Source of the DNA: Mrakia gelida | Lineage: Eukaryota > Basidiomycota > Tremellomycetes > Cystofilobasidiales > Mrakiaceae | DNA length: 64,000 nt | Assembly (NCBI GenBank): GCA_024345305.1 | Contig: BRON01000008.1 | Coordinates: 992,001-1,056,000, forward strand | Direction: 5' to 3' | Shown: piece by piece, positions 1 to 64,000 of the stretch | How positions within the stretch are numbered: the first letter of the stretch is position 1 | Layout of the letters: each line of letters begins with the position of its first letter | Notes under the pieces: model-generated | Databases searched by the model: none | Seen by the model: only the letters and a program-made list of their open reading frames with translations | Told to the model about the DNA's origin: nothing | Program-made: the position numbers and the translations under genes

Positions 1-233
1 TTGTATAGACCCATCGATGAGCTTTTGAGTTCTGAAGTAGCTCTTTTCCTTGACACCTGATCTGAATTATCTCCAAAGCCGAAAAAAACTCACGAGGGTC
101 CAATTCTCTCTCGAGAGCTCGAGCTTGCCCCTGCTCCGTCTCGCCTCCTTGCCCACAACGGCCATCGTCTCCCTCTCGGAGACGTCCTTTCTTTCGTATC
201 TTCGCGCACCTATCCGGCCCCTGGCTTCTAATC
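1..233 (+). promoter_or_regulatory. 5' flank of copy A
   Basis: This is the leader and presumed promoter of the BRCT/Rap1-Myb gene that starts at 234. It is pyrimidine-rich near the start codon. I see no TATA box or other defined site. Confidence 0.4.
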
Positions 234-3200
234 ATGTCCACAGGTCCAAACCCATTCGGCTTCGTCGCTTCAGCATCGACCTGGGAGCAGCAACCCATCG
301 TCGGACATCCCCTTCCTCCTTCAGCCCTCTCCTCCTCCTCCTCCTCTTTCCTCACTCAACTCGCTGAACCGCCTCTCGTCTGGCCCTTCCCGGACCCAAA
401 GATCGCTCTCTACTTCGATCCTCTCTCCCCCAAAGTTCAATCTCTCCAAAAGACCCTCGAGGTGAGTCTCTTGAGCCCTTGAAAGAAGGGAAGGAAGGAG
501 AAATGTTGAGCTCGCGCGATTTTCTGTCCTTCCTCCCCTTCCTCCCTCCTTTTGCTGACCTTTCGTCGTTCTTGCTCTCTTTCACAGAGGAAAGCCTTAT
601 CCCTAGGACTCTCTCCATCCTCCTAGCCTACCACCGACATCAATCAAGCCTCCCACGTCGTTCTCGACCCCGATTTCGTCAACGAAAACCTCCCTCTTCG
701 ATCCCAACCTTCCCCTCGACGCGTCGTGTCCGTTCAGTGGATCGTTGATTCGTTTCTCGAGGAGAAGGCTCTTCCGGAGGAGGAGTACGATCTCAGTACA
801 CCCATCGAGGAGCCTTTGGAGGAGGAGGACGTCGAGATCGTCCAAGCGGAGGTGGAAGCTCGTCCTCGAAGCGCCTTCGTCGCCAAAGCTCGTTCCCGCC
901 CCGCCCCCAACGCCTGGCGTAGAGAGGAGGAGGAGGACATGGTTCGCTTTCTCGCTTCAGGTTCGAAGAAGGATGGCGACCTGCTTGAGACCTGGCACTC
1001 TTATCAACAGGACGTGAGCTCAGGGTTTCTCTTTCTTTTCGTCTTGACTCAAATCTGACGCTTTTGCTTTCCCAGCATCCCTCTCGGACTTCAATCGCCT
1101 ACAGGCGGCAGCACTACATAAGGAAGAAGGTATCTTTCAATCCGAAGGTCGCTAAGCTCAGAGCTGCCGCCGACGGAGGACTCGTCGTCGCGGATGAGAA
1201 GGAGGAGGACGAGAACGAAGAGGATCCCATTGCGTGAGTTTATGTATCTTGCTGTGTACCCTTCAACCTGACCCTCTGACGAATTTTTGCCGTCGCTCTC
1301 TCCTTTCAGTCCCTCGCGTCTCGATACCAACTACGTGAACGGATACGCGACACCGAAAGGTTGGCTCGTCGAGGAGGAGGAAGAGATGGCTCGGTTTATC
1401 GCCTCGAACCCTCAGAGGAACGAACAAGGGATGATACTATGGGAGCAGTACCAGAAGACAGTGAGTAGCTTAGGACTGAGAAACAGCTTTGTGGATCGAG
1501 TGTGCGTCGTCGCCGCGTCTGACGGACGGGTTCGCTTCCTCCTTCCCACCCAGCATCCGTCGAGGAGTCGCGTGGCCTACCGGCACCATCACCTTTACGT
1601 TCGAATGGAACAGATCGAGGCTCGGGTCGCCTCCCTGATTGCAGCCGACGGCGGTCACCCCATCGTGTACGAGCATCCCGAGGTTGTCGAGACGCGTCCG
1701 GAGGAGATCAAGGAGGATGAAGTCCTTCCTGTTTCGTGAGTATTTCTGTTATCGCACACTCCCATCGGTTTGGGCCCGAGGTGACACCTTACTTTTGGCT
1801 CTGCTTGACTGCAGGGAAGCTCGTTCCCAGCTCAAACGTCAACGACCGACGACCCTCGATCCTTTCACTCCCATCCCCCTCCAATCCATTCGACGAGACC
1901 GGGGTAGACAGCGAGGTGTGGTTGGCGGTCATCGAGGCTGCTTCAGCTGTAGAAAGACTAGGACTTGTTCTCAGTGGTACCGGTACAACGAACAGGAGGA
2001 CCGATCGTACTGCGGGAGTTGTCGCACGATCTGTTCGTCTCGTCCTTCCTTTTCTTCTTTGATTCTTTTCTTCTTTGAGACGCGACGGGTACGCTGGTTG
2101 CTGACCTTTATCTTTCTTTCTTCTATTCCAAAGGGCACGAAGCGAACAGGAGACAACCTGGGACTGGCGACGACGCGCTAATCTCAAGGAAGAGACGATC
2201 TCTCGAGGAGGAGGAGGAACGAGCAGAACGCTCAGGATCGTCATCGTTGTCGGAGCTTTCGGATTCGGACGCTTCGGAAGTCGATATCGGAGGTCATGGT
2301 TCTCAGTGAGTTCTACTTTCGAACGCCTCTCATGAATGAGGATGAAAGAGCGACCAGCTGATTCTCTTTCTCGCCGGCGCGTCGACCTCAACAGTTCAAC
2401 CGTCGCTTCCTCCTCTTCACTCACTCTTTCCGGCCATCCATGGAACGAGAGAGAGAAGAGTGATCTTCTCTCGCTTCTGATCAATTCGAACGGCAAGACC
2501 GCGAGCAAAATTGCGCGATTGTTCCACGAGAAGGTGAGTCTCTGGCTTCTCTCCTTTTCAAAGTCGAGCGAGGTCGCGTCTGATCTCCTGCCATCGTTTT
2601 GCAGCACCCCCACCGGGGCTTCAGCTCTGTGATCACGCGTCTGTCGCGTGGACGAGCTCAGTACGCGAAGGAGGTCCTTGAAGCCACCCTTCCCGTCGCC
2701 TCCACCGCCAGAGCGCCAACCTGGACCTTGGAGGAGGAACAAGATCTGTACCAGATCCTCGCTCTACGGGAGGGAAGCAGGAACGACTCCTTTCGGGCAT
2801 TTACGGAGAAGGTAAGAGTCTATCTTGCTCCTCGAGGTCGACGAGCCTTGCTGAATTCGCGTTCGTCGTTGCCCTTTCCTCCCTTCGTTTGAGACATTCT
2901 AGCATCCTCGACGGACCTTGGTCGCTTGCAAAAGTTATTACGAAGATCACAAGAGTGTAATCTACCAAGAGGTTGAGACCATCAAGAGACAGATGGAGAA
3001 GGACGAGATCTCTTCGAAGAGGAGGAGGATCAGCCTTCCGACCAAACCTCCCAACGCCGTCGCGTCGTCTTCCAACTCCCATCGCCTCTCCCATCCCTCT
3101 TCTCGACCGACACCCTCACGGGATCGACACTCCCGCCCGGTCATACCATCTCCACTCGTCCGAGAAGCCCCTCCTCCCTCTGCGTCACCTCGAATCAACG

Positions 3201-3714
3201 CCGTCGCGTCTTCGTCTCGCTCCCCCTTCGACCAAACCAACCTCGCCCCCTCCTCTTCTGTTCCCTCCTCGCACCTCACAATCGAGCCCACCACCTCCCT
3301 TTCCTCTCGGTCTTCCTATCTTCAATCACCACTACCGCTCCCAAATCCCCCTAAACCTTCCACCACCCAAGTGGACCTACCATCGAACGACGACGACCTC
3401 GAACCCCCCTCCTTCCTCACCCTCGGCGCCAAACCTTCCACCTGCTCCCCAACCTCTCCCTTCTGCCATCCTGCGGCGAAGACGGCTCTCCAACGTACAA
3501 CACCCTTTACCTCGTCGGGAAGGATCGAACGAGGAGGGAGGAGTTGGCGTGCGACGTATGCGAAGCTCGAGCGGTGAAGACGAGGACGAAGGCTGAGCGC
3601 TTGGGGCTGGAAGGAGAGGAGAAGGAGATATGGGTGACGGAGGTACTGGTGGAAAAGGGGGTGAAGCAGAGGAGGGAGTGGGTTTTTGGGAGGGAGGGCG
3701 GGAGGGAAGAGTGA
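234..3714 (+). pseudogene. BRCT / Rap1-type Myb / GATA-like zinc finger protein, copy A (broken)
   Basis: The gene is read through introns from ATG 234. Domains in order: a BRCT-like region (exons at about 234-462 and 588-1013) ending in RRVVSVQWIVDSFLEE with the conserved W. Myb 1 (WRREEEEDMVRFLA, then after an intron HPSRTSIAYRR). Myb 2 (GWLVEEEEEMARFIA, then HPSRSRVAYRH). A GATA-like finger near 1930-2030 (CFSC, 20 residues, CGSC). Myb 3 (near 2440-2690) and Myb 4 (near 2710-2990). Last come a KRRR motif, a Ser/Pro linker and a CX2C..CX2C knuckle. An intron splits each Myb just before its HP[SR]RT helix. The BRCT plus Rap1-Myb pairing is that of telomere protein Rap1/TERF2IP; the function here is unknown. 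Two lesions are visible: an in-frame TAG at 624-626 where copy B has TAC, and a 1-nt loss near 3467-3471 in the C-terminal knuckle. Beyond that frameshift the frame is open to TGA 3712-3714. Either lesion could be an assembly error. Confidence 0.75.
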
Positions 3715-4282
3715 GGTTGGGGGTTTGGGTTGGGTCCGGCGGACGCGTCTCGTTTTGGTTTTGGTTTCGTTCTCGTTGCTTCGTTTCGATCGTTTTCCTT
3801 TTCTCAAGTTTCCCTATCATCTGTCTACGTATCTGCACCTGCATTGTAACGACCCTTCAAACGCCCTCTCTTGCTTCCTTCACTCCCTCCCTTTCCTCGT
3901 TCATGACCCTCCCGCGCCCGTTCCTTTCCTTCTCTCTCTCTCTCTCTCTCACTTTCCCCATCTTCGTCAACCACAGCACTCATCGCGTAGTAGAAATTTC
4001 GTCAGATCAAAAAAGAGCTAAATAATCTAGACAGAAGACGTGGGCGAGCCGAGCTAAAACAAGAGAAGGCTAGTGTAGACGAGAACGAGCTGAGAGCGAG
4101 AGAGCGGTACAGATCGTAGAGTTACGAGGGAAACGAGATGAGGTAGAGATGTATGTTGAGAGCAAGAGGGACATGATACGAGAAGGAAAGGACCAAACCC
4201 AAAAATAGAAGGCAGAAAGGAGAGAGACGGCATATCGTTCGTTCGTTCGCCCTGAACGAGACGAGAGGTTTGAGAAAGGAGG
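3715..4282. other. Convergent 3' region between copy A and the GPCR gene
   Basis: This is presumed overlapping 3' UTR of two convergent genes. It holds a (TC)10 microsatellite at 3931-3950. Short ORFs on both strands here show no family signature. I see no other structure. Confidence 0.5.
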
Positions 4283-7252
4283 TCATACGTCGAGATGAGG
4301 TTGAGGTTGATGAGGAGTGGGATTGGGATTGGAGTAGGACCCTCCTCCTGAGCGGACGGGGTGGGGGGTGGCGAAGTGGCCTTGGGAGGTCTGCGAGAAG
4401 AAACGAGACGAAGAAAGAAAAGGTCAGGAACGCGGCGGGACGAAGAGCGATGGGAAGGAAAGAGAGACTCACCTTCCGACGAACGTCTCGTTTGACTTTC
4501 CATTCGACTACTCCGTAGATGGCGAAGTCGACCTGGCGAAAGAAATAGGGGGACAAGACGTCAGCTCGAGGAGAAAGACGCGTCGAGCAGAGGGAGAGGG
4601 AGAGAGTTGCTCACGATTCCTTGAGAGAAGATCATCCACCTCGAGACGGCCGAGAGGACTGGGATGGGTGAAGGGACGGCGAAGTCGCAGATGATTCGGA
4701 CGAGGGAGACGGAGAAGAGAGCGACGTACTGCGAACGGAAGTCCAGGGTTGGGTCAGAACGCGTCTCATCTCGCTCGAACGAGTCGACCACCCCAAGAAA
4801 AACGAGCGAGAAGAGAATAACTCACTGCTAGCGGAAATAAGATCATCAACATGCTCGCCTTCCTATTCAGGTAAGCATTCATGCTCTCCTGGTTCTCCCA
4901 CGCTCCACTCCCACTCCCACTCCCTCCTCCTCGTCCCTCCGCTTCCATCTTCGCTCCCCACGAGCTTTCTCTTCCAGCATCCATGACCTTGTTCCCTCCG
5001 CTCCCTAACCAAGCTCCCGATGGTGTCGCAGGTCCCGTCTGGTCCAGGATCTCCTTCAGAGAAAGTCCGTTTCGACCTCTCCCTCTCGCTTTCGTTCTCG
5101 ACGGCGGCGAGAGGGAGTCGACTTCCGACTCAGTTGAGTCGTCGTCCTCTTCTGGGTCTCCTTCGGAGAGAGTGGTTGTGGATTCCGATTCGGCTTTGGG
5201 ATAGGGAGTGGAGGATTGACTGAGGGGGGTTCGTGAGGAGGCGGTTTGGGAGGACGGTGAGAGGGAGGAGGGTGAGAGCGGTGGATTTGAGTTCGGGTTC
5301 GTTGTTGTCGTTGTCGTTGGTAGTGGATATGGAGATGGAGATGGGAAGTAGTCTTGGGGAGTGTGGTTGAGATTTGGAGAGGTGGGAGTGGAGGGAGCGG
5401 TAGTTCGAACGATGGCGACGGGAGGGTAGAAAGGGCTGACGGCTGACTCTCGCCGCGATCCTCCTCGAGGTGATTCGTTCGAGAGAGGAGCGATGCTGAC
5501 GCGACGACCGGTAGGGAAGGGTGCGAGATCCGAGGAGCTGTTGAGATTGGGGATTTCGAGGTCGAGGCGTTCCCAGGGAGCGTACTTCTCGTCGAGACCT
5601 CCTCCTGGTCGGGTCTGCATGGGGATCCGATCGCTGTCAGCGCGAGCGAAGGTAGCTGTGGGGCGGTGAAGAGGGGAAGGGATGTCCTCTCCTGGGATGA
5701 CGAGTCCGAGCGTTCGCTTCCTGTTCCACCACTTGAAGTTGGCCTCGTTCGAAGAGGTTGTGCTGCGAATCCGGATCTCGTCGATTTGGGAGTTGTTGGG
5801 CGAGGAGATTCGATCCGGGCGACGAAGGAAGATGAAGAGGCGGGTGTAGAGAGCGACGACGACGATGAGAACGACACCTCTGGGGACAAGAGACTGAGGA
5901 AAGCGAGGAAGAAAGAGAAGTCAGGACCTCGTCGAACGATGGAACGGACACGATCGGGCGCGTCGACGGCAAACTCACGTAGATATCGCCGAAGTACTCT
6001 GGGCCCTTCGCTGGGTCGAAGTAGCAGAAGCCAGATCGGAAAGCGAAGCCTGAGCATATGAAAGAGGGTCAGCTTCGACTCGAAAAGCAAGGGAAGACGT
6101 GCAAGACTCACCTGTGATCCTCCAGGCGACTCCGGCGGCAATGAACGAGAGCGCCCACGTCAACGGCAGTATCAGGGCCCAGAACCGTTGGAGAAGTCTC
6201 GTCGCCGAGGAGAGAGGGTGGAGGAGGATGAGGTAGGTCGAAACAGCGAGGGCAATGGCGCTGAAGTACTCTGAAAGAGAACGAGGACGGAGAAACAACA
6301 AAGCGCGAGTTCAGTTCTCCTCGTTCTTCGAAAATAGAGAGAGGAAGAAGGAACTCACGACTCCAGAACGAAGAGAGCAGCATGAAGGCGGTGAAGTTGC
6401 AAACTTTAGATGAAGGACCATGGCCTGTTGCGAGGTAGTAGGAAGGGGAGATGACACCGAAGATTCTGGGGGAGGAACAAAGGAAGGAAGGGAGGGTCGA
6501 TCAGGACCGAGGCTTCCTCTGTCTGCTCTCTTTCGCCGAGCTAGCTCTCTACCTCTAAGAAAGTGACAAACTGACCCCATAACCCTGTAGAGCGAAGAAG
6601 ACGGGCAAAACGAGTCAGTCAGTTCCTCGTCTGGGAAGGAAAGCAAACTTGATCGAAGGGGAGGCGGAGAAAGTCGAGTCGAGCTCTTCGCCTCAGGTTG
6701 TTTGACCTTCCTCCTCGTTCCTTCTCTTCCTCTTTGAGCCGCCCCACCCCCCCATCTTGCCAGCCACCTTCTACACCTCCTCCCCTCATCGAAAGGAACG
6801 AGAAAGAAGACTCACAAGTCACCGAACACGAGGAAGGAGAGCAGCCTCGTCCTCACTGTCGACGCCCCGGTTTTGATCTCCCTAAAAGCTAGACCTCCCA
6901 GAATTCCTAGAGCTGTTGTTCCGTTCGTACGACCATTCCCCAAAGCCAAAGAGAGTCAGCTCAGTTCTCTATGGACGAGAGTTAAGCTCTTCTGATGGTG
7001 GAGGTCTCGTCGTCGGCTTGATATCTAAGCTCGAGACCCGGAAGGAGCAGAGGGTTTCGCCTAGCTCCTTCGAACCATCGACCTCTGCCCTGTCTTCCTT
7101 CTCTTCCTTTTGACGATAGAAGCGAACTCACCTCCTAGCACACTCAGAGAGAGGAGCGCAACGTCTACTACGGACCCTACCTGACCCATGGAAGTCTTTG
7201 ATACTCCTATGAGTCCTCGGGCGACGAGGGAGGAAGGGGAGGAGGAGCTCAT
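4283..7252 (-). CDS. Git3/Gpr1-type G protein-coupled receptor
   Basis: This is a seven-helix receptor of the fungal nutrient-sensing (glucose/amino acid) class that signals through Galpha to cAMP. The start is ATG 7252-7250. TM1 spans the first intron (VVDVALLSLSVLGA). TM2 follows a basic loop (RTRLLSFLVFGDL) and is joined through a 9-nt microexon. TM3 contains YFSAIALAVSTYLILLHP, and TM4 lies near WALILPLTWALSFIAAG. TM5 contains RGVVLIVVVALYTRLFIFL. A Ser/Pro/Thr-rich third loop of over 250 residues follows. Then comes a Git3_C-like block with LNRKASMLMILFPLAV, a TM6/TM7 pair and VDFAIYGVVEWKVKRD. All exon phases agree. The stop is TGA at 4285-4283 after a His/Pro tail. The ligand cannot be read from sequence. 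It lies downstream of, and on the same strand as, the tricalbin gene. Confidence 0.85.
6576..6584 (-). other. 9-nt coding microexon in the GPCR gene
   Basis: The 9 nt read GGTTATGGG on the minus strand, with acceptor CAG before and donor GTCAG after. Joining the flanking exons gives FGD-L-V-M-G-IFGVISP, which keeps TM2 in frame. Without it TM2 loses Val-Met-Gly and runs together as FGDLIFG. Confidence 0.75.
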
Positions 7253-7680
7253 TCGAGCGAGCACCGACTCGTTCTTCGGTCGGCCTTTTGAGCTGCTGGA
7301 GTAGTCGCTGCTTGACGAGCGAGGAGGGAGTTGGCGTAGGAAGGGGTGCTATGAGTTGGGGGGGGGGGGGGGGCGTCGAATCTGAACCCCAAAGAGGGAA
7401 GGAAGGAGAGTCGAGGGCGGTGATTGGAGAGTCGAAGTTGGGGGACTCTTGACTCGGGCTCGTCTCGTTCAAGCAAGGAAAAAAGGAGCATCATTAGAAG
7501 AAACACAGAAGAGGTAGACTATACTAGACGAAGGACTAAGGGAAGGAGAGCTAAAGACGAGGTCCAAGAGGAGGGTATACATAGAGAGAGAGGGAAGGAG
7601 GGGGACGAGACGCGAACGAAGAAAGGCAGGACCGGAAAGGGAAGAGAACAAGCAAGAGATTTGTCGCCCGGCAGAACGTT
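7253..7680. other. Intergenic: tricalbin 3' end and GPCR 5' leader
   Basis: No gene is recognised here. The main feature is a G16 homopolymer at 7358-7373 (C16 on the coding strand of the GPCR), about 106 bases upstream of the GPCR start. The rest is presumed 3' UTR, promoter and leader. Confidence 0.5.
7358..7373. repeat. G16 mononucleotide run
   Basis: Sixteen consecutive G on the plus strand lie in the promoter or leader of the GPCR gene. Such runs are length-unstable and hard to sequence, so the count may be imprecise. Confidence 0.9.
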
Positions 7681-10600
7681 CTACTCGTCCTTCGGATCGC
7701 TCTTGTCCCTCCTGGAAAAGAACAACGACGAGACAACGATCAATTTGATGTCAGTCTTCGTTCGATCTGGACACGTGAAAAGATGGTCGACATCGCGAGA
7801 AGAGGGAGTGCTCGCGTCGTCGTCGTGTTGAGACTGACCTGGTGAGCGAGAACTTGCTGGGAGACGAGATGGATTTCCTCGAGCTGATGGAAGCTTGTCG
7901 AGGGGAGATGGGAGTGTTGAGGTTGGTGACGGATCCATTGTGGGATGAGCCTGATCCTCCAGCTTTGAACTCGAGGCGAAGTCGAAGGAGGCCTTGGCCT
8001 TCTCGAAGCTGAGGAAAAACGATAAGAAACAAGCGAACGATCAGAATCGAACCTTCGCACGAGGAGAGACACGAGGTTGATGAAGAGCTGACCTCGACAG
8101 CGACGTCAGCAGCGGGCATGGCAGGAGAGATGTGTCGCCAGATCTGAGGGAAGAAAGTGGGACGGAGGAAGGGACGCGTGATCAGCGAAGGAGTTTCGAG
8201 ACGAAGAGACGAGATGGAATTCGACTCACTTCAACCTCAGCTGTACCGAGGACCTTGTCCTTTCCGAGAGTGTGATGTTCGATGACCGAAACCGAAGCAG
8301 CCGTGTCGTTGGGACTCAGCGAGAAGTGAAGAGCGGACTCGTCCCTGTAAGCGAAACGAGGCGGAACGTCAGGTCTCGGACGATGTCTCGAGCACTTCTG
8401 ATAGCGATGATCTCGAACTTACCATTCAGGAGCTTGAGACTTGGAGGAGTGTCCAGTCTTGCGAGTCTTTCCGGCGATCTGAAAGAGAGGGGAATAAAGG
8501 GAGGTTAGCTCGAGCGAGAACGCGTCGAGATCTCGCTCGTCGTCGACGACCAACACTCACCGAGATCTGAACATGAGCCTTAGCTTCCTCGGCCAAATCT
8601 TTCACTCCGAGAACCGTAATGGCCAACGATCCACCGAGAGGCGAGGTTCCGTTCCCTTTGGCGAAGTCGTTGGCGACGAGCGAACCGTCGACGGGACTCG
8701 AGGTCTGACCTGAAGGAGGATCCTCGACGGTCTCCTCGACCAGCTGAGATTCGAGAGACGAGGAGCGAGGTCAGCGTCAGCGTCAGAGAGAGAAGCACTG
8801 AAGGGCGCAGCGAAACGACTCACAACATCGTTCCCTCCCTTGTCCTTCTTCTTGACGAGACCGATCTTCCTTCCAGCGAACCCGCCAACCGAACCAACTC
8901 CGTGACCGACTCCGACGACTCCGTGGAAGACTCCCTTTCCGACTCCAGAAGCTACTCCGAGAGGGATTCCTCCGACTTGACCAGCAGCTCGACCGACGGT
9001 GGAGAACGTTGAAGTGTTCTGCGAGAAAGAAGGGACAGCGAAGGTCAACGCGAGTCTTTTCGACCGAAAGTTATGAAAGATCGAAGACGAACCTTCCTAG
9101 AACGAGCGATGATGGCAGGCTGGAAGACGAGTCGAACTCGAATGGATCCCTTCTCTCCAGTCTTGGTGTGATGCAGAGGAAGGACCTTCTCCATGGATTC
9201 GAACGGGACGAGGTCTGCGAGGTCGATCTTTGCTGTTCCGAGACTTTTGGCGGTCTCCACTGCATCGAAGAACGAAAGAGATGGAGGCATTCAGTACAAG
9301 GAAGAGCATCGAGAAGGAGAGGTAGGCTCGCTCACGTTGATTCCAGTCGAAGACCTCAACCTCGAAGTCAGCGGCGACTCGAGAGAGCACGTCGACCTCG
9401 AACTTCTCGTTCCAGACTGGAGCGAGCGTCTTCTTCTTGGCTTCGGACTTGAAGACCTTCTCGTCGTTGAGGTTGAAGACGGCGTAGGGATCGGACTGAA
9501 GAAGCGGAGAACGGAGCCGAGTCAGAGGTAGTTCGAGAAAGGGAAACGAAGAACGGACGCGACGACCTTTCCGCTTCGATCAGCTCCCTTGAGCTCGGTT
9601 CCGTCGAGGAGCTGGACGTGAAGACTTCCAGTGTCTGCAGTCAAAAAGCAAGAACGAACTCAGCGAACGAGGTCAAGGAAAGAAGAGAGGAGGAGCACAA
9701 GATCGCGACTCACTGTTGGCACTCTCTCGGGGAAGCAGAACGATGTCGACTGGGACGATACGGGACTCGATCTTGACCGTACTCTTCCTTCCCGAACCAT
9801 CCTTGGCGAGGAGGCTGAACTCTTTGGGACCAGAGAGGGACTGTTCGAGGAAGAGTCGGGTGTCGAGGGAGATTTCGGCGAAAATATCCTCCTTCTCGCT
9901 CTCGTCGTTCTCGTTCAAACGAAGCGTAATCCTGGAGAGATCGAGTTCTCCGATGAAGCTCTCTCCAACGGTATCCCAGGTAGCGTGCGTGCTTCCGGAC
10001 TTCTGAGTCCCGAACTGTGAAGAAAAGAGCAAGGAGTGGAGGTCAGCTTCTAGTCTTCGTGAGCGAGAACGTGACGCGTCGCTCCTCTGGTTTGAGAACT
10101 CACCGATGGCCAGTATCCATCCCCAGTCACGATCTCCAATCGACTCTTCTTCTCGAGGTGACCAGATACGATGTTGAATACGAGGATCCCCGATGCTGTT
10201 GAAGGAAAGAAGAGAAGGAGGGGATACGAAGTCAGAACAACTTCTCGACGACGAGACGAGGGACCTTCTCTTCGCAAACTCACACGTCGCGAGCAACTCC
10301 TCCTTGGTGAGAACGATTCCAGTATCGACGTCCTCGTTGGCTGAGTGTCGGCCAGTATCGGTCGAAGCCCTTCCGTTGGGAGTGCTGGTTCGACTGGTCG
10401 CGCTGGTAGGGCTGGCGAGAGAGCTGGGTCCGGCGGTGGAAGTTCCGTTGGTCTTGGGGATGGGAGTGTTGAGCGGAGTCGCGGTCGTAGGAGTCTGAGG
10501 TTGAGCGTCGGCCGCAGCGTTGACTGATTTGGTGATGGAATCCTCCTTCGCCTCGAACGAGACTCCTCCCTTGAGGCTAACGGCGGGGCAGAACTCGATG

Positions 10601-13600
10601 TCGAAGATGAGCTCTCCCTTGTACGTTCCCTTCCCGAGCTTGATCTTGTCGCGACGACTCTGAGGACCAGTCGACCTGTACGGAGTTCGAGCATCGCCGG
10701 TTTGAGCAGCGAAGTCCGCGACGTTGAGCTCGACGGTTCCGATGGTTCGATCTCGAGTGAGGTTCTGATAATCGCACAGCTCCAAGATGGGCCGCTCTCG
10801 AAGGGAGTGAACTGGAACGTAGACAATCTCGTCCCACTCAGGGTTGAGGTTGTTGTTCTGGACCTCGGTTCGAGCCTGGGAAAGCGAGAGCGGGAGCAGA
10901 TCGTCAGCGAAGAATCTCGAGGAAGGTAAGGAGACGCGGACGCGACTGACCATCGTGTTTCCTCCGTTGACGACTCGGACGTAAGGATCGCTCTTTCCTC
11001 CGAGAGCAGCCTCGACATTCTTGACGTCGGTAGCTTTCTTGAGCCTGTTTGAGGAGGAGAGGCGAAGGAGAACTGGTCAGCGAAGATCTTCGAGACTCGT
11101 TGAGTCGTCGAGAGGAAACGGCTCACCAAATTCGAAGGATACCGATGGGAGGAACGTAGGCAGCACTGCCGTTGAGGGATCCAGCCATCGCGAGAGGTTT
11201 CCACTCGGCGGAGAGTCGCAGACGTCCTGTCTTAGCTCCGGACAGGGGGAACCAATCCTGCTGCCTCTCCTTCGCGGTGAGGAGATCCTTGAGCGAGACG
11301 GAGACCTTTCCGAGAACGGGATCCTTGAGGAAGTCCCTACGGTGAGAGAAGGAAGAAGATCCGAGTCAGATGCGAGCTCAAACGGGGATGGGAGTCGAAA
11401 AGGCGAAGGAGACGCGAAACTGACCTGTCGTCGACGATTTGGACGGTGATGACGGAGCTGTCCTTGTCGGCGACGAGGAACTCGTGAGGAGACTCCCAGG
11501 AAGGGGCGAAGTTGCTCTTGAAGACTCCGGTTCGGTGAGCTTCCTCCTTCGAACCTCCGATGAAGAGTTTCGCGTAAGGGTTGACGGCTGAGGTGCTGAG
11601 AGTTCGAGATCCGTCGAGTTCTTTGGCCTGGTGAATCGTAAGCCGGCAGATTCCAGTACCTAAAGAAGTGATAAAAGAAAGAGTCAGCGAGGAAACGAGG
11701 AAGGACGAGAGGTGATCGCGTCGACGAACGAGTGTCAGGAACCTCCTCGAGCGTTCCGTCGGGGAGCTTCTCAGGCTTGAGGACGGGGAAGAACTTGCTG
11801 CAAGATTCGACCACACAAAGAAGGTGGAACGATGTCAGCTCGAAGTCGAATTCACGCAAGGACTCGCTCGAGGGAACTCACGCGTCGAATCTCAACTCTC
11901 CTCGCTCCTTTCCTTCTCGAAGGATGTTCACGCTCAATCCCTCCTGCTCGGCATCCTCCTTCAGCTTCTCGAGGTCGAAGTTGGCGACACCGAGCTCCGA
12001 GTCCTTTCGGTTGGCGTTGTAACTGCAGACGAAGGAAGAAGTGATCAGCTTCGGGAGAGAAGACGAGATCGAGACGGCGAGACTCACTCGTAAACGGAGA
12101 GGGCGAGAACATCGCTAAGAGAGTTGATGAGGATGAACTTGACCTCATTCCACTGAGGGTTGTAAGTGGACGTCTGCGAGAGAAAAGAATCGCTGGGTCA
12201 GCTCGCGAAGAGCGAGACGGGGAGGGAAGACGCGAGGGAGGGAGGGAGGAAGGGAGGAAGATCGAGCTCACCTTGTACTTGGTCTTCGCGACCTCGGCCT
12301 TTCCAGCCAAAGAGATCGACACGTAGGGATCGGGAGTCCCTCCTCCGATCTTGGTTCCCTTGATACCTCGAGCACTGCTGATGGTGAGCTGAAGGACTCC
12401 GATGGCGGCGTCTGCGTCAGGAGGAGCGGAAAGCACGAAATTCAGTCGCGCTAAAGGCTCAGCGATCAAAGAAACGAGGAAACGAACCGAGAGGAGCTCC
12501 GCTGAGAAGCTGTTCCAGGTTGAGGGTGAAGACGTTGGGGTCGTACATCTGCGAGCGAAGAACGAGGACGACGTCAGTATCGATCGAAGCAAAGCGGAGG
12601 AGGGGTTCTTCTCGACGCGTCCGTCGTCGTCTCTTAGAGCCAGTGCACCGTCGCTTTCCCGACTCGCCCAACCAACGAAGATAGTAGGGAGAGGAAACTG
12701 ACCATCGGACCGAGGTTGGCGTGGACCTGATCTCGAACGAAACTTGACAGCCCGGGGACGTTCGCAATATCAAAGCCGAGAGTTTCTCCTCCAATTGGCT
12801 TGAGCACGTAGTCTGCGATCAGAAAAGGGTCAGTCGCGTCGATACGAGTGTCCGAGGGCGAGGGAAATGAAGGCTCACCGAAGATGGGCTTCTCCAAGAA
12901 GGACATCTCGACGAGTTGGACGTGAGGGAACGAGGGGATGAGCTTGAGCTTGATTCGCATGTTACCGACGAACGAGATGTCTTCGAGAAGGATAGGCATA
13001 GGAGCCGAGATGAATCTGTGCAGAGAGAAAGAGGGCGCAGGGTCAGAAAGAGCAGAGGAGTCGAGAGGGACTCGAGAGGGACTCGAGACGAAACGAGACG
13101 CGTCGACTGAACTCACCCTTTCCCGATCTTGATCTCGAGAACGATCTTGGGGTTGGTTTGGAACTTCTGATCTCGAGGAGTGACGTCTGAGAGATCCGTA
13201 GGAGTGAAGCTGATCTTCCAGTCCATGAGAACGACGTCGTCGGGGGTCTTGGGGAACGTTCGAACAGAGTCGATTCGAGGAGCTGAGAACAACGCGCGAA
13301 AGGCAAGGTCAGCGGCACGAAGATTGATCCAAAGAGATGATGAGATCTCACCCTTGCTTCCGAGAGTGAAGGTGGTCATCTTGATGGACTCGAGGAAGCT
13401 GGGAGTGCTGGTCGAGAGAACCTGGTCGACGGAGGCGACGATGGTGGCTGAGAGGACGGGTTCCTGTCGAGAGCGAAGAGAAAACGAGGTCAGCTTCGAG
13501 ACTATCAGACCTGAGACGGAGAGAGTAGACTACTCACGTAGATCTTCCAGAACCTGAGCAAGAACGAGTTGATCCAGTCGGCTGACTCGCTTTCGGTCGC

Positions 13601-15081
13601 GAGCTGAAGAAGACGAAACGAGAACGAAGGTCAGCTCTCGTCGAAACATGGGCGCGAAGCTTCTGCACTCACTCTCGTCTTGACGAGCTCCCTCTGAATG
13701 TCGTCTCTAGATGCTCGTCGGACTCGAGTGATTGAGAGGTCGTAGTAGGTCGCGCAGACAGCGAGAACGATGATCGTCCATCCCCAGCCCATTCGGAAGG
13801 TCGCGAAGATATGGGAGGCGCAGACGGCGAAGAAGATGACTCCGGCGTTATGGTACCAGGTTCCGTAGGCTTGCTCCGAGCTGGGAAGGGGAGAGAGAGG
13901 GAAGAGCCGCTGGGTCAGCTCTCGAGGTCGAGGAGCAGGGAAGACGCGTTAGGGAGGGAAGATCGAGCTCACATGTAGGCAGCGAGGATGGACCTCTCAG
14001 CAGCCGTGCTATCGTCTCCGATATCGTCAATTCCACTGACAGCTCTCCATCCAGTCTTGTACTGTTAGCGAGAAAGAGCAGAGAAGGGTCAGGAATCGAG
14101 GCAGAGGGAGGGAAGGAGGTTCGAGCTCGAGCTCACCCAATCTGGGAGTCCGACGGTGGCAGAGCTCGGAATAGCTCCTGGAACGCCCTTCTGCTCGACC
14201 CAAAACCAGCATCGAGCCTCAAAGTCAGCTCTCCATCCCTCGAGAAAAGCTTTCATCAGCGCTGACGAAGGAGACAGCGAAAGAAGGACTAACAGCTCCA
14301 ATCGTCTTGCCCTCAGAGTCGACGACTACAACCTTGGCGCCGTTCTTTCCCTGACCCTCGAGCATGCTGGTAGCGTCGATGTCCGAGATGGTGACCGTAG
14401 GAGCTGGAGTGTTGGCTCTGGTTGTATCGATGGAGAGTTCTGGGGAAGGAAGAACCAAGAAGGAGGGTCAGACTCGAATCGAATCGGAAGCAGTTGAGGA
14501 TGGAGGAGGGAAGACAGGGAGAAGCTCAGCTCACCCTTCGCTCCTCCTGATGCTGAGTCGTCTTTGACTCCTGGAAGAGGGGAGAGAGAGCCTCGAGCTT
14601 TCCCTGCCTCTGCCTTCTTCTGAGCTGTCGTAGCGTCGGGGTCGAAGGTCTGGATGAAAGGGAACGAAGGAAGGCGGAGATGTTCAGCTTCAATCCTCCT
14701 CGTTCAGATACGCTCGTTTGGATGGTGACCGCCCCCTGCGACAGTAGATCTGGATAAAGTAAGATCCAAGAGAGTGCATATGCATCTGCGCTTCTCGAGC
14801 AGCCCTTCAAAGGAGGACGCAAGAAGCAAAGGAGAGAAGGAAGGAAGGACAGGCAACGTTCTCTCCCTCCCCGCGAGCTTCGTTCGTCCCTCTCCGGCAA
14901 TGCTCCTCCATCCCTCCTACTCCACCCCTCCCACTCTCACGACGTCCCTTAGCAGTACGCGATCATAGTCTCTACTCACATGAACGACCGCTCCTCTCTG
15001 CTCATCCGCTTTGACGAGCTCTTTCACGCCCATCTCCTTCTTCGGCAGATCCTGCTCCTTCGGCGGTAGAGGAATGCTCAT
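7681..15081 (-). CDS. Tricalbin-like ER-plasma membrane tether (SMP plus five C2 domains)
   Basis: Tricalbins (yeast Tcb1-3, relatives of extended synaptotagmins) anchor in the ER, move lipid through an SMP domain and bind plasma-membrane phospholipid through C2 domains. The start is ATG 15081-15079, followed by an unusually long first intron (about 340 nt). A hydrophobic hairpin lies near 13860-13720 (GVIFFAVCASHIFATF, then WGWTIIVLAVCATYYDLSI). The SMP region follows, about 13600-12500, with ESADWINSFLLRFWKIYEPVL, IKMTTFTLGSKG, LLEDISFVGNMRIKLKLIPS and NLGPM. C2 domains follow near 12420-12080, 11660-11400, 11040-10680, 10200-9720 and 9640-9100; typical pieces are GGKSDPYVRV, NLNPEWDEIVYVPV and SGKSDPYAVFNL. 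The last exon ends RRDKSDPKDE, TAG at 7683-7681. Roughly 1,500 residues in about 25-30 exons, in keeping with fungal tricalbins. Confidence 0.9.
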
Positions 15082-15642
15082 AGACGGGTCTCCTCTCGTT
15101 GGCTGTTGATAGTTTGGGTGTAGATCGAGAGAGTAGGATTGGGTGTCGAGGGGATGGAAGCCTTGAGAAGGGGGAAGGAGGAGAGAGAAGATGGCCGTTT
15201 GCGTGTGAAGAATCGAAGGGATCGACCAGTCTTGCCCGCCGAGGACCGTCGAAACGACTGCGACGATGACGATTTTCGAGACAAGGGAAAAAATTACTCC
15301 GACCCAGACAGAGATGAGACGCGAGGGGAGGACGTTCTGAAGTCTGTTCGCTTCCAGAAGTACCCCCCTCTGCGTCCTTGAGTGAGCAGAAGAGGGACGT
15401 GAGGGGAGATCAAACAAGACTCGTCGACACGACGCGATCGCGTTTGTTTCCTTCTTGAAGAACTTCAGCTCGCACTCTTACTCACCTTCCTCAGTCTCAT
15501 CTCAGGATCTCGCATGGAGTTCCGTCGCAGAGAGAGCAGCTGCATGCCGGCATGAATCTGAGAGGGGCGACGGACGAGACCTAAAAAGGGACGCTCGTCG
15601 AGCTTCTCCCTTTCTCCTTCTGACCACCACCATCAAGACCTC
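15082..15642. promoter_or_regulatory. Divergent promoter region, tricalbin / methyltransferase
   Basis: This is the shared upstream region of two divergent genes. It contains a perfect 12-bp palindrome, CATGCCGGCATG, at 15543-15554. Nothing else is recognisable. Confidence 0.4.
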
Positions 15643-17509
15643 ATGCTCTACTCAGATTACTCCTCATCTTCACCAGGCGACGACGACGAATCAACAGTGG
15701 GAGGAGACGACCTCAGCACGACTGATGGGATGAGCACGACCGACGGAGGAGAATCGACGACGAGTTTCTCGCCCTCTCTTCAAGAAGTTTGGTGCAAGGA
15801 GGATCTGGGTAAGCCTGAGAGCCAGAGTCCAAGGCCTCCCGTCTCTCTGCTGATCTCACACCTTTCGCTCATGCAGGAAAACCTGTCCAAAGCTCGAACG
15901 AGGTTTATCAGTTCGTTCCTTTCGAGTCTGCACTCTTGTCGCCTCTCCACGCTCCGTGTTCCAACGACCCACCCTCTTCCTTCCCCACTAGATGGCCAGC
16001 AGACGAGTGGCACCTCCGTCACGAAGAGCTCTGGACGAAGGTCAAGACGACGTTCCTCAGTAGGTCAAACCCTCAGGCGGGATCGTCCGGTCGCGGACTC
16101 TACCCCTCTCAGGTCGGCGGGAGGATCGAGGCACTCCTTTCGACACCAGGGTCGAGATACTTGGATGTTGGATGCGGGAGGAAAGGTGAGTGTGAAGCGA
16201 GCGTGGGTTGGGGGATCAAAGAGACGCGTTGAACTCGAGTCGAAACTGACGCGCTTACTTTGTTCGTTTTGCTCGCTCGCGCCTCGTCCAGCCGACTGGC
16301 TCTGTGCGATGGGAGATAGGTTCCCGTTCTCTGAAGGTATTGGGATTGATACTCAGCCCATTCTCTCGAAGTGAGCACCCTCGAACAGAGTGGCAACGCG
16401 AGCTCGAGCTGAACTCATCGCGTCCCGTCTTCATTTCCCAGCTTTCTTCCTCCCTCCGTCTGCGGCGAGCGTGAGGCTTCTCTTCTTCCTCTGCCCTTCT
16501 TCATAACACTCTGACACTCATTTGACTTCTCTTTCAGTCTACGACTGCTCTCAAGGTCTTCCTTAGTGAGTCTCTCGCCCAAAAGACCACAAACTCGTTT
16601 CTGACGACGCACCCGTCTTCGACCTCTTTGCCCAGCCCCGACGAGTTCTTCGACGTGAGCGCCCTCTGATTCACTCATCTGTGCCATCTAACTCGTCTCG
16701 TCTCCCTCTCCAGGTCATCTCCCACGCCTACCTCCTCCCCTTCTTGATCGGCGGTTGGACCTACGAAGGGCTAGTTTCCGAGATCGCTCGCTGCCTCAAG
16801 CCAGGAGGCGTCTAATTCTGCTTCGACAAGTACACCGTACGTGACTTCTCACTCTCGTCACCGACGCCTTTTCTGATATTCCTCGACACGTACTGCAGAC
16901 AAGTCTCTTGCTCGAAGATAATCGACCTCTTGAAACTCGATTTCCTTTCGTCGAAGCTTTCCTCAGGCTGAGTGAGTAATGCTGCCTTTCCGTTCGGTCG
17001 ATCTCTGAAGGTTGACCTATTTTGGGTTTGGTAGGTTCCTTCTGGGGCAACCCCGAAGCCGCTTCCAAACTTTCAGCCAAAGAATACCGCTTCAAACCCG
17101 TCGTCGCCGCAACTCAAGCCTTCGAGTCCATCGTAGAGGACATCATCCCCACTCAAGCTGGTAGAAGGAACGTCGGTGAGCACCAAGCTTCCACTCCTTC
17201 TTCTCTTCCTTTCTCTCGTCAAACCATCGACCGACGACTCGCTGACCCCGTCGCGTCGCGTCGACTCCACCAGACTTCGAAGCCGACCTCCTCGGCGACC
17301 TCTTCTACTCCATCTCCCTCCACGTCGTTTCCCAAGCGACCTGGTTCCTCATGCGCGCTGGCTTCTCGAAGGAGTACTCCATGCGATGGCAGGAGGGGTG
17401 TCAGGCGGAAGTGAAAAGGATGAAGTCGTGCGAGAAGGGAGAGGGGTGTTATGCTCAGTTTCATTTGGTTTATGCGGTGAAGAAGGAGGAGGAGGAGGGA
17501 GAAGTTTGA
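15643..17509 (+). pseudogene. SAM-dependent methyltransferase with an in-frame stop codon
   Basis: This is a class I methyltransferase: motif I reads RYLDVGCGRK near 16160, an acidic residue (GIGIDTQPI) follows beta-2, and motif IV/post-I reads FFDVISHAYLLPFLIGG. The next motif, IARCLKPGGV, is followed directly by TAA at 16813-16815 and then FCFDKYT in the same frame. Every other exon and phase is intact, including a 19-nt exon near 16637-16655. The downstream exons continue through RFPFVEAFLRLSSFWGNPEA to KKEEEEGEV and a TGA at about 17507-17509. The family normally has a hydrophobic or aromatic residue at this position, so a TAC to TAA change is the simplest explanation. Substrate unknown. 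It could be a recent pseudogene, a readthrough gene or a sequence error. Confidence 0.7.
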
Positions 17510-17740
17510 TTGGATGGTTCGTTTGAGATGAGATGTTGGTATTGGGGGAGAGGAAGAGCTTCGAGCGGTCGTTTCGACGCGTCCTCTTTTTCCCTCGCAC
17601 TCTCGGACTCTCCCTCCCTCCCTCGACGGTTCGACACAAGAAAACTCTCGATGACATAAAACCCAGTAGCACGTCTCCCTCCCTCCCTCCCTCCCTCCTC
17701 TCTCGATCTACCTTCCCATGACCACGCACGTAAAAGCGAA
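17510..17740. other. Convergent 3' region, methyltransferase / TFIIS
   Basis: A short spacer between two convergent genes, presumed 3' UTRs. It contains a (CTCC)n-like pyrimidine run near 17670-17700. Confidence 0.4.
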
Positions 17741-20125
17741 TCACGAGAACTGATCAAACGAAAACGAAACGAACGACGCGTCAGTCTTCGCCTTCCTCCT
17801 TCGTTCGCGTTGCTCGACGTTTGAGGGTAGATGAAACTGACCTTCCATCGATTGTTGCAGTTTAGACATCTGTTTCGATTCGGGCCAAAAAGGGGGAAGA
17901 GGGTCAACGAACGAGCAAGCGTGGTGGAGGGAGGGGAGAGGGGAGGAGGAGGAGAGAAGGAACGAACGTCACGAAAGTCTGGGGAACGAGAACGAAGGAC
18001 GAAGAAGACGAGACAGAGGAGGGGAACAGTCAGTCGGAAGTTCGAAAGGACGAAAGAAGGGAAGGAATGTGGCAAGACGGAAGGGAAAGAAAAGAGGAAC
18101 GAAAACGCACCGTCATCGGCTCATCAGCACTCCTCGTCTGCATCTGGTAGTAGGTCGTCTTCCTCTGACCGCACTTCCCGCACTTGAACTGATCGGTCTC
18201 GGCCTGCACGACCATCAACCCCAAACGAAAAGAAACGCGTCAGTTCTGGACGTTCGAGCGGGAACGCGAACTCGAAACGTTTGAAAGTGGGTTCGCGGAC
18301 GCACAGCGATCTGTTCCGCTCCTCTCGAGTTGAACAGGTTCTCGGTTTCCAGCTTCTTGTTGAGCGCTTGAAGGGTTTGGGAAGCCATGTCCTGTGACGA
18401 GCGAAGGGTTCAGCAGGCGAAGGGATGAGGAGCGAGACGAGGTAGTCGCGCGAACTAACCTCCTTCGACATCGTCGACAGATCCAGAGCCTTGACTTCTC
18501 CTCGAACGACGGCGTCTCGAAGACCAGGGTTGGCCTTGTCTTTGAGGTTCATGCAGATTCCTCGGATTTCTGTGGGAGAGAAAGGGAAGACACGAGGGGA
18601 GGGGAGGGGGGAGAGAGACGCGTCGGTCAGCAGTTCGAGGTTCGGTTCGGTTCGTTCGAGCGCGAAGAGAGTGAGAGGAATCAACCGAAGTCTCAAGACG
18701 AGTGGTAGGTAGAGAGAGGTCAAGCTAAGATAATGATGTCGGCACTCACTCTGCCTATAAGCGTTATCCGTCTTGTTCTCGTTGTTCGAAAAGAAACCCT
18801 TCTCCACTCCCTTTGATTTCTCCAGCAGGACTTCCTTAGCTGCAGAATCGCGCCCAAAGCCAACCCAACAAACCCAGTCAGTCCCAGCTCCTCTCCCTGC
18901 CATCCCTACATCTCTTCCCTCCCCACCTCTCCCACCACCTCCCCGACCCTCCTCCTCTCGCGTCTCGTTTTGAACACTCACAAACATTACTATCCCCCGC
19001 CAACGCATCGTAGACCAACATCACACACTTATCCCTCACCTCGTCCCCCAACCCAGGCTTGTGCGCTCCGTCTCCCTTGAACGTCCTCGGGCTCGAAGGG
19101 TAGGGGATCACGATGGAGGGGTAGCTGGAGTTGGAGGAGGAAGAGGAAGACTTGGGAAGGGAGGAGATGGGTCGACTCGACGAGGAGGGGGTGGGTGTCG
19201 AAGCTGAGGTGGAGGGGACGGGAGTGCCGGAGGGGGAGTTGGTTGAGGAGGGGGCTGGCGAGGCGAGCATACGAGGGAGTAGGGAAGGTGGGAGGAGGGA
19301 GGTGGAGGGAGAGGGAAGGGAGGGAGGGAGAGTGGTGGTGAGCTTCGCGCGAAGGAGGTTTGGTGACGGCTTCACCCAACCCGCGACCGTTCCAAGCAGA
19401 GAGAGGAAGTGCTGGGGACTCGACAACTCACCAGCGCTACTCTTGTCGCTCTTTGACTTCTTCTGTTTGGGGGCCGCATCGTCTCCTGTGGGTGCCTTTC
19501 TCTTCTTGTTCTCCTCGACGGCGTCCTTCCAGATCTTGACGATCGATTTCGCCAGGGTCCCGATTTCACTGCGAGGTCACGAATCATGGACGAGAGGAGA
19601 ATTAGCTCTCGGTGAGTCTGACGAGGAGACGAGACATGGGAGTTGAGAGAAGAGGGAGAGAGACGAGGGGAGGGGAGGGGGAGGAAGGAACGAGAGAGCT
19701 CACGAAGAAGCGTGGTTTCGAAGCTTCCCTACAGCAACTCCAGCTCGGGTTTCCTGAAAAGATGAGAGAAATGAGTGTATTGAGTCAGTACGTCTGCCCC
19801 CGCGAGAGCTTGGACGCGTCAAAGTCGTAGAATCGGATGAGAGAGGGCGGTCGAGGTCGGATAGATGGTCCGCGAAGGAAGAGAGCGGGGGGAGGGAAGA
19901 AACGTACCCTGAGAACCTCCTCTGTAGGCTTGACGAGATCTTTGAGACCTTGAAGAGCTTTAACAGCATCCTAAAAGATCTCCCGAGAACGAAAGGATAT
20001 CTTATCAGCTCTGCGAATCGTGGATGGAAGGGCTCGAAGATGAAGAGCCGACTCACAGATTCGTTCTCAGCAGAGATCGCCTCTTGAAGAGAAGCGACGA
20101 GAGCCTTGATTTCCGTCGAGCTCAT
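17741..20125 (-). CDS. DST1: Transcription elongation factor TFIIS
   Basis: TFIIS rescues arrested RNA polymerase II by stimulating transcript cleavage. The start is ATG 20125-20123 ([17 protein letters not shown]). The N-terminal LW/TFIIS-N domain includes [28 protein letters not shown] and [16 protein letters not shown]. The central domain includes [23 protein letters not shown] and [17 protein letters not shown]. The C-terminal zinc ribbon has [20 protein letters not shown], the ADEP loop (cleavage Asp-Glu present) and [15 protein letters not shown]. The ribbon is complete only if an 11-nt microexon at 17968-17978 is included. The last exon encodes just Phe-Ser-stop at 17749-17741, matching the usual family C-terminus. 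It is divergent from MED14, 408 bp away. Confidence 0.95.
17968..17978 (-). other. DST1: 11-nt coding microexon in TFIIS
   Basis: The 11 nt read ACTTTCGTGAC on the minus strand, with acceptor CCCCAG before and donor GTTCGT after. They supply Thr-Phe-Val-Thr(partial) between ADEPMT and CLNCNNRWK, exactly the residues conserved in the TFIIS zinc ribbon. Without them the frame is lost. Confidence 0.85.
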
Positions 20126-20533
20126 GATCTAGTAGACAAAGAGAAGCCGGTCCTGATGGTGTGTATGAGGTACGAGAACGACGAAGTTTTTCTCGTGGAT
20201 GCTGAGCGTTTGCAGGCGAAACCAAAGGAAGAAGAGGGAGAAGCGAATCGCCCGAAGCGATCCTCCAAACCACGACCCCGAGCCCATCCTTCCCCTTCCC
20301 ATCCTTCCCTCAGCTCGCAGGGAACCATCAGACACCACCGCTTCGACCCATAGACGCTCAGGAGACGAAGGATATACGGCCACTCCTAGCTTTCACCCCC
20401 ACCACCCCCATCCCTCGCTCGCTCGAGAGGCGTTTGAGCTCTCCCTCCCTCCCTCCTCCCCCTCCCTTCCTCTCCTCCTTCCATCGCTCCCTCTCCTTCG
20501 ATCCTGCTTCGTTTGGACGGAACGCTGTCTTCG
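20126..20533. promoter_or_regulatory. Bidirectional promoter region, TFIIS / MED14
   Basis: 408 bp separate the start codons of two divergent RNA polymerase II factors. The MED14 side is very pyrimidine-rich. I recognise no defined binding site. Confidence 0.45.
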
Positions 20534-23500
20534 ATGGTCGCTCCCACCTCGATCCCTACCCCTCCCTCTCACTCCAACCCCCAAGGATCTGCGTCTACGA
20601 AGAAGATTACCCTCACCATCCCTTCCAACCACCAACCTTCCGGTTCATCCAACTCCCGCCACAACTCCCCTCAGCAACCTCCCTCCAACCCTTCGCATCC
20701 CAACGCTTCAGGCTCCTCCTCCCCTTCCAAGCAACAGAGCCTTCAGTCTTACCCTTCTCCACCCATTGGAGAGGGCGAAATGATCAGCTCGGAAGTGCTC
20801 GAACGAGAACTGCCAGACGTCGTTTCAGACGACCTCGTCCCGCTCAACCTAGTCGTAGATGCTGTCATCCACGACGTGTACCAACGTCTGGCAGAGCTGG
20901 GAGAGGTCTTGCCCTCTCTACACGAGTCGGCAAGAGCAGCCCGCATCTTCCAGTTCTCGTTGTACTCTAGGAGGCAGGTCGTCAAGCTGTTGGCTCTCGT
21001 GAGGTGGAGTAAGGAGAGCGAGGTCGTCGCGAAGTGTATGGTCAGTGGACGGCTCTCTTTGGGGAATGGAGCAGGAGGGGCGGAAGCTGATGTATACTTT
21101 GGCTGGCTCCTATCAGAACATCAACGCTTTCCTGACGAGGCAGAACGCTCAGTTCGACGAGGCTATCGAGCAGCTCACCTCCCTCAGAACAGGGCTCGAC
21201 GGAACGAGGTCAGCTCAATTCCTCCCTTCTCCCTCCTTGCTCGTCTCGAGCTGACCTTGTATGATACTACTCACCTCGTAGACTCCGGAACCCCGATCTC
21301 CTCACAGCTCTCGACGTCCTGACGACCGGAACCTACCAACGCCTCCCTCAACGCTTCCAGGTACATCCTTGACCTCTCCCTCTCCCTTCTCCCTCCTCCC
21401 AGCCTCCCACCTTCACGGTGGTGCTGGAAGAGACGAGATAGCTAGACGCTGTTCATCTTCTTCGTAAGGTGTACTGACGCGAATCATCATCCATCTCCCA
21501 TCATCCAATCCACCACGGCTCGTTCGTTCTCAAAAGACCGACTTCCTTCCTCCTTCACCTCTCACCGCTCAATCAATCCTCCGAGCTCTCCTCGACCTCA
21601 ACGACGTCGTCGCCTACAGGCTCAAGGTCAAGGAGGTCGTGCCGGTTCAGATGAGGAGCTATCGCATAGGTGAGTCGCTCGCTTCAAGTGACGTTGGAAG
21701 GAAACGAAGCGAAACGAAACGAAGAAGCTGACGTCCCTCGTCTCGCGCGTCCCTTTCATCTTCGTTTGCGCTTCAGCCGACGGACGAGCCTACTTCTCCT
21801 GCCCTGGACTCTTCGAGGCTTCGTTCTCGCTCACGGGAGCTCAGAAGGTCGAGGAGGAGGACTCGGAGGAGGTCAAGCTCGAGAAGATCCAGTCGGGGAA
21901 GTTGGGAGGGACTTGGTACCTCGTCGAAATGGCGTTCTCGTTCACCATGGCTGAGAGTGAGGATGGAGCGGATGAGGAGCTCAGGAAGGGTGAGTGCTTC
22001 TTCCTCTCTGTTTCTTGGTAGGCAAGCCGGAGGCGAGGAGAAACACTCAAGCGTGACGGAGGCCTGATCGTTTCTCTCATTCTTGTTTCGTCCGTCCTCC
22101 CAGAATTCCCAACAACCCCACCTCGAGCAACGTTCGACGAGATAGCCCACTATGCGACGATGCTTCTCGTTCCACCTCCACCTCCACCACCACCACCAGA
22201 ACCAGCAGCTCTCGCAGATCGACCGTTCGACCCTCTCGCGTCTCACGTCGTCGCCGCCTCTTCCCCGTTCGACTCAGGAAACGGAACTGGAGGATCAGAC
22301 GTCAAGTTCAAGTTCTCGCTGTCAGGGAACCACGATGGGGAGCAAGGGCAGGTTGTCGAGGAGGAGAAGGAAACGGTGGTGGACGCGCCGTTGGTGAGGG
22401 TGTACAACCTGCTTCGTGAGTTTTCGAGGCGACCTTTTCCGTTTCACGCGTCGAGAGCGAGGGAGAAGAGAGGCGAGCGCGCTGACTGTCTGTGTTTTCC
22501 TCCGGATTCTTTTGTTGGGATGTGTCAACAGAGAGTCTGAGTCTAGGCTACCAACTCGAGATCCTGTTCCGACAAGCTCAACGGATCAAGAGTTTGGGAT
22601 GGGCAGATTGCTTCTCGCTCGAGATGGCGAAGGATAGGAAGTCGTTCAAGATTTCGTACTGGCCGTGAGTAGCTCTCTCCTTTTTCCCACCTCCAGCAAC
22701 GTCGCTCGCTCCTTATCGTCGCTCAGACTCAGAACTGACACGCGTTCCACTTCGTCGTTTCGTCCTCAGTCGTCAACGTCCCCTCCCTCGCTCCTCCTCC
22801 CAACCCAACGCCGCGACCGCTCCTCCTCAACTGGGCATCTCCGTAGGAGGGACCTTCACCGTCTCCCTCGTGGATCGCTCCTCCGACACCTCCTCCTCGG
22901 CGGCATCGACGACGTTGAATCGGATTCTGAACGAGGTGGAGGGAGAGGTCAAGTCGAAGATGATCGTTGCCAACACCGACGGTGCTGGAGCAGGAGGAGG
23001 AGGAGCAGTGAGAGTGAGCGATAGGGTGCTGGAGATGGAGTTGTGTGTGGTCTGGGAGGCGGAGAAGAAGTGGAGTCATGGGATTGATTTGAGCGAGGGG
23101 ACGAAGGAGATTAGGTTGGATTTCAAGGTGGTGAGTCTTCGTCGCGTCGTTTATCTTCCTTTCTTATCGCTTTCGTTCGCTCTCTATCCGTCGCTGACCT
23201 ATTCTTCGCCTTTGCACTCGTTCGTTCTCGTGTTCACAGGACTCGTCCAACCTCGACCTCGAATCGATCCTGCTCGACATGGTTCGCAAACACTCCAACG
23301 GACTCGTTCGAGCGCTGTACAGGAAGACGCTGGCGCATCCTTCGATGGCGGTGCTGTATGATTTAGCGGGTGGGGATATTGTGCTGGAGCAGAAGGGTTC
23401 GTTTGGCGAGGTCTCGTTTCGTTTCGTCGTCGCGTCGTTTCTCTTCGTCTCGCTGACCCGTTCCTTTCTCTCCTTCCTCTCTCCCAACCACAGACAACGA

Positions 23501-26181
23501 ACCCTCCAAACTCCTCGTCCGAATCCACGGCGACGAGTTCATCACCGTTTTGATGGATCCTCGCTCAGGTCGGATCAGCATTCGAGACGCTGGAGATGTC
23601 GTTCCCTCGGAGGATACGAGGCTCGTTCAAGCTGCCAAGGCGGTGAACCTCGATCCGTCGACCTTGAATGATATTCTGATCAGGTTGAAGTTGACTGTGA
23701 GTTCGCGTCGGCTTTGAAGGAAGAGAGAGAGACGAGCGTTCGAACTGACGCGTTTGTTCTTCGTTCGTTCCTCCCGCAGACTGTCACCGACGACCTCGAT
23801 CTGAAGTTCAACTACCTCGGACTCACGGCTCTGAGGAAACTGATGCTCAAGCCTGGAGGTACGTGTCCACCCCTTCCTTCACGACGTCCAAAGCAACGGA
23901 GCGACGAACTGACCCCCTCCTCGCTCCCGTCCTCTCCTCCACTAGAACTCGTTAAATTCGGACCCACTTCTCGCCTCTACCTCTACGTCCCCCTCCCCGA
24001 CACACCCACCCACTTCTTCGTCGCCGTCATGACCCAGGCGACCTTCCGCTTCGCCCTCGTCTCCTTCCGTCAGGTCCTCGAGAACGGACAGCGATGGCTC
24101 GTCATCGAGGAGGTCGGGTGGTTGGACGATGAGAAGCTGTTGGCTGCGAAGGTGGTGGAGAGGAGAGCGAGAGCTGGAGTTGGGGTGGTGCTCGGGAAGA
24201 GGAAGTTTGTGGATCAGGAGGTTGGGTTTGGGTTTGGGAGGGGGAGTGGTGGAGAGGCGAATAAGAAGAGGAATCGGTGAGTTTTTTCGCGTCTTCCTGC
24301 TTCTCCTGCTCTCGTCGAGGACTGTCGCTGACCTCACCTCGATGTCGTTTCCGTTCGTTTAGGTTCTACGTCGACGTCGAAGACCTCCGAGAGCTCTACT
24401 CGTACTCTCTGTGGGTTCCTCCTCCACCTCCCTCCCCTCCCCTCGCCTATCTGTTCTGACGCGACTCTCTCTTCTCTCTCTCCCTCCCTCCCAGTGCCCG
24501 AGTCGCGAGCTACAAAGTCGAGCAACAGCTCAAGTCCCGTCACATCCCTTACGAACTCGTCTCCTCGTCGGATCGAAAAGGAAAAGGACGAGCTTTCAAC
24601 TCTTCCTCGTCGCCGATGGAGTCGTCCGTCCCCATCATCTCGGTTCAGGCGAGGGATCTGCTCAAGAGCGTTCCTGCTGCTGTTGATGTGGCGTTGCCGA
24701 AGATCCAAATGAGGGTGAGGAATTGGTGGGGGGAGGAGAAGTGTCAGGTGAGTTTTGGGCGTCGCGTCGATCTTCAACCTCTTGGTTCTCTCGGTTCAGT
24801 TCGCATTGACTTCCGAGACTGACTCCTCCCTCGACCTCTTTCCGCTTCGCCTTTACCTTTTGCAGGTCGTCACGAGCATTAAACTCCGTCAACAACCAAC
24901 GCTCTCGCTCGCAGGTCGAAAGCACGAGATGTCGTCGCCGAGTCGGAACGTTCTCATCGATACCTCGACTTCGGTCGTCAGCTTCGTTACCGAGAACATC
25001 GAGGGTTGTGTGGACGCGTTGACGGAGGAGTTCAGTAGGGTTGGGAAGTTGGCGGTTATTGCGAGTGAGAGTGAGTCTTCCTTCTCGTTTCTTTCGACGA
25101 GCTAGAGCCCTTCTCGACGCGACTCGACTCGATCTGACTTTCTATGTTCTCGGTCTTCCTTCGCTCACTTTCGCAGTCAATCGATCGAAGGATCCCAACC
25201 TCAAGATGACCTACTTCGACCTTCAGACGGCGACGTTCATCTACGCACCTGTGAGTCCCCGCTCGATCGTCGCGTCCGTTTCGTTTCCTCTCGTCTCGTC
25301 TCGTCGAACTGACTCCTCCTTCCCCTCCTTCCTTCCTCCAGGGCCTCATCGTCTCCATCGGCTGGCACTCTGCTCCTCTCGAGAGTCGCTCACCGGGAAC
25401 CTACGACGTCACCTTCGATCTCGTCCCCAACGAGAACGAGGGAGAGGAAGGATCGAAGAGAGTCAACCCTCACGCGGCGATGGCGAGCTTGTTCAGAGAT
25501 CGACTCAACGAGTCGGACGAGGCTGGAAGTTTGTTGGACTTCATTCAGGTACGTCGAACTCTCTCTGTTGGTGCCCGCGACGGGAGGCAAAAATGAAAAA
25601 GTTGAAGCGCCGAGCTGATCTCTTCGTTCGTCCCTTTGCAGCTCCTTCGAACCACCCTCCCTCTCCTCCAAGAAGCCGACTCGGTCCTCGCCCTTCCTCC
25701 AAAACAAGATCTCACCATCAAGCTCTGGCCCAAGTCGGTCTCGTGCTTCTGCTTCGTCTACGAGAAGGGTTCCACTCGGTGAGTCTCGTCCCTCGCGTCT
25801 CTCCTCCTCGAAACGACGACCGAGAACTGACGACGCGTCCCGTCCCCTTTCTCCTCCCTTCTTCTCAGCTACGGCCTCACCTTCAACCTCATCCTCTCCA
25901 CCTCCACCCCCCGCTACCTCATCCAAGACTCCTCCCAATCCTTCTCTCGCTCCGACCGAAGACCTCGCTTCCATCCCATCAAGGACTTCCTCGAGATCAT
26001 CAGCAGGACAACGGACGAGATGGCGAAGAAGGAAGGGAGAGGAGAGAAGAGGAAGGTATCGACGATGCCACCGGTGATGGTGCTGGGGGAGGAGGAAGGG
26101 CTGGTTTGTGAGGTGGAGGTGGTGAGGAGGACGATGGCTAAGCTTCATAGAGAGGTCTTGAAGGTGTTGGGGACGGTTTGA
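20534..26181 (+). CDS. MED14: Mediator complex subunit 14 (Rgr1/Med14)
   Basis: Med14 is the backbone subunit that links head, middle and tail of Mediator. The start chosen is ATG 20534; a Ser/Pro/Gln-rich leader of about 80 residues precedes the conserved block. The N-terminal Med14 domain is clear: LVPLNLVVDAVIHDVYQRL, LPSLHESARAARIFQFSLYS, RRQVVKLLALVRWSKESE and NINAFLTRQNAQFDEAIEQL. Later exons carry the long alpha/beta body (for example SLGYQLEILFRQAQRI, KLMLKPG, LLRTTLPLLQEADSVLALPP) and end KLHREVLKVLGTV, TGA 26179-26181. There are about two dozen short introns and roughly 1,350 residues, a normal size. It is nuclear and transcribed divergently from TFIIS. Confidence 0.9.
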
Positions 26182-26547
26182 GGGCGAGGGCTGAGGCGGG
26201 GCTTACTTTATGATTGAAATGACCATGTTCGCTTTTTGTCTTTGAGGAGGTGGAGAGATGGGGTCGAGGGAGGGAGGAAAGCGAAGGACGAGAGGGTGTT
26301 TGGTCGACGCGCGCGTCTGGCTTTTGTTCGTTCCTTCGCCGTTGAGTTTTCCGTCTCGCTGTTGTCGCGCTCTTACTGACTCCGTTCCTACCCTGTTCAA
26401 CTCAGACACCTGTTGTAGGAGTGAAAAGGAAAAAGGTGGAGCCAGAAAGGTCGGAGCCAAGTCGACGACTCGCCGAATTCGCCCTTTCGTTCTTCTCCTC
26501 CTGACTCCCACCTTCTCTCCCCTTTCCCCCTCCCTCGTTCCTCGATA
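26182..26547 (+). promoter_or_regulatory. Spacer between MED14 and the polytopic membrane protein gene
   Basis: This is MED14 3' UTR followed by the next gene's promoter and leader. No motif beyond pyrimidine-rich DNA is seen. Confidence 0.4.
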
Positions 26548-29144
26548 ATGGACACTCACCTTCAAGCTCTCAGCTCCGCTTCTACCTCCGAACGAGCTCC
26601 TGCACCTCACATCGAGGACGACGACAACAAGTCTACGAAATCCCTTCACCTCGAAGAACCTGCTGAGGCTGCTTCGACCACGCAACCTGAACGCCGTCGA
26701 CCTTGGTGGAGTCGAGAAAGGTGAGTCTCCTAGACTCACGACTTCTCCTTCGAGCGTGTCTGACTCTCGTTGTCCTGAGGAAGCAGATACTGGGGTGCTC
26801 TTCTCTTCAACGTCGCTGCTTTCCTTCTTCCCGGTAAGTGCTGAGCTCCGTCCTTTTTCGACTCCACTCCAACTTCTCTCCGATAACGCCAAGAAGGGAC
26901 GAGGCTGACTCGGGTCCCTGCTATATTTCCTTCTGCTCTCTCTTCCTCTCGAAGCTGTCTACGGAACGCTGGGAAAGATGTGGATCGCTGGGGTTGACGG
27001 GTCGATGGTCGCGACTTTGGATTCTTACACCTGTTCGTTCTCTTCGTTTCGTGCTATTGTTCATTTCTTCTCGGAGCTCACTTATTTGGTCCTCTCCTCT
27101 TCAGACGCTTCCACAGCCATCGAACCGTTCAACGAAGGTTTTCCTCGAGCAGCTTGGTTCGTCTCCTCGTCGCGCCGTTTCGACTTACCGTCGTCTTTCC
27201 TCATTTGACTGTCTTATCTCCTTTCCAGGTCAACCATCACCGACTACAGGGCCCACTCCCTCCACGAACGACTCTCCCTCGTCAACACTCTCATTCTCGT
27301 CCAATCCCTCATCGGCTTCGTCGTTTCCCTGATCTTCGTCGCCGTCGCTCCCAACTTCGTCGGATCGTTCGTCCCAGGTCCTGTTCGAGCCACTTCGGTC
27401 AAGTACGTTCGAGTCTCCGCCTTCGGGTTGCTGGCAAGTTTGGTGGAGACTGCTGTTTCGATCGGAACTCGAAGCTTGGACAAGCCCGAGTAAGTCGACC
27501 GTTCGAATCTCTCGCGTCAGGCTCAACACGCGACTGATGCCTTCTTCTCTCCCTTTCCAGCGTTCCTCTCGCCATCTCTTCCGTCAAGACTCTTCTCAAC
27601 ATCTTCCTGGATCTCGCGTTGATCTCCAAGGTCCGAGTCGGAGGGTTCGAACCGACCGTCATCACTCAAGCGACGATTCGACTCGTTTGCGAGTGAGCAG
27701 CTTTTCCTTCCTGCTTCTGTCCTCTTCGTCTCTGTCTGCTCACCACTGTTATTCCGCCTCTCAGTCTGACAGGAGCCGCCGTCGGACTCCTCTACTACCT
27801 CTACCTCTCTCGCAAGCTCACTCGCGAGTCGAACGAAACCAAGTCGACGCGACCCTCGTGGAGGTCTTTCCTCATCCTCCTCTACCCTGGACTCTCAACT
27901 TTCTTCGAAAGTGCTGTTAGGAACGCCATCTAGTAGGTCTCATGCTTTTCGAGCTGTGGCGAGTGGTCAGTTTGCTGATCCCTTTGTCCTTCAGCCTCTA
28001 CTTGATTCACAGCGTCGTTTCGCTTGGGCTCGTCTACGCGACTGCCGTAAGCCTTCTCGTCTTCTTCTCTCTTTATAAAACCCTCAGAAACCTCACTGAC
28101 CGCACTTCCCTTTGCTACTAGTACGGCGTTCTCATGACGATCCGATGGGGACTTGTTGTGCGTTCGCTTTTCGTCAAGTCTCCCTCTCCTCTCGTTCCTC
28201 CTTCGCTATCCCCACTGACTTCAGAGAACTCGAGACCCTGCTGACTACATCGTTTCATACTTACTCATTCTTTTCTTCACCATCGACTCCGTCAGATGGT
28301 CCCCGTCTTCGCTCTCGAAGCGACGTCAAACGCGTTCGTCGGTCATCGCTGGGGAATCTACAAGAAGGAAAGGATCGCTGAAGGCAGAGAAAGACAGCGT
28401 GGGAATTGGAGAGACGTTCGATGTGAGTATTTCCATCCAGATTCTCTCGAGCCCGAGCCAAAAGCGGTTACTGACGAGCTTTTCTTGCATCAGTCGTCGC
28501 GTTCCCCGCTCTTCGCTCCGCCGCCATCGCTCTCGCCGTCGAGGTTCCTCTCCTGCTCATCATGACTTTCGCAGCCGTCAAACCTTTCGCCTACTATCTC
28601 TCGGGATCCGAGGAGGTTTCTGAGGTGGTCAAGAAGATGTGGAGGACGATTGACTGAGTGACTTCACAAACTTCTTCTTTGTCTCGTCGACGCGCCTTCG
28701 TACTGACCTTCTTCCCCTTTTCTCCACAGTGCTACATATGCTACGCGGTATCGACTCAACTTGCCACCGTTTTGCTGGCTACTCGACCTCACTGGTTCGT
28801 CTCTCTGCTCATTTCGAAGCTGACACGAACTGACTTCGACGCCTTGCGTTTCCAACACAGGTACCTGGCTCAGAGCCTCCTCGCCAACCTCTCGTACTCC
28901 CTTCCATGGGCCATCGCTCTCTCCAAGATCAGCATCGACGAGGATTCAGCCTGGTTCTTCCACGCTTTCGTCTTCGGTGAGTCGGCGAGACGCGTCGTCT
29001 CATTTCTTTCCCGTCGTCGTTGAAAGTGCTGAACCGTTCTTCTCGACCTCTCTAACAGGAGGAAGCATGGTCGAGTCCTTGATCATCATCCTTGTCGTCA
29101 CTGGAGTCTGGGCGTGGAGGCTTCGAGCTGGGAGGATGGCTTGA
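26548..29144 (+). CDS. Polytopic membrane protein, possibly MATE-like transporter
   Basis: The start is ATG 26548 with a hydrophilic, acidic N-terminus of about 55 residues, then [25 protein letters not shown]. At least ten hydrophobic segments follow, including [68 protein letters not shown] and [16 protein letters not shown] conserved-looking stretch, [18 protein letters not shown], sits mid-protein. Exon phases join cleanly to MA and TGA at 29142-29144; about 560 residues. The helix number and the internal E/N-rich motif resemble fungal MATE-type flippases, but I cannot establish the family by eye. Membrane location is well supported; substrate and direction are not. Confidence 0.65.
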
Positions 29145-29395
29145 TTGCACGACTCGTTTCTGTTTCTGCTTCTCGTCTCCTCCATTCTACAGTTTCCGTT
29201 GCCGTTTCTCTTCTCGACCTTCTTCCGTTTCTTCCCCTTCCGTTTTCTCGGCTCTTCTCGTTAACGACAATACCATAAGTTCCCTCTTTTTTCTCCGAGC
29301 TCGAAAGGGCTGCGCTGAGTGAAGATCGACGAGCTCGCACTTTCGCTCCTTCCCTCTTTCCTTCCAACCGTCTTCCTCCCCTACCTCAAAACGAA
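29145..29395. other. Spacer upstream of the F-box-like gene
   Basis: 251 bp of 3' UTR and promoter. Nothing distinct is seen. Confidence 0.35.
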
Positions 29396-31657
29396 ATGGG
29401 TCTCACTCAGCAGCTAGCGGCTCTCCAAGCTGCCATGGACAACCTTCGAGTCGAGCACGCCAGGGAGGTGGCTTTCCTTCGCAAAGAGAACGACATCCTT
29501 CACGAGCGACTTCGTCAAGCTCAACTTCCCTCCTCCTCCTCCCCTCCCTCTTCCGGCTACCTCGCTCCCCACCTTCGATCTCAGCCCACACCTCGTCAGC
29601 CTCCTCGAAGAGATCTTCCCTGGGACGTTATCATCAACGTCTTCCAGCAATGCGAGGATCGTTCAACCCTCGCCGTGGCCTCAAGAGCTTCCTTCGACCT
29701 CCTGGAGTTGTGCTCGCCTCTTCTCTACGAGACCGTCGTCCTCGAGAGCGTCGAGGAGGTTGAGAAGCTGTTCTGTTCAAGCGTATTTGACCCTATCCCT
29801 CTGCTTCTTCGCCCGCACTTCGTAACTTGACGTCCTCATCTCCCTTCTTGTTGCAGAACACGTTTCGCACGACGGCTCGACTCCTCCCCTTCCTCTCCCT
29901 CAAACAAATCCACGCCCTTCACTTCCACATCTCCAGATTCGACGAGCAACCTCACTTCTCTCACGACCGTATACTTCCATCACACTACTTCCCTACCAGT
30001 CAACCACCTCCCCGTCCCGCCATCCCCTCCCTGCACCTCTCCTTCCTCGTCCCCGAACCCGTTGGACGACGCTCCTCAGCCCAAGTTGGCCTCTCTCACC
30101 TCTTCGACCTCCTCTCCCCCTCCCAAGTCACCTTCTCCTACATCGGAACCTACGACCACCCCGATGGACACTACGATACGTACTCCTGGATGCCCGTCGC
30201 CGTTGGCGTGATGTCGGCGAGGTCGATGGAGAGACGATGGACTTCCCTCAACAAGATCGTCCTCGACGGGTGCATTCCGTTCGTCAACGGAGGCACGTTC
30301 GTCTTCTCTCCCGAAGAGGACGTGGCTTTTTGGAGGGTGTCGGAGAGAGCCGACTTCGTCGTCGAGTTCATGATGTCGAAGAAGAGGGAGGGAAACAGGG
30401 ATGAGCACGAGAGCTTGGTCTGGCAGCTCGGGCACTTTGGGATCTTGGACGTTGAAGGGTTGAAGAAGGTCATTGTGAGGGTACCTGGGGAGAAGGAAAA
30501 GGGGTGGCTAGAGGGTGGGAGGGCAACGGATGAGGAATGGAGGCGTGTCGAGATCGTGGTCGACGCGTCGAAGGCCGAAGCGAGAGAGACTCCTCGACTG
30601 AGTTTCTCCCGCGAGGTTCTGAAGCTCGTGGCAGGCCGGATGAAGACCCGGAGCCTCGCTGTTGCTTGCCGAGTCTCGATGGGTTGGCTCGATGTGATGG
30701 GTCCTGAGCTTTACGCGACGGTCGACCTCAAGACGTCGAAGAAGGTGCAGCAGCTCTTCTGCTCACGAATGAGTCCAACCGATTCCGTTCCTTGCTTCAA
30801 ACGATATGTAGTATCTAGAACGCTGAGATCCTCTCTTTTGACCATCACAGCGTCCGTCAAGCAGCCGAATCCTCCCCTTCCTCTCCCTCGATCAAATCTC
30901 GACCCTCCGTCTCTTCGTCCCCCCCGTCCCCGACTACCTCTCCTCCCTCTCAACATCCCGGTTCCTCAGATCCCCCGAAAACTTCCCTCTCAACCTCCAA
31001 ATCATCTACAACCTCCCCGGTCGCCCCAACCACCCCTTCCACGACGATGACTCCTTCCCCATCTTCGCCTCAGCCCACGAAGCTGTCCTCTCCCTCTGCA
31101 ACCCCACCCACCTCTCCTTCTCCTACGTCAGACCCTACTCGAAAGGCGACACCTGGATGCCTCTCGATATTGGAATCCCTATCGGACGAACTCTTCGCTC
31201 CTCCTTCACCAACGTCAAGACGATCCTCCTCGACCGCTGCATCCCCTTCGACCTCGAGGACGAGATGATCTTCTTCGTCTTTCAAGCATCGGAGAAGATC
31301 GCAGGCGCGGTCGTCACGTTCAACCTCACGAGCTCGAAGACGACGAGGACCGAAAGAGTGACGATCGTGGATGATCTCACTCGACACGCCATCATGGACA
31401 TGAAGGAGGTGAAAAAGGTGGTCGTTCGCGTCAAGGGATGGAAGGAGATCGAGCAGGTGGAGGAAGGGATCAGGAAGCTGGACAAGAAGTACTTGAAGGG
31501 GGTTCCGGTGGAGGTAGTCTCGTTGGAGGGTCCGAAGGAGGTTGGAGGAGGAGGTGGAGGGAGAGGAAGAGGGAACAAGAGTCGAAGGGCGAGAGGAGGT
31601 CGAGGAGGACGAGGTGGTGGGAGGACCGAAGTCGAGTGTAACGCGTTGCGGTTCTGA
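29396..31657 (+). CDS. F-box-like protein with internal duplication and RGG tail
   Basis: The start is ATG 29396. A coiled-coil N-terminus (TQQLAALQAAMDNLRVEHAR to about residue 45) precedes an F-box-like block (LPWDVIINVFQQCEDRSTLA) and a first ligand-type domain. Near 30600 the same arrangement restarts: LSFSREVLKLVAGRMKTRS, LDVMGPELYATVDL, VQQLFCS, LPFLSLDQISTLRLF and LDRCIPF align with LPWDVIINVFQQCEDRS, LLELCSPLLYETVVL, VEKLFCS, LPFLSLKQIHALHF and LDGCIPF of the first half. So the gene is a tandem duplication. Each half has an intron at the same codon. The second lacks a GT donor there: CGA is followed by ATGAGT at 30769, with acceptor CAG ending at 30850. The C-terminus is Gly/Arg-rich (RGG-type), TGA at 31655-31657. 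F-box proteins usually recruit SCF substrates, but the F-box match is weak. Confidence 0.6.
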
Positions 31658-31999
31658 GGATGGGGTATCTACTATCTAGGTCTGTATACGCTTGCTCCTC
31701 GGGTTCTTGCAGCGTTTGGGCCTCGGGCGAGGTGGAAAGAAGTGTGAGTTCAAGTCGCGTCGCGTCCGTCGAGACTTGTTCGATGTGTCTTCGCGGTCGA
31801 CTCAGCTGCGCCCCAGCCGAGAGACTTCAATGAAAGAAGAGTAGAGCATCAATTCCTGGGTCGTAAGAAGAGTAAAAGAAGGCGTAGAAAGAAGCAACGG
31901 TTCGTGAAGCATGAAGGAAACGAGGTGACGGCTACTCGAAGGTGACGAGCGAGCTCGAAGGGAGGAAGAGCAAACCGAAACAGCGAGAGGGCCAGTCGA
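31658..31999. other. Convergent 3' region, F-box-like / RPEL genes
   Basis: 342 bp between two stop codons, presumed 3' UTRs. No feature is recognised. Confidence 0.4.
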
Positions 32000-32770
32000 T
32001 TAGATGGGAGAAGTGGGATCCTCGTCCTCTGTTGGAGTCAAAGTGCAGAAGAAGAGTCTAGGTCAGCTTGCTCTCGAACAGGAGCTCGAAGCTCAGGGAA
32101 CGAGAGGAGACGAGGAAAGACCGAGCTCGCACTCACTGGACAGAATCCCCTCCTTGATCAGCTCTTCGGGCTTGGGTCGTTCTTTGATCTTCGCATCGAG
32201 GGTGTCCTGAGAGGATTAGGGAAGATTCAAACGTCAGCAAAGACGATGAGCGGACTGGGAGAGGAGAGATGGGAGGGAGGGAGAGGAGAGGAGAGGAGGA
32301 GGAGAGGGGAACTGACCTCGAGTTGAGCTCGTTTGAGAGCCTCCCTCTGAGCCTGAATCGCAGGGGAGACCTTGTCATCTGGAAGAGCATACGACCCATA
32401 TCCCAAGGAAGCTCGTCAGCGTCTCGAAAAGAGTAGAAATGCAGAGAAAGTCCCTCTTCTCGAGCCCACGTCCCTCGAGATCTCCCCACCTCATCATCTC
32501 CATCTCCTCTCCTCTCCCTCCCTCCCTCTGCCTTCCTCAAGACTCACCCTTCAAGATCCCCTTCTCCTGCAACTCCTTTTTATCAGGTCGACTCCCAAAG
32601 AAACCTTCGAGCTTCTCCTCTGTAGGACTCTTGACCTTCTCAGCCTTCGAGCTCGACCCTGTGATGGGATCGAGGGGATCCTCAGTCGAGTCAGTGTTGA
32701 TAGCGGTCGTGAGAGCAGAGTTGAGAGCTCCTTTGGCGGTTTCGGCGGCGGAGGCGAGGGTGGAGGTCAT
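32000..32770 (-). CDS. Small RPEL-repeat protein
   Basis: The start is ATG 32770-32768 (MTSTLASAAETAKGALNSAL). Four exons join in phase to give about 138 residues. Two RPEL-type repeats are visible: EEKLEGFFGSRPDKKELQEK followed by GILK, and KIKERPKPEELIKEGILS. RPEL repeats bind G-actin in animal MRTF and Phactr proteins; in fungi, short RPEL proteins of this shape are common and uncharacterised. The protein ends LTPTEDEDPTSPI, TAA at 32002-32000. It is divergent from the class-IV PLP enzyme gene, with only 168 bp between start codons. Confidence 0.75.
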
Positions 32771-32938
32771 GGACGGAGGGAGAGGTGATGAGAGAGAAGT
32801 GATTTGAGTGGGGTGGTGGTTTGTGGGAAGGAAGGAAGAGGAGGGAAGAAGGTCGACAGGGCAGGGAGGGGTTCGCAGCAGGGCGACGATGAGCTCGTTC
32901 GAGATTCGTCTCTTTTGTTGATGTGACGAGCAACGACC
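32771..32938. promoter_or_regulatory. Short bidirectional promoter, RPEL / class-IV PLP enzyme
   Basis: 168 bp must hold both promoters and both leaders. No core element can be recognised. Confidence 0.4.
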
Positions 32939-33988
32939 ATGAGCTCTTCTCCGGACCTCTTCACCACGCTCAGGTACATCCCATCAGGAGGTCCTTCGCC
33001 TAGGAAGACCGACATCCCGCTGTTCGACCTCCACGTTCAGCGACTGAGGAAAGGAGTCGAGCGCTTTGGTGAGCTCGGGTCGAAGGAGGACGAGATCGAT
33101 TGGGAGAAGGAGGTCTGGAAGGTCCTCGAGCGGGTGATCATAGACAAGGGAGTTGAGAAGGGGCTGCGAGTGAGTTTTATGCGTACCTACGAGATCTAGC
33201 TGCTAGAGGGCTGTGAGAGAGAGCTTGAATGGAAGAGCTGACCTCGTTGACCTTCGTCTTCCTTCCCTCCTTCAGCTCAAGGTCATCGTCGCCCTTTCTT
33301 CTCCTCCCTCGCTCAAAGCTGAAGCCTGGATCCTTCCTGATACCTTTCGTGAGTGTCCCGTACCTCGGACTTCCTTTGAAGGAGCTTCAAAGTTGACTTC
33401 TTCAACGGTTTCTCGAACCAGCACCTTTCGTCGACCATCTCCCTTCCTCGCTTCCCTCGTCCTCCTCAACTCCCCCGCAAATCACTCTTTCGCCATCACC
33501 ACTCACTTTCACACCATCTCAAGTCCCTCTCTTACTCTTCAAGACCTCAGACCGCAAGATCTACGACGAGCACGCGGCTCTTACTCGTTCGTGACTCTCC
33601 TCCTCGCCGTCGCCGTCGCCTTCTCTCTGTTTCTGACCTTTCTCTCTCATCTCATCACTTCCCGACAGTCCCAGCCCACCCTTCGACTCAGTCTACTCTT
33701 CTCTACACGTCCTCTCCAACTCCCCTCCTCACAGAGACGACAATCGCCAACGTCCTCATCCTTCCTCCCTCCTCGTCGACCTGGATCACTCCTCGGATCA
33801 CCTCCTCGACATTTCTCCTCCCTGGACTAATGCGAGAAGACCTTCTCAGGAGAGGAGTGATCTCAGAAGGAGACGTGAGCTTGGAGGAAGTCAGGGAGTG
33901 GCTGAGGGACGGAGGAGGAGGGAGAGCCGTTTGTTGTAACGCGTTGAGGGGAGTCTGGGAGGTCCGAGTCGAGTTCGGTGAAGCGTAG
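32939..33988 (+). CDS. Class-IV PLP enzyme, likely aminodeoxychorismate lyase (Abz2-like)
   Basis: This fold type IV PLP protein would make p-aminobenzoate from aminodeoxychorismate in folate synthesis. The start is ATG 32939 and four exons join in phase to about 285 residues. Signatures: an early FDLHVQRLRKGVERF helix, the PLP-lysine block LLLFKTSDRKIYDEHA (Lys of FKTSDR is the candidate Schiff-base residue), and the ligand loop LTETTIANVLIL followed by TWITPRI and LLPGLMREDLLRRGVI, where LPG(I/L)(M/T)R is the family cofactor-site motif. It ends VRVEFGEA, TAG 33986-33988. The length fits Abz2-type lyases better than branched-chain aminotransferases. Exact substrate is inference. Confidence 0.75.
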
Positions 33989-34533
33989 AACAGCTAGGAC
34001 GGGCAAGTTAGAGTCTCGCGACGAGCTTCTGCTCAGGACGAGACCTCAGCAGAGCGGCCAGCAGCTCGATGCTCCTGTCCGGGTATCATCGGGAGCTTCT
34101 CCTTCGTTTCACCAGAGCTTCTCCATCGTTTCACCAGATCATCCTTAGATATCAGCACCTCAGGTTAGACGAGTAGCTAGCTAGACTCCTTTTTGGTAGA
34201 CGAGGGAGGGACAAGGGCGAGGAGATACGCGCTCGACGAAGAGAGACGTGGTCGGTCGCGGCGCTCTTCCGAAAGCAGAGCTCATCTTGATGCTCTTTCA
34301 CTGGCTCCTCTTCAGCTCGGAAAGTCAGAGAAATTATCCTCTGCAGCCCTTGAGGCTCTGAGCTTATCTTCCTCCGTCACTTGTCGAAAATCTACAAGTA
34401 GAATCGACGTGTTTTCGCCGACTCGACCCTGGCTCAAATTCGTCTCGCGAGACGAGGCCATTTCCTTCTCCTCCAACTCCATTCCTCTCCCTCCCTCCCT
34501 CCCCCCCTCCAACTCCCTCCCCTCTCTCTCAGG
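33989..34533 (+). promoter_or_regulatory. Intergenic region upstream of COX5
   Basis: This holds the 3' UTR of the PLP enzyme gene, then promoter and leader of COX5. It contains a 22-bp tandem repeat at 34093-34136. A long pyrimidine tract ending CTCTCTCAG abuts the COX5 start codon and could be a 5' UTR intron acceptor. Confidence 0.45.
34093..34136. repeat. 22-bp tandem duplication
   Basis: Two adjacent 22-bp units start GAGCTTCTCC and end TCGTTTCACCA. They differ at one base (T versus A at unit position 11). They lie in the upstream region of COX5. Confidence 0.85.
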
Positions 34534-36108
34534 ATGCTCCGTTCTACCCTCAAGCTCCGGGCTTCGGTCTCCCCCCTCCTCTCCCTCCGAGCCATGTCGG
34601 CTGCTGCTGCCCCTGCTCCTTCGTCCACGGAGGTTGCTGCTGCCTCGAAGGCTCAGCAGGTATCGTCGATCCGAACGACCGACAACACCGTCAACGTTCT
34701 CAAGAGCGTTCACAGGACCTACGAGCTTATGCCTCTGCACGAGAAGATCGCTATCAACGATATCCTCCAGGAGGTTCAGAAGGCGGTGAGTCTTGCGAGA
34801 GTGAACGAGAGAGAGAGAAGGGAGGAAACGGAAGTCGGAGAGCTCGCTTTCCTCTTGACGAAAAGAGGAGCTGATCGTCTCCTTCTTTACTTCTTTTTCT
34901 CGGGTGTTGCTGGTGTGGGTTGATATCGTGCTCGTGGTTGTGATTCTGTAGGACTGGAAGACGATGACTCTCGACGAGAAGAAGGCTGGTACGTTCTTGA
35001 TCCCTGCTCTCCTGCTCCTTCTTCCCTTCCCCCCCTTCGACGCTCCCTCCCTCTCTCCTCCTTCTCACCCCTTCCATCTCCTCATCAACTCAACAACACC
35101 CTTCACTCTCACTTCTCTCCTCCCTCTCACATCCACCACCATCTTCCCTTACCCACCTTTCTGTCTTTTTTAACCTGTCGCATCGCGTCCTTTCGAATTG
35201 GCTGACCTCGTCGTTTCTCTCGCCCTTGTCCCTTCCCTTTCCATCTTCTCACTCCTTCTTCACCTACCGGTCCAACCCCCCGCTCGCCTTCATCCGATCC
35301 CGATCGTTTTCCTTCCTTCATGATCAGCCTACTTTATCGCCTTCGGACCCTACGGAGCTCGACGACCTAGGCAGACGACCGAGACCTCGAGGCGGATCCT
35401 CTACGCCTTGACCTCCATGTTCTTTGGAGTCGGAATCGTTTGGAACGTCCTTCGATACTTCCGTGAGTGCACTCCCTCCTCTTGCCGCTTTCGAGTTCTT
35501 CTCGGGAAGGTGGATATCTACAGGGTGGGAAGGGCCACCATGCGATTTCGGAGCTCGAGGCTGCTTCCGAGGGCCAGCAGTCGAGCAAGGGAGGAAGGTG
35601 GGAGCGAGGGAGGGACGAGAAACGAGAACGAAGCTGACCTTCCGTCCCTTCTTTTGGGATTTGCCTTTCCTCAGGAGCTCCTCCTGCCATCACCTCCACA
35701 CACGAGTACCAGGCTATGGAGAACGAGTGGATGAAGGAGCGAAACGTGAGTCCCAAACCTTTCTTCGACCTCAGTGATGGACGAGAAACCGAGCCCTCGT
35801 CATCTCATCCATCCCTTCTGATTCGCCCTCTCCCTTCCCTCTCTCCTCATTCGCTGACCCCCTCCTCTCATTCTCTCGCAACCTCAGATCAACCCCATCA
35901 CTGGAATTTCGTCCGAACAGGGAAAGAAGTGAGTTCAGCGCCCAACCTTCCCTTCCTCGTCTGTCCCTCGCGCTTGAACCTTGCTGGCGAGGTCGCGTTC
36001 CCTCCTTCTCTTCTTTCCTCGTCGCTGACCCGCTTCGTTTTCGTTTTCGCGCGCTTCAGGAGCGATGGAATGATCAACTCTGGAATGTTCCCCAAGTGGT
36101 TCCCGTGA
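34534..36108 (+). CDS. COX5: Cytochrome c oxidase subunit IV (fungal COX5)
   Basis: This is a nuclear-coded inner-membrane subunit of complex IV. The start is ATG 34534. An Arg/Ser/Ala-rich N-terminus (MLRSTLKLRASVSPLLSLRA) is a mitochondrial presequence. Family marks: DWKTMTLDEKKAAYFIAFG, PYGARRPRQ, and one transmembrane helix, ILYALTSMFFGVGIVWNVL. Then come MENEWMKERNINPITGISS and a C-terminus ending FPKWFP, TGA 36106-36108. All exon phases agree and the total is about 195 residues, usual for the fungal protein. Confidence 0.9.
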
Positions 36109-36755
36109 GCGTAGTCTAGGGCGGGTTGGAGCGGTGGTCGACGACGATTTAGAGAACGACGATGGAGGAGGAGGGCGGGGAGAAACAATACGCTCGAGAC
36201 GAGTGTGAACGTTCTGTTCTTTTGATTAGTGATAGTAGTGACTTCGATGGCGATGAGTGAGTAGTTGTGAATATTTTATCTTTCTTTGGCTTTTCGTGCT
36301 TGGGGTGTTGAGAGAGCAGAGCAGAGGCAGCGACGCGGTCTCGTTTTCCGAACTCGAACGCGGCGGGTGGGAGAGGAGAGCGAAACGAACGAATGTTGAG
36401 ATCAAGATCGAGTAGTGAGGAGAGATGAAGTGGAAGAGAGAGGAAGAGAGATGCCGTCGTTGACCTGAACAAACGATTCGAAGAGAGAAATGGGAGAGCG
36501 CGAGAGACGAGGGAACAATGAACCAAACGAACAGAACCAGCACTACTGAAGATTAGGAACAGAAACAAAGCTAGCCTAATTCCTTTCCTTCCCTTCCCAT
36601 CCTCCTTCAACCCAAACGAAACGAAACGATAACGAAACCTACGAGGCCGATACAAAGAAAAAAACAAAGAAACGAGAGAACGAGAACGCGAACGAGAACG
36701 AACCGAACTACAGAACCCACCCCCCACCCCCACCACCGCCCCCACCACCACCCGC
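36109..36755. other. Convergent 3' region, COX5 / HSF-type factor
   Basis: 647 bp of presumed 3' UTRs, with a C-rich CCACC-repeat stretch at about 36718-36750 next to the HSF stop codon. ORFs here show no family signature. Confidence 0.4.
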
Positions 36756-39700
36756 TCAGTCCATGTAAGCAGTCTTCAACGCATCCCCCATGAGATCATC
36801 GTCCATCTCCTCAACCTTGACTCCATGGCTGGGCGGCTGCTCGAGTCCGAAGTTGAGGATCGGTTGATCGATCAGACCTAGCCCTCCCCCTCCTCCTCCG
36901 ACTTGCTGATGGTGGTTGTTCGAGCTGGAGGTTCTCCTCCTGGACGCGATGGATGATCCACCGACGCTTCCGACGCGGAGGGTTTTGGAGGAGGTATTCC
37001 TTGGGAGGGCGGGTCGGGACGAGGACGACGCGTGTTGAGAAGTTGGCGTCTTTTCGGAGGGTGAGAGGAGGACGGGCTCTCCGTTGGGCGTGTCGTAGAC
37101 GAGACCTGTTTGGGTCCCTCCTGGGGAGAGACGAGGTCTTTTGGTCGGAGAGAAGGATCCGTCGAGGTGTTGGTGCTGGTGATGGTGGTCGTGAGGGAGG
37201 AAGAACCCTGAGGAGGGCGAGGTTTCGCTTGGGTTGGCTGACGTGGGAGGGGCGAGGAGGGAGAGTGCGGAGGAAGAGGAGGAGTGGTTGGCGTAGAGCT
37301 GTTGTCCTCCCGAGTAGGAGGAGAGGGTTGGGGAGGGAGTAGTTGCGGAGGCAAGAGGCTGGTGGGATGGGATGGAGAGGTTGAAGGAGTGTTGGGAGTG
37401 AGGGGCTGAGGTTGGAGGGTAGCGGTTGGGAGAGGAGGAGGAGTTGTAGGAGGGTCGAGGGAAGAGGTCGGCGATCTCATGGACTGGATCAAGCAGAAAA
37501 AGACGCGTCAGGACTTTGTTTCTCGTCGAGATGAGAAGAGGATGGAAGACGAAACTCACGTTGATCCGGCGGACACCTCCTGCCCACAAACGACCTCAAC
37601 CTCAAGGCGACCTGCTCCAACTCGATCCTCCTTCTATCCGTCGCTCGAAGGTGTCCGCTGAGCGAAGAGATGGTCGAGTTCGCGATGTCGAGCGCTTCCT
37701 GAAGCTGCTCGTACGTGGGCGGCTCGGGTGGAGGAGGAGTTGGAGGTCGAGGAGGAGGAGGAGAAGGTGGCGACGGCTCTCTGACCTCAGGCTCCGGCTC
37801 TGGCTCCGGTTCAGGCTCTGGTTCCAGCTCTGGTTCCTCGACGACGGGAGAGGGAGCGTCGACGACGGCGGGAGAGGCAGCACGAGGAGGAGGGGGAGGG
37901 CGAGGAGGGGGATCCTTTCTCCCAGATCGACCCAGGGGAGCCGAGTTCCGAACGATGAGAGGAACGAGATCTTCTCGACCTCGAAGGAAGTTGGGGTGAG
38001 AGAACTCAGACTCTGAATGCGGAGAAAACGAGGAAGAAGGTCGTCAGCGAGCGAGAAAGAAAGGAAACGAGACGAGACGCGACGAGTCAACTCGACTGAC
38101 CTTCTTCCCGTCCTTCTGCTCCTTCCCGTCCTCTCCCTTGAACGGGTTGCGAATTCGAGTGAATCCGTAGCTGGAAGGAGAGTATCACACGAAGGTCAGT
38201 ACTCGGAGCCTTCGAAGAGCTCGAGGAACGAGAGCGAGACTAACATGTTCAGCTGCCTCAGGAAACTCGACAGCTTGTCGTGCTTGAAGTAGCGATGGAG
38301 CACGGCACTCGCGAATCCCTCCGGATCAGGGATGATCATCGAGTCCCCATCGGGCGACCAGTCGACGTGAGGGAGTGAGTCCGAAGCGTTGGCCATTCTA
38401 GCAAAACGAAGAACGCGAACGCGAAGGCGCGTCAGTCAGTTTCGTCACGACCTCCCTTGTTCGCTCCTTCGTTCGTTTCGACTCACACGTAGAGCTTATC
38501 AGGGAACCTATTCCCAGCGGGAACCGAGGACTTGTTGCTTTTCCTACTCGTCCTAGCCCTAGGCCTGCTCCTCCCCGACCTAGTCTTGACGGAAGGCGAG
38601 AACGACTCTGACTGATCCATCTCCTCCTCTCCCTCTCCTTCCTCCTCGTCGTCCGACCCAGCTCGAGCGCCGCTCGGTTCCTCCTCGTAAGGACTGAAAC
38701 TCTGGCTCTGTTCTCGCTCGTCCGTCATCTCCTCGTCCGGATCGGTCGACCTCGACTCCTTCTCGACGAAGTCGTCGTCGTCGTCCTCCTCCTCGCTCGA
38801 AGAAGAGAGACCGTCGTCGTCGTCCTCGTCTTCGACTTCCTTCGACGGTTGAGCTTGACCGAGGACCCATTCGGGCTTGACGTGACGGATGGAGGCTGAT
38901 TCGATGGGTTTGGGAGCGTCGGTGATCATCGGATCGTCGTTGGAGGACGGGAACGACGAGGTTTCCCTGATGGAGAGGAGGGAGGGTCCTGGAGCGGAGG
39001 CGGATCGTTTGGCTCGAGTCCTGAACGTCGACGAGTCCTGAGGAGGAGGAGCGAAGTTGTTGACGATCGAGGACGGCTGCTGCTGGTGTCGATGCTGCTG
39101 CTGTTGGTGCTGATACTCCAAGTAGTGAGGCGGTGGGACTCCTCCTTCGTTCGAGGGAGAGAACGAGTACAGGACCGAGGGAACGGCGTGGAGGGCTGAG
39201 TTGGGAGTGACTCCTGGAGAGAGATGGTAGTTGGGAGTTGAGATTCCTGACGAGGACGACGAGGAGGCCGTCGAAAAGGCTCGGTTTCGAAGCTCGGTCG
39301 TCGAGATCGGTGCTGGCCAGTGGGATTGACGACTTGGGACCGACGACCCGTCCGATCGACCTCGACCCATCTTCTCCGACGAGTTTCGATGATGAAGAGG
39401 ATGTTCCGCCTTCTCCCAGTCTCCGTCAAACCCTTCCGTCTGCATGGGAACCTCCTCCTCCTCGGCGACGGGGAAGCAAGGTCTCGAAGGCGAGACTGGG
39501 TTCGAGGGAGGTTGATGAAGCTGAAGTCCGCCTCCTCCTCCTCCTTGTCCGTACCCCGTCGAAGTTGGCGACTGGACCGAGAGTGCCGAGAGCGACAACG
39601 GGAGGGTCCTTTCTCCCGGGTACTGGCTGGTGGGAGACGAGTAGGAGAGAGGGAGAGGTCCGTTGTTCGAAGAGGAGGAGGAGTCCGAGACAGAGCGAAG

Positions 39701-40588
39701 GAGAGGGATTCGACGGTTTCCGAAGGACCTCGACTCGGCTGGCTGGGCGTCGAAGGTGTCCATGTTGAAGTGGGATTGGAGTTGATACGGGTATTGGTGA
39801 CTCGTGAACGTTGGGTGGACGGCGGAGGGAGGAAGAGCGATCTGGGGAGAAGCGAGACCGTCAGGGAGATATCCTCGACGAACGGTCGCGTCGGACGACG
39901 ACGAGACCTGTCGAAGAGTGTGGACTCCTCGTGACGAGCTGCCACCCCCTCCTCCTGACTGCTGATGGTACGACTCCGGAACGACGAGTCCTCCTGTGAA
40001 CCTGCCGGAAGGGAGCGATCCTCTTCGAGCGACGTCGGCGGTAGGTTGCCGGGGGACATGAGGGAGGAGGTTCGAGGACGAGGAGGAGTTGGACGCGTTT
40101 CGAAGCTCGGGTTGCGATGTTCGACGAGAAGCGCCGATGGAAGCGGGGGAGTTGGATTCGTGCGAGTAGTGCAGGTTGGATTGGGAGAGAGGGTGGCGAA
40201 GTGGTTGAGGAGGAGGAGGGAAATGCTGGGATTGGAGGTGGGAGGGAGAGGATGGGAAGGTGTCCGAGGAGGGAGTCGAGCTCCTCGAGAGGCTCTCCTG
40301 CCAGGAGATGTAAGGCGAATCATCGGAGGGCGAGGGATGGTTCTGGAGAAGGGGGTGAGAGTTGGACGAGGAGGAGCGACCTGAGAGGAAATCCGTCCTG
40401 GTCCCCTGATGAGCTGCCGAAGATGGAGGAGGAGGGACGAGCTGGTGGTGCTGTTCATCGTATCCTCCGAAAGACGAGCTGTCCATGCTCCTCCCTCCAT
40501 TTTGGTACTCTCCTGCCCATCCTCCGGGGATCCCCTCGTCTCTCCAGAGCGATCCAAGCTCAGCTTGACCTGTCCAGTCCGAGCTCAT
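36756..40588 (-). CDS. HSF-type transcription factor with a very long N-terminal extension
   Basis: The heat-shock-factor DNA-binding domain is unmistakable across three exons (about 38515-37930): NRFPDKLYVMANASDSLPHV, WSPDGDSMIIPDPEGFASAV, LHRYFKHDKLSSFLRQLNM, YGFTRIRNPF and FSHPNFLRGREDLVPLIVR. Unlike most HSFs it is preceded by about 690 residues of Ser/Pro/Gln-rich and acidic low-complexity sequence in a single open exon that runs straight into the domain, so it is not two genes. After the domain come a Pro/Glu repeat (about 37850-37780), a putative coiled-coil (TYEQLQEALDIANSTISSL) and a Ser-rich C-terminus ending ALKTAYMD. The start is uncertain: ATG 40588 opens the long exon, but an upstream ATG at 40766 could be joined by a short intron. 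It would act in the nucleus on HSE-like elements. Confidence 0.85.
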
Positions 40589-41611
40589 GGTGCTTCCATC
40601 GTACGAAGGCGAAGGAGTCGAGTCGAGCTGAGCGTGGGAGAGACCTGGAGTGGTGAAGACTCGGTCGAGGTTCTGACGTGAAGGTCGAGGGAGAGTTGGA
40701 GCGGTTGATGTTGTGGGACCAGTCCTCGTACCCGTTCGAGGAGGGTGACTGGCTGCTGAAATCCATCTGGGAGGGAGGGGGAGAAAGAGAAAAGAAAACG
40801 AGAGCGACGCACGAGGGAGGAGGAGGAGGTTGAGTGAGCTGTTCTCGTTCTTTCTGAAGCCTTGAAGAGGGAGGAGATGGGGGAGAGGAGATGGAGGAGG
40901 AGCGTACCTTTGGAGCTGATTGAAACGAGTCCCAATCCTTCTAGGAGGGACCGAAGAAGAGGAGGAGGAGATGGTGGTTTGGACTGATCTGGTTGAAAGC
41001 GAAAGAGAGGAGAAAGAGAGAGCGCAGAAAAGCTAGGGAGCGAGAGGGGCTTCGTCAAACACCCTCCCTCGGAAGGGACTTGTCCAACTCCTCCCCTTCT
41101 GTCCCTTCAGCCCTTGCTCAACAAATATCATCCCTGAACGCTCAACACTTCTGGGGTGGCTCAACCTCCTACATATGACCTCCATCATCAGCTGTCAGCA
41201 CGAAGAAAAGGAGGGTCATGGACGTTGGAGATCTGCCCAAGAGGAAGGAGCGTCTGAGTTCGAGGACTCGTTGAGCTCGCCCTCGACGCTGCTCGTCCCT
41301 CCTTTGCTGGAGATCCCTCAAACGATGCTTTCAAACCGCCACCGAATCCTGTAGGTTTCAAGTTCTGGTAACTCCTCTCGAGTAACTCCGTCCTACAATA
41401 CCCGAGGAGGTCTGTGAAATTGCCTCCAACGGCCTGGATGGGAGCCGAGACTCAGCTCTTTCGCTCGACACCTGCTTCGACGCTCCCTCCCTCTTTCGCT
41501 CCCTCCGTTGCGAGTCTAGGCTAGCGGGAAAGATTGCATTGCGATTTGTTACACTCCAGAATTAGCTACCCACGTTCCTCTCTCTCTCTCTCGCTCTCGT
41601 TTCTTTATGAT
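40589..41611. promoter_or_regulatory. HSF-factor leader/promoter and eIF5-mimic 3' end
   Basis: More than 800 bp without a recognisable gene, other than a possible extra N-terminal exon of the HSF gene at 40766-40590. I looked for tRNA B-boxes and perfect heat-shock elements and found none. Confidence 0.4.
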
Positions 41612-44019
41612 CTACTCGTCCTCCTCGTCGTCACTCTCCTCGGTGACGTGCTGGAAAGCGAACGAAGAAAGAACGACGAGAGGTCAGCGAGAGAGGAAGA
41701 CACGTCGAGCTCGTCTCCGAGTAGGTCCAGGCACGAGCCCACCCCTTCCTCGAGGTGCTCTGCGAAGGACGCTGGGCTCCAGGACGAAGAAGCGACGGAA
41801 CGAGAACGAGAAGAAACGATGAAACTCACGTCGTAAAGTGCCTGCACGCTCTTGACGAAGTACTCCTTCCCCTGAGGCTTCGCTCCCTTGTCAAACCAGT
41901 AGATCAAGGCGTTGTCCGAGACGAGATCGGCCTCCCAGAGGATCTGATCGCGCAAGAGCGAAAACGAAACGAGAAGAGCGTCAGTCGAACGAATCAAATC
42001 GAACAAAGCGTCGCGAGCTCTCGTTCGTTCGTACAAACCAAAACGAGTGAGGGAGGATGAAAGAGGGGTGTGGACATACCCTGACAAGGGAAGGGAAGGA
42101 CTTCATGGCCTTCTGCTCGTCGTAGCAGTAGACCTGAACGATCTGAAGGAGGTTGACCTGCTCCAGAGGCTTCTTGGCGAAGGGAGCGAGGACGGGGAAG
42201 AAGGTCTGCAAGGAAGCGAAACGAGGGATGTAGAGGTCAGTTTGAGCAAGAAGGAGGGGAGGAAAGAAAGAGAGGGAAGAGAGGAGGAGAAGATGGGGAA
42301 GGGAGACGCACCTTGATCTTCGCGAACTGATCGGATCGACCAGCCCAGTCGAAGGAAGCCATGAGGGCGTTCCACGAGATGGAGAGGACGTCGCTGGTAG
42401 GAAGAGAGTTCTCGACCTGCTGGGTAGCGACGTGTCCGAGGGTCTGTTCGAAGAAGGAAACGAAGGGAGAACGCGAGGGAGGGTCAGCTTCCGCGCGTCG
42501 CTTCCTTCCTCGTCCTGCCACAGCCTGAGAGAAACGAGACGGGGAGACTCACGTTCTCAACCCACTCCTCAGTGAACTCATCATCCTCGCAAGCCTGAGT
42601 CATCCACCTGGTCAACTCCTCCTTGACGAGGATGGTCTGTCGCTTTCCGTACCAGTCCGCGACCTGAGGGAGACCCTCGGCCTTGAAGTGGGCGTCGAGA
42701 GCGGCTCGGGTTCGCTTGGACTGAGGGAAGACGAGGATGATGTCCTTGAAGGAGGTCTTGAGGAGTCGGGAGAGGTGATCCATGTTCTGGAAGGTGAGGT
42801 AGGCGCGGATGAAGTGGGTGAGGAAGGAGAGGGAGACGGCTGGAAGGTCGAAGGGTTTGAGAGAGGAGAGGGAAACGAGAGGGAGTCAGTTTCGGGGTCG
42901 AGAGGACGAGAAAGAGAGGCCAGTCGCAGAAGCTGCTTGCTCGAGCGGAAGACGGGACTCACAGTCCTTGACGAGATGATCCTTGGTGAGGGCGAGGAGG
43001 CACTCTCCGGTAGCGAATCCCTGAGCGATGAGCATGGCGGCGGCGTCGGCGACCTTCTCTCGCTGAAGAGGAGTCCACTTAATGATGCTGTGGAAGAGAA
43101 GAAGAGGGAGTGGGAGGAGTATAGATCAGCGAAGGAGTCTCGAAGGAAGGGAAGGGAGGAAGGGGAAGGAGCTCGAGCTCGAACTGACTATTGAAGGAGA
43201 GCTGGCAGGACGTTCTGCTCGAGAGGCTTCTGGAGGTACTTGTACCTGAAGATCAAGTCACCGAGAAGATGGTCAGCATATGTGCACTCCCGTCGGTCTG
43301 TCTCGAGGTAAAAAGGGAGCTGAAGCGAAGGAAAGGGAGGAGGGCTGAAAGAGAGTTGAGTTGCTGGGCTCACCTCTGGATGACCTTCTTCATGACCTCG
43401 ACCTTCTGGGTGACCTCAGCAAGGATGTCCTTCTGGTCGGCTCCCTCGAGAGTAGCAGTTCCCTCGATCTCGTCCTTCCCCCCGATGATGGCGAAGGGAG
43501 ACCTCTCGGTCTTTCCGTCCTCGACGTAGGAACCTCCAGGCTGCAGGATTCCTCCGACGAAGATGATCTCGAAGAGGGCGTCCGAGTACTTGAGGAACTC
43601 TAGGGTCGAACCAGCGGTGATGAGCTTGGTGGCGATGAGATCATATTGGGTAGGAGGGATGGGGAGGAGATGGGAAAGGAGGGCGTCTCGGAAAACTAGA
43701 GAGGAACAAGAGGGGGAGGGAAGGAGGAGGAGGGGTGAGATTTGAGCTCGGGGCAGGGCCAGCGAACAACGTCCTACAGCAGCGAAGACGAAACGAAAGA
43801 GGTAAAGAGATGTGGACTGACCTTCAGGCTCGAACTTGGCAGTAGCTTTCGCCACACCTGGAAGAGAAAGGAAGGAAAGAGAGAGAAAGCGTCAGCTCGA
43901 GCGAACGAGTGGAAGAGGGTTTGTTGGGGGCGCTGGTTGTCTTTACCTTTTCTCTGTTTGATTCGAACTCCAGTGAGCGATGGCTTAGTGTTGCCTGTGA
44001 CTGGGGTGGGTGCGGACAT
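41612..44019 (-). CDS. eIF5-mimic protein (BZW/5MP, W2 domain)
   Basis: 5MP proteins resemble the C-terminal half of eIF5, bind eIF2 and eIF3 and tighten start-codon choice. The start is ATG 44019-44017 (MSAPTPVTGNTKPSLTGVRI, then KQRK and an intron). The N-terminal part carries FEPEVFRDALLSHLLPIPPT, IATKLITAGSTLEFLKYSDA, LFEIIFVGGILQPGGS and VEVMKKVIQRYKYLQKPLEQ. The C-terminal W2 region includes ADWYGKRQTILVKEEL, EFTEEWVE and EQVNLLQIVQVYCYDEQKAM, then an acidic tail, TEESDDEEDE, TAG at 41614-41612. About 420 residues, the standard size. It shares a divergent promoter region with CPA1. Confidence 0.85.
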
Positions 44020-44718
44020 GCACTAGTTGAAAAGTTAAACGGGGGTAGAAGGAAGGGAGGGGAGGGAAGGGAGGGAGGGAGGGAGGAGAGAAGGTGAAGG
44101 TGAGAGTTGAGAGGAGCTCGAGGCTCAGCCTCGCTTTCGACGACCTCGACCAACAAAATATATGCTCTGCGCAGCAGATACGATAGCTCGCATTCCGATA
44201 TTGAGACTTCGTCGAAAAATGTGTCTCTCGAAAGTCGAGTTTTCTCTCGAGGAGGGGAGCCGAACACAAGGAGCGGCGGATCGTCGTCAAGACGCGTCCG
44301 ACCGCTCGCTGAGCTTCCCTGACCTTCAATCGGGTGAAAATTGAGCGAGGACTCGTGGGGATGTATAGTTCAGTCCTACGAAGAATGATAATATTCAGAG
44401 GGAAGCAATTTTTCTCTTACATGCGAATGAGGGATTGTGACTCGAATTCGCCTTCTCCGTCGTCTCTCTTTTTTCAACTCCCCCTTCCTCCCCTCCAACC
44501 AGATCAGTCTCTCTTCAGTACCAACACACCCTTCTTCGTGAGTCTCTCTCTTCTCTCTCTACCTCGGACCTCTACTCTCCCTTTCCAACTCGAACTGACT
44601 CTGTTTTTCCATCTCCTTTTGAGCAGACCTTCCCCCTAAAACAGGACCAGCTTCGAGCTCTCCTTCCCCCCTTCCCTCCTCCCCTTCCACCTCTTCTTGC
44701 GCCTCGAGTCGCCTTTGC
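44020..44718. promoter_or_regulatory. Divergent promoter region, eIF5-mimic / CPA1
   Basis: Contains a likely 5' UTR intron of CPA1 (donor GTGAGT near 44537, branch CTGAC near 44594, acceptor CAG near 44628), and pyrimidine-rich leader DNA. No binding site is recognised. Confidence 0.45.
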
Positions 44719-44863
44719 ATGCTTGCAGCCTTCTCTGAGAACATATCAGAAGATGTAAGTCAACCTTCATCTCTGAACCCCTCCAGAAGGAGCTACGAGC
44801 TCACCTATCTTTCTTTCTTTTGACCTTCAGTACTTGACCGATCAAATCGACCCTCGTCCCTAG
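44719..44863 (+). CDS. uORF: putative arginine attenuator peptide of CPA1
   Basis: ATG 44719 to GAT 44754 joins across a 76-nt GT..AG intron (44755-44830, branch TTGACC) to TAC 44831, ending at TAG 44861-44863. The joined 22-codon peptide contains the core S-E-D-Y-L-T-D, close to the S-x-D-Y-L-S-D core of fungal arginine attenuator peptides (yeast CPA1 leader, Neurospora arg-2 leader). Those peptides stall the ribosome when arginine is high. The intron falls exactly between Asp and Tyr of the core, so only spliced mRNA carries it. The Trp usually found a few residues later is absent. The main start codon lies 67 nt beyond the uORF stop. Confidence 0.75.
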
Positions 44864-44930
44864 ACCAACCACTCCCCAATCTACCCGCCCTTTACTTTCA
44901 ACCACCAAACCATCAACCCACTCAACAACC

Positions 44931-47090
44931 ATGTCGTCCTTCCTCTTCAACCCTTCCACCCTTCGAATGGCCAGGTCTTCCATCGTCCCTACCTCTTCCT
45001 TGCGACGATGCCTCGCGACAGCCGCGGCGACCCTCCCCAAAACCGTCCCTGCCACTCTTCACCTCAAGTCCGGACAGTCCTTCACTGGAACTAGCTTCGG
45101 ATCCAAGAACAGTGTCTGGGGAGAGACCGTCTTCTCGACCAGTATCACCTCCTGTGAGTCTTCGGATTGAGTGTCGAGCTGGAGGACCAGAAGGGAAGAG
45201 TCGCGATGGAGCGTCCTTATCTTCGAGCTGACCTTTTTCACTTCTTTCCGTCCTGCTCCTCCCCTCCCTCCCTCCCTCCTCCCTTCGCTCTCGCTCTCGC
45301 TCCTTCTCCCACTCCTACAGACTGCGAGTCCATGACCGATCCTTCCTACCTCGGCCAAATCCTCGTCTTCACCTCTCCCCTCATCGGAAACTACGGTGTC
45401 CCCTCCAACGAGCCTCTCGCCTCCATGCCCGGAATCCCTCAGATGGAGTCTTCCGGTATTCAGTGCTCAGGGGTCATCGTCACCGACGTCGCTCTGAAGC
45501 ACTCCCACTACCTCGCCATCGAGTCTCTCCACGAGTGGTGCGACCGACACGGAGTCCCTGGAATCAGCGGAATCGACACTCGAGCCGTCACCACCCTCCT
45601 CAGGGACCAGGGAACCACCCTCGGAAGGATCGCTGTCGGAGAGGAGGAGGTCGCTAAGGGAAGCCCTGCTGTTGGAGAGTACTGGGATCCCAGCAAGGAG
45701 AACCTGATCGCTAAGGCTTCGACCACCGAGCCCTACGTCCTCAACCCCGAGGGAGATGTCCACATCGCCGTCCTCGACTTCGGAACCAAGGCCAACATCC
45801 TCAGGTCGCTCGTCAAGAGGGGAGCTAAGCTCACTGTTCTTCCTTGGAACTACGACATCAACTCCGTGCAGGACAAGGTGAGTCCTCTTTCGAGCAGTCG
45901 CGAGAGCTGGTCGTCGTTCTGATCTCTCGTTTTGGTTTCATTTCTCTTCTAGTTCGACGGACTCTTCCTCACCAACGGACCTGGTGACCCCAAGTCCATC
46001 ATGGACGTCGCTAAGGAGGTCGGAAAGTACATCAACACTGCCGACAAGCCCGTCTTCGGAGGTGAGTCTTTCGTTTGATGGAGCTTCGAGTTTGAGGTCG
46101 AGTCGAGCTCTTCGCTGACTCCCTTCCCTCCCCTTATCTTTCTCAGTATGCATGGGAAGTCAAATTGTGAGCCTTTGGTTCATCTGCAGCGCTATTGGAT
46201 CTCGAGACCGCTCTTGAAGTCTCGAGGAGGAAGGGAAGACGCGCGACCGAACGTCGAGCTCAAACGCTGACCTCTTCTTCCCTTTTCCCTTCGTAGATCT
46301 CCCTCGCCGTCGGATGTGAGACCTTCCGAATGGAGTTCGGAAGTGAGTCTTCCTCGTCTTCTCCGTATCTTCTCGAAAATGGAGCGAGAAGCTAACCCGT
46401 CTTCGCTCTCGTTTTTCTCCTCCCCTCTCAGACCGAGGTCACAACCAGCCCGTTCTCGCTCTCGCCACCTCCGGTACCACCAAGGCCGGACGAGTCTACA
46501 TCACTGTGAGTATCTTTCACCGTATTCATCCTTCCACGAGGACTTCTCAAGTCGATGGAATGGATCCTGACGCGTCTGCGCTTCTACTTTCCTTCTCTCA
46601 GTCGCAAAACCACCAGTACGCTACCGTTCTCTCCGAGGAGTTCCCTGAGGGATACGCTCCCTGGTTCATCAACTGCAACGGTCCGTTCCATCTCCCTTCT
46701 TCTGCTCTGCGAGAGCTCGGAAGCTGACCTCTCTTTCCCTTCGTTTCGCTCACAGACTCCTCCGTCGAGGGAATCATCTCGACTCCCGAGTCCGGAAAGC
46801 AGGTCTGGGGAGTCCAGTTCCACCCTGAGTCTGCTGGAGGACCTCTCGACACCATGGAGGTGAGTCTTTCGTCCCTTCTTCCGACGCGTCTCGGAACGAA
46901 CGAACGTGGTTCGAGCATGATCGCTGACCTGCTCTCCTTCCTCCTTCCTCGTTCGTTCCTTCCTTCGCAGATGTTCGACGACTACCTCAACGCCGCCCGA
47001 ACCAAGGCTGGAATCCCTGTTCGCAAAACGTACAACATCACTGGAGAGCTCGCTCCTACTGTCGCTGAGACCCTCAAGGCTTCTGCTTAA
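44931..47090 (+). CDS. CPA1: Carbamoyl-phosphate synthase, arginine-specific small (glutaminase) subunit
   Basis: The subunit hydrolyses glutamine and passes ammonia to the large subunit for arginine synthesis. The start is ATG 44931; the first 35-40 residues are Arg/Ser/Ala-rich (MARSSIVPTSSLRRCLATAA), fitting a mitochondrial presequence. The N-terminal domain has GQSFTGTSFGSKNSVWGETV and DPSYLGQILVFTSPLIGNYG. The class I glutaminase domain has LFLTNGPGDPKS, the nucleophile in VCMGSQI, NRGHNQPVLAL and FHPESAGGPLDT with the His and Glu partners. The residue after CMG is Ser where many homologues have His or Asn. The nucleophile sits on a 20-nt exon at 46147-46166. It ends LKASA, TAA 47088-47090; about 470 residues. 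Confidence 0.95.
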
Positions 47091-47391
47091 ACGAACCTCC
47101 CTCCCTCTCCTCCCCTTCTTTAGCTCTTCAGTTTTTCGCTACGCCCTCTCCTTTTAATCTTAACGTCTTTTCTCTCACCTAGCATTCCTTCCCACCTTCT
47201 TCGAAAGCAGTGCTGCTCGCTCTCTTTCTTATCGGTTGTTGTTCGACGCGTTGATCCGAGAACCGCCGCGGGCCCTTCCTCCCCCTCCAACGAGTCATCA
47301 ACCCTCTCTCTCTCTCTCTCGCCCCCAACCCACCACCACCACCACCTCATCATCATCCTCTCAAACCTCTCTCTTTCTCTTCCTCTCAACT
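47091..47391 (+). other. Spacer CPA1 / small unknown protein
   Basis: 301 bp of 3' UTR and pyrimidine-rich leader, including CT and ACC microsatellite-like runs at 47302-47345. No gene is seen. Confidence 0.4.
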
Positions 47392-48088
47392 ATGCCCTAC
47401 CCTATCGCTCGACCCATCAAAGCCTCCAAGCCTCAAGCGTTCACGACCCAGAAGAGACGGGTCGCGCCTGCTCAACTCCTCCGAACCGTCGACGTCGTTG
47501 AAGCTCTGGAGGATATCTCCGATGAGAAGGCTGGATGGACCATGAGCGAAGCTGTTCCTGAGACGTCGGTGGATGGGGATGCTCCTGCTAGGAGAGAGTT
47601 GGAGCTTGACTTGGGTGGGTTGGTGGGGAGTGCGAAGAAGATGAGAGGTGAGCTTCAGTCGTTCCATCCATCATTCCCTCGTTTCCTCCTTTGGTCCTTC
47701 CTTCCTCGTCCTCAAAGGGATCCGTCCCGCTTTCATCCTCAATCCAACCTTCCCTCTCCCTTCCCCAACATCAACCTCAAACTGACTCTCTTACACTTTC
47801 TACTCCTCTTCCATCCCAGTCAACAACTCAGCGCTCCTGCTCGACTACGTTCTCCTCCCCTCCCTCCCAACAACCCACGTTCTCTCCGACTTCCCTCCCC
47901 CTTCCTCCTCCCCGCCAACAAGCGCTTCCTTCTCCCCTCCCCTCCAACCCGACAACGAGGGAGAGGAGGATGGATGGGAGCTTATCGGAGAGGGTGGGGA
48001 CGATCGTGGAACGACGGTCTCGTCCGTTGAGGAGGAGCGAGGGGGGAGCAGTCGAGCGTTGTACGCTCAGGCGGTGAGGAAGGCTTGA
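47392..48088 (+). CDS. Small uncharacterised protein with a WxxI motif
   Basis: The start is ATG 47392 (MPYPIARPIKASKPQAFTTQ). Two exons join in phase (AGA G, then TC AAC) across an intron of about 170 nt, giving about 175 residues. I recognise no domain. Visible features: a short amphipathic stretch VNNSALLLDYVLLPSLPTTH, a Ser/Pro linker, and an acidic segment EGEEDGWELIGEGGDD that fits the W-x-x-[LIV] Atg8-interaction pattern with acidic flanks. It ends YAQAVRKA, TGA 48086-48088. The autophagy link is pure inference. Confidence 0.55.
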
Positions 48089-48751
48089 TTCGTCCGTTTA
48101 CGCGTTTCTATTTTTCGTATAAGCTGCCCGCATACATAGCTGAGCTTGGGGACTGTCTCTCTCTGTTTGGTGTTGCTCTCGCTCGTTCCAGCCTCGCTCC
48201 TTATCTCTCGAATCCATTTGACGCGCGTCCTCCTCTTCGATTGTTTTGATTTCCTCGCCTCTCTTTATTTTGATTTAGTGCTTCGTTCTCCACCTTGCTT
48301 ATACTCTCTCGCTCCTTCGTCTAGCTCGCTCCTCTCGTTCTTGCTTACTCTCTCTCTCTCCCTTCACAGAAATGCCCATGTCAGTAACGAAACGATCGAG
48401 TGAACTTCGACGCGTCGTTCCCGATCGCTCGCTCGCGTTCTTCCAGCTCGCTGGCGGATTGATCTGACAGAAGTTTTCGACGTGATGACTACTATACTTG
48501 ACGAAGAAAGGAAAAGGTACGAAGAGAGGGTGGAAAGCAAAGGACGTTGGAAGGTCGTGAATGAGCGTGCCGTACAGTAGGGCGGGTGAGTCGAGAGGTA
48601 TGGAAAGGAGGAAGGGAAAGCGTAGAGGGTCGTTAGCGCGTAAAACCAGAAGTACGTAAGAAAAAGTAGAGAGAAAGAGAGAGAGAGAGAAGAGAAAGAA
48701 GAGAACCGAGAGCGAAACCAAAACTAAAGCGAGACGCGTCCCAACCCAACC
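48089..48751. other. Convergent 3' region, small unknown gene / copy B
   Basis: 663 bp with pyrimidine/purine-biased runs, for example the GA-rich stretch at 48665-48705. Short ORFs on both strands have no recognisable content. Confidence 0.4.
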
Positions 48752-51700
48752 TCACTTCCCCTTCCCTCCCTCCCTCCCAAAAACCCACTCCTTCCTCTGC
48801 TTTACGCCCTTCTCCACCAAAACTCCCATGATCCAGAACAACGTCTCCTCTCCCTCCAAGCCCAACCGCTCAGCCTTCTTTCTCGTCTTCACCTCTCGCG
48901 CTTCACACACGTCGCACGCTAGCTCGTCCCTTCTCGATCCATCCTTCCCGACGAGGTGGAGGGTGTTGTACGTAGGAGAGCCGTCTTCACCGCAGCGGTA
49001 GCAGACGGGGGAGGTGGGCGAGCAGGTGGAGGGTCTGGAGCCGAGGGCGAGGAAGGAGAGGGGTTCGAGATGGTCGTCGTCGTCTTCCGATTGAGAGGAG
49101 GGTTGTGGAGGAGGGGGTGGTGGAAGGGCACGGAGAGGTTTAGCGGAGAGTGACTGGGAGGAGGTGGACTCGGTGGAGTTGATGGTAGAGTGGGAGAAGG
49201 AAAGCGAAGAAGAGGGGAGGAGGGTGTCTTGGTTGAAGGAGGGCCGAGACGACGACGCGACGGCGTTGACTGGTGATGCGGGAGACGGAGGAAGAGCTTT
49301 GGGAGCAGGAGCGAGTTGGATCGATGGAGACGATTGGTGGGAGGGTCTGGAGCCTGAGTATATCGTCCGAGAAGAAGGGCGGGAGAGGCGATGGGAGCGA
49401 GACAACGAGGCGACCGCGCTGGTGGAGGGCAGCGAGGTGGGGGAAGGACCGTCTCTGTTAGGAGGGGGTCCGAAGGATGATTGGAATGGGTTGGAAGCGG
49501 AGGGGTTCGATGAGGAGTAGATGGTTCGAGGAAGAGGTAGGATGAGCCGATGGGAGTTTGATGACGACGCGAGGGCGTTGAGGGGTTTGGCCGGCAGACT
49601 GATCCTCCTCCGCTTCAACGAACGAAACGGAGAGTCGTGAGGGACGAATTCCTTCCTTTCCGATCGACTCCAGTTGCCGGAAGAAGCTGATGACGAACGA
49701 GACGCGACGGCGTCGAGGAGAGACGTTCGAGAGGCGACCTTCCTGCTCTTCTTCGGTTGGGGATGTCGAGAGAGCTGCTGGCTTTTGAAAGGTTTCGTCG
49801 AGGAGACAAGAGCGAACGGGAACTTGCGAGAGGACGCGCTGATCTCGGATGGGTTCTGGACGTTGCTGGAGTCGAAGCTGTCGTCCTCCTTCCTCCCGGC
49901 GTTCGATCCTCTTCCTCCCCTGATGACCTCGATGTCTTGACGGATCCGGACTTCGTGGGAGTCGAAGTAACTTTGGCAAGCGGAGAGAGTCCTCCAAGGG
50001 TACTATAATGAGAGGAGAAGGAGGACAACGAAGGCGGGGTCAGCGGCGCTTGAGGAATCGACTCGAGAGCAGCAAGGAAGCATCGGTACCTTTTCCATGA
50101 ACACGCGAAAAACCTCATTCCTGCTTCCTTCCTGACCAGCTAGGATCTGACACAGATCTTGTTCCTCCTTCCGGGTCCAGGAAGCTCCCGCATAGGAGGC
50201 GACGCGAAGTCAATTCGCGGTGGCTCGACGCTGCGGACGAGCTTCCCTGGATCCGCGCAAAGCGAGGAGGGAAGTATCAGCGCGAGTTGGAGGATGGGGG
50301 TGTGTGAGAACAGAACGACTCACGAGAAAGAAAGGACTTCCCCCTCCTCGATCTCCTCCGGACGCGTCTCGACGACCTCGGGATGCTCGTAGACAATTGG
50401 GCGACCGTTGTTGGCTGATACCAGGGAGGAGATGTGAGCCTCGATCTGGTCCTTTCGAACGTAGAGGTAATGGGTCTGGTATGCTGAGCGACTCCTCGAC
50501 GGATGCTGGGCCGGAAGGAGGAAAGGGAACTCATCCGTCAGACGCGGCGACGACGACGCTCACTCGATCGCTAAAGCTGCTTCTCAGTCCTAAGCTACTC
50601 ACCGTCCTCTGATAATGCTCCCATATCGTTCCGTGCGCGTTCCTCTGAGGGTTCGAAGCGATAAAACGAGCCATCTCTTCCTCCTCCTTGACGAGCCAAC
50701 CTTTCGGCGTTGCGTATCCGTTCACGTAGTCGGTATCAGGACGATAGCGACTGAAAGGCAAGAGGGATGACGAGAAATTGTCAAAAAGTCAAGAGGTACA
50801 CCTAGAGATATCCAGACTCACGCTTCAGAGTCGAAGTCCCCTTCTTCCTCTCCCCCATCATCCTCGACGACGAGTCCTCCGGCGGCGGTAGCTCTGAGTT
50901 TAGCGACCTGAGAATTGAAATAGGCCTTCTTCCTGAAGAAGTGGTGCTGCCTGTAGGCGAGCGAGGTTCGAGAGGGATGCTGGGAGAGCAAAAGCGTCGG
51001 ATCAGTGACGAGCGACGCGAGGGAAGGAACGAATGAGAACGAGCTCACGTCCTGTTGATAAGAGTGCCAGGTCTCGAGCAGGTCGCCCTCCTTCTTCGAA
51101 CCTGAAGCAAGAAAGCGAGCCATCTCCTCCTCCTCCTCTTTACGCCAGGTGTTGGGGCGGAGGCGGGAACGGGCTTTGGCGACGAAGGCGCTTCGAGGAC
51201 GAACTTCCTCCTCCTCCTCGACGACCTCGACCTCCTCCTCCTCCAACGGATCCTCGATGGGTGTACTGAGATCGTAATCGTCCTCCGGAAGAGCTTCTTC
51301 CTCGAGAAACGAGTCGACCAGCCACTGAACGGAGACGACGCGTCGAGGGAGAGGCTGGGATCGAAGGGTGAAGTTGTCATTGATGAATTCGGGATCCAGG
51401 ACGACGTGGGAGGCTCGGATGATGTCGGTGGTAGAGTAGGAGGATGGAGAGAGTCCAAGGGATAGAGCTTTCCTCTGGAAACGAGGATAACAAACGAGAA
51501 AGGAAAGAGAACAGATCAGCAAAGCAGGAGCGAAAGAGTCGCGAGCTCAACATTCCCTTCCCTCCTTCCCGTCTTGAAACAGCTCGAGAAGACTGACCTC
51601 GAGAGTGATTTGGACGGATCGAACTTTGGGGGAGAAGGAATCGAAGTAGAATACGATCTTTGGGTCCGAAAAGGGCCAGACGGGAGGAGGTTGGGCGAGT

Positions 51701-51822
51701 TGAGGGAGGGAAGAGGAGGAGGAAGGAAGGGCTGAGGGAGGAAGGGGATGTCCGACGAGAGGTTGCTGCTCTTGAGCTGGAGCTGGAGGGACGGGGGTGA
51801 ACGGGTTGATGTGAGAAGTCAT
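48752..51822 (-). pseudogene. BRCT / Rap1-type Myb protein, copy B (deleted and interrupted)
   Basis: Close paralogue of copy A in opposite orientation. The start is ATG 51822-51820. The BRCT region is intact (TAC where A has TAG), with RRVVSVQWLVDSFLEEEALP. Myb 1 (WRKEEEEEMARFLA, HPSRTSLAYRQ) and Myb 2 (GWLVKEEEEMARFIA, HPSRSRSAYQT) are intact. After the EEGEVLSFS exon, the GATA-like finger and Myb 3 of copy A are missing, and sequence resumes just before Myb 4 (ASWTRKEEQDLCQILA, YPWRTLSACQSYF). At this deletion joint the frame shared with Myb 4 contains TGA at 50212-50210, and no other AG in the right phase bypasses it. Downstream the frame is open: a KRRRIS motif, a Ser/Pro linker, and an intact knuckle (CYRCG..ACDVC) ending at TGA 48754-48752. 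It may still make a BRCT plus two-Myb protein. Confidence 0.75.
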
Positions 51823-52267
51823 CCTAGAGTGAGCTGAGAGGTGAGGTAGGGGTCCGAAGGTCGAAACCTGAAGACGCTTCGGAGGGCGAGAAGCTGAGCG
51901 TTGGGCGTGAAACGAGAGCACCTGGCTTCCTCGCCTCGAGAGTTGCCTGTTTGAGCACGCAGCAGTTTCCCCGTCGTCTTTGTAAGAAATGAAGATTTGC
52001 TGAGCTCAAGGGAGAGTTTGGAATCAATCTCGAGACAAAGATGGGGAAGCGCGAGGTTTCGCTTTTCCAAGATCTGGAGGGAGGGAAGGAGGACGAGCGA
52101 CGAAGAAACGAGGAAGGTTAGACGCGTCGCGAAGAACGATGGCGCTCGCGATCCCGATACAGAGCTATCCTCCTAGGTCGGTGGTAATCTACACATATGA
52201 TACAAACACGTGCTAAGTGCCCTGTCGTATGCAGTCGTCCATGCAAAAGGAAATCCACGCCTTCGCT
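51823..52267. promoter_or_regulatory. Copy B promoter / aminotransferase 3' region
   Basis: 445 bp. It holds the leader of copy B and the 3' UTR of the aminotransferase. I see no distinct element. Confidence 0.35.
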
Positions 52268-54656
52268 TCAAACGCTCACGCTCACGCTCGACGCGAACAC
52301 ATCCCTGATGGCCTTCCCCAACCTCCTCGTTCCCTCCTCCATCTCCTCCTCGCCCGCGAAAGAGAAACTCGCTCGGAACCAGACCTCGCCTTCCTTGAGA
52401 CCGTTCTTCCCTCCGTCGGGTCGGAAGACGGACGAGGGCGTGAGAATAACGAGGTTCGAAATGAAGGTGTTGAAGAGGGTTTGACCGAGTTGGGTTGGGG
52501 AGAGGAAGAGGTGGTTGGCGAATTGGATGAAGAAGAACATGCCACCTGGTCGAAGGGAGGAGAATGGAAGATAGGAAGAGAGTCAGCGTCGAGGTCGACG
52601 ACGAGGCGGTCGCGTTCGAGACGAAGCGAAGAGTCGAGGGGAGGTGAAAGACTCACCCTGAGGCAGGTCGTACCGCACGAACTCGGAAGGGAGGTGTTTC
52701 TGGAAAAGTCGGTGCATCGTTTGAGCTCGTTTCGAGTACTGAAGAAGGTCAAGAAAAGGTCGAGACGCGTCAGAACAAAGACTGGACAAGGAAGAAGAAC
52801 AAACACGACGAGACTCGACTCACTCCGTCAGCGACTCCCTCGAGATACCCTTCCCAACCGACCTGACCTTTGAAAGCACCCAAGAAGGCGCACATCGCAG
52901 CGACCGAGAAACCAGAGACGGACTGCATCGTGACCTCGTTTCTCTGGGAGAGCTTGGTAATGAGGTTCGAGGGAGCGAGGATCCATCCTAAACGACATCC
53001 AGGAGCGACCATCTGGAGAGAGAGATAGAGGGAACGGGTCAGAGAAGGCGAAGGAGGTAGGAAGGAGTGAGGAGCTCACCTTGGAGAAGGAGCAGAGCTC
53101 GATAACGCGTCCGTCGGTGTCGAGCGAGGCCATGGTTGGAGGAGGAGGAGATGGGTTGGGGCAGTCGGTCGTAGGGTAGTGAAGACGAAGGGAGCGGCTG
53201 GTGACGATGAGACAGTGAATCAGTACTAATGATTGCCGAAGGAGAGTCGAGGGGACTCACTAAGGGTCGTCGCAAACAACAATCTGAACGAAAGCGAGAA
53301 CGAACGACGCGACTTGTCAGCAACTCTTCGAACCTCCTCCTTTCTTCAGAGACTTGAGCTCCTTCCTCCAGTAATTCAAGAGATCCCACTCACAATATCC
53401 CACTTCCTAGCAATCTCCAAAACCTTCCTCCTCCTCTCCTCTCCCATCGTCGCACCACTCGGGTTCTGCCCAGTCGGCACGATGAGCATGACTCGAGGTC
53501 TCCTCGTCCGTCGCTCCTCCTCGTTCCAGTTCGTGAGGACCTCGTCCATCGCCTCAGGAACGAGACCCTGAGAGTCCATCTTGATCCCCACACTCGTGAC
53601 TTGAATGGGAGCAAGAGCTGCTAGAGTTCCAGGGTAGGCGTACTCTTCCACGAGGATCGACGAGTTGGGTCGGAGGAGAAGTCGGAAGACGCTGTAAGAC
53701 GGGAAGAGCGTCAGCTTTGAGGAGAGAACGGGAAAGAGAGCCGAAGAGGAACCTACTTGTCGAGTCCATCAGTGTTTCTAGAGATCAAAAGGGAAACAAA
53801 GGTCAGCTGAAGGAGAAAGAAAGTTGACGACGCGTCGGCGAGTCAGCCAAACCCACCCGTTCGTCAGGATCAAGTCCCAGTCTATTGCCACCCAAACCGC
53901 CCACGCGTCAGTCTCTTATTTCTTCACGCACCTCTCCTGGAGCTCTTCTTCAACTCACCCTGGTATCCAACTCCTCCAGTCCTCCTCACATGCTCCTTCA
54001 AGAACTCTCGCATCGGCAAGGCCCCGTTCGAGCCTCCGTACTGCAACGACGTCGAGAGATCCATGGCTGTTTCCTTATCGTCCGAAGCGTAGGAGTGAGG
54101 GTAGATGGGCGAGGAGGGGTTGGCTTGAGGGTAGTAGGAGTGAGAGATAGCGACGGTCTTCTGGTGATGAGGGAAGGTGAGGGAGAGGGAGGAAACGGGG
54201 AAGGTCGAGCTGAACAGATCGAGGTCGACGAGAGCAACCAAACATCAGCTTCGTATCGTCTCTACAGTTCTCGTTATTCGCACTCACGGGTGAGGCAAGC
54301 CGCCTCCGAAGTTGATGATCCCTGGAATGGAGAGATACCTAGAAGAGAGGGAGAGAGGGAAGGATGGTGAGTCAATCAAATCGAGGACGTCGAAGCTCTC
54401 TCCCTTATCTCTCCCTTCACTTCACTCACTTCTGAGCCAGATCCTTGAGAGGCGAAGGGTACCTCGACAGTCCCTCCTCGCTCATGTAGGACTCGTAATC
54501 CATCCTCTTGACCATCCTCGTCTGTCCGACTTCAGGGGTCGTCGAGAGTGAAGAGACGGCTTGGTGCTGAAGGGGAGGGCTGAGTCTGTTGACCTTCCTT
54601 GCGCTTCCCATCACAGAGTGAGAAGCGTCGTCGTGAGAGCGATCCATGGGAGACAT
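52268..54656 (-). CDS. Aromatic-type PLP aminotransferase (Aro8/AADAT class)
   Basis: Fold type I aminotransferase of the aromatic/alpha-aminoadipate group. The start is ATG 54656-54654 (MSPMDRSHDDASHS). Signatures: MDYESYMSEEGLSRYPSPLK, the substrate loop YLSIPGIINFGGGLPHP, LQYGGSNGALPMREFLKEHV, SILVEEYAYPGTLAAL, and the cofactor motifs RPRVMLIVPTGQNPSG and IIVVCDDPY. The Schiff-base Lys lies in IELCSFSK, followed by MVAPGCRLGWILAP. The VVCDDPY segment is on a 23-nt exon near 53262-53284. The C-terminal domain includes GGMFFFIQF and VWFRASFSFAGEEEMEEG and ends SVSV, TGA 52270-52268. About 530 residues. Likely roles are aromatic amino acid, lysine or kynurenine metabolism; the substrate is not decided by sequence. 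Confidence 0.85.
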
Positions 54657-55389
54657 CTTGGATGAAGCGAAGAGAGTGGAGTTGGGTGGGGTGGGTGAAG
54701 AGGGTTGGGGGAGAGGATGGAGGTCAGGAGGGAAGAAACGAGAGAGAGGGAGGAACAGATGAAGGCTATCGGGCCAGAGCGATAACCCCTAGCCTCTCCG
54801 CTCAGGTCGGATCTCGACAGCTTTCGATGAAGGGGAGGGAGCTATTGAGCATCTGAATCCGTACTGACCGGAATGGATTGGGAAAGATCTGAGGGATTGA
54901 AAGAAGCGCCGTTGGGAGCGTCGGGGAGGAGATGGTGGGCTGAACGGAGTCGACGCGTCGAATCGAGCTCGAGCGGGACTTGATTTGGAAGATTTTTTTC
55001 GTTAAATCTTGTGTACAGGTGGATTTGCCTTGAAAGACTGATTTCAAAGGCTGAGCTCGTTCAAGCTGATTTTGAGGCCGAGGGGAAGTGCGAGAAGAGG
55101 AGAGGGAAGGTCGCGTCGAACTCGTCGCGCTGAGCTCAATTCTGCTTCGATTTTCTCAATTCTTTCGGAGTGAAATTTCTACAAGACAGGGCTGCATGTA
55201 TTTTTCTGCCTCCAAACTCGCTCGGATAAATCTTCAAACAGGAACGTGCGAGGGAGCTATTTCCGCTTGTTCGATTCGCTCTCCTCGCCTTCTCCACAAC
55301 TCTGCCTCCTCCTTCGTCTGAGCTCCCAACTGCTTCCTTGCCTCCTCTCCTCCCCTCGATGAACCGTCGTTCGTGGATCCTCCGTCAGC
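54657..55389. promoter_or_regulatory. Divergent promoter region, aminotransferase / CorA transporter
   Basis: 733 bp without a gene. A locally AT-rich patch (TTTTTTTCGTTAAATCTTGTG, near 54990-55013) stands out against the GC-rich surroundings. No defined site is recognised. Confidence 0.4.
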
Positions 55390-58300
55390 ATGGTATCCCA
55401 ACCATCCAAGCGTCTCACGTTCGAGACTGATCGCCCTCCCCAGCAAGAAGAGGGAGCGAGCAGCTCAACCCAAACAGCCCGTCCGACCTTCGCCCCTCCT
55501 CCCTCCGCCTCCTCCCTTCCTCCTTCTCACCATCGTCCTCCTCACCTCCAGCCCTTCCTCAACAGTCAGCAACCACCCCAAACTCCACCTCGCCCTATCC
55601 TCGTCTCCTCTACCTCCCCTACGGCTCCTGCTCCCATCTTCCAGAGCACTCCCACTCGCTCTCGAACTCGCAACCTCCCGGACGAATTCTTGACCTCCTC
55701 CTCCCTCCCTCGCCCTTCCTTCCGAAACCCCTTCGACGGTTCGACAGCAGGAGAAGGAGAGCCGGACTTCAACAACCAATCCTCCCCTACACCCGCTCCC
55801 CAGTTCGCCGAACAACTCTCTACCCCTCGTCGTCGTCCAACTCGTTCTCACCCCGTCCCTCCTTCAAACGAGCTCGACCAGGACGGAGGCTTCTACGACG
55901 CCTCGGAGGGAGATCTCTATCGAGGCCCAGGTCCTTCAGATCCTCGTCCCACACCCAACAGGAGGTTCAGATACGATACCAGTGGAAGGGAGTTGGACGA
56001 GGATGCTATCACCCTACGCTCGGTCTCGTCAGGCAGGAGCTCAGGCTCGAGCTCAACCGACGCTTCAGTCATGTCTCGATCCAGGAGGAGGGTAGTAGGA
56101 GCTCTGGAGGCAGTGGGGAGAGGTCTGGGAGTGCTGGGATCAGACTACTCGAGGTCCTCGTCGTCGTCGGAGAGCGATGAGGAGGAAGCTGCAGGAGCTG
56201 GGTCGACAGGAGGAGACAGGATGGCGAGGAAGAAGTCGTTCTCCAAGAAGCACGTCGCTAGGAGGAAACGACGAGGGAGGGCTTGGAGTATCGGGCGGAG
56301 CTCGACGAGTGGAAGCAGCAGTAGCAGCGAGAGTGACGACGAACCTCTTGGGAGAAGGAGGGCTGCTGGGAGGAGGGAGTTCGTCTTGCTCTTGCCTCCT
56401 CCTCCGACGACCCAAGCTCAGGATCCTCCTCCCCCTCCTTCAGCCTCCTCCGGGATCCTTCCCATTCCAACACCACCACCCTCACGACTTATACGAACAC
56501 CCTACCTCCCAGACGTCCTCAAAGCTATCAAAGAGCTCCGCAACATCCCTCCCCCGACTCAAACTCGATCCAAACCTCACCGCCTCGCGACCTCCCTCCT
56601 CCCACCTCAACCAACCTCCAGACCAACCACTCCCGTCCCTCTCACACCTCGCCAACTCCTCAACTCCTCCATGCTTCCAGCCCTCCCATCTCAATCTCAC
56701 GACCCAACCCAACGACGGCCACCTCAACTCCCTTTCTCGCCCGCCATGAACGCGAGACTTCAAATCCCTCGTCCCTCCCCGAACGCCCCGTTCCCCTCCT
56801 CTCCTCAGCCATCTCCCCCCACCAGCGGCACGACCACTCCTACATCTTACTTCCCAAGTGGAGGAGGTGTTCCCAAACTCTTCGTCGAAGGACCTACGCC
56901 TGCAGGGACGCCGAGGTTGGGACTCGATGGAGACGCTTCTCCGCCAAAGGAGTCGACGAAGGCTTGGTGGTTGGACGTCCACTGTCCCGGCTGGGAGGAT
57001 ATGCGAGCCATAGGAGAGGTCAGTACTCGCTCTTTATACCGCTCCCTCGAATCCTTGAAGCTCGAGCGACTCGAACTGACCCTGTCGCTCCGTTTCGTCT
57101 CCTTTCCCCAGCTCTTCGCCCTCCACCCCCTCACCCTCGAAGATATCCTCCACCAAGACCCTCGCGAGAAGCTCGAAACCTTCGACCGTCTAGGCTACTA
57201 CCTCATCTCCTTCCGAGCCATCGACGAATCCTACTTCCGCTACACCGACGAACCCACCGCTACCTCCTCCGGAACTTCACCCTCCATCCTCTCGCCCGAC
57301 GGACCTCCAGCCGATCCAACCCTCGGTCCTACGAACCCTGATCTTCCTGGGAACCCTTCGAAGGAGCCTGTTCTGATTACCTCGAGTGGAGGAGGAGGAG
57401 GTGATGCGAACGGCGGGATGAGAGGTGGTGGGAGGAAGGGCAGGAGGAGAGGAAAGGTCGAGATTCAAGAGGATCGACCTGGAAAGGAGGGACTGGAGGG
57501 TGTGGGTGTGGGTGCCGTGAACGTGTATTTGGTGGTGTTCAGGGATGGGATCATCTCGGTGAGTATTCTCGTCCTTTTTGGGGTCTGATGAGCTCCAACT
57601 GACTGAATTTCGGTTCGCACTCGACAGTTTCACTTCGACGACATTTCGAAGCACACCCAGGGAGTTCGAGATCGGCTGCTGAGTCTCGAGGAAGGTCGAA
57701 CACTCTCTTCTGGTGAGTGCCTATGCCTTATCGCATTCTGCTGTCCAAACGCTAACGACTCCTGTCTTCTTTCGCAGATTGGATCGCTCACGGTCTCGTT
57801 CGTCGCGTCTCCCCTCTTTCTCGTCGTTCGCTCGACTGACTCCACTTCGCCTCTTCTTCACCAGATGGACTCCATTGTCGACTCCTTCTTCCCTCTCATC
57901 GACTACGTAGAGTTCGAAGCAGACGATATCGACTCCCAGATCGTCAGCCACGACGAACTCGTCGACGACGGAGCCTTCTCAGGCGACACCTCCTCAACTC
58001 ACAGCCGTCGCTCTCTCGACCAATTCTCGTCGGATCCCAAACCTCACTCCAGCAGCCACAGCTCGGAGGAGATCGCCGCTCGTCTCAAGCTCGAACGAGA
58101 CAGCGACAGCTTCGACGCCGACAAGAAACAACCTCCCACCGCTGGATCCTTCGAAATGTCGACCTTCCGAGGAGGAGGACGTTCCGCTACCTCGACTCCC
58201 CACCCTACCCTTCGCTCTCGAACCAAGTTCCGCCTCCACTTCCCCTCCCTCCCACCAGCCTTCCTCGTCTTCTTCTACACCACCCTTGCCCACATCCTCC

Positions 58301-59133
58301 TCTTCCTCCACCTCCACCCGTCCCAAATTCACGCTCGAGCCCAACGACGACGACTCAAGGACCCTCACACGAGGTTCCGAACTCGGCACTCGTTCGATCG
58401 GGCGAAGATGCTCAAGAGGATGACGGATACGAGGAGGTTGATCACGGGGCTGAGTAGGCTGTTGATCCCCAAGAGTGAGGTGGTGGGCAGGTTGAGGAAG
58501 AGAGCGGAGGAGGTTTCGGGGAGGAGGTCGGGGTGGCAGCACGGTGGGGTTGGAGGAGAGATGGTCACCTACATCGGTGATATTCAGGGTGAGTAGTCCC
58601 TCTTCCAGTCGTTCGAGGAAGAAGGCGAGAGCTCGATCTGACGTCTCTTCGTTTCGTCTTCCTTCGTCGCGTCCGAACAGATCACATCCTCTCGATGCAG
58701 AGTACCCTCCTCCATTACGAACAAATCCTCTCTCAAGCTCAACCGGCCTACGTCTCCCAGCTGCGTGTTTCCCTCGCCGTCACTCGAGGAATCACCGACA
58801 AGGCCATCCTCTCGCTCTCGGTCGTCTCGATTGGAATCCTGCCGATGCAGTTCATCTCTGGTCAGTCCCACCTCTTCTTTCCCATCCCTCCGCTCCCTCT
58901 TTCGCCTCCACTAACTCTTCGCTTGTTGTTTTTATTCAGGTCTCTTCTCGATGAACGTCAACCGACCTCAGAACGGAGACGAGGACCATCGAATCGGCCT
59001 TCCACTCAACGTCTTCGGAATCATCGTCTGCGTCGTCGCTCTCGTTGCAGCTGGAGTTGTCGCCGTTGTTCGATACTGGAAGAGGAAGGCTTGGGTCGCT
59101 AGGAAGGGGCTGGAGGGGAGAGCTATGTCCTGA
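55390..59133 (+). CDS. CorA-family Mg2+ transporter of the Alr/Mnr2 type
   Basis: This is a magnesium channel of plasma membrane or vacuole. The start is ATG 55390. A low-complexity N-terminus of about 450 residues precedes the cytosolic domain: FFVEGP-like linker, WWLDVHCPGWEDMRAIGEVS, LFALHPLTLEDILHQDPREK, LETFDRLGYYLISFRAID, VNVYLVVFRDGIISFHFDDI and MDSIVDSFFPLIDYVEFEAD. A Ser-rich insert is followed by TDTRRLITGLSRLLIPKSEV and the long stalk helix (DHILSMQSTLLHYEQILSQA). TM1 is ILSLSVVSIGILPMQFISG. The signature loop reads GLFSMNVNRP, so the usual GMN is SMN. TM2 is PLNVFGIIVCVVALVAAGVV. It ends LEGRAMS, TGA 59131-59133; about 1,130 residues. Confidence 0.9.
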
Positions 59134-59813
59134 GTGGTTGTGTTCGTCTTCGTTTTCTCTTCTCGCTCGCTCGCGACGCGTCTCGTTTCGTTTCGTTTTG
59201 CTCCTTCTCCTTTCTCCCTCTCTCCTTTTCTCTTGCATCTTCTCTCCAACTCGTGCTCTTTCTCACTCTCATCTTCCTTTCCATGTTGTACTTGCATCTT
59301 TTCTACTTAACGACTACCCACTTCGCATAGACTTCGCGCACGCTTCGCTTCACCTCGCAAAATCTAGATACTCCCCGTGCTCTTGCCGCTTATCATATCT
59401 CCCTTCGTAATCTACTCTGGGGTCACGGAGAGCCCTTAGACCTCGAGGTTGCGTCCCAGTCTTCTCAGAACCTGGTGTTCATCTGGGAGGACAGTAGTAG
59501 TAGTGAAGCGAACCTCGAAGCTCGAAAGGAACCTCTGTTTCGCTCTCTCCTCCCCTTTCGCCCTCGTTCTCCTCTGCTCTCATGCACCAACTTCGCCACC
59601 ATCTCCTCAAGCTTACTTATCCGACTCTCTGATCTTACCTTCCTCTTCTGGAGGAAAAAACAGTCGCTGGGGTCCTTAGATGCAGATGCACCGAGCTGCC
59701 GAAAGCGATCTAAGCTCAGATCAGCCTTATCTCGCCCTCCTTCTGCCGTCCTTCTTGTTCGCCTCCCACGTTCTCTTCTTTGCCACCACCCACATCAACC
59801 TGCCTAATCCAAG
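59134..59813 (+). other. CorA 3' region and upstream region of copy C
   Basis: 680 bp. In copies A and B a BRCT domain would precede Myb 1; here I can find no BRCT-like exon in any plus-strand frame (no VVS..W motif). The stretch is taken as UTR and promoter. Confidence 0.45.
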
Positions 59814-62800
59814 ATGGAACCACGGATATCACCTTCAACCGAAGTACCATCTCAGGAACGCTCTCAAACTCCTCCCCTTCCTCCCTCCCCTCTTCAGCCC
59901 TCGCCCGTCCTCCTCCACTCGTCGACGGCAGCGAAACCTTCTCTCTCGTCCCACTCCTTCCCCTTCTCCTCCACCAACTGGCATCTCGAGGATCCCCTTT
60001 CGTTCTTACGTCCTAAGTCTCAAACGGAGGTTGCCGTGGAGATGAGCTTTGAAGCGCTGGAGGAGCCGGATGTAGATAGGTCGACTTCGTGAGCTCGATC
60101 TTCCCCTCCAGTACTCTCTTTCACTCTCCTCTTCTGACTCGACCCATACTCATCCAACTTCGCTCTCCTTAATCCTCTCGCAGTCTGGATGTTTCTCGCT
60201 CGTCGTCGTCGTCCTCGTTCTCGAACGGATCCTGGCGAGAAGAGGAGGAAGAGGATCTGGCTCACTTCCTGGCTGCTTCGCTCGAGTCCGACGACGATCC
60301 TTCAGCTCGAGACGACGACGGACTGGATGCGTTCGATCGCTACGCTCGGAAGGATGTGAGTCCATCTTAGTTCGATGGAATAGACCTCGAAGGAAGCGAA
60401 GACGAGAGGGCTGACCTGCCGCGTTCCTCGACCTTCGTTCCCGCGTCGCAGTCAACAACTCGGACCGCCGACGACTACAGGAGTCGCTTCCAAGACAGGA
60501 GAGACTCATTCTTCATCCCTAGGATCGTGGCGCTACATCATCAACCTGGTCTGGGGAATGGGAAGGAGAGGGAGGTCGTTGCGAGGTGAGTCGACGTCGG
60601 GGGCGACGCGTCAGCGGAGCGAACATCGTCCCTGATTCTCCTTCTTTCTATGTTGCCCGTCTTTCAGGATGGAGTCGGAATCTACCTCGTCGGTTCTAGT
60701 TGAGGCTCATCTGACTGCAGTAGATCGTCTCGAACCCAACGGCAAGGGGTAAGACAGGAGTTCTCGTCGCGTCGGCGCTGCTTCCAACCTTCGCTGACTC
60801 CCTCTCTTCTGTGTCTTTTTTCTCGACGTTGAAGGTCTAAATGGAATTCTCGAGAGAACTCAGATCTCCAAGCTTGCTTCGAGAAATACATTCCTCCGAT
60901 CAACATCCTCTTCGAACGCTTCGAGCCGTGATTCAACATCGCACTAACAAGTCCAGTTCTTTCGTCGTTCAGCAACCGTCGACCGTTCCCTCTCAACTTT
61001 GGACGACGGCTGAAGAAGATGACCTCGTCCGTCTTCTCGCTCAACTCAATGGCTCTGGACTGGTGAGGACCTCCGGTGAAGTCACACGGTTGTTCTCGGA
61101 ACAGGTGTGTTGCTGCTTTCTTCTCTCGCCAAAACTCTTCTCGCCAAAACTCGCGCGCTAATTCCACTTCGTCCTCTTTCCGTCCTTCTTCGAAGCATCC
61201 CACGCGCTTCATCAACAGCATACGAACATACTACTACAGGCACAAGCCACGGCTGGATCAGCGAGCCAAACTGCTGTACATCAGCGAGGTGCGACCTTCT
61301 TCAACAGGCGCGTCGTCCTCCGGCTCTCTTCCCCTCCCGTTCGTCAACAGCTCTTCCAAAGCTCTTCTTTCGGGTATCCTACCTGAAGTACAGCTGAAAC
61401 GCTAACCTTTGTCTGTCTCTCTGCCTCAGCACACGAACGGATCCCTTCGTCTCGATCATCTTCGCCGAGGAGGAGGCAGACGCGACGCGTCAACGCGAGC
61501 GCTCGCCGTCCCTTCCTGATCTGGAGTTCGCTTCACCTCACGGATCCACCTCGTCTTCTCTAACATCACTTTCGGATCACGACTCGGAGCCAGCGTCGTC
61601 AGCGCGGTCGGAATCAGGATTGGAGCTGAAGGGCAGTTTGAGTGAAGACGACGAAACGCTCAAGAGCTGCTCGAACTGCAGGACGCGTAGAACCTCGATG
61701 TGGAGGAGGGACAGCTTGGGTGGTCCTCTTTGTAACGTGAGTCGATTCCGCTACCTTCGTAGGAGGTTCGTCCGAGTGAGGCTGACTCGTCCTCCCTCTC
61801 TGGCACTTCGATCTTCAGGCCTGCGCTCTCTTCCTCGTTGGTCTCAGCTTGCCATCATTTCACCCTCCCATCTTTCCGTTCACTCAGACCTTCTCCTCTT
61901 CATGTTTCGCCTATCAGAAATTGCACAAAGTCCCTCGACCTCTCTCCCTCAAGTCGGACACGATCAGGAAGCGGTTCGCATTTTCCTGCTTTCGGTTCGT
62001 CCCTCCTTCGACCACTGACCGTCTTCCCACTTTCCTCGCATGACTCAGAAACCGCAAGAAGCCGAATAAGGTCTCTCGCCCCTCGAAACACAGCGTTATC
62101 AGTCGACCCTCAGCTCAATCGGCAGATCCAACGTCGTCGTCGTCGTCCTCGCTTTCATTCCCTGAGGCTTGTGCTCTTCTCGCTGTTCGTGCCAACTCAT
62201 AGCTCGAGCGCAGCCTTCTTGACCGAGCTCTGATGTGAGGCTTCATTTAATCTCTTACAGAAGCTTCGTGGATTCCCTCAGCCACTCTCGCAAGAGTCGG
62301 GAAGCAACTCGGAGGTGAGCTTCAAAATCTCGCTGTCCGTCAGCTTCTCGCTCCTTGCTCGACATCTGACTTCTCCACGCTTTCTCATCCTCTTGCCAGA
62401 CATCACGAACATCCAATCGAGCCTGAATCAACCTCCAATCCTCTCGCGTCAGCTGGGAAACGTCGAAGACTCGAGTCGGAAAAGGAGTCGCGTCCGCCTC
62501 CTCCTCCTCCTCCTCGTCCCATCGCTTCCGGATCGTCCACCCACCCTCAACTTCCTCTCCCCTTCTCTCCCCCTTCGGAGCCCTTCTCTTCCTCATCAAT
62601 CCGCCTGCCACCATCCGGCAACTCTTCTACCTTCAGCAAACCTCCCACCTTCGAACCCTCCATCCTCCAAGTCCAACTCGTCGTCGATCCCTCCCCGTCG
62701 ACCCCTCCGTCCTTCCGTTCCTGCTGGCTCTGCGAGTTCAGGAACGAGGACGTCATTCTCTTCAGGAGACTGGAGCTTGCCGAGCGAGGGCTGTCGGATC

Positions 62801-62991
62801 CTCAGGAGGTTTCGAGATTTGCGAGGTGGGTGTGCGAGACGGATTGCCGGTGGCTGGACGAGGATGTTGATGAGCGCCGGCGAAAGGGGATGGCGGCGGA
62901 ACGATTTGAAGAGCCAGAATACGTTATTTGGTATACTAGTGGATTGAAGGATAGGGAGCTGGAGAAGAGGAGGCTGATGGGTGAGGATTGA
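59814..62991 (+). CDS. Rap1-type Myb / GATA zinc finger protein, copy C (exon joins uncertain)
   Basis: Diverged relative of A and B. The start ATG 59814 opens a 92-residue Ser/Pro-rich exon. Myb 1: GSWREEEEEDLAHFLA, then STTRTADDYRSRF. A second Myb is present only in part (HPLRTLRAVIQH); its first helix, WNSRENSDLQACFEKY, lies in another frame just upstream. A third Myb follows: WTTAEEDDLVRLLA, then HPTRFINSIRTYYYR. A canonical GATA finger spans 61668-62068: CSNC, 17 residues including TSMWRR, CNAC across an intron, then LKLHKVPRPLSLKSDTIRKR. The tail has KRRR, a Pro run, and a knuckle CWLC..CETDC, then KDRELEKRRLM and TGA 62989-62991. Joins near 60749-60865, 61290-61435 and after 62068 are not uniquely determined. 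The GATA frame alone could stop at TAG 62200-62202. It could be a working transcription factor or a decaying copy. Confidence 0.65.
61668..62068 (+). other. Canonical GATA zinc finger of copy C (three exons)
   Basis: CX2C-X17-CX2C with TSMWRR between the pairs. The second Cys pair is split: CN, then an intron of about 80 nt with CTGAC branch, then AC. After a second intron come KLHKVPRPLSLKSDTIRKR and, after a third, NRKKPNK. This matches the DNA-binding tail of fungal nitrogen and light GATA factors residue by residue in its conserved positions. Confidence 0.85.
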
Positions 62992-63230
62992 AGAAGAGGA
63001 GGGTCGAGATCGAGACGCGTCGCAATTTGTTTTTCTTCTCTCTTTCGATTTCGCTTCATGCATTTCATCTTGCGCAGCTCGTTCGAACATCCTCCGTATT
63101 AGATCTATCCGCTCTTGCGCCTCTCCTCCCTTCTCTCTCTCGCCTTGTCGGACTCCTCTTCGAAAGACCGAACTATTCAGAGCAGCGGCATCGATCCGTC
63201 CTCTCCACGCCCACCTCGCTCCAATGAAAC
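62992..63230. other. Convergent spacer between copies C and D
   Basis: 239 bp between the stop codons of two convergent family members. No feature is seen. Confidence 0.5.
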
Positions 63231-64000
63231 CTACACAACTCCAACGAACCTCCTCCTCTCCTCCCTCCCAAGCTCCATCAACCTCTCCGTCGCCCAAGCC
63301 ATCCTCTCAAGCTCGCCCATCCCCTCCTCGTCTCCCTCCTCCAGCATCCTCAAACTCCCTTCGAACCAATCCAAGCACGAACTGCACGCCTGCTTCCCTC
63401 CAGAGATGCGAACGAACACGTTCATGTCCAGAAGGCTCCTCTCTGCAAGATCGAGGATCGAGTAGAAGGGAGCGAGATCCTCCCAACAGAAGAAGCAGGA
63501 GAGGGAGGAGGAGCCGAGGGAGGATCGATCCGCTGCGAGGTCGAGGTTGCGAGATTTTGAGAGGGAGGAGGAGAGGTAGGGGTTTGAGGGAACGATGTGG
63601 GAGAGGTTGGCCGTGAGATCCAGAGGATAGTATCGGTGAGGTGCCGAGGAGGAAGGTAGAGTGGGAAGAGGAGCCTGTCGATGGAAAGGGTTGGAGCTTG
63701 ACATCGACGCGACCGGATCCTCGAATCGGACCTTCTTCTTCGTCGACGAGGACGAGTATGGCGAGGTTTGAGGGAGTGGTCGTTTCTGAGAGGATGTAGT
63801 GGCGTGCCGTGGAAGGTTCGAGGTGGTGGCGAGGGTGCTGGTTGAAGCGACGGGCGAGGGAGGTCCGAAGGACGGAGAAGTCGTGAAGGAAGAAGAAGAG
63901 CGACTCGACTTCGGTTTTGACCTCGACCTCGACTTCGACTTCGACTTCGACGGCTGAGCCTGTTGAAGCTCTTCGACTGCCGCGTCGTACTGAGCCTTGT
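63231..64000 (-). CDS. Copy D of the Rap1-Myb/GATA family, C-terminal part (cut by window end)
   Basis: A single frame is open from the window edge to TAG 63233-63231. It begins KAQYDAAVEELQQAQ, which resembles the helix after the last Myb in A (QYAKEVLEATL) and B. Then comes a Lys/Ser/Arg repeat coded by tandem TCGAAG/TCGAGG units (about 63910-63955), KKKVRFEDPV, a Ser-rich linker and a knuckle CFFC, about 30 residues, CSSC. A helical tail (MAWATERLMELGREERRR) follows. The knuckle and tail place it in the family of A-C. The N-terminal domains lie outside the window. Confidence 0.7.
   Translation of the reverse strand, partial: KAQYDAAVEELQQAQPSKSKSKSRSRSKPKSSRSSSSFTTSPSFGPPSPVASTSTLATTSNLPRHATTSSQKRPLPQTSPYSSSSTKKKVRFEDPVASMSSSNPFHRQAPLPTLPSSSAPHRYYPLDLTANLSHIVPSNPYLSSSLSKSRNLDLAADRSSLGSSSLSCFFCWEDLAPFYSILDLAERSLLDMNVFVRISGGKQACSSCLDWFEGSLRMLEEGDEEGMGELERMAWATERLMELGREERRRFVGVV

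Follow-up and report, generated by a model that had tools for sequence, protein, structure and literature searches.

The window analysed here is a stretch of 64,000 nucleotides, positions 992,001–1,056,000 of Mrakia gelida contig BRON01000008.1 (C8 below; assembly GCA_024345305.1). It contains copies of one gene family, A to D (Table 1). All exon models are predictions from the sequence, and those of the four copies were spliced by hand. Within the window, the full domain order is seen only in copy A: BRCT, Myb1, Myb2, GATA finger, Myb3, Myb4, an acidic and Ser-rich linker, and a C-terminal Cys4 domain. The splice model and the domain profiles give four Mybs; a previous sequence-only reading had assigned up to four to this copy. 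Copy A has an in-frame TAG in the BRCT (624–626) and a 1-nt frameshift near 3470, and its Cys4 domain is frameshifted. Copy B has BRCT, Myb1, Myb2, a Myb4-like repeat, linker and Cys4, is without GATA and Myb3, and carries an in-frame TGA at 50212–50210. As previously claimed, copies A and B are multi-exon homologues, with 72–87% identity over blocks of 79–463 nt.

Table 1. Copies and features of the family in the window and at two further C8 loci. Positions are those of the window unless marked C8.
Feature	Position	Strand	Basis or content
Copy A	234–3720	+	splice model, 10 predicted exons; domain profiles
Copy A, predicted exons 1–5	234–461, 588–1013, 1076–1233, 1310–1460, 1554–1735	+	
Copy A, predicted exons 6–10	1815–2032, 2134–2305, 2395–2533, 2605–2811, 2903–3720	+	
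Identical tract in copy A	2611–3407	+	797 nt, intron included, 100% identical to g965
Copy B	48752–51822	−	7 predicted exons; splice model and domain profiles
Copy C	59814–62991	+	Mybs, GATA finger (61668–61736), Cys4 (62671–62973)
Copy D, 3′ part	63231–64000	−	splice model and domain profiles
Copy D, whole gene	65939–63231 (C8:1057939–1055231)	−	8 predicted exons
g965	C8:962.5–965.9 kb		5′ part about 77% identical to copy A
L030 (= g1260)	C8:1,260,000–1,263,345		nine exons, unbroken 878-aa predicted reading

No BRCT was detected in copy C, the mid-gene exon joins of which are uncertain in the model; in its Cys4 domain, three residues lie between the cysteines of the second pair. The segment now assigned to copy D had been listed among the copies, but the gene runs on the minus strand and starts 1.9 kb beyond the window. 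In its model, copy D combines BRCT and Cys4 with three Mybs and shows no disablement. The domain order once thought common to all four copies does not hold for B and D, where the GATA finger is absent, or for C, in which no BRCT was detected. The C-terminal knuckle, on the other hand, corresponds to the Cys4 domain, found by profiles at the C-terminus of all four.

The N-terminal BRCT is recovered by profile comparison. Single family BRCT sequences score under the cut-off, although a profile of 12 family BRCTs finds TOPBP1 (1.3e-4) and BRCA1 (2.3e-3). The Mybs may be of the Rap1 type: Pfam Myb_Rap1 is over the cut-off in L030 (2.3e-6, 28.4 bits vs 27.1), but under the cut-off or absent in the remaining members scanned. 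Single Myb1 and Myb2 units tested for Rap1-type Myb match at E ≤ 0.1 in 5 of 18 cases, and the C1 member passes the cut-off of Myb_DNA-binding, PF00249 (3.4e-7). Among solved chains, the Myb3/4 profile finds c-Myb at 1.4e-4 and RAP1 chains at 0.5–0.67. The top chains for the Myb1/2 profile are those of protein A (0.0021); its best Myb-type chain is the TTAGGG binding factor (E 0.39), and no Rap1 chain was found. Structure prediction for the Myb is of low confidence (pLDDT 51). As Myb_Rap1 passes in L030, though not in the other members scanned, regulators that recruited Rap1 parts, one of the previous suggestions, are a possible description of the family.

The GATA finger is solid in copy C (PF00320, 9e-9, over the cut-off) and as a family profile, which finds GATA-3 at 2.2e-8. 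Matches at E ≤ 0.1 were obtained for 5 of 9 single fingers (best 1.1e-10). The finger is carried by part of the family only. For the C-terminal Cys4 domain, there was no convincing match to Pfam in seven members (best 0.016, in one member) or, by sequence, to solved structures (best 0.017). Its predicted fold is confident (pLDDT 89, pTM 0.82) and is based on 27 aligned copies out of 30 loci, the three with stops or partial sequence being excluded. In this fold, a CxxC is followed by a beta hairpin, then by another CxxC where a helix starts, and by the long helix itself. Structure searches with this model gave weak neighbours only.

The family, first described as having four members, is far larger, and neither its size nor its restriction to one chromosome was visible within the window. 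Four genome searches combined detect the C-terminal domain at E ≤ 1e-3 in at least 39 copies on C8 and at least one on C1, counts that are lower bounds from the best-scoring candidates, as well as, marginally, in a stretch of 52 residues on C7. Two more matches on C8 are weaker (0.013 and 0.053). One C-terminal-domain search at E ≤ 1 lists 43 matches. A single one is on C1 and the other 42 are on C8, where copy A accounts for two; an internal stop is seen in three of the 43. Two C8 copies at 784–785 kb lie in a common 566-aa frame. C8 has 1,792,598 bases, or 5.1% of the genome (34.86 Mb in 25 contigs). The copies extend over about 0.53–1.66 Mb of its 1.79 Mb, dispersed on both strands at about one per 30 kb. 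When the genome was searched with the N-terminal half of copy B, matches were found along C8, three at one C1 gene, and single ones on C6 and C3. On C6 and C3 there are BRCT relatives, with no Myb found within the 3.5–4 kb examined. Another multi-copy ORF from the window, unrelated to the family, served as a control and gave 34 listed matches (E ≤ 0.001) over 14 contigs, with 6 on C8. Families of DNA-binding proteins, when large, are usually genome-wide, in tandem, or near telomeres. That the copies are confined to one chromosome suggests that they arose by duplication inside it.

A subtelomeric family had been suggested. Mapping does not support this: the window is 992 kb from one C8 end and 736 kb from the other, and the copies are internal. 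TTAGGG was not found in the 1.5 kb inspected at each C8 end, so the chromosome may extend further still. Around the copies, TTAGGG/CCCTAA is not enriched (15 occurrences in 189 kb of C8 and 2 in 30 kb elsewhere).

From N- to C-terminus, L030 contains BRCT, two Mybs, a GATA-like finger, a third Myb, the linker and Cys4. With a script aligning protein to DNA across introns, 31 stretches of C8 were modelled, as was the C1 copy. Undisturbed models with a BRCT are three, L030, g1198 and D; the script model of g1198 misses one Myb that the domain profiles detect. In-frame stops are present in the models of 5 of 12 full-length loci (A, B, g1121, g1190 and g1214), which implies that much of the family may be dead. 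A stop in g1108 was rejected as a modelling error, since its position coincides with a splice site. Several frameshifts called in divergent copies may likewise be modelling errors.

Domain profiles applied to the examined loci find BRCT, at least two Mybs and Cys4 together in 12 and GATA in 11, where most profiled members also trained the profiles (exceptions are A and g530 for BRCT, and g530 and g1527a for GATA). The GATA finger is placed between Myb2 and Myb3 in the four fullest loci (g965, A, g1198 and g1260). At other loci its neighbours vary; g1190 has two GATA fingers, and the C1 member has none by the profiles. The models of copies A, B and D and of L030 retain 6–9 introns, and all 13 of their Myb repeats are interrupted by a phase-0 intron immediately ahead of the HP-type helix, in agreement with the proposal that the Mybs are a two-exon module.

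Simple pairwise estimates of dN/dS are below 1 in 16 of 16 chosen paralog pairs, some of which include disabled or partial copies: 0.31–0.51 over all aligned codons and 0.15–0.51 in the last ~110 codons, corresponding to the C-terminal domain. Copies A and g965 lie on opposite strands with start codons 26 kb apart, and their homology extends from the start codon to just short of the stop. Judged by its sequence identity, the tract that they share is a product of recent gene conversion or exchange. In three other paralog pairs, homology continues past the gene for about 140 bp at most. In the tree, the C1 copy is placed with the 944-kb C8 copy (support 93/94), and so looks like an export from C8, not an ancestor. 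Deeper in the tree, 14 of 24 inner branches are without resolution. Among 26 C8 copies, identity does not fall with distance along C8 (Spearman −0.06; 565 of 2000 permutations as low), which gives no support for short-range spreading.

A gene on C2 contains, in order, BRCT (0.02), half of Myb_Rap1 (0.013) and RCT (0.0026). Each is under the cut-off; the three weak domains together and in order make it a likely Rap1. RCT (PF11626) appears at this one place in the genome (0.127 in the genome search, 0.0026 on the exon piece). It was not found in the family, either in the genome search with PF11626 or in a Pfam scan of seven family C-termini, and for this reason the family is not classified as Rap1. 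As for the C2 candidate, its BRCT, which is outside the training set, matches the family BRCT profile at 7e-4. The family Myb profiles did not recover the candidate's Myb at E ≤ 0.01, and direct comparison of the family Myb with it is weak (probability 16.7%). The phase-0 intron in the candidate's Myb lies 11 codons further upstream than in family Mybs, so the intron position is not common to the two. The separate C2 candidate, the lack of RCT and the internal location indicate that the family is Rap1-like, neither Rap1 nor subtelomeric.

Known systems resemble the family in part. Rap1/TERF2IP, BRCT-Myb-(Myb)-RCT, shares the N-terminal BRCT followed by Mybs, which in the family may be of the Rap1 type, in the same order; no RCT was found in the family, which differs also in its extra GATA, extra Mybs and new Cys4, and in its about 40 copies. 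GATA-type regulators share the C-X2-C ... C-X2-C finger with a basic tail, whereas the family finger is inside a BRCT-Myb protein and is missing from many members. By these likenesses, the family would work like Rap1-type or GATA-type regulators and would be a clean member of neither. According to PMC6510891, Hansenula polymorpha has two Rap1 paralogs (HpRap1A/B) with divided roles, one recognising telomeric DNA and the other associated with subtelomeres; against two copies there, dozens with another architecture are found here on one chromosome. Tay1/TRF are fungal telomere-binding Myb proteins, the Mybs of Tay1 being tandem; the texts of PMC7952879 and PMC7744550 mention no BRCT, and by these descriptions the family would differ from them.

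The family may best be regarded as nuclear, sequence-specific DNA-binding regulators on a Rap1-like BRCT-Myb-Myb scaffold, a reading that we hold to be somewhat better than an even bet. The sequence establishes, as its foundation, the predicted architecture, an intact predicted member, some 40 copies of which nearly all are on a single contig, conserved introns, dN/dS below 1, the putative conversion tract, the disabled copies and a separate Rap1 candidate. Two to four Mybs with a GATA finger would bind bipartite DNA sites, and BRCT and the Cys4 domain would recruit partners or dimerise. Members would differ in their targets, and action would be on transcription or local chromatin, not on telomere capping. 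The copies could have multiplied by DNA-level duplication within one chromosome, with introns kept and both strands occupied, while gene conversion, loss and purifying selection would have accompanied the expansion.

It might be asked whether the family is mostly decaying, so that a few genes are active while chance and gene conversion preserve a large number of pseudogenes. Such a history agrees with the stops seen in five loci (A, B, g1121, g1190 and g1214), the frameshift in A and the domains missing in B, C, D and other members. It is nevertheless unlikely, considering that dN/dS is below 1 in every pair, that three BRCT models are undisturbed, and that only 3 of 43 C-terminal matches have a stop inside. 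Additional paralogs of Rap1, binding at chromosome ends or at interstitial telomere repeats, would explain the presence of BRCT plus Rap1-type Myb and the fit of the C2 candidate BRCT to the family profile, and the telomeric and subtelomeric paralogs of H. polymorpha offer a precedent (PMC6510891). The genes are internal, however, there is no enrichment of TTAGGG/CCCTAA around the copies, and the single weak RCT detected is on C2, with none in the family; a role as telomere or subtelomere proteins appears less likely still than decay.

It can be speculated, as an improbable alternative, that the some forty Rap1-like proteins form a chromosome-specific regulatory system, encoded almost entirely by one chromosome, on which they may also act. 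Equally doubtful is its elaboration, in which they would be chromosome-wide chromatin organisers, or locus-specific repressors in an arms race, working via the Cys4 recruitment domain; KRAB zinc fingers are the comparison for such an arms race. The rapid divergence of the copies, and their large number scattered in either orientation along one chromosome, could also be expected of selfish proteins or proteins linked to mobile elements, which owe their copy number to their own spread and not to host regulation. Yet the four models named earlier (A, B, D, L030) keep 6–9 introns, homology ends at or near the gene limits (A/g965, and the three pairs mentioned above), and transposon-family matches were found in 0 of 10 window ORFs scanned. 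This origin is the least probable of those considered.

With DNA-binding regulators on a Rap1-like scaffold as the preferred reading, what is new is an undescribed architecture, a C-terminal domain of no recognised family, and about 40 dispersed internal copies. Literature searches found no description of such a BRCT-Myb-GATA-Cys4 family. The genome retains a separate Rap1 candidate alongside the diversified family, and offers a direct test of how a Rap1 scaffold becomes a diversified family and of the reason for its confinement to one chromosome. Full-length searches outside the genome gave no match for the family, and likewise none for the C2 Rap1 candidate used as a control. With a profile built from unspliced last exons, two ORFs in public metagenomes were recovered (E 6.3e-35 and 1.0e-19); their highest identities to the copies compared are 71% over 83 residues and 38% over 118, respectively. 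These two matches indicate that the Cys4 domain is probably not unique to the Mrakia gelida genome.

A further member of the BRCT-Myb-GATA-Cys4 family adjoins copy A, the family member at the start of the window, and the two are divergently oriented with a gap of at most about 440 bp. Elsewhere on contig C8, at C8:784437-785696 (L053/L056), two of the C-terminal Cys4 domains follow in succession within a single frame of 566 aa.

Features outside the window
Feature	Coordinates	Position	Domains
Further family member (L008 7561-9794)	C8:989561-991794	just beyond window	BRCT, GATA, Myb, Cys4
STE3-type pheromone receptor match 1	C16:465013-466017		
STE3-type pheromone receptor match 2	C16:503471-504508		

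The palindrome GACGCGTC is seen 30 times in the window, against 2 occurrences expected from shuffled sequence. It is also common in the limited sequence sampled from other contigs, with 9 occurrences in 30 kb. It contains ACGCGT, the MCB cell-cycle box. At window positions 29827-31498, two adjacent, paralogous stretches belong to a multi-copy family whose members are dispersed; Pfam gives no match for the first of the ORFs there.

The two STE3-type matches are 38 kb apart on the same contig, C16, which might indicate a homothallic arrangement. The start of contig C1 (C1:1-1000, L069) resembles a segment of a laboratory cloning vector, and is likely to be assembly contamination.
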